A stretch of DNA of 64,000 nt from Salminus brasiliensis (lineage: Eukaryota > Chordata > Actinopteri > Characiformes > Bryconidae): contig NC_132878.1 in the NCBI RefSeq assembly GCF_030463535.1, positions 36,957,261 through 37,021,260 of the forward strand, given 5' to 3'. The notes beneath the pieces were generated by a model that saw nothing but the letters and a program-made list of their open reading frames with translations, had not been told where the DNA came from and did not search any database. This document shows positions 1-64,000 of this stretch, in pieces (position 1 is the stretch's first letter; each line of letters begins with the position of its first letter). Both the position numbers and the translations under genes were made by a program.

Positions 1-2085
1 TCCAGGTTCTTATATTTGTATGGAGTGAAGCTTTTGGTGATTTACCCCAATTTAATTTAACTGTATTGAGTGTGGCATTTGGCCATTCACTCCAATTACC
101 TTTAACTCTGAGGAGTGAGGCATTTGGTGATCTACTCCAATTTCTTTTAACTGTATGAGGTGTGGGATTTGGTGATCTTTTCCAGGTTCTTATATTTGTA
201 TGAAGTGAGGCTTTTGGCGATTTACCCCAATTTAATTTAACTGTATGGAGTGAGACATTTGGCTATTTACTCCAATGACTTTTAACTGTATGGAGTGATG
301 CATTTGGTGATCTAATCCAATTTATTTTAACTGTGTGGAGTGAGGCATTTTGTGATTTGTTACAAGATCTTATATTTGCATGGAGTGAGTCATTTGGTGA
401 TTTATTGCACTTTCATTTAATTGTATGGAGTGTGGCATTTGGCCATTAAATCAAATTACTTTTCACTGTGTGGAGTGAGGCATTTGGTAATCTGTTTCAA
501 GTTCTTATATTTGTATGGAGGGAGGCATTTGGTGATTTACCCCAATTTCATTTAACTGTATGAAGTGAGGCATTTGGCCACTGACTCCAGTGACTTTAAT
601 TTGTGTGGAGTGATGCATTTGGTGATTTCATCCAATTTATTTTAACTGTGTGGAGTGAGGCATTTGGTGATCTACACCAATCTTGTTAACTTTATGGACT
701 GAGGCATTTTGTGATTTGTTCCTATTTCTGATGTTTGTTTTGAGTGAGGCATTTGGTGATTTATCCAAATTTCATTTAACTGTATGGATTGAGGAATTTG
801 GAAATTGACTCCAATGACTTGTAACTGTATGGAGTGAGGCATTTCGTGATTTACCCTAATTTCATTTAACTGTATGGAGTGAGGCATTTCGCCATTCACT
901 CCAGTGACTTTTGACTGTGTGGAGTGATGCATTTGGTGATCTAATCCAATTTATTTTAACTGTGTGGAGTGAGGCATTTGTTGATCTATTCCAATTTTTT
1001 TAACTCTATGGGCTGAGGGTTTTGGTGATCTGTTCCAAGTTCTTTTATTTGTATGGAGTGAGGTATTTGGCGATTTACCCCAATTTAATTTAACTGTATG
1101 GAATGAGGCATTTGGTCATTCACTCCAATGACTTTTAACTGGGTGGAGTGAGACATTTGGTGATCTGTTCCAAGTTCTTATATTTGTATGGAGTGAGGTA
1201 TTTGGCGATTTACCCCAATTTAATTTAACTGTATGGAATGAGACATTTGACCATTCACTCCAATTACTTTTAACTGTGTGGAGTGAGGCATGTAGTAATC
1301 TGTTCCAAGTTCTTATGTTTTTATGGAGTGAGGCATTTGGTGATCTAATCCAATTCTTTTTTAACTTATGGAGTGAGGCATTTGGTGATTTACCCCAATT
1401 TCATTTAACTCTATGGAGTGAGGCATTTGGTGATCTACTCCAATTTTTTTAACTGTTTTTTAACTGAGTTGAGGGATTTGGTGATCTGTTCCAAGTTATT
1501 AAATTTCAAGTCAAATTATTTTGAATGGAGGGAGGCATTTGGTGATCTGTTCCAAGTTCTTAAATTTTCTTAAATATTTTAACTGTATGGAGTAATGCAG
1601 TTAATGATTTACACCACCTTCTGTTAATTACCTGGAGTGAGGCATTTAACAATGTCATCCTATTTCTTTTAATTGTATGGAGTGGGGCATTTGTTCATCT
1701 TCTCCACTTTCTTATAATTGTATGGATTGATTCATTTCATGATTTCCTCCAAGTACTTTTAATTTCATGGAGTGATGCATTTGATAATTTCCTCCAATTT
1801 CTTTTAACTGTACGGAGTGAGACACTAGTGATTTCCTCCAATTGTTTTTAATTGTGTGGAGTGAGGCATTTGGTGATATCTTCCATAGTTCTTTTAACTA
1901 TATAGACTGAGGCATTTGGTTATCTACTCCAAGTTCTTATAATTGTTTGAAGTGAGGCAAGGACTTTTAATTACCTGGTGCGAGTCCTTTTGTAATCTCC
2001 TCCAATCTTTTTCAACTGTATGTAGTGAGGCATTTGGTGATTTCCTCTGTTTTTTAACTGTGTGGACTTAAGGCTATTGGCCTGG
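1..2085. repeat. 45-bp minisatellite array
   Basis: About 2 kb is a degenerate tandem repeat with a period of 45 bp. Successive 'GGAGTG' cores fall near 21, 66 and 111, and each unit reads roughly tggagtgaggcatttggtga followed by a T-rich half containing ctccaatt and taactgtat. Copies differ by many substitutions, so the array is old. Because 45 is a multiple of three, stop-free stretches occur in some frames (for example 672..932 on the minus strand, a 15-residue repeat). These are by-products of the repeat and there is no gene evidence. The left edge lies outside the window. Confidence 0.93.
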
Positions 2086-2204
2086 GGTTAAACTATTCAC
2101 AGTGTTAATATACTGAGCAGACTTAAACTGTGTAGAGGGTGGCATTTGGTGTTCTCCTTCAAGTGCTTTTAGTTTTAGGGAATTTATGTTTATATGTTAT
2201 ATTT

Positions 2205-2305
2205 ACATTTATGTCAATAATGTCTGCAATGCGTCATTTAACATTCCTGTTCATTTACTTTTAACTTTGAGTTCTGAGCCATTTAGCATTGTCCTGCCAA
2301 ATTTG
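2205..2305. repeat. Copy 1 of a ~100-bp duplicated block
   Basis: The block starting 'atgtcaataatgtctgca' and ending near 'gagccatttagcattgtcct' recurs with about 80-85% similarity by eye at 4250..4345. The two copies are about 2.05 kb apart, which suggests a higher-order duplication within this satellite field. Confidence 0.7.
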
Positions 2306-2494
2306 TGGAGCTAGGGACCCAGCTCTTTTCTCAGAGTGTACCGGGTCAAACCAGTAGCCATCATTATGAATTTACTGAGTGGTTTTGAATGGATGTGTGA
2401 AAGTGTGTGGACTGTGTGGAGTGGGCATTTGACATAACTAAATGAGGTAGAGCATTTGGCAATCTACTCCAAGTTTAAGTATATGGAGTGAGGT

Positions 2495-3095
2495 ATGCTG
2501 GAAAATCAGCGTAATGATGCTGGTCATGCCGGTCATGCTGGTCGACAAGCTTGGTCTTGCTGGTGGATCAGCTTGGCGATGCTGATCATGCTCATGCTAG
2601 TGGCCCAGCCTGGTGATGCTGGTCATGCTGGTAAACTAACTTGAACATGGTGGCCAACCAGATTAGTCATGCTGGTAGACCAGCTATATCAGCTTGACTT
2701 AATGGTTGTCCAGCTTGGTCATGCTAGTCAACTAGCTTAGTTATACTGATCATCTAAGTCCACCAGCTTAGTCATGCTGGTCATGCTGGTAGACCATCTT
2801 GATATTACCAGACAAGCTGGGTCTTGCTGGTGAATCAGCTTGGTGATGCTAGTCATGCTCATGCTAGTGGACCAGCTTGGTCATGCTGGTCATCCATCTT
2901 AGTCATGTTGATCATCTAGGTCCACCAGCTTATTCCTGTTGGTTGGCTAGCTTGGTTTTGCTGGTAATGCTGGTCAACAAGTTTGGTCATACTGGTGGTC
3001 TAGCTTGGTCATGCCATCAAATTCAAATGAAAACATACTCCATGCTAGTCAAGAGCTAAATTTGTAAATCAGCTTGACCAGCTTGACCAACTTGA
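2495..3095. repeat. Minisatellite of 'GCTTGGTCATGCTGGT' type
   Basis: About 600 bp consist of imperfect tandem copies of short modules such as gaccagcttggtcatgctgg, combined in variable order (ggtcatgctggt, ccagcttgg, ggtcttgctggt). No protein is implied; the stop-free frame at 2877..3059 is an artefact of the repeat. Confidence 0.85.
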
Positions 3096-3500
3096 GCTGA
3101 CGGAAAAAAAGTAAGAAAAAAATATTTACAAAAAGTATACAAAATTAATAATAAACAGACAATGTAAAAAGAAACCAAAACAAAGTGTAAAAAAGAAAAA
3201 GTGGTAAGACATGAAAAAAAAAAAAAAAAGAAATGACGGAAAAAAACACACACATCTGCATTTGGAGATCAATTAGTGATCATCTCCATGTCCTTTCAGT
3301 TATATGATAAAACAAGAAAACAGAAAAGAAAATGAAGTAAAAAAGTATGAAAAAACTTTTTAACAGAATAAGAAAAAGTTAAATGATAAACAGATGATGT
3401 CAAATAAACAAAGTGTAAAAAAAGAAAAATATGTAAGACAAGGAAAACAATAGAAGAAAAAAAAGAAAAGACAGTTACTGAAAAACAAACAATAGCAAAA
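3096..3500. repeat. A-rich block, two diverged tandem copies
   Basis: The segments 3105..3260 and about 3325..3490 are both very A-rich and share ordered words (aataaacaga, acaaagtgtaaaaa, gtaagaca). They look like two diverged copies about 230 bp apart. Open frames on the minus strand here are phenylalanine/leucine-rich translations of poly(A) sequence and are not credible genes. Confidence 0.55.
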
Positions 3501-3779
3501 TATGGTGTAAAGTCAGAAAGGGCAAAGAATGAGTGATTTATATCTGAATAATATTCACTAAGCTGAAGGTAAGAAAACCTGCTGCTAAATATGATGGACA
3601 AAGATCTCCTCCAAGTGCTCTGGACTGTCCAAAGACATACAAAAATAAAGAATAAAGATATATAGATATAAAGATAAAGATAAAATATTGTCCCCAGTAA
3701 GGGGGGGTGGTGGTGTGGTCTATTGGCCCGGGATTAAAACTTTTTAGAGCATTATTTCTTTTTATATTTAGAGCATTTT

Positions 3780-4480
3780 TGGTTTGGAGTGGTGCATTTG
3801 GAGATTTACTCATATTAATTTTAAGTCTATAGAGTGAGACATTTGGCAACCTTTTCTGAGATTTCTTAACTGTATGCAGTGGGGAATTTGTTGATCTCCT
3901 TGATCTACAACAAGTAAACCGAATGACTAACCTTAACCAGACCAAAACTTATCCTTACCCTTATTTGCTTTATACATGGTTATTGGAGATCATTGGTGGG
4001 GTTGGGGTGGACTTTAACTGCAGATTGTGGAGTTTGGTTGTTCTCTGACAAGTTCTTGCAGTGGTATGGAGTGGGTCATTTGGCATAAAAGAAAAAATAG
4101 GAAGAAAGAAAATAAAGCATTATGGAACAATGAACATAAAACACATTAGAAAGGAAAGGGATAAGGAAATGGTAAAAATCAAGGAAAAGACCATAAATAA
4201 CAAACGGGAAAAAAAGATTTTAAAAGAAGGTATATAAATAGCAGTGAAATTATATGTCAATAATGTCTGCAGTGCATTTTTTAGCATTCCCGTCCATATA
4301 CTTTTACCTGTGATGACTGAGCCATTTGGCATTGTCCTTCATATTCAGTCAGCAATTAAGACTGGGGGATATTACATTATCTTTTATGCTCTTTGTGTTG
4401 TATAGAGTGAGGCATTTGGCCTTCCCCTCAAAGTTTGTTCAAAAACTGTGAATTGTATAGAATAAGGCACATAAGCTATT
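3780..4480. repeat. Scattered decayed copies of the 45-bp repeat and copy 2 of the ~100-bp block
   Basis: Words of the 45-bp minisatellite (gtatggagtg..catttgg, gagtgaggcatttggc) reappear at about 3782-3905, 4010-4085 and 4395-4420, separated by A-rich sequence. The second copy of the block seen at 2205..2305 lies at about 4250..4345. This looks like the eroded edge of the satellite field. Confidence 0.6.
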
Positions 4481-6814
4481 CCCTTCCACGACTTTAGACC
4501 CCCCTTTTATTCCTTTCGTTAATGGCATCACAATCAAAATATATCATAAAATTTGTGACTGCATAAATATTCACCCCCTTTAAAGTGACTCACCTAGCTC
4601 AACAGAAGTCCAGGCAGCTGGTGCTAGTAGTCTCATAGTGCAGTGAATGTGTCTCCAGTGACTGTAGCATAGAGGCACCTGTCTGGAAGCTCCATTCACT
4701 GGTTAATTAGTATTCCTGGCTACAAATAAAGACATGAGGATGAAAGAACATCTCCCATTAGGCTGAGTTCCCACCACCTTTGGGAAGGTGAATGTGCTTT
4801 GAGACGCACCTAAAGACACGCTTTTCACATGCATTTTACAAGCGATCCAGAACCATCACAGGAAGTGAAAGAAGCATGTGGACTGAGGCAGTAGAGGGAG
4901 ATTACCGGATCTGCTGTGCAGTGTATAGTATATAGTGAAGTAGAACAATGACTGTGGAATTACAATAAACAGATAATAAATAAACTGTTTGTAAAAACTC
5001 AGCAACATTGTCTCCCACAAGGGTTTTATTTATTTATGTAATTTTTGGTGCCATTCTTTACAAGCCTGAGGCAGGACTAACATCAACGTTAGACAGTGAT
5101 GAATAAAGTTATAAAAAACAATTCTAATAATATATTTTTTTTCTAATAATAATAAAAAGGTAGTGCCCAAGGACATCATGCCACAGAGTTTTTTTTTTAA
5201 CCCATCCATGCAGTGAGTACACATACACACGCACACACACACTAGGGGACAACTAGACAGGGCAAAGTGTCCCTTCATTGTCATTACATGCCACTGCATG
5301 TAGGTCTAACCCAGGTAGTGGATTATTTGTGCCTTGTTCCCAGGAGCTGATAAATGGGGTGAATTTGCAGAGCATTTGAGGAGGAAAAGACCAAGGGAGA
5401 GAGATAACAGCTTTTCTCTTGTACACAATCCATCCTTCTGTTCACTGCCTGTTAGGGGACAAGAACTAAAACCATGCCTCAATCAGACTAAGCCCCATTC
5501 CAACTGGCTAAACCACTCCCAACTCACTCAGGCTACTTTTAGTAATGGAGAGCAGTCAGTTTCTTTAACAAGTCTCTTTATAACAATGGTCCTGGACTCC
5601 TGGAGGTATCATGCCTGCCATATACTGTATATATGGCCACACATCAGCAAAGAGAGGTGTCTCTTCAGGCATCCACTCCCAGCTCCATTACAGCATGATT
5701 GATTCAGCCATAAACAGGTAGCAGTGGAACAAATAGCAAAAATGGCAAAAACACATCAAACCACAGAGAGGGAAATGAGGGGAGAAATGAAATCAGAAAT
5801 AAACTGATATGGAAATATTGCTGTTTCTGAGTTCTAATTATGAAGGGGAGGGGGGGGGGGTGTGGAGAGCGAGCGAGAACAGTCAGTTTGAAGAAAGCCA
5901 TGTGTGTAAATGCAGGTTTGGTTTGCTAAATGAAGTAAGCATGAGTATGCTACCATTCATGAGCATTTTAACATGCTTTTAAGGAACAAGACCAAGATCT
6001 TGAGATTAAACTTCTAGGTGTATGTCAGGCTTGTAATAGTATGCCCCATCCAATAAAAAAAAAAAAAAGGGGGGTTGTTAACAGGTCTTGTTTTTTGCAA
6101 AGATCATGGTTCTAAATTGAACAAATGACGACTCCTACAATAATTTGACTAAACGGTTCTTTGCCAGGTTAAAGCCTTAATTCTGATAGTAAACGGTATT
6201 TACACCAGTTGTCCCAAATATTTTTGTCCATATAGGGTAGGTCTCAGGGTAAGGACTATTATTATCGGAGTATTCCAGAGTTTTACACTGTGTGGACTTT
6301 TATTTATTTATTTTTTTATAAACATACAAGGAAGATAAAACGGCACGTTTTGAAGCTGAACTAACCTCAGAATGCCTCACCAAAAAAAAAGAGGTGGACG
6401 GCAAGGGTTGGAACAAAAACATTCTGGAGTGCATGCACAGACAGACAGACAGACAGACAGGTTTGTCTCAGGCCGTGGTTGTCTGAGAATGTGAGGTTTT
6501 TAAAATTTATTTATTAATTTTTTACACTGATATTCTGGCATTGGGGGAACCCCTGATTTTGCTCCAACTGGGACACATGTGACAGCTGCACACCTGTTTG
6601 CTGACAGGATCACAAGCATGGATGCAGGTCCAATCTACCAAAAAAAAAAAAAAAAAAAAACCACACACCACAGCCCCCTGCACTTGGCCGGCCTGCTGAA
6701 AACAAGACACTGTCAGAAGCCTTGAGGTTAGCTTGATGGTCCAAGCCTAAAACCAAACACTTGCCACATAAACACACAGACAGACACAGTTACACCAAAC
6801 ACACATTAAAAAAA
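4481..6814. other. No gene recognised (intergenic)
   Basis: I see no splice-consistent coding sequence in this stretch. It contains homopolymer runs, a short (AGAC)n tract at about 6441-6461, a near-palindrome around 5620-5640, and at about 6205-6230 a fragment (ccaaatatttttgtccatat) resembling the terminal repeat of the MITE-like element at 14525. Open frames here are short and lack recognisable domains. Confidence 0.6.
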
Positions 6815-6830
6815 AAAAGTAAAGTAAGCA

Positions 6831-6836
6831 TTTATT
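6831..6836 (-). other. Distal polyadenylation signal AATAAA
   Basis: This is a perfect hexamer on the minus strand, 1.4 kb downstream of the NEK1 stop codon. It is a candidate for the long 3'UTR end. Confidence 0.35.
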
Positions 6837-7940
6837 TCTCAATACAAAGATAAAACATTCGGTGTCTATATCAGACAGCAACGACTTACAAATGATCTTT
6901 TCTCATTCCTCTACGCCTTCAGACAATATTCTGCACAACACTTGCATCTGCATGTACCACATCAGAGTAGTAGGTGCTACAATAACATCATTCCATTACA
7001 TCACGAAAGAAGTGCAACAGCATAAGGTGTGTATAATGCATGCACAGGGGACTTTTGCACATTCCATTAACACTTAAAGGGGGATTTTACTGCATAGTTC
7101 AGTGGTTAAGATGTAAACAAAGTCATTCAGGGTGGTTTGATGTGAAATGGGCAAACCTGCAAAAACTTCCCAAGGAATGTTGACAGTGTTGGTGGTGGTG
7201 ACAGGAACCAGTGGTGTTAAAATGCAATGCCATTACATTAAAGTGAGAAGCAGCTTTTGGCCTAAACAGTGTTTAACATAGTGGAGAGGAACATACGGGG
7301 CACTGTGAGACAAAAATAGCCCCTAAACAGCTTAACAGTCTTGATAATTTAATATAATCAACAGGACATACGAATGTGTATTTCACTGGTGGTGTTGGAC
7401 AGTAATATTGCTATATTGTCTGTGTTGAAGACATCATCACAACCCCGGCATCCTCTCACTACCACTGTAAAGCAGTCGGCACGTTTTTCAGCAATGTACC
7501 ACTTCACATCAGCTCAATCTGAATGACTCTAGTCTTCTTTACAACGACTGAATTATGCAGCAACTTTGAAAATTGGGTGGAACTCCACTTTCAAGAACCC
7601 AGTCAATGCATCCTTGTGGTCGCTGCGAATAAGCTTAAAGCAAGTCCATCCGGTCTTTTGAGTGAAGCCTCTGAAATAGGCCAAGTGCCAGATCTAATGG
7701 ATGCTGTATGCACTCTTGTAAAAGGTGTTTTCGTCCTGTAAAAAGTAGAAAAAGAGGTGTGGAGTGTGTGGAGACTGGTACAGAGTAAGCACCTGTCGCT
7801 GGGTGGTTAACTGACCCCTGACCTTAGACATAGGCCACCCAGTTCTACCATGGCTTCAGCTGTTGTTAGGAAATACTGTGGTAGTGTGAATTTCTTGCAC
7901 ACAACCTGTCAACAGTTAGAAACATACACAAGCATACGTC

Positions 7941-7942
<2 letters not shown>

Positions 7943-8015
<73 letters not shown>
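7943..8015. repeat. (CA)n microsatellite
   Basis: This is about 36 uninterrupted CA dinucleotides on the plus strand. It would read as (GU)n in a long NEK1 3'UTR. Confidence 0.98.
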
Positions 8016-8016
<1 letters not shown>

Positions 8017-8059
8017 GCACAGTTAAGCTTTGGTTAAATATTACTGTTATTCATATACA

Positions 8060-8065
8060 TTTATT
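8060..8065 (-). other. Proximal polyadenylation signal AATAAA
   Basis: This is a perfect hexamer on the minus strand about 200 bp downstream of the NEK1 stop codon. Cleavage would fall just before the long dinucleotide repeat. Confidence 0.4.
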
Positions 8066-8261
8066 TTACACCGTAGTGCTTTAGATGCTGGTCATGGAAG
8101 TAGACAGTCACCCGTAAACTCCAAACTGACCGAATGTGAGCGGACCAGACCGGCCGCTCCATACACACACACGCTCTCTAACTGCTTCATGAACAGCATT
8201 ATGGGAAGACATCAGTCCGCCAGCAGATTGTCCAAGGCAGCCGGCAGCCTGCAAGAGTACC

Positions 8262-31201
<22,940 letters not shown>

Positions 31202-32543
31202 GTCTGACACGATGCCTCATAATGTGGCTGCCAACACAAATGAGTCAAGTCAAGTGTAAATCACAACAGCACACTCGGAGGCCGCAGCAGACATGCGGCT
31301 TAAAGGAACACGCTGGCACTGCCCCATCTGAATCTCTTTCTGACACATCTGTAATAGTATGGTGGATTACACACACTTTTGGCTTTTTTCTTTTTTTTTT
31401 TCTTTTTTTTTTTAGTTCATGAACAATTGTTGTACAGATGAAGCAATATGGGAACTGTGGGCTGGTGTCAACATCTGATACGTTCAAGCACATATTTGCT
31501 TGTGCCAATGTATAACCACTAACACAATGCATAAGCAGGTCTTTTTAGTGCTGTAGCCCAATTACTAAGGCATCCTACCACACTACAGAACAGATTTAAG
31601 GCCTGGCATATGGTGCGTTACCATTAACGTCCTTGTATCTGGTCCAGTATGGGCTATAAATCAGTTTATCGCTCATTACCGCTGGCAGAAGATGGCCTGC
31701 AGAGGGGCTCTGGTTCCTCCTATAGAGTCCGAGGTTTAAATATAGATGCCCAGTATACTCCCATTATGGCTTCCATCTGGCCTGTGCACTGACCAGAGCA
31801 GCTTCGAGCTTTAGACAGAATCTCGACCCACAGATGGTACAGTGGCCATGCCGTCTCCCATTAATAATAATGTTTTGGAAAGGATAGAAAGCAGGCCGAA
31901 AAGCAAGAGAAGCAGACACTGTGCAGAAGGGTTGCTGAATTAAAGATGATGTGTCAGACAGAATTATCCAATGGCCTTTTATCCCCCCCCCCCCAAGTTA
32001 TAAAAGGGAGTGGGCTAGACACATCTATGAATCTAGCAGACAACTATTCTTCAGCTGCTGCCTGCACGTGCAATAAATCATGCACATCAAACTAATGTAG
32101 TATCTACATTTGTAGGCCCCAAAAGACTACACACGAGGAGAGCAGCCCCCCACCACAAAGGTAGCTAAATAAGAGGGGGGCATCCAGTTCATCTGTCAAT
32201 ATGACGACAAGAGGAGTTAGCTAGCTAGAGATAACTAACTACAACCTGGGTGTCCAGCAGCAGCAGCAGCATGCTCCTGTACGTCCCGCTGAACTAAGGC
32301 ATGATAAGGCATTGGTCAGTAAACCGTACAGCAGGCTGACAGCCAAAGTTACAGGAGTGGAAGGAGGCAGCTAACAAGACACATCCCTCGTGAACTGCTA
32401 CCCAGCCTCCCTAACGTCTGCTAGCCAGCCAGCGTGCTAAAATGGCTGCTTATCGAGCCGCTCAAGCCAGACAGCCCATGTACGACCTACGCAGCCGTGC
32501 CTGTGATAAGAAAAACCCAGAATCAGAGGGACAAACGCGGTAC
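31202..32543 (-). other. NEK1 first intron / 5' flank, no other gene seen
   Basis: The interval between the start-codon exon and the likely 5' noncoding exon has no splice-consistent coding sequence. It contains a T-rich run (31384-31413), a poly-C tract (31983-31994) and ordinary unique sequence. Confidence 0.55.
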
Positions 32544-32700
32544 CTCGCCGTCTTTAGCGTGTGGAAGCTCCCGCAGCACCAATCCGCCAGCTTCGGGTTT
32601 TTTTCACTACCCTGAAGAGCGCTCAACCAAGCTACCTAGGCAACGTGACGTGTATAAGAAACGCAGGCGTCTTATTGGCTGGGCACTCGGCCCCTGTGCT
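32544..32700 (-). promoter_or_regulatory. Probable NEK1 5' noncoding exon and promoter region
   Basis: This is the only GC- and CpG-rich stretch upstream of the start codon. On the minus strand a GACGGCGAG|gtaccg donor-like junction lies at 32544/32543. A CCAAT box reads on the minus strand at 32678..32674, an inverted one is at 32579-32583, and a CRE-like TGACGTG is at 32646-32652. No TATA box is apparent, as expected for a housekeeping or ciliary gene. The open frame running through here on the plus strand (32434-32859) is a by-product of the CpG-rich composition. The transcription start is inferred. Confidence 0.45.
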
Positions 32701-33244
32701 CTGATAGGTCCACTAGCGCGTCAATCCAGAACGAAGCCGGAATCAGGTTCGCTTGTCAATGTTTGGAGGGGAATCTCTCCTAGCAACCGTCACCGGCTGG
32801 TACAGCGGCGGGGATGTGAGCGGCTACAGGAGACGGGGTGGGTCGTACGCAGCCCTTAAAGTAGCAATGAGAATAGTTTGAGACCCTCCATTAAATGAAC
32901 ATGTTAATCCTCTCGATTTAACAAATCGTTTTTCTCTGAGTAACAATATTTAATACATATCGGGAGCGATTTATTAAATTGAGGAACGATTTATTTATTT
33001 AATTTGATATTTAGCTGGCTAGATAAGGATCGATGCTGATGTAGCATTTATGCCATTAATGACACTCCTCTTTATTTATCTATTATTGTGGAGATGGCTG
33101 TTGAATGAGTATGGAAAATATTGTTCCTTTTAAAGGTAGCTATTTTTTCAAGAGACAGACATTGATTAACAACTTAACGATTGAATTGACTGAAGTCACT
33201 GTTGCACTGTTGTTGTTGTTGTTAGCTAGTGCTAGCTAATGTCA

Positions 33245-33569
33245 GGTCAAGTCAGATTTATTTGTATAGTGCTTTTTCAAATCAAATCAAATCAAATCAA
33301 ATTTTATTTGTCACATACATAGTCATACACAGTATAACTTGCAGTGAAATGCTTTTATGACAGTCTGCCCACATCAAGCTATACAATAAAAATCTACATT
33401 TAAACTTAACTAAACCTTAACTTAATGAAGTAAAGTGCAAAAGAAAAATAAAATGAAAAAAAAAAATAGAATAAGTTACATTTAAGTTAAAGAATAAAAT
33501 ATAAAAATATGAAAATCTAGAAATATAAGCAAAAAAAATACAAATATATATACACAGATGAAATAGTGC

Positions 33570-33613
<44 letters not shown>

Positions 33614-34260
33614 GTATACATATGTACATATTTATCTGTATGTGAGTGTATGTGTGAGTTAAAAAGAAATATTTTCATTATTGTCCGTAGTGTGTTTTCC
33701 GTGAGCCATGGTTGTGTATTGTAGTAAGTGAGGGTCCAGTTTGTGTATGTAGATACTTTGATTTAGTGTCCTAGTCCCTGTCCCCATTCAAGGCACGGAT
33801 GGCTTGTGGAAAGAAGCTCCTCCTCATTCTCTCTGTGTTATCCTTCAGGGTTCTTAAGCGTTTCCCCGAGGGCAACAGAGAAAACAGTCCATTGTTGGGA
33901 TGACTGGGGTCCTTCACAATCTTCTTGGCCTTGGTCCAACACCGCTTCTTGTAGATGGACTGCAGGTCAGGAAACTCCATCCTAGTGATTCGCTCTGCTG
34001 AACGTCTCACTCGTCGTAGCGCTTGCCTGTCCTGCTTGGTGCTGTTCCCAAACCAGACTGTGATGTTCCCTGTGAGGATGCTCTCGATGGTGCAGGAGTA
34101 GAAGGATCGTAGTACCTTGGAGGGCAGTGTGAAGTCTTTTTACAACTGTTGTCGTCACAAAGCAGCTTTACATAATTAGTCAGTAATAAAAGACAGAGAC
34201 AAAAAGAAGAAATAACGTAAGTCATGAAGACATGAAATAACTTAAGACATAATGTCTCCT
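33245..34260. repeat. Older dispersed repeat split by a LINE insertion
   Basis: The left flank (gatttatttgtatagtgctt) and the right flank (ttttacaactgttgtcgtca, followed by caaagcagctttacat) read as one continuous fish-type repeat if the sequence between about 33276 and 34135 is removed. The duplicated 'ctttt' at both borders could be the target-site duplication. Confidence 0.6.
33276..34138 (-). mobile_element. 5'-truncated LINE 3' end (L2-like tail)
   Basis: On the minus strand, 34130..33770 encodes the C-terminal end of a LINE reverse-transcriptase polyprotein: RSFYSC-type start, then RMEFPDLQSIYKKRCWTKAK, IVKDPSHPNNGLFSLLPSGKR and SFFPQAIRALN before a stop. It is followed by a noncoding 3' region with a GT/TA microsatellite at about 33566-33612, and ends in ACAAATAAAA plus (TTTGA)n at 33276-33305, which is typical of L2-like teleost elements. 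The reverse-transcriptase core and everything upstream are missing. It is not autonomous. Confidence 0.85.
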
Positions 34261-34719
34261 CCAGTGGATGTTTGCTCGTTAAACACAGACAACAAGACTT
34301 AGCTTTACCATTTATTTGTTTTCTCCATATGTCCCCTTCTCTATGTTGTAGCTACTAATTTTCCAGCCCCCAGGTCTGATGGTACAGAGCGGTTTTTAAA
34401 GGGACAGTGGCTCCAGAATGAGATGTGAAGTCCTCTGCATCTCACTGATGAAACCTTGCTATCAGGTAGAAAGGAAGACTGCAACTAATGACGCAGCTCC
34501 TGTGCTCACCTACCAGCACCTTACTTGCACTTAACTGTGTTCAAGTTTCCAGCTGAGGGTATTTTTTTCAGACTTTATAACGAGGAAATGACAACAGTTG
34601 AACAGTAAAATGTACAGTTAAAAGAGTGTGATTGTGTGAAAAAATTAAATACAAATGTTTTTACTGTATCATTCCAAATCTGTGAATTGTCTTACAGAAA
34701 TTCATTTTGGATTATGCCA

Positions 34720-35115
34720 TGGTTTGTCACCAGACAGAGGCGGACGTACTCACAGGATAATTTAATGCCAGACAAGAAAACCAAACAAGCAAAGCTTACT
34801 AAATAAACACATAAATCCCTTAAACAGGCTAAATCTACAAACCAAGAACACAACAGGACCATCTTCTCACATACATGCACAAAACCAAGGGACAAGGGAT
34901 GACCGAAACAAAGGGGTACTTATACGGACACTAACAAGAGACTCACAAGGAACACCTGGGACTAACAAGGGGGCATGGCTACAAAGGAGACACTGGTGGA
35001 AACACTAATGGACAGGCGTGGCTAGTGCAGACAAGACACAAACAGAGCCATGTGCTTGAGAGCACATGGCAAAACCAAACAAAGGCAGACATGACAACAG
35101 GGGCAGGCATGACCG
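34720..35115. repeat. Probable dispersed repeat, family not identified
   Basis: An A-rich, CAC/ACA-rich stretch contains phrases such as caaggaacacctgggactaa and aacaggggcaggcatgac, similar to repeats I associate with fish genomes. No coding potential or clear termini are visible. Confidence 0.3.
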
Positions 35116-36767
<1,652 letters not shown>

Positions 36768-37330
36768 AACTAAGCACCATGTCTGCTGATTGTTGGGACG
36801 AGGTTTGAGGAGAGTGTGTATCAAGCTGTGAATCTGCATCACCTGCTCTTTCCTAATAATGACTGTAAACAAGCAAGAACCCTAAGAAGCTAATTCCATA
36901 ACACGCTCATGGTGCGTCTGTCCATTTAAATAGAAGACAATTAGAAGCTTATTTCCAGGAATGTAGAGTCCTGTGTCTTTACATCATTCTATCTATTTCT
37001 GAAACCTGACCACTTCCGTTTTCTGCTCTGGGTTGTGAGTACTCTGCCAAATATGCTCATGTTGGGCTCACATGGGTGGAATGTGGACTAGGTGGGTTCC
37101 AGGTGTGAATGGGCTCTGAGTCCAGAGCCAACTCCGGTGTCCGGGTAGCAAAGAGGCCTTGTTCAATTCTTTCTTTGATCTTTTTTTTTATTTCAGTTTT
37201 TCATCTGATCTCATTCTTTTATCAAGGTCTTCCTCAGCAGTTCTGTAGTGATGAAGAGTAAAGTGTTAAGGTCAACAACAGAGGGACTAAAGGAGAACTG
37301 ACGCAGTTACAGTTGAGGTCTCCTGAAGAC
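36768..37330 (+). repeat. Partial spacer/promoter copy at the left edge of the Ig array
   Basis: From 'taagcaccatgtctgctgat' onwards the sequence matches the spacer between later units (compare 41049 on, 45539 on). This shows where the tandem array begins. About 1 kb of the standard spacer is absent to the left. The segment leads into the unit 1 promoter. Confidence 0.8.
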
Positions 37331-37333
37331 CAG

Positions 37334-37340
37334 TATAAAA
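37334..37340 (+). promoter_or_regulatory. TATA box, Ig unit 1
   Basis: TATAAAA in the conserved context gaccagTATAAAAgagag, 81 bp upstream of the start codon. The same motif recurs in all six units. Confidence 0.8.
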
Positions 37341-37420
37341 GAGAGACACACAGGCTGTGTGGTAGAGAGTGTGTGTGTGTTTCTCTTTGAGGGACATTAG
37401 TGTGTGTAGAAGAATCAGTG

Positions 37421-37535
37421 ATGATGGAGTGTTTGTATCTTTTGCTGGTTGTGTTTCACTTCACTGCAGGTAAGAGCAGATCTTTCAACCCTTCATCCAG
37501 AAGAATGTGTGTTTTTCTAATTCACAATAAGACAA

Positions 37536-37584
<49 letters not shown>

Positions 37585-40292
37585 GCTGTACTCTCTCAGT
37601 ACAGCAGTTCAGTGTGATTAAAGGACGTACTGGTGGTTCAGTTCTGCTGCCCTGCTCCTGCACTGACCTGCAGACCAAACCTCAGAGATTCAGCTGGACG
37701 ACTAAGAGAGGAGACGTGTTCAGTGCTGATCAGTACAGAGACCGACTTCAGCTCTTTAATAAAGACTCTCCTGCTAATCTCTCTCTGCTCATATCTGACC
37801 TGAGAGAAGAAGATAAAGGAACCTACAGGTGTGAGACTGAGAAGGAAAGCACAGGCATCAGACTATATGTTAAAGGTGAAGAATTTAAATATATGTTTCA
37901 GGATTGAAATTTGTACAAAACTAACAAACAAATCTACTGCATTTCTGACTTCAGTCTTTGATGTTCATCTCATTTCAGTCTTTAATCTTCGTCTCATTTC
38001 AGTCTTTTATCTTCATCTCATTTTAGTCTTTTATCTTCATCTCATTTCAGTCTTTTATCTTCATCTGATTTTAGTCTTTTATCTTCATCTCATTTCAGTC
38101 TTTAATCTTCATCTCATTTCAGTCTTTAATCTTCATCTCATTTCAGTCTTTTCTCTGATTTCACTCTTTAATCTTTGTCTCATTTCAGTCTTTTATCTTC
38201 GTCTCATTTTAGTCTTTTATCTTCATCTCATTTCAGTCTTTAATCTTCATCTCATTTCAGTCTTTTATCTAATTACCTGAAAACTTCAAAATGCTGCAGT
38301 TAGTAGAATCAAGGTCTGCAGCTGTTCTGATAAGTGGATTAATTGCGGGTCTGATTTTGGAGTCCAACAGAACAATAATTCTCAGAAGAATCTGATTAAA
38401 GGTCAGAGGTTTGGACTCTAGACACAAAGTTGAAGAAACGGGGAGAGGTGTCTAACTGCAGACGGGACTCTGGTCAGTCCTTTTAAGTAAACAGTGTCGT
38501 TTCCTGCTGTAGACAAAACAGAACGGCAGAAAAAGAGTATCTGACATCAGACAGCAGCTTCTTCAGTAACTGAGCTTCTGGTTGATTTATTCACACGTAT
38601 TCAGAGGACGAGTGAGACCAGTGTGAAAGTTCATGTAAATCCTCACTCTGCTCTTAAACTCCAGTCTTACTGGAGTAACTGCAGTTTCCTCGTGGTAGTT
38701 GAAGAAACACTGAACTGGCTCTGTTTGCAGAGGGCTTTGAAGGTTAAGCAGGAGCACAGAAGAACTGAAAGAAGCTCCCGTTCATTAAAGTCTTCATTAG
38801 AAAGTCTTTCAGCAGTTCAGATTCAGCAGTAGTTTGAACAGGACAACTATTCATGTGTGCTGATCTTTCATGTGTTTTGGATTTAGTCATTTCTGGAAGA
38901 GTAATACATGTAAAAGACCTTTGATGTTCATCCTTACAGTAATCTTTAGGGTCCAGTGTTTAAATATTAGATTGAATATTACACTGAAATATTGAGACAT
39001 GACTTATTTACCATTTGAATTCCAGGACTGAGACTTACTCGTGACTCACAGTTCAGTGACTCGTTCCCACCTCTGTTAAAGCAGTGAAGGTGAATAATCA
39101 GGTGAGAGCAGTGCTGATCTCTCCTAACTATAGCTTTCATTTCTGCAGCCTGTGATCTGATGAAGAGTGGAGGGATAGAGGAGGTGACGAGGATCCCAGG
39201 AGAATCTGTAGTCCTGCCCTGCTCCTGCACTGTCCTTCACTACAGACCCAGCACTGTTAAATGGACCTTTATACCATTAAGATCTGGAGGTCCTCCTTAT
39301 GTACAAATATACCCTGTACAGACTGGAAAACACAGAGGCAGAGTCACACTGACCAATCAGAACCCAGGAAACCTCTCTCTACACCTATCAGACCTGACTG
39401 AAGAGGATGAGGGAGTCTACAGGTGTTCAGTGCAGGGGGATTTAAAATATGTCAGACTTTATATTAAAGGTAAAACTGATTTTCCTGTAAAAACTGTGAG
39501 AATCATTATTAGAGACCAGTGTCCTGATTGATGATGATAAGGATGAAGTGTAAGCAGTCTGGAACCAGTTGAAAGTGTGTGTGTGTGTTTCAGTGAGAGA
39601 AACTTTTACAAAACATCCACCAGCATCTGAACCAGGGCCGCTTCACCCAACCACAGCAGCTCAACCTGCAGGTGAACTAACTGTCCATTTGAATCAGCTC
39701 TAATAGAGAGAGACATTTATTCAACTTAGTGATTTTCATTTACTGTACAGTCCTTAATTCTACAGTGCTGGGGTGTGTGTGTGTAGTTGGGGGAGAGTGG
39801 GGGGTTAAAAATGTGAGCAGTGTTTTGTTTAATGATGATAACTTTTACACACCTCTGGAGTACAGACCCAGCAGAAGGTCCATCAGAAGAGCCTCCAACT
39901 ACAGCCGTGACTGAAAGTGAGAGAATGATGTGAGTTCAGCGTCCTCATAGAGGCAGATTTACTAAAGCGTTTAACACATACTGAACATCCCATCAAAAGT
40001 ACAACTAGTGTTGAGAGGTCTGCTCTGAAGCTGAAGAAGCTCCTTTCTAAATCAATCACCATCATTAATATTGACTGCAGTTCTACATGTTGAATGTGTC
40101 CGAGATTACACACTCATCTACTGTTGCTGAGTGTGTGTGTCTGTGTGTGTTCTCTCTACAGGTGGTGTGTTGTACATTAGTCTTCAGAAAACACTCCTGA
40201 ACCAACACACACTTTCTAATTCTGAAGAACATCATCTCTCCCTTTTTCTAGACTCCTGCACACACACACACACACACACACACTGGTGTTGA
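37421..40292 (+). CDS. Ig array unit 1: secreted-type protein with two V-like Ig domains
   Basis: Exons: 37421-37469 (signal peptide MMECLYLLLVVFHFTA), 37585-37875 (D1), 39149-39469 (D2), 39594-39671 and 39866-39916 (Pro/Thr-rich stalk), 40162-40292 (tail). All junctions are GT-AG with phase 1 except the last exon, which completes a Ser codon; the total is 921 nt, 306 residues. D1 is the short type A (KRGDVFSADQ, ending GIRLYVK) with LLPCSC, W, and DKGTYRC. D2 has VLPCSC, W and DEGVYRC. Both domains have an N-glycosylation sequon NLS. The tail ends THWC-stop just after the CA repeat. V-set features suggest an immune recognition molecule of a fish multigene family (DICP- or CD300/pIgR-like are candidates), but I cannot assign the family. 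No transmembrane segment is visible. Confidence 0.8.
37538..37584 (+). repeat. (GT)n tract forming the D1 splice acceptor, unit 1
   Basis: About 20 GT dinucleotides run directly into the CAG acceptor of the D1 exon. Equivalent tracts of different length occur at 41818-41870 (unit 2), 47050-47083 (unit 3), 52067-52093 (unit 4), 57201-57236 (unit 5) and 61635-61687 (unit 6). Confidence 0.9.
37940..38275 (+). repeat. 24-bp intronic minisatellite, unit 1
   Basis: Tandem copies of a 24-bp unit near ttcagtctttaatcttcatc + tcat lie in the D1-D2 intron. Nearly every copy contains a T-rich run followed by TTTCAG, that is, a 3'-splice-site-like motif. Counterparts with more diverged units are at about 42290-42755, 47450-47690, 52505-52970, 57650-58115 and 62095-62565. 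Confidence 0.92.
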
Positions 40293-40319
40293 TCGTTCTG
40301 TTATTTTCATTGAGTTCAG

Positions 40320-40325
40320 AATAAA
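40320..40325 (+). other. Polyadenylation signal, Ig unit 1
   Basis: AATAAA lies 28 bp after the predicted stop codon of unit 1. Confidence 0.65.
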
Positions 40326-40677
40326 CATCAGTACGAGACTCATTTTACTGTCTTTATTTCTCATTCACTATAAAGTCACTAGTGGATCTGATCTCCTTCA
40401 GACAGAACAGCAGTGTGCTCCTGTTTCTGGAAGTGTTTTGAGGGTGTAATCCATCTAAAAGATCATGAAGAAAATCAAAGCTACTTTAGAATAGCAGAGA
40501 AACTCTGATCTCAGTGTGATCTTCAGTCCGACCCCCTCTAAATCACACACCTCTCTATAATGTGAACACTTCAACACTAGGATTGACTCTGTGCACTTAT
40601 TTCTTCTGAAGGGGTCATTGTGGATTGTGGGGTGGGGCTACTGAGCTGGATCTGTTGTATGTATTTCCACAAAAACA

Positions 40678-40690
40678 CCACCAGGGGGCA
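40678..40690 (+). promoter_or_regulatory. CTCF-like motif, spacer 1
   Basis: CCACCAGGGGGCA matches the core of the vertebrate CTCF consensus. It recurs once in each complete spacer in the same orientation. Confidence 0.5.
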
Positions 40691-41605
40691 ACCCTGTGCT
40701 GTAACCCTGACTGCATTGCTCTTCTAACCATGTAGACCACCAACTGTGTGTGTGTGTCTTATCACATGTTTTCCACATACAGATAAATGTCAGTGTAGGG
40801 CTGGATGTCACAGTGTGGAGGATTCTACACTCACAGTTTAGGAAATATCTCTGACTGCTCTGATCTTCTTATGATGTTTGAATAAAGGTAAAGCGGAGTC
40901 ACTGTGTGGGAATTATAGACAGTGTTAATTATATACAGTTAACCCAACCCCTAAATGATGTACTGCCCTGTGCTTAACATTTGGAGTGGTGTTCTTTTCA
41001 TGAAACCCAGCCCCTTTTTTCCTCTTTGCTCAGTGTGTCCAAATAAGCTAAGCAGCATGTCTGCTGATTGTTGGGACGAGGTTTGAGGAGAGTGTGTGAA
41101 ATCTGCATCACCTGCTCTTTCCTAATAATGACTGTAAACAAGCAGGAACCCTAAGAAGCTAATTCCAGAACATGCTCATGGTGCGTCTGTCCATTTACTA
41201 ATGGCCCACTGTGAATCATAGAAGATGATTAGAAGCTTATGTGCAGGAATGTAGAGTCCTGTGTGTTCACTCTACAGTGTTTGCAGCATTCAATAACTAA
41301 CACTTGACCACTTCCTGCTTCTGCTCTGGGTTCTGAGTAAACACCCAAACCCTGCTGTTCGTTTCTCACACTGGTCTTCAACCACCATCTTCAGTGTCTG
41401 AGCTTATGCAGAGGTATGCAGAACTGGACATGAATGGTTTTAATATAGTGTAACTAGAGAAACAGATACCCATCTTTTACCTTCAGGACCCCTAAATCAC
41501 CAAATCCATCAGATTGGTAGTGATGAAGAGTGAAGTGTTAAAGTCAACAACAGAGGGACTAAAGGAGAACTGACGCAGTTACAGTTGAGGTTTCCTGAAG
41601 ACCAG

Positions 41606-41612
41606 TATAAAA
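41606..41612 (+). promoter_or_regulatory. TATA box, Ig unit 2
   Basis: TATAAAA in the same conserved context as unit 1, 87 bp upstream of the start codon. Confidence 0.8.
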
Positions 41613-41698
41613 GAGAGACACACAGGCTGTGTGGTAGAGTGTGTGTGTGTGTGTGTGTTTCTCTTTGAGGGACATTAGTGTGTGTAGAAGAATCAGTG

Positions 41699-41814
41699 AT
41701 GATGGAGTGTTTGTATCTTTTGCTGGTTGTGTTTCACTTCACTGCAGGTAAGAGCAGATCTTTCAAACCTTCATCCAGAGAAATGTGTGTTTTTCTAATT
41801 CACCATAAGACATG

Positions 41815-41870
<56 letters not shown>

Positions 41871-44051
41871 GTTGTACTCTCTCAGTACAGCAGTTCAGTG
41901 AAATTAAAGGACGTACTGGTGGTTCAGTTCTGCTGCCCTGCTCCTGCACTGACCTGCAGACCAAACCTCAGAGATTCGTTTGGAAGACTGTGAGGCAGGG
42001 GGAACTAGGAGAATTGACTGAGCTGTTCAGTGCTGATCAGTACAGAGACAGATTTCAGCTCTTTAATAAAGACTCTCCTGCTAATCTCTCTCTGCTCATT
42101 TCTGACCTGAGAGAAGAAGATGACAAATACTACAGGTGTGAGACTGAGAAGGAAAGCAGAGACTTCAGATTATATGTTAAAGGTGAAAAATTTAATTGAC
42201 ATAATTTTCAGGATTGAAAGTCATCTGAAGCACAAATCTGTACAAAACTAACAAACAACATACTAAAATTCTGCATTTATGATTTCAATCTTTTATCTAA
42301 TTTCAGTCTTTTATCTTGATCTGATTTCAGTCTTTAATCTTTGTATCATTTCGGTCTTTAATCTTTATCTCATGTAAGTCTTTTATCTTCATCTGATTTC
42401 AGTCTTTAATCTCCATCTCATTTCAGTCTTTTATATTTATGTGATTTCAGTCTTTTTATCTTTATCTGATTTTAGTTTATCTCAGTCTCATTTCAGTCTT
42501 TAATTTTCGTCTCATTTCAGTCTTTAATTTTTGTCTGATTTCAGTATTTTATATTTATCTGATTTCAGTCTCTTATCTTCATCTGATTTCAGTCTTTAAT
42601 CTCCGTCTCATTTCAGTATTTTATATTTATCTGATTTCAGTCTCTTATCTTCATCTGATTTCAGTCTTTAATCTTCATCTATTTTCAGTCTTTTATCTTT
42701 ATTTGATTTCAGTCTTTAATCTTTGTCTCATTTCTGTCTTTTATCTGATTACCTGAAAACTTCAAAATGCTGCAGTTAGTAGAATCGAAATCTGCAGCTG
42801 TTCTGATAAGTGGATCAATTGCGGGTCTGATTTTGGAGTCCAACAGAACAATAATTCTCAGGAGAAGAATCTGATTAAAGGTCAGAGGTTTGGACTCAAG
42901 ACACAAAGTTGAAGAAACGGGGAGAGGTGTCTGACTGCAGACGGGACTCTGGTCAGTCCTTTTAAGTAAACAGTGTCGTTTCCTGCTGTAGACTAAACAG
43001 AACCGCAGTAAAAGAGTATCTGACATCAGACAGCAGCTTCTTCAGTAACTGAGCTTCTGGTTGATTCATTCACATGTATTCAGAGGACGAGTGAGACCAG
43101 TGTGAAAGTTCATGTAATCCCTCACTCTGCTCTTAAACTCCAGTCTTACTGGAGTAACTGCAGTTTCCTCGTGGTAGTTGAAGAAACACTGAACTGGTCC
43201 TGTTTGCAGAGGGCTTTGAAGGTTAAGCAGGAGCACAGAAGAACTGAAAGAAGCTCCCGTTCATTAAAGTCTTCATTAGAAAGTCTTTCAGCAGTTCAGA
43301 TTCAGCAGTAGTTTGAACAGGACATCTATTCATGTGTGCTGATCTTTCATGTGTTTTGGATTTAGTCATTTCTGGAAGAGTAATACATGTAAAAGACCTT
43401 TGATGTTCATCCTTACAGTAATCTTTAGGGTCCAGTGTTTAAATATTAGATTGAATATTATAGTAAAATATTAAGACATGACTTATTTACCATTTGAATT
43501 CCAGGACTGAGACTTACTCGTGACTCACAGTTCAGTGACTCGTTCTCACCTCTGTTAAAGCAGTGAAGGTGAATAATCAGGTGAGTGCAGTGCTGATCTC
43601 TCCTAACTATAGCTTTCATTTCTGCAGCCTGTGATCTGATGAAGAGTGGAGGGATAGAGGAGGTGACGAGGATCCCAGGAGAATCTGTAGTCCTGCCCTG
43701 CTCCTGCACTGACCTTCACTACAGACCCAGCACTGTTAAATGGACCTTTATACCATTAAGATCTGGAGGTCCTCGTGATGTACAAATATACCCTGTACAG
43801 TCTGGAAAACACAGAGGCAGAGTCACACTGACCAATCAGAACACAGGAAACCTCTCTCTACACCTATCAGACCTGACTGAAGAGGATGAGGGAGACTACA
43901 GGTGTTCAGTGCAGCAGGATTATAAATATGTCAGACTTTATATTAAAGGTAAAACTGATTTTCCTGTAAAAACTGTCAGAATCATTATTAGAGACCCATG
44001 TCCTGATTGATGATGATGAAGATGAAGTGTATGCAGGCTGGAACCAGTTGA

Positions 44052-44091
<40 letters not shown>

Positions 44092-44770
44092 CAGTGAGAG
44101 AAACTTTTACAAAACATCCACCAGCATCTGAACCAGGGCCGCTTCACCCAACCACAGCAGCTCAACCAGCAGGTGAACTAACTGTCCATTTGAATCAGCT
44201 CTGATCGAGAGAGACATTTATTCAACTTAGTGATTTTCATTTACTGTACAGTCCTTAATTCTACAGTGCTGGGGTGTGTGTGTGTAGTTGGAGGAGAGTG
44301 GGGGGTTAAAAATGTGAGCGGTGTTTTGTTTAATGATGATAACTTCTACACACCTCTGGAGAACAGACCCAGAAGAACGTCCATCAGAAGAGCCTCCAAC
44401 TACAGCCGTGACTGAAAGTGAGAGAATGATGTGAGTTCAGCGTCCTCATAGAGGCAGATTTACTTAAGCGTTTAACACACACTGAACATCCCATCAAAAG
44501 TACAACTAGTGTTGAGAGGTCTGCTCTGAAGCTGAAGAAGCTCCTTTCTAAATCAATCACCATCATTAATATTGACTACAGTTCTACATGTTGAATGTGT
44601 CCGAGATTACACACTCATCTACTGTTGCTGAGTGTGTGTGTCTGTGTGTGTTCTCTCTACAGGTGGTGTGTTGTACATTAGTCTTCAGAAAACACTCCTG
44701 AACCAACACACACTTTCTAATTCTGAAGAACATCATCTCTCCCTTTTTCTAGACTCCTACACACACACAC

Positions 44771-44801
<31 letters not shown>

Positions 44802-44862
44802 GAATAAGAATAAAGATCAGTACGAGACTCATTTTACTGTCTTTATTTCTCATTCACTATAA
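41699..44862 (+). CDS. Ig array unit 2: two V-like Ig domains
   Basis: Exons: 41699-41747 (signal), 41871-42182 (D1, long type B), 43628-43948 (D2), 44095-44172 and 44367-44417 (stalk), 44663-44862 (tail); 1011 nt, 336 residues. Type B D1 carries a seven-residue longer loop (QGELGELTELFSADQ) and ends RDFRLYVK. Its F-strand motif is EEDDKYYRC, so the usual Gly of D-x-G-x-Y-x-C is Lys. Reading through the CA repeat keeps a frame that continues QNKNKDQYETHFTVFISHSL-stop. The AATAAA (44808-44813) lies before that stop, so the real 3' end is uncertain. D1 is identical to that of unit 6 at the protein level. Confidence 0.78.
42290..42755 (+). repeat. 24-bp intronic minisatellite, unit 2
   Basis: Same repeat family as in unit 1, with more AT-rich variants (ttatatttatctgatttcag). 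It is shared almost exactly with units 4, 5 and 6. Confidence 0.9.
44808..44813 (+). other. Polyadenylation signal, Ig unit 2
   Basis: AATAAA in cagaataagAATAAAgatcag, immediately after the CA repeat. It precedes the in-frame stop at 44860-44862. Confidence 0.55.
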
Positions 44863-45166
44863 AGTCACTAGTGGATCTGATCTCCTTCAGACAGAACAGC
44901 AGTGTGCTCCTGTTTCTGGAAGTGTTTTGAGGGTGTAATCCATCTAAAAGATCATGAAGAAAATCAAAGCTACTTTAGAATAGCAGAGAAACTCTGATCT
45001 CAGTGTGATCTTCAGTCCGACCCCCTCTAAATCATACACCTCTCTATAATGTGAACACTTCAACACTAGGATTAACTCTGTGCTCTAAGTTCTTCTGAAG
45101 GGGTCATTGTGGATTGTGGGGTGGGGATACTAAGCTGGATCTGTTGCATGTATTTCCACAAAAACA

Positions 45167-45179
45167 CCACCAGGGGGCA
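45167..45179 (+). promoter_or_regulatory. CTCF-like motif, spacer 2
   Basis: CCACCAGGGGGCA, identical to spacer 1 and in the same orientation. Confidence 0.5.
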
Positions 45180-45889
45180 ACCCTGTGCTGTAACCCTGAC
45201 TGCACTGCTCTTCTAACCATGTAGACCACCAACTGTGTGTGTGTGTCTTATCACACGTTTCCTACATACAGATAAATGTCAGTGTAGGGCTGGATCTCAC
45301 AGTGTGGAGGATTCTACACTCACAGTTTAGGAAATATCTCTGACTGCTCTGATCTTCTTATGATGTTTGAATAAAGGTAAAGCAGAGTCACTGTGTGGGA
45401 ATTATAGACAGTGTTAATTATATACAGTTAACCCAACCCCTAAATGATGTACTGCCCTGTGCTTAACATTTGGAGTGGTGTTCTTTTCATGAAACCCAGC
45501 CCCTTTTTTCCTCTTTGCTCAGTGTGTCCAAATAAGCTAAGCAGCATGTCTGCTGATTGTTGGGACGAGGTTTGAGGAGAGTGTGTGAAATCTGCATCAC
45601 CTGCTTTTTCCTAATAATGACTGTAAACAAGCAAGAACCCTAAGAAGCTAATTCCAGAACATGCTCATGGTGCGTCTGTCCATTTACTAATGACCCACTG
45701 TGAATCATAGAAGATGATTAGAAGCTTATGTGCAGGAATGTAGAGTCCTGTGTGATCACTCTGCAGTGTTTGCAGCATTCAATAACTAACACTTGACCAC
45801 TTCCTGCTTCTGCTCTGGGTTCTGAGTAAACACCCAAACCCTGCTGTTCGTTTCTCACACTGGTCTTTAACCACCATCTTCAGTGTCTG

Positions 45890-46340
45890 AGCTTCTTTAT
45901 CAGGCCTTACTGAAACACAGGAGCTCAAAGTGAGAGACATCTCCTCATTAAACACACAGGATTCTGTAGCACTGCTCACTCCAAGTGTTCTTGTGTTCTC
46001 TGTTTTCTCAGATGATCTAGAACATAGGGTTCCTCTTTAGTAACCCCCTGTCCAACCACATGTGCTTCTCTACAATCTCTAGGAGGAAAACACACTCACA
46101 TGGTGAGGTGAAACACACACAGTGCTCTGAATACTGGACTGTAAGCAGGGTCCAACTGGCAGTCTGATTTTAGGGGGTCTCTTCAAGATCTTCTTATGAG
46201 GATGCAGAACCTCTTATTATCTCATGATGTCGTACCTACAGTTAGAACTGGGTTCTAGTTGATGTTCCTGTCTACTCTAGGCCTGTTCCTCCACACATGT
46301 AAAGCACATGTTTAACAGTCAGGTTGATGATGTAAGGTAT
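45890..46340 (+). other. Spacer segment present only between units 2 and 3
   Basis: Other spacers jump from gtgtctgagctt directly to atgcagaggtatgcagaact. Here about 440 bp intervene, starting ctttatcaggccttactgaa. It is either an insertion here or a deletion shared by the other spacers. I recognise no coding sequence in it. Confidence 0.7.
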
Positions 46341-46436
46341 GCAGAACTGGACATGAATGGTTTTAATATAGTGTAACTAGAGAAACAGATACCCATCTTT
46401 TACCTTCAGGACCCCTAAATCACCAAATTCAAAATT

Positions 46437-46745
46437 TTTTTGATCGCTGGCAAAGATGCTCAGTTGTGCACAAGGTAGAGGAGTATTAAGCCCCCCCCCC
46501 AGCATTGGGCTTTGGAGCAGTGGAACTGTGGGCTCTGAAGTGTTCAAGGTTCTTCCAACAGCCTTTAGGATAAATAACCATTTTGTGATCCGAAACTAAT
46601 CATTTAACATTACATGCTTCTGTGGCAGATCTCAGTCTTTGATCTTCGTCTGATTTCAGTATTTAATAATCATATGATTTCAGTCGTTTATCTTCATCTG
46701 ATCTCCGTCTTAGATTTTCATCTGATCTCAGTCTTTTATCAAGGT
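46437..46745 (+). other. Type A upstream region of unit 3 with a MITE fragment
   Basis: A fragment like the interior of the 14525 element (gagcagtggaactgtg) occurs near 46515. A few 24-bp minisatellite-like copies (tgatttcagt) follow at 46620-46740. The end (atcaaggtcttcctcaacag) matches the sequence before unit 1, but not the one before units 2, 4, 5 and 6. Confidence 0.6.
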
Positions 46746-46850
46746 CTTCCTCAACAGTTCTGTAGTGATGAAGAGTGAAGTGTTAAAGTCAACAACAGAG
46801 GGACTAAAGGAGAACTGACGCAGTTACAGTTGAGGTTTCCTGAAGACCAG

Positions 46851-46857
46851 TATAAAA
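46851..46857 (+). promoter_or_regulatory. TATA box, Ig unit 3
   Basis: TATAAAA in the conserved context, 77 bp upstream of the start codon. Confidence 0.8.
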
Positions 46858-46933
46858 GAGAGACACACAGGCTGTGTGGTAGAGTGTGTGTGTTTCTCTT
46901 TGAAGGACATTAGTGTGTGTAGAAGAATCAGTG

Positions 46934-47047
46934 ATGATGGAGTGTTTGTATCTTTTGCTGGTTGTGTTTCACTTCACTGCAGGTAAGAGCAGATCTTTCA
47001 ACCCTTCATCCAGAGAAATGTGTTTTTCTAATTCACAATAAGACAAG

Positions 47048-47083
<36 letters not shown>

Positions 47084-50000
47084 GCTGTACTCTCTCAGTA
47101 CAGCAGTTCAGTGTGATTACAGGACGTACTGGTGGTTCAGTTCTGCTGCCCTGCTCCTGTACTGACCTGCAGACCAAACCTCAGAGATTCAGCTGGACGA
47201 CTAATACAGGAGACGTGTTCAGTGCTGATCAGTACAGAGACCGACTTCAGCTCTTTAATGAAAACTCTCCTGCTAATCTCTCTCTGCTCATTTCTGACCT
47301 GAGAGAAAAAGATGAAGGACCCTACAGGTGTGAGACTGAGAAGGAAAGCACAGGCATCAGACTATATGTTAAAGGTGAAAAATTTAATTTATATTTTTCA
47401 GGATTGAAATTTGTACAAAACTTACAAACAAAATTCTAAAATACTGCATTTCTGATTTCAGTCTTTAATCTTTGACTCATTTCAGTCTTTTTTCTGATTT
47501 CAGGTCTTTAATCTTCATCTGATTTCAGTCTTTAATCTTCATCTCATTTCAGTCTTTTATCTGATTTCAGTCTCTTCAGCTTATTTCAGTCTTTTTCTAA
47601 TTTCAGTCTTTAATCTTCATCTCATTTCAGTCTTTTATCTTCGTCTGATTTCAGTCTTTTATCTTCATCTGATTTCAGTCTTTTATCGGATTACCTGAAA
47701 ACTTCAAAATGCTGCAGTTAGTAGAATCGAGGTCTGCAGCTGTTCTGATAAGTGGATTAATTGCGGGTCTGATTTTGGAGTCCAACAGAACAATAATTCT
47801 CAGAAGAATCTGATTAAAGGTCAGAGTGTTTGACCTTTCGCACTTGTTTGTGTTCGCACTTGTTTGTTTGTGTTGCACTTGTGTTTTGTATGCACTGTCT
47901 ATGTTGCACCATGGTCCTGGAGGAACGTTGTTTCGGTTCACTGTGTACTCTGTATGTAGTTGAAATGACAATAAAACCCACTTGACTTGACTTGACTTGA
48001 GGTTTGGACTTTAGACACAAAGTTGAAGAAACGGGGAGAGGTGTCTGACTACAGACGGGACTCTGGTCAGTCTTTTTAAGTAAACAGTGTCGTTTCCTGC
48101 TGTAGACTAAACAGAACTGCAATAAAACAGCAGCTTCTTCAGTAACTGAGCTTCTGGTTGATTCATTCACACGTATTTAGAGGACGGGTGAGACCAGTGT
48201 GAAAGTTCATGTAATCCCTCACTCTGCTCTTAAACTCCAGTCTTACTGGAGTAACTGCAGTTTCCTCGTGGTAGTTGAAGAAACACTGAACTGGTTCTGT
48301 TTGCAGAGGGCTTTGAAGGTTAAGCAGGAACACAGAAGAACTGAAAGCAGCTCCCGTTCATTAAAGTCTTCATTAGAAAGTCTTTCAGCAGTTCAGATTC
48401 AGCAGTAGTTTGAACAGGACAACTATTCATGTGTGCTGATCTTTCATGTGTTTTGGATTTAGTCATTTCTGGAAGAGTAATACATGTAAAAGACCTTTGA
48501 TGTTCATCCTTACAGTAATCTTTAGGGTCCAGTGTTTAAATATTAGATTGAATATTACAGTGAAATATTGAGACATGACTTATTTACCATTTGAATTCCA
48601 GGACTGAGACTTACTCGTGACTCACAGTTCAGTGACTCGTTCCCACCTCTGTTAAAGCAGTGAAGGTGAATAATCAGGTGAGTGCAGTGCTGATCTCTCC
48701 TAACTATAGCTTTCATTTCTGCAGGCTGTGATCTGATGAAGAGGGGAGGGACAGAGGACGTGACGAGGATCCCAGGAGAATCTGTAGTCCTGCCCTGCTC
48801 CTACACTGACCTTCACTACAGACCCAGCACTCTTACATGGAGCTTTAATTTATTAAGATCTGGAGGTCCTCGTGATGTACAAATATACCCTGTACAGACT
48901 GGAAAACACAGAGGCAGAGTCACACTGACCAATCAGAACCCAGGAAACCTCTCTCTACACCTATCAGACCTGACTGAAGAGGATGAGGGAGTCTACAGGT
49001 GTTCAGTGCAGGGGGGTTTTAAATATGTCAGACTTTATATTAAAGGTAAAACTGATTTTCCTGTAAAAACTTTGAGAATCATTATTAGAGACCAGTGTCC
49101 TGATTGATGATGATGAGGATGAATTGTAAGCAGTCTGGAACCGGTTGATAGTGTGTGTGTTTGTGTGTAAAAGACCTTTGATGTTCATCCTTACAGTAAT
49201 CTTTAGGGTCCAGTGTTTAAATATTAGATTGAATATTACACTGAAATATTGAGACATGACTTATTTACCATTTGAATTCCAGGACTGAGACTTACTCGTG
49301 ACTCACAGTTCAGTGACTCGTTCTCACCTCTGTTAAAGCAGTGAAGGTGAATAATCAGGTGAGTGCAGTGCTGATCTCTCCTAACTATAGCTTTCATTTC
49401 TGCAGCCTGTGATCTGATGAAGAGTGGAGAGATAGAGGAGGTGACGAGGATCTCAGGAGAATCTGTAGTCCTGCCCTGCTCCTGCACTGACCTTCACTCC
49501 AAACCCAGCACTGTTACATGGAGCTTTAATTTATTAAGATCTGGAGGTCCTCGTGATGTACAAATATACCCTGAACAGACTGGAAAACACAGAGGCATAG
49601 TCACACTGACCAATCAGAACACAGGAGACCTCTCTCTACACCTATCAGACCTGACTGAAGAGGATGAGGGAGACTACAGGTGTTCAGTGCAGGGGGATTA
49701 TAAAGATGTCAGACTTTATATTAAAGGTAAAACTGATTTTCCTGTAAAAACTGTGAGAATCATTATTAGAGACCCATGTCCTGATTGATGATGATGAAGA
49801 TGAAGTGTATGCAGGCTGGAACCAGGTGAAAGTGTGTGTGTGTGTTTCAGTGAGAGAAACTTTTACAAAACATCCACCAGCATCTGAACCAGGGCCGCTT
49901 CACTCAACCACAGCAGCTCAACCAGCAGGTGAACTAACTGTCCATTTGAATCAGCTCTGATAGACAGAGACATTTATTCAACTTAGTGATTTTCATTTAC

Positions 50001-50512
50001 TGTACAGTCCTTAATTCTACAGTGCTGGGGTGTGTGTGTGTAGTTGGGGGAGAGTGGGGGGTTAAAAATGTGAGCGGTGTTTTGTTTAATGATGATAACT
50101 TTTACACACCTCTGGAGAACAGACCCAGCAGAAGGTCCATCAGAAAAGCCTCCAACTACAGCCGTGACTGAAAGTGAGAGAATGATGTGAGTTCAGCGTC
50201 CTCATAGAGGCAGATTTACTAAAGCGTTTAACACACACTGAACATCCAATCAAAAGTACAACTAGTGTTGAGAGGTCTGCTCTGAAGCTGAAGAAGCTCC
50301 TTTCTAAATCAATCACCATCATTAATATTGACTACAGTTCTACATGTTGAATGTGTCCGAGATTACACACTCATCTACTGTTGCTGAGTGTGTGTGTCTG
50401 TGTGTGTTCTCTCTACAGGTGGTGTGTTGTACATTAGTCTTCAGAAAACACTCCTGAACCAACACACACCTTCTAATTCTGAAGAACATCATCTCTCCCT
50501 TTTTCTAGACTC

Positions 50513-50560
<48 letters not shown>

Positions 50561-50618
50561 TAAGAATAAAGATCAGTACGAGACTCATTTTACTGTCTTT
50601 ATTTCTCATTCACTATAA
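46934..50618 (+). CDS. Ig array unit 3: three Ig domains (D1, D2a, D2b)
   Basis: Exons: 46934-46982 (signal), 47084-47374 (D1, short type A), 48725-49045 (D2a), 49406-49726 (D2b), 49851-49928 and 50123-50173 (stalk), 50419-50618 (tail); 1311 nt, 436 residues. D2a and D2b are both 321 nt with phase-1 borders, so either or both can be included without a frame change. D2a differs from all other D2 copies by LPCSYT in place of LPCSCT, losing one of the extra cysteines. The tail continues in frame through the CA repeat to QNKNKDQYETHF..-stop, as in unit 2. A retroposon tail interrupts the D1-D2a intron. Confidence 0.78.
47450..47690 (+). repeat. 24-bp intronic minisatellite, unit 3
   Basis: This is a shorter array of the same ttcagtctttaatcttcatc-type unit. 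It follows D1 type A, as in unit 1. Confidence 0.88.
47827..48001 (+). mobile_element. Retroposon 3' tail inserted in unit 3
   Basis: About 175 bp absent from every other unit interrupt the shared sequence 'aaaggtcagag|gtttggact'. The insert has ggtcctggaggaacgttgtt, tgaaatgacaataaaacc and ends in (CTTGA)n, the form of a LINE- or SINE-type 3' tail common in fish. It must be younger than the unit duplication. Confidence 0.8.
48725..49406 (+). repeat. D2 duplication in unit 3, copy 1 (681-bp step)
   Basis: The segment carrying D2a repeats at a distance of 681 bp as D2b. The junction near 49150-49170 joins a GT-rich tract (gtgtgtgtgtttgtgtgt) to aaaagacctttgatgttcat, which normally lies upstream of D2. 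Confidence 0.88.
50565..50570 (+). other. Polyadenylation signal, Ig unit 3
   Basis: AATAAA immediately after the CA repeat. It precedes the in-frame stop at 50616-50618. Confidence 0.55.
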
Positions 50619-50922
50619 AGTCACTAGTGGATCTGATCTCCTTCAGACAGAACAGCAGTGTGCTCCTGTTTCTGGAAGTGTTTTGAGGGTGTAATCCATC
50701 TAAAAGATCATGAAGAAAATCAAAGCTACTTTAGAATAGCAGAGAAACTCTGATCTCAGTGTGATCTTCAGTCCGACCCCCTCTAAATCACACACCTCTC
50801 TATAATGTGAACACTTCAACACTAGGATTGACTCTGTGCACTTATTTCTTCTGAAGGGGTCATTGTGGATTGTGGGGTGGGGCTACTGAGCTGGATCTGT
50901 TGTATGTATTTCCACAAAAACA

Positions 50923-50935
50923 CCACCAGGGGGCA
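50923..50935 (+). promoter_or_regulatory. CTCF-like motif, spacer 3
   Basis: CCACCAGGGGGCA, identical to the other spacers and in the same orientation. Confidence 0.5.
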
Positions 50936-51850
50936 ACCCTGTGCTGTAACCCTGACTGCACTGCTCTTCTAACCATGTAGACCACCAAATGTGTGTGTGT
51001 GTCTTATCACATGTTTCGTACATACAGATAATTGTCAGTGTAGGGCTGGATCTCACAGTGTGGAGGATTCTACACTCACAGTTTAGGAAATATCTCTGAG
51101 TGCTCTGATCTTCTTATGATGTTTGAATAAAGGTAAAGCAGAGTCACTGTGTGGGAATTATAGACAGTGTTAATTATATACAGTTAACCCAACCCCTAAA
51201 TGATGTACTGCCCTGTGCTTAACATTTGGAGTGGTGTTCTTTTCATGAAACCCAGCCCCTTTTTTCCTCTTTGCTCAGTGTGTCCAAATAAGCTAAGCAG
51301 CATGTCTGCTGATTGTTGGGACGAGGTTTGAGGAGAGTGTGTGAAATCTGCATTACCTGCTCTTTCCTAATAATGACTGTAAACAGGCAAGAACCCTAAG
51401 AAACTAATTCCAGAACATGCTCATGGTGCGTCTGTCCATTTACTAATGACCCACTGTGAATCATAGAAGATGATTAGAAGCTTATGTGCAGGAATGTAGA
51501 GTCCTGTGTGTTCACTCTACAGTGTTTGCAGCATTCAATAACTAACACTTGACCACTTTCTGCTTCTGCTCTGGGTTTTGAGTAAACACCCAAACCCTGC
51601 TGTTCATTTCTCACACTGGTCTTCAACCACCATCTTCAGTGTCTGAGCTTATGCAGAGGTATGCAGAACTGGACATGAATGGTTTTAATATAGTGTAACT
51701 AGAGAAACAGATACCCATCTTTTACCTTCAGGACCCCTAAATCACCAAATCCATCAGATTGGTAGTGATGAAGAGTGAAGTGTTAAAGTCAACAACAGAG
51801 GGACTAAAGGAGAACTGACGCAGTTACAGTTGAGGTTTCCTGAAGACCAG

Positions 51851-51857
51851 TATAAAA
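51851..51857 (+). promoter_or_regulatory. TATA box, Ig unit 4
   Basis: TATAAAA in the conserved context, 91 bp upstream of the start codon. Confidence 0.8.
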
Positions 51858-51947
51858 GAGAGACACACAGGCTGTGTGGTAGAGTGTGTGTGTGTGTGTG
51901 TGTGTGTTTCTCTTTGAGGGACATTAGTGTGTGTAGAAGAATCAGTG

Positions 51948-54900
51948 ATGATGGAGTGTTTGTATCTTTTGCTGGTTGTGTTTCATTTCACTGCAGGTAA
52001 GAGCAGATCTTTCAAACCTTCATCCAGAGAAATGTGTGTTTTTCTAATTCACCATAAGACATGAAGTGTGTGTGTGTGTGTGTGTGTGTGCAGGTTGTAC
52101 TCTCTCAGTACAGCAGTTCAGTGAAATTAAAGGACGTACTGGTGGTTCAGTTCTGCTGCCCTGCTCCTGCACTGACCTGCAGACCAAACCTCAGAGATTC
52201 GTTTGGAAGACTAGGAGGCAGGGGGAACTAGGAGAATTGACTGAGCTGTTCAGTGCTGATCAGTACAGAGACAGATTTCAGCTCTTTAATAAAGACTCTC
52301 CTGCTAATCTCTCTCTGCTCATTTCTGACCTGAGAGAAGACGATGAAGGACCCTACAGGTGTGAGACTGAGAAGGAAAGCAGAGACTTCAGATTATATGT
52401 TAAAGGTGAAGAATTTAATTGACATAATTTTCAGGATTGAAAGTCATCTGAAGCACAAATCTGTACAAAACTAACAAACAACATACTAAAATTCTGCATT
52501 TATGATTTCAATCTTTTATCTAATTTCAGTCTTTTATCTTCATCTGATTTCAGTCTTTAATCTTTGTATCATTTCGGTCTTTAATCTTTATCTCATGTAA
52601 GTCTTTTATCTTCATCTGATTTCAGTCTTTAATCTCCATCTCATTTCAGTCTTTTATATTTATGTGATTTCAGTCTTTTTATCTTTATCTGATTTTAGTT
52701 TATCTCAGTCTCATTTCAGTCTTTAATTTTCGTCTCATTTCAGTCTTTAATTTTTGTCTCATTTCAGTATTTTATATTTATCTGATTTCAGTCTCTTATC
52801 TTCATCTGATTTCAGTCTTTAATCTCCGTCTCATTTCAGTATTTTATATTTATCTGATTTCAGTCTCTTATCTTCATCTGATTTCAGTCTTTAATCTTCA
52901 TCTATTTTTTTAGTCTTTTATCTTTATTTGATTTCAGTCTTTAATCTTTGTCTCATTTCTGTCTTTTATCTGATTACCTGAAAACTTCAAAATGCTGCAG
53001 TTAGTAGAATCGAAATCTGCAGCTGTTCTGATAAGTGGATCAATTGCAGGTCTGATTTTGGAGTCCAACAGAACAATAATTCTCAGGAGAAGAATCTGAT
53101 TAAAGGTCAGAGGTTTGGACTCAAGACACAAAGTTGAAGAAACGGGGAGAGGTGTCTGACTGCAGACGGGACTCTGGTCAGTCTTTTTAAGAAAACGGTG
53201 TCGTTTCCTGCTGTAGACTAAACAGAACCGCAGTAAAAGAGTATCTGACATCAGACAGCAGCTTCTTCAGTAACTGAGCTTCTGGTTGATTCATTCACAC
53301 GTATTCAGAGGACGAGTGAGACCAGTGTGAAAGTTCATGTAATCCCTCACTCTGCTCTTAAACTCCAGTCTTACTGGAGTAACTGCAGTTTCCTCGTGGT
53401 AGTTGAAGAAACACTGAACTGGTTCTGTTTGCAGAGGGCTTTGAAGGTTAAGCAGGAGCACAGAAGAACTGAAAGAAGCTCCCGTTCATTAAAGTCTTCA
53501 TTAGAAAGTCTTTCAGCGGTTCAGATTCAGCAGTAGTTTGAACAGGACAACTATTCATGTGTGCTGATCTTTCATGTGTTTTGGATTTAGTCATTTCTGG
53601 AAGAGTAATACATGTAAAAGACCTCTGATATTCATCCTTACAGTAATCTTTAGGGTCCAGTGTTTAAATATTAGATTGAATATTACAATGAAATATTGAG
53701 ACATGGCTTATTTACCATTTGAATTCCAGGACTGAGACTTACTCGTGACTCGCAGTTCAGTGACTCGTTCTCACCTCTGTTAAAGCAGTGAAGGTGAATA
53801 ATCAGGTGAGTGCAGTGCTGATCTCTCCTAACTATAGCTTTCATTTCTGCAGCCTGTGATCTGATGAAGAGTAGAGGGACAGAGAACGTGACGAGGATCC
53901 CAGGAGAATCTGTAGTCCTGCCCTGCTCCTGCACTGACCTTCACTCCAAACCCAGCACTGTTACATGGAGCTTTAATTTTTTAAGATCTGGAGGTCCTTG
54001 TGATGTACAAATATACCCTGAACAGACTGGAAAACACAGAGGCAGAGTCACACTGACCAATCAGAACCCAGGAAACCTCTCTCTACACCTATCAGACCTG
54101 ACTGAAGAGGATGAGGGAGTCTACAGGTGTTCAGTGCAGGGGGGTTTTAAATATGTCAGACTTTATATTAAAGGTAAAACTGATTTTCCTGTAAAAACTT
54201 TGAGAATCATTATTAGAGACCAGTGTCCTGATTGATGATGATGAGGATGAATTGTAAGCAGTCTGGAACCGGTTGATAGTGTGTGTGTTTGTGTGTAAAA
54301 GACCTCTGATGTTCATCCTTACAGTAATCTTTAGGGTCCAGTGTTTAAATATTAGATTGAATATTACACTGAAATATTGAGACATGACTTATTTACCATT
54401 TGAATTCCAGGACTGAGACTTACTCGTGACTCACAGTTCAGTGACTCGTTCTCACCTCTGTTAAAGCAGTGAAGGTGAATAATCAGGTGAGTGCAGTGCT
54501 GATCTCTCCTAACTATAGCTTTCATTTCTGCAGCCTGTGATCTGATGAAGAGTGGAGAGATAGAGGAGGTGACGAGGATCTCAGGAGAATCTGTAGTCCT
54601 GCCCTGCTCCTGCACTGACCTTCACTCCAAACCCAGCACTGTTACATGGAGCTTTAATTTATTAAGATCTGGAGGTCCTCGTGATGTACAAATATACCCT
54701 GAACAGACTGGAAAACACAGAGGCAGAGTCACACTGACCAATCAGAACACAGGAGACCTCTCTCTACACCTATCAGACCTGACTGAAGAGGATCAGGGAG
54801 TCTACAGGTGTTCAGTGCAGGGGGATTATAAAGATGTCAGACTTTTTATTAAAGGTAAAACTGATTTTCCTGTAAAAACTGTGAGAATCATTATTAGAGA

Positions 54901-55631
54901 CCAGTGTCCTGATTGATGATGATGAAGATGAAGTGTATGCAGGCTGGAACCAGGTGAAAGTGTGTGTGTGTGTTTCAGTGAGAGAAACTTTTACAAAACA
55001 TCCACCAGCATCTGAACCAGGGCCGCTTCACTCAACCACAGCAGCTCAACCAGCAGGTGAACTAACTGTCCATTTGAATCAGCTCTGATAGAGAGAGACA
55101 TTTATTCAACTTAGTGATTTTCATTTACTGTACAGTCCTTAATTCTACAGTGCTGGGGTGTGTGTGTGTAGTTGGGGGAGAGTGGGGGGTTAAAAATGTG
55201 AGCGGTGTTTTGTTTAATGATGATAACTTTTACACACCTCTGGAGAACAGACCCAGCAGAAGGTCCATCAGAAAAGCCTCCAACTACAGCCGTGAATGAA
55301 AGTGAGAGAATGATGTGAGTTCAGCGTCCTCATAGAGGCAGATTTACTAAAGCGTTTAACACACACTGAACATCCCATCAAAAGTACAACTAGTGTTGAG
55401 AGGTCTGCTCTGAAGCTGAAGAAGCTCCTTTCTAAATCAATCACCATCATTAATATTGACTACAGTTCTACATGTTGAATGTGTCCGAGATTACACACTC
55501 ATCTACTGTTGCTGAGTGTGTGTGTCTGTGTGTGTTCTCTCTACAGGTGGTGTGTTGTACATTAGTCTTCAGGAAACATTCCTGAACCAACACACACTTT
55601 CTAATTCTGAAGAACATCTTTTTCTAGACTC

Positions 55632-55701
<70 letters not shown>

Positions 55702-55704
55702 TAA
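51948..55704 (+). CDS. Ig array unit 4: three Ig domains (D1, D2a, D2b)
   Basis: Exons: 51948-51996 (signal), 52094-52405 (D1, long type B), 53853-54173 (D2a), 54534-54854 (D2b), 54979-55056 and 55251-55301 (stalk), 55547-55704 (tail); 1290 nt, 429 residues. D1 has KTRRQGELGELTELF and REDDEGPYRC. D2a is lettered SRGTENVTRIPG and D2b SGEIEEVTRISG. The D2a-D2b step is again 681 bp with the same junction as unit 3. The tail frame through the CA repeat ends THTE-stop, just before AATAAA (55706-55711), so this unit has a conventional 3' end. One stalk codon differs from the other units (Asn for Thr). Confidence 0.8.
52505..52970 (+). repeat. 24-bp intronic minisatellite, unit 4
   Basis: Nearly the same array as in units 2, 5 and 6. 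Confidence 0.9.
53853..54534 (+). repeat. D2 duplication in unit 4, copy 1 (681-bp step)
   Basis: Same length and junction as in unit 3, so the two duplications are not independent events. Confidence 0.88.
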
Positions 55705-55705
55705 G

Positions 55706-55711
55706 AATAAA
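55706..55711 (+). other. Polyadenylation signal, Ig unit 4
   Basis: AATAAA directly after the predicted stop codon. Confidence 0.65.
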
Positions 55712-56063
55712 GATCAGTACGAGACTCATTTTACTGTCTTTATTTCTCATTCACTATAAAGTCACTAGTGGATCTGATCTCCTTCAGACAGAACAGCAGT
55801 GTGCTCCTGTTTCTGGAAGTGTTTTGAGGGTGTAATCCATCTAAAAGATCATGAAGAAAATCAAAGCTACTTTAGAATAGCAGAGAAACTCTGATCTCAC
55901 TGTGATCTTCAGTCCGACCCCCTCTAAATCACACACCTCTCTATAATGTGAACACTTTAACACTAGGATTGACTCTGTGCACTTATTTCTTCTGAAGGGG
56001 TCATTGTGGATTGTGGGGTGGGGCTACTGAGCTGGATCTGTTGTATGTATTTCCACAAAAACA

Positions 56064-56076
56064 CCACCAGGGGGCA
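56064..56076 (+). promoter_or_regulatory. CTCF-like motif, spacer 4
   Basis: CCACCAGGGGGCA, identical to the other spacers and in the same orientation. Confidence 0.5.
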
Positions 56077-56991
56077 ACCCTGTGCTATAACCCTGACTGC
56101 ACTGCTCTTCTAACCATGTAGACCACCAACTGTGTGTGTGTGTCTTATCACATGTTTCCTACATACAGATAAATGTCAGTGTAGGGCTGGATCTCACAGT
56201 GTGGAGGATTCTACACTCACAGTTTAGGAAATATATCTGACTGCTCTGATCTTCTTATGATGTTTGAATAAAGGTAAAGCAGAGTCACTGTGTGGGAATT
56301 ATAGACAGTGTTAATTATATACAGTTAACCCAACCCCTAAATGATGTACTGCCCTGTGCTTAACATTTGGAGTGGTGTTCTTTTCATGAAACCCAGCCCC
56401 TTTTTTCCTCTTTGCTCAGTGTGTCCAAATAAGCTAAGCAGCATGTCTGCTGATTGTTGGGACGAGGTTTGAGGAGAGTGTGTGAAATCTGCATTACCTG
56501 CTCTTTCCTAATAATGACTGTAAACAGGCAAGAACCCTAAGAAGCTAATTCCAGAACATGCTCATGGTGCGTCTGTCCATTTACTAATGGCCCACTGTGA
56601 ATCATAGAAGATGATTAGAAGCTTATGTGCAGGAATGTAGAGTCCTGTGTGTTCACTCTACAGTGTTTGCAGCATTCAATAACTAACACTTGACCACTTC
56701 CTGCTTCTGCTCTGGGTTCTGAGTAAACACCCAAACCCTGCTGTTCGTTTCTCACACTGGTCTTCAACCACCATCTTCAGTGTCTGAGCTTATGCAGAGG
56801 TATGCAGAACTGGACATGAATGGTTTTAATATAGTGTAACTAGAGAAACAGATACCCATCTTTTACCTTCAGGACCCCTAAATCACCAAATCCATCAGAT
56901 TGGTAGTGATGAAGAGTGAAGTGTTAAAGTCAACAACAGAGGGACTAAAGGAGAACTGACGCAGTTACAGTTGAGGTTTCCTGAAGACCAG

Positions 56992-56998
56992 TATAAAA
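56992..56998 (+). promoter_or_regulatory. TATA box, Ig unit 5
   Basis: TATAAAA in the conserved context, 85 bp upstream of the start codon. Confidence 0.8.
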
Positions 56999-57082
56999 GA
57001 GAGACACACAGGCTGTGTGGTAGAGTGTGTGTGTGTGTGTGTTTCTCTTTGAGGGACATTAGTGTGTGTAGAAGAATCAGTG

Positions 57083-57198
57083 ATGATGGAGTGTTTGTAT
57101 CTTTTGCTGGTTGTGTTTCACTTCACTGCAGGTAAGAGCAGATCTTTCAAACCTTCATCCAGAGAAATGTGTGTTTTTCTAATTCACAATAAGACAAG

Positions 57199-57236
<38 letters not shown>

Positions 57237-59385
57237 GTTGTACTCTCTCAGGACAGCAGTTCAGTGAAATTAAAGGACGTACTGGTGGTTCAGTTCTGCT
57301 GCCCTGCTCCTGCACTGACCTGCAGACCAAACCTCAGAGATTCGTTTGGAAGACTGTGAGGCAGGGGGAACTAGGAGAATTGACTGAGCTGTTCAGTGCT
57401 GATCAGTACAGAGACAGATTTCAGCTCTTTGATAAAGACTCTCCTGCTAATCTCTCTCTGCTCATTTCTGACCTGAGAGAAGAAGATGAAGGACCCTACA
57501 GGTGTGAGACTGAGAAGGAAAGCAGAGACTTCAGATTATATGTTAAAGGTGAAAAATTTAATTGACATAATTTTCAGGATTGAAAGTCATCTGAAGCACA
57601 AATCTGTACAAAACTAACATACAACATACTAAAATTCTGCATTTATGATTTCAATCTTTTATCTAATTTCAGTCTTTTATCTTGATCTGATTTCAGTCTT
57701 TAATCTTTGTATCATTTCGGTCTTTAATCTTTATCTCATGTAAGTCTTTTATCTTCATCTGATTTCAGTCTTTAATCTCCATCTCATTTCAGTCTTTTAT
57801 ATTTATGTGATTTCAGTCTTTTTATCTTTATCTGATTTTAGTTTATCTCAGTCTCATTTCAGTCTTTAATTTTCGTCTCATTTCAGTCTTTAATTTTTGT
57901 CTCATTTCAGTATTTTATATTTATCTGATTTCAGTCTCTTATCTTCATCTGATTTCAGTCTTTAATCTCCGTCTCATTTCAGTATTTTATATTTATCTGA
58001 TTTCAGTCTCTTATCTTCATCTGATTTCAGTCTTTAATCTTCATCTATTTTTTTGTAGTCTTCTATCTTTATTTGATTTCAGTCTTTAATCTTTGTCTCA
58101 TTTCTGTCTTTTATCTGATTACCTGAAAACTTCAAAATGCTGCAGTTAGTAGAATCGAAATCTGCAGCTGTTCTGATAAGTGGATCAATTGCAGGTCTGA
58201 TTTTGGAGTCCAACAGAACAATAATTCTCAGGAGAAGAATCTGATTAAAGGTCAGAGGTTTGGACTCAAGACACAAAGTTGAAGAAACGGGGAGAGGTGT
58301 CTGACTGCAGACGGGACTCTGGTCAGTCTTTTTAAGAAAACGGTGTCGTTTCCTGCTGTAGACAAAACAGAACCGCAGTAAAAGAGTATCTGACATCAGA
58401 CAGCAGCTTCTTCAGTAACTGAGCTTCTGGTTGATTCATTCACACGTATTTAGAGGACGAGTGAGACCAGTCTCCAGTCTTACTGGAGTAACTGCAGTTT
58501 CCTCGTGGTAGTTGAAGAAACACTGAACTGGCTCTGTTTGCAGAGGGCTTTGAAGGTTAAGCAGGAGCACAGAAGGACTGAAAGAAGCTCCCGTTCATTA
58601 AAGTCTTCATTAGAAAGTCTTTCAGCAGTTCAGATTCAGCAGTAGTTTGAACAGGACAACTATTCATGTGTGCTGATCTTTCATGTGTTTTGGATTTAGT
58701 CATTTCTGGAAGAGTAATACATGTAAAAGACCTCTGATATTCATCCTTACAGTAATCTTTAGGGTCCAGTGTTTAAATATTAGATTGAATATTACACTGA
58801 AATATTGAGACATGACTTATTTACCATTTGAATTCCAGGACTGAGACTTACTCGTGACTCACAGTTCAGTGACTCGTTCCCACCTCTGTTAAAGCAGTGA
58901 AGGTGAATAATCAGGTGAGTGCAGTGCTGATCTCTCCTAACTATAGCTTTCATTTCTGCAGCCTGTGATCTGATGAAGAGTGGAGAGATAGAGGAGGTGA
59001 CGAGGATCTCAGGAGAATCTGTAGTCCTGCCCTGCTCCTGCACTGACCTTCACTACAAACCCAGCACTCTTACATGGAGCTTTATTTCATTAAGATCTGG
59101 AGGTCCTCCTTATGTACAAATATATCCTGTACAGACTGGAAAACACAGAGGCAGAGTCACACTGACCAATCAGAACACAGGAAACCTCTCTCTACACCTA
59201 TCAGACCTGACTGAAGAGGATCAGGGAGTCTACAGGTGTTCAGTGCAGGGGGATTATAAAGATGTCAGACTTTTTATTAAAGGTAAAACTGATTTTCCTG
59301 TAAAAACTGTGAGAATCATTATTAGAGACCAGTGTCCTGATTGATGAGGATGAGAATGAAGTGTATGCAGGCTGGAACCAGTTGA

Positions 59386-59427
<42 letters not shown>

Positions 59428-60076
59428 CAGTGAGAGAAACTTTTACAAAACATCCACCAGCATCTGAACCAGGGCCGCTTCACTCAACCACAGCAGCTCA
59501 ACCAGCAGGTGAACTAACTGTCCATTTGAATCAGCTCTGATAGAGAGATACATTTATTCAACTTAGTGATTTTTATTTACTGTACAGTCCTTAATTCTAC
59601 AGTGCTGTGTGTGTAGTTGGGGGAGGGTGGGGGTTAAAAATGTGAGCTGTGTTTTGTTTAATGATGATAACTTTTACACACCTCTGGAGAACAGACCCAG
59701 CAGAAGGTCCATCAGAAGAGCCTCCAACTACAGCCGTGACTGAAAGTGAGAGAATGATGTGAGTTCAGCGTCCTCATAGAGGCAGATTTACTAAAGCGTT
59801 TAACACACACTGAACATCCCATCAAAAGTACAACTAGTGTTGAGAGGTCTGCTCTGAAGCTGAAGAAACTCCTTTCTAAATCAATCACCATCATTAATAT
59901 TGACTACAGTTCTACATGTTGAATGTGTCAGAGATTACACACTCATCTACTGTGTGTGTGTCTGTGTGTGTTCTCTCTACAGGTGGTGTGTTGTACATTA
60001 GTCTTCAGAAAACACTCCTGAACCAACACACACCTTCTAATTCTGAAGAACATCATCTCTCCCTTTTTCTAGACTC

Positions 60077-60134
<58 letters not shown>

Positions 60135-60137
60135 TAA
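57083..60137 (+). CDS. Ig array unit 5: two V-like Ig domains
   Basis: Exons: 57083-57131 (signal), 57237-57548 (D1, long type B), 58962-59282 (D2), 59431-59508 and 59695-59745 (stalk), 59983-60137 (tail); 966 nt, 321 residues. D1 reads CTLSGQQFSEIK (Gly for Val in the other copies) and EEDEGPYRC. The first intron is 105 bp and has no in-frame stop, so an intron-retaining transcript would stay open from the signal exon into D1. The tail frame ends THTE-stop before AATAAA (60139-60144). A deletion of about 40 bp in the D1-D2 intron near 58471 is unique to this unit. Confidence 0.8.
57650..58115 (+). repeat. 24-bp intronic minisatellite, unit 5
   Basis: Nearly the same array as in units 2, 4 and 6. 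Confidence 0.9.
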
Positions 60138-60138
60138 G

Positions 60139-60144
60139 AATAAA
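60139..60144 (+). other. Polyadenylation signal, Ig unit 5
   Basis: AATAAA directly after the predicted stop codon. Confidence 0.65.
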
Positions 60145-60496
60145 GATCAGTACGAGACTCATTTTACTGTCTTTATTTCTCATTCACTATAAAGTCACTA
60201 GTGGATCTGATCTCCTTCAGACAGAACAGCACTGTGCTCCTGTTTCTGGAAGTGTTTTGAGGGTGTAATCCATCTAAAAGATCATGAAGAAAATCAAAGC
60301 TGCTTTAGAATAGCAGAGAAACTCTGATCTCAGTGTGATCTTCAGTCCGACCCCCTCTAAATCACACACCTCTCTATAATGTGAACACTTTAACACTAGG
60401 ATTGACTCTGTGCACTTATTTCTTCTGAAGGGGTCATTGTGGATTGTGGGGTGGGGCTACTGAGCTGGATCTGTTGTATGTATTTCCACAAAAACA

Positions 60497-60509
60497 CCAC
60501 CAGGGGGCA
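60497..60509 (+). promoter_or_regulatory. CTCF-like motif, spacer 5
   Basis: CCACCAGGGGGCA, identical to the other spacers and in the same orientation. Confidence 0.5.
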
Positions 60510-61426
60510 ACCCTGTGCTATAACCCTGACTGCACTGCTCTTCTAACCATGTAGACCACCAACTGTGTGTGTGTGTGTCTTATCACATGTTTCCTACATA
60601 CAGATAAATGTCAGTGTAGGGCTGGATCTCACAGTGTGGAGGATTCTACACTCACAGTTTAGGAAATATCTCTGAGTGCTCTGATCTTCTTATGATGTTT
60701 GAATAAAGGTAAAGCAGAGTCACTCTGTGGGAATTATAGACAGTGTTAATTATATACAGTTAACCCAACCCCTAAATGATGTACTGCCCTGTGCTTAACA
60801 TTTGGAGTGGTGTTCTTTTCATGAAACCCAGCCCCTTTTTTCCTCTTTGCTCAGTGTGTCCAAATAAGCTAAGCAGCATGTCTGCTGATTGTTGGGACGA
60901 GGTTTGAGGAGAGTGTGTGAAATCTGCATTACCTGCTCTTTCCTAATAATGACTGTAAACAAGCAAGAACCCTAAGAAGCTAATTCCAGAACATGCTCAT
61001 GGTGCGTCTGTCCATTTACTAATGGCCCACTGTGAATCATAGAAGATGATTAGAAGCTTATGTGCAGGAATGTAGAGTCCTGTGTGTTCACTCTGCAGTG
61101 TTTGCAGCATTCAATAACTAACACTTGACCACTTCCTGCTTCTGCTCTGGGTTCTGAGTAAACACCCAAACCCTGCTGTTCGTTTCTCACACTGGTCTTC
61201 AACCACCATCTTCAGTGTCTGAGCTTATGCAGAGGTATGCAGAACTGGACATGAATGGTTTTAATATAGTGTAACTAGAGAAACAGATACCCATCTTTTA
61301 CCTTCAGGACCCCTAAATCACCAAATCCATCAGATTGGTAGTGATGAAGAGTGAAGTGTTAAAGTCAACAACAGAGGGACTAAAGGAGAACTGACGCAGT
61401 TACAGTTGAGGTTTCCTGAAGACCAG

Positions 61427-61433
61427 TATAAAA
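61427..61433 (+). promoter_or_regulatory. TATA box, Ig unit 6
   Basis: TATAAAA in the conserved context, 85 bp upstream of the start codon. Confidence 0.8.
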
Positions 61434-61517
61434 GAGAGACACACAGGCTGTGTGGTAGAGTGTGTGTGTGTGTGTGTTTCTCTTTGAGGGACATTAGTGT
61501 GTGTAGAAGAATCAGTG

Positions 61518-61633
61518 ATGATGGAGTGTTTGTATCTTTTGCTGGTTGTGTTTCACTTCACTGCAGGTAAGAGCAGATCTTTCAAACCTTCATCCAGAGA
61601 AATGTGTGTTTTTCTAATTCACCACAAGACATG

Positions 61634-61687
<54 letters not shown>

Positions 61688-63868
61688 GTTGTACTCTCTC
61701 AGTACAGCAGTTCAGTGAAATTAAAGGACGTACTGGTGGTTCAGTTCTGCTGCCCTGCTCCTGCACTGACCTGCAGACCAAACCTCAGAGATTCGTTTGG
61801 AAGACTGTGAGGCAGGGGGAACTAGGAGAATTGACTGAGCTGTTCAGTGCTGATCAGTACAGAGACAGATTTCAGCTCTTTAATAAAGACTCTCCTGCTA
61901 ATCTCTCTCTGCTCATTTCTGACCTGAGAGAAGAAGATGACAAATACTACAGGTGTGAGACTGAGAAGGAAAGCAGAGACTTCAGATTATATGTTAAAGG
62001 TGAAAAATTTAATTGACATAATTTTCAGGATTGAAAGTCATCTGAAGCACAAATCTGTACAAAACTAACAAACAACATACTAAAATTCTGCATTTATGAT
62101 TTCAATCTTTTATCTAATTTCAGTCTTTTATCTTGATCTGATTTCAGTCTTTAATCTTTGTATCATTTCGGTCTTTAATCTTTATCTCATGTAAGTCTTT
62201 TATCTTCATCTGATTTCAGTCTTTAATCTCCATCTCATTTCAGTCTTTTATATTTATGTGATTTCAGTCTTTTTATCTTTATCTGATTTTAGTTTATCTC
62301 AGTCTCATTTCAGTCTTTAATTTTCGTCTCATTTCAGTCTTTAATTTTTGTCTGATTTCAGTATTTTATATTTATCTGATTTCAGTCTCTTATCTTCATC
62401 TGATTTCAGTCTTTAATCTCCGTCTCATTTCAGTATTTTATATTTATCTGATTTCAGTCTCTTATCTTCATCTGATTTCAGTCTTTAATCTTCATCTATT
62501 TTCAGTCTTTTATCTTTATTTGATTTCAGTCTTTAATCTTTGTCTCATTTCTGTCTTTTATCTGATTACCTGAAAACTTCAAAATGCTGCAGTTAGTAGA
62601 ATCGAAATCTGCAGCTGTTCTGATAAGTGGATCAATTGCGGGTCTGATTTTGGAGTCCAACAGAACAATAATTCTCAGGAGAAGAATCTGATTAAAGGTC
62701 AGAGGTTTGGACTCAAGACACAAAGTTGAAGAAACGGGGAGAGGTGTCTGACTGCAGACGGGACTCTGGTCAGTCCTTTTAAGTAAACAGTGTCGTTTCC
62801 TGCTGTAGACTAAACAGAACCGCAGTAAAAGAGTATCTGACATCAGACAGCAGCTTCTTCAGTAACTGAGCTTCTGGTTGATTCATTCACATGTATTCAG
62901 AGGACGAGTGAGACCAGTGTGAAAGTTCATGTAATCCCTCACTCTGCTCTTAAACTCCAGTCTTACTGGAGTAACTGCAGTTTCCTCGTGGTAGTTGAAG
63001 AAACACTGAACTGGTCCTGTTTGCAAAGGGCTTTGAAGGTTAAGCAGGAGCACAGAAGAACTGAAAGAAGCTCCCGTTCATTAAAGTCTTCATTAGAAAG
63101 TCTTTCAGCAGTTCAGATTCAGCAGTAGTTTGAACAGGACATCTATTCATGTGTGCTGATCTTTCATGTGTTTTGGATTTAGTCATTTCTGGAAGAGTAA
63201 TACATGTAAAAGACCTTTGATGTTCATCCTTACAGTAATCTTTAGGGTCCAGTGTTTAAATATTAGATTGAATATTATAGTAAAATATTAAGACATGACT
63301 TATTTACCATTTGAATTCCAGGACTGAGACTTACTCGTGACTCACAGTTCAGTGACTCGTTCTCACCTCTGTTAAAGCAGTGAAGGTGAATAATCAGGTG
63401 AGTGCAGTGCTGATCTCTCCTAACTATAGCTTTCATTTCTGCAGCCTGTGATCTGATGAAGAGTGGAGAGATAGAGGAGGTGACGAGGATCCCAGGAGAA
63501 TCTGTAGTCCTGCCCTGCTCCTGCACTGACCTTCACTACAGACCCAGCACTGTTAAATGGACCTTTATACCATTAAGATCTGGAGGTCCTCGTGATGTAC
63601 AAATATACCCTGTACAGTCTGGAAAACACAGAGGCAGAGTCACACTGACCAATCAGAACACAGGAAACCTCTCTCTACACCTATCAGACCTGACTGAAGA
63701 GGATGAGGGAGACTACAGGTGTTCAGTGCAGCAGGATTATAAATATGTCAGACTTTATATTAAAGGTAAAACTGATTTTCCTGTAAAAACTGTCAGAATC
63801 ATTATTAGAGACCCATGTCCTGATTGATGATGATGAAGATGAAGTGTATGCAGGCTGGAACCAGTTGA

Positions 63869-63908
<40 letters not shown>

Positions 63909-63989
63909 CAGTGAGAGAAACTTTTACAAAACATCCACCAGCATCTGAACCAGGGCCGCTTCACCCAACCACAGCAGCTCAACCAGCAG
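61518..63989 (+). CDS. Ig array unit 6: two V-like Ig domains, 3' end outside the window
   Basis: Exons seen: 61518-61566 (signal), 61688-61999 (D1, long type B), 63445-63765 (D2), 63912-63989 (first stalk exon). The second stalk exon and tail lie beyond 64000. D1 is identical in protein sequence to unit 2, including the unusual EEDDKYYRC. D2 differs from unit 2 at one residue near its start (SGEIEE for SGGIEE). Introns are also almost identical to those of unit 2, pointing to a very recent copy or conversion event. Confidence 0.78.
62095..62565 (+). repeat. 24-bp intronic minisatellite, unit 6
   Basis: By eye identical, or nearly so, to the unit 2 array. Confidence 0.9.
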
Positions 63990-64000
63990 GTGAACTAACT

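Follow-up and report, generated by a model that had tools for sequence, protein, structure and literature searches.

The nearest functional precedent in fish for the locus described here is, by analogy and as far as the available sections of its description go, the carp SITR, a family in which we claim no membership for our genes. Those sections describe a protein with two Ig domains and a signal peptide, without a transmembrane (TM) segment and with multigene relatives, which is secreted and involved in the NO response that follows a parasite (PMC3031540). Its C-proximal domain carries two Cys pairs and a WCR motif, and the same sections give for CD300 a W-C motif with a second disulphide (PMC3031540). 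NILT genes, in the accessible portion of the source, form a tight cluster of V-type Ig receptors with phase-1 introns and an ITIM exon in phase 0, and their domains carry CX3C, CX6C or CX7C (PMC3022915). The available part of a preprint on CEACAM1 describes an ITIM receptor beside putative decoy copies, with exchange of sequence between copies and a binding exon that is less conserved than the introns (preprint PMC13278318). A search of titles and abstract starts, with subscription papers mostly outside its reach, found no paper on an array of such Ig genes beside NEK1, which is a weak negative.

We analysed a 64-kb window (the whole stretch of DNA under study, C1:36957261-37021260, where C1 is contig NC_132878.1 of the Salminus brasiliensis genome), and genome-wide searches covered 1.07 Gb in 103 contigs. 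The window holds six head-to-tail units, whose TATA-to-TATA spacings of 4272, 5245, 5000, 5141 and 4435 bases agree with the 4.27, 5.25, 5.00, 5.14 and 4.44 kb given by an earlier, sequence-only reading of this DNA. That reading also expected the array to continue past the window, and extension to the right by a genome search with the D1 exon gave nine units in one orientation, with nine TATA motifs and nine signal-peptide exons confirmed; units 7-9 lie to the right of the window, up to C1:37036528. An array by chance is excluded, because aligned segments of the units are 88.7-100% identical; the unit flanks are mostly 97-99% identical. The features are given below, in window positions unless prefixed with C1.

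37330..40331, plus strand: unit 1; TATA 37330; exon 1 (signal peptide) 37421-37469; D1 37585-37875; intron-2 minisatellite 37950-38270; D2 39149-39469
Unit 1, 3' part, plus strand: exon 4 39594-39671; exon 5 39866-39916 (alternative donor +10 bases); exon 6 from 40162; (CA)n 40259-40283; AATAAA near 40320
41602..44862, plus strand: unit 2; TATA 41602; exon 1 41699-41747; D1 41871-42182; intron-2 minisatellite 42292-42746; D2 43628-43948
Unit 2, 3' part, plus strand: exon 4 44095-44172; exon 5 44367-44417; exon 6 from 44663; (CA)n 44759-44801
46847..50618, plus strand: unit 3 (three Ig domains); TATA 46847; exon 1 46934-46982; D1 47084-47374; intron-2 minisatellite 47451-47687; D2a 48725-49045; D2b 49406-49726
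Unit 3, 3' part, plus strand: exon 4 49851-49928; exon 5 50123-50173; exon 6 from 50419; (CA)n 50516-50557
51847..55711, plus strand: unit 4 (three Ig domains); TATA 51847; exon 1 51948-51996; D1 52094-52405; intron-2 minisatellite 52518-52971; D2a 53853-54173; D2b 54534-54854
Unit 4, 3' part, plus strand: exon 4 54979-55056; exon 5 55251-55301; exon 6 from 55547; (CA)n 55635-55698
56988..60144, plus strand: unit 5; TATA 56988; exon 1 57083-57131; D1 57237-57548; intron-2 minisatellite 57658-58116; D2 58962-59282
Unit 5, 3' part, plus strand: exon 4 59431-59508; exon 5 59695-59745; exon 6 from 59983; (CA)n 60080-60131
61423..64000, plus strand: unit 6, cut by the window end; TATA 61423; exon 1 61518-61566; D1 61688-61999; intron-2 minisatellite 62109-62563; D2 63445-63765; exon 4 63912-63989
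C1:37021443 and C1:37021742, plus strand: matches to exons 5 and 6 of unit 6, just past the window end
C1:37035267-37035341, plus strand: TM exon of unit 9
C1:37036409-37036528, plus strand: ITIM exon of unit 9

Units 1-8 follow one plan: the TATA box and signal peptide lead into D1, a single D2 V-set exon or a pair of them, stalk exons and a short last exon. Units 1-5 were modelled in full and units 6-8 are known by exon matches, those of units 7 and 8 covering signal, D1, D2, stalk, exon 5 and exon 6. The earlier claim of an intact promoter, signal peptide and open exons stood up, the TATA box, signal-peptide exon, open D1 exon and exon 4 being present in 6/6 window units ('promoter' being a term taken from the DNA alone). 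The signal-peptide exon, MMECLYLLLVVFHFTAG, is common to these units, with one silent difference in unit 4, and the poly(A) signal was likewise recovered, exons 5 and 6 and one AATAAA each occurring in all five units whose 3' end lies inside the window. Units 3 and 4 carry two D2 exons each and the others one, giving eight in the window, while the nine-unit array has eleven; Pfam V-set scored above its curated cut-off in 6/6 window ORFs scanned, in agreement with genes of two or three V-set Ig domains. There were no stops or frame-breaking indels in the six window unit models, and the single indel seen in their exons 1, D1, D2 and 4 is of 21 bases and in frame. Intron 2 of the six window units contains a 24-base minisatellite of about 10-19 copies, many repeats of which contain TTTCAG, resembling a 3' splice acceptor, and exon 6 of each complete window unit contains a (CA)n microsatellite of 12-32 copies beside the poly(A) signal.

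On its left the array adjoins NEK1, as had been proposed, the first kinase exon matching solved NEK1 with an E of 2e-13; in human, CLCN3 is the neighbour of NEK1. Directly left of unit 1 is an ORF (36187-36546) with no Pfam match, which we take to resemble the end of a Tc1-type transposase. To the right, the array is followed by a TRIM-type gene, with RING and B-box in one ORF and PRY-SPRY in another (C1:37041932-37042834 and 37047241-37047782), and 114 kb left of the window a broken D1-like copy in two pieces, one of them with stops, occupies C1:36843037-36843326 on the minus strand. The window was empty in tRNA scans and in Rfam scans at the gathering threshold, and among 25 pattern matches in viral contigs and 19 in GTDB contigs no relative was confirmed.

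Unit 9, outside the window, has TM and cytoplasmic exons where units 1-8 end at exons 5-6. Its sequence follows that of the other units as far as intron 4, the last matched base being C1:37034883 (37034890 in one alignment). Beyond that point it continues with a stalk exon, a TM exon (VIGVLTTVLLLLLLGVLVFICWRRRG) and a pair of cytoplasmic exons whose product ends in TVSDGVTYSTIAHRN...TEYACIKNLNT. Exon 4 is present twice in this unit, and the frame, once spliced, runs through 391 residues without a stop. Within the tail, VTYSTI fits the ITIM consensus as given in the accessible portion of PMC3022915, and TEYACI is a second YxxI tyrosine motif. TM and ITIM exons were found in only one of the nine array units, and a genome-wide search with the unit-9 tail returned unit 9 only, a looser first pass having given three candidates. 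Judged by these exons, unit 9 encodes a putative cell-surface inhibitory ("brake") receptor.

Units 1-8 gave no convincing TM exon, in the full models of units 1-5 or the exon matches of units 6-8, and searches of these units with the TM exons of the family found no match. Against the window, the unit-9 TM exon had its best match (E 0.028) at position 11450, outside the array. No hydrophobic stretch fitting an exon was seen by eye in units 1-6, where the candidate helices rejected on inspection were GT-repeat or minisatellite frames, an intron 4 stretch (VIFIYCTVLNSTVLGCVCV), GT-rich frames directly upstream of exon 6, and other intronic or flanking stretches. For exon 5, two donors separated by 10 bases are possible (splice point at the slash), neither of which adds a membrane helix. 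With AAA/GTGAGA all introns are in phase 1, and the tail contains VLYISL and a (Thr-His)n run from the CA repeat; with this donor the reading frame passes the AATAAA in units 2 and 3, and we therefore prefer, tentatively, GAT/GTGAGT, whose short ending, WCVVH, has matches in five window units as well as in units 6-8. This is the favoured form of the predicted secreted ending. Units 1-8 look secreted, that is, TM-less. The description of the array as soluble-looking holds for units 1-6, from DNA alone, but not for unit 9.

NILT membership was the first lead for placing the array. The likeness lies in clustered V-type Ig receptors and, in unit 9, phase-1 introns with a phase-0 ITIM exon, which is a weak one and common in Ig receptors. 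However, the extra NILT cysteine pair, sought as two Cys between W38 and R62, was present in 0/36 aligned domains of the array and its related cluster (two rows had one Cys), and because the CX3C/CX6C/CX7C pair is absent the array is not filed under NILT. Wcisel et al. 2023 reportedly placed a zebrafish NILT cluster on chromosome 1.

Membership in SITR, pIgR or CD300 was dropped as well, their W-C motif (W38 followed by Cys) occurring in 0/36 domains. The SITR plan of two Ig domains without a TM segment fits the DNA of units 1, 2 and 5, whereas units 3 and 4 have three Ig domains and unit 9 has a TM exon; the WCR motif and two Cys pairs are absent here, and the available sections on SITR describe no ITIM neighbour (PMC3031540). 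The best sequence-profile matches in the PDB were pIgR (E 3e-26) and JAML (E 3e-15), but the pIgR score sums five domains of 14-23 bits each, and the W-C motif seen in its PDB alignments is absent here. CEACAM1, as far as the accessible part of the preprint shows, offers an independent parallel, without any claim of membership, in its ITIM receptor with presumed decoys, variable binding exon and exchange between copies; it belongs to another family and another vertebrate class, and its decoys are membrane forms, whereas those here look secreted. In our rating the array belongs to a clustered family of fish Ig receptors with one tandem branch that looks secreted, and it is set apart from NILT, SITR, pIgR and CD300 by their described Cys hallmarks. 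To that extent the proposal of an undescribed expanded family may hold, but the family is not isolated, as a related TM/ITIM cluster lies on the same contig.

The genome search with D1 gave 52 matches in all, among them nine D1 (82-100% identity) and eleven D2 in the array, 24 at C1:33.81-33.95 Mb (38-57% identity to array D1), one on C7, the two pieces of the broken copy left of the window, and five weak matches on C11, C15 and C29; a profile of the window domains gave 24 further matches in a 160-kb stretch at 33.8 Mb of C1 and two on C7. This cluster, about 3 Mb from the array, contains related Ig domains, TM exons and ITIM-type tails. For two of these tails the resemblance to that of unit 9 was a tblastn match (51%, E 1e-7, and 37%, E 5e-4); a motif scan added a third. 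It shares with the array V-set domains bearing an N-terminal Cys and CxC, and differs from it in occupying both strands and in having TM exons, which array units 1-8 lack. The V-set profile matched 36/36 domains of the 36-row alignment (E <= 0.01), with cysteines C1 in 34, C24 in 35, C26 in 35 and C92 in 36, a hallmark of N-terminal Cys, CxC and F-strand Cys that was read off the same 36 rows in which it was counted. Two window domains have an odd Cys count, D2a of unit 3 (48725-49045) having lost the second Cys of CxC (C26) and D2a of unit 4 (53853-54173) having gained a Cys before strand C'.

A tree of 44 domains, 36 of which are in the alignment (two short matches, one from the cluster and one from C7, were dropped from both), placed the nine D1 in one group (98/99) and the eleven D2 in another (99/99). 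One cluster domain joined D2 with modest support and long branches (87/75), and a single group of all array domains was not rejected (AU P 0.33). By its domains and tail, the array is of common ancestry with a TM/ITIM receptor family, whichever of the two endings came first. Units 1-8 look like secreted offshoots of an ITIM receptor family, because unit 9 and the cluster 3 Mb away carry TM/ITIM-type tails.

Variation among the copies was compared between exons and introns in six aligned window units, of which units 3 and 4 were each represented by a single D2 module. Variable sites numbered 38/291 in D1, 28/321 in D2 and 20/562 in the non-repetitive part of intron 2 nearest D2, so that D1 and D2 are both more variable than the intron beside D2 (Fisher P 5e-7 and 0.0018); when the comparison takes in the whole of non-repetitive intron 2, the P for D2 is 0.006. 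Intron 3 beside D2 is also raised, at 10/124 sites. The excess divergence of D1 is largely a split into two types, only 10/291 sites being variable within units 2, 4, 5 and 6. Ig exons that are more divergent than their introns would point to a contest over a binding surface.

The selection tests ignore descent and conversion. Across the eight window copies of D2, 29 codons have residue-changing differences and one a silent difference; counted as changes, there are 34 amino-acid changing to 3 silent, where 9-11 silent would be expected (P 0.0008-0.007 against simulated neutral change, transition weights 1-4). With units 7-9 included, the eleven copies gave 40:5 (P 0.004-0.02), weaker than the window-only test. 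D1 had no amino-acid excess in the six window units (31:8, P 0.18-0.45); its long type gave 13:1 in seven copies (P 0.06-0.11) and, pooled with D2 in a combination chosen after the data were seen, P 0.0005-0.005 over 59 changes. D2 has 14 transitions to 23 transversions, versus 8 to 1 in the flank upstream, a pattern that could, alternatively, reflect old variation imported by conversion. Four-gamete conflicts, found in 111/351 site pairs of the window D2 copies and 248/528 of all eleven, show mosaic exons or recurrent change. An AF2 model of D2 reached pLDDT 90.3 with window and cluster domains, versus pLDDT 39 with the 14 window domains alone. On this model, variable residues make up 10/27 in strands C, C', F and G, 11/26 in adjoining loops, 3/17 in strands A', B, D and E, and 8/36 elsewhere; the tendency of variable sites to lie on the C-C'-F-G face and in its loops does not reach significance (P 0.056) and is suggestive only.

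We propose, with about even confidence, that the locus comprises eight secreted paralogues and one membrane ITIM receptor, the secreted copies acting as soluble decoys or modulators. We favour a soluble competitor because the seemingly secreted copies match the ectodomain plan of the adjacent ITIM receptor and change mainly in their Ig exons. The array would have arisen when an inhibitory V-set receptor gene, or a secreted derivative of it, was recently duplicated in tandem. The copies without TM exon retain the signal peptide, D1-D2 module and first stalk exon of the receptor, but close with exons 5-6 and a poly(A) signal of their own, in place of the further stalk, TM and ITIM exons of the receptor. 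Presuming that they are transcribed and their products secreted, they would most likely bind the same or related ligands as the unit-9 receptor, and may compete as soluble decoys or modulate the brake. Exchange between copies would shuffle short D2 blocks while selection would favour new Ig surfaces, possibly with a pathogen as driver.

A pathogen could instead be the ligand itself, the secreted units binding it directly rather than sharing the ligand of unit 9, which we consider less likely though tenable. Such a role would be in line with the carp SITR, a two-Ig protein without TM for which the available sections of PMC3031540 describe secretion and a part in the NO response to a parasite, and diversifying change in D2 is also compatible with it. 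However, next to an ITIM receptor of the same ectodomain plan a shared ligand is the simpler reading, and unit 9 has a D1 that is 98.7-99.0% identical in DNA to those of units 7 and 8.

It is doubtful that the units are simply young duplicates without a common function, products of neutral tandem expansion of which some are turning into pseudogenes. The copies are indeed young, as their near-identical flanks indicate, and plain conversion could explain the mosaic pattern; a (CA)n run lies in a possible coding end, one exon-5 donor gives overrunning frames, and the D2 copy of unit 3 without C26 lacks a family cysteine. Yet the six window unit models contain no stop or frame-breaking indel and the frame of unit 9 is intact, while the greater variation of Ig exons than introns and the bias of D2 towards amino-acid change are the reverse of neutral drift.

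Clustered protocadherins, in which variable units are spliced to common 3' exons, suggest a further arrangement, namely one composite locus of nine promoter-plus-ectodomain cassettes, eight of them self-sufficient for a secreted protein, whose Ig exons would be spliced either to their own secreted ending or, by read-through and in frame, to a single 3' TM/ITIM constant region in unit 9. If true, an innate inhibitory receptor would here have a protocadherin-like design, with ectodomains diversified by exchange between copies and selection. We regard it as improbable. In its favour, TM and ITIM exons turned up in a single unit of the nine, and exon 4 of 6/6 window units has the same end phase as the exon preceding the unit-9 TM exon, so that such joins would stay in frame; the phase match is weak, phase-1 exons being frequent in genes for Ig receptors. 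Against it, an AATAAA is present in every one of the five complete window units, and read-through would have to bypass as many as eight poly(A) sites over a distance of up to about 40 kb.

In conclusion, the reading we prefer remains that of secreted decoys or modulators beside a membrane ITIM receptor. If it is right, an inhibitory receptor lies beside its own secreted, fast-changing copies, and the decoy idea becomes testable at one locus. The locus would also add a secreted tandem branch to a fish V-set family with an N-terminal Cys and CxC.
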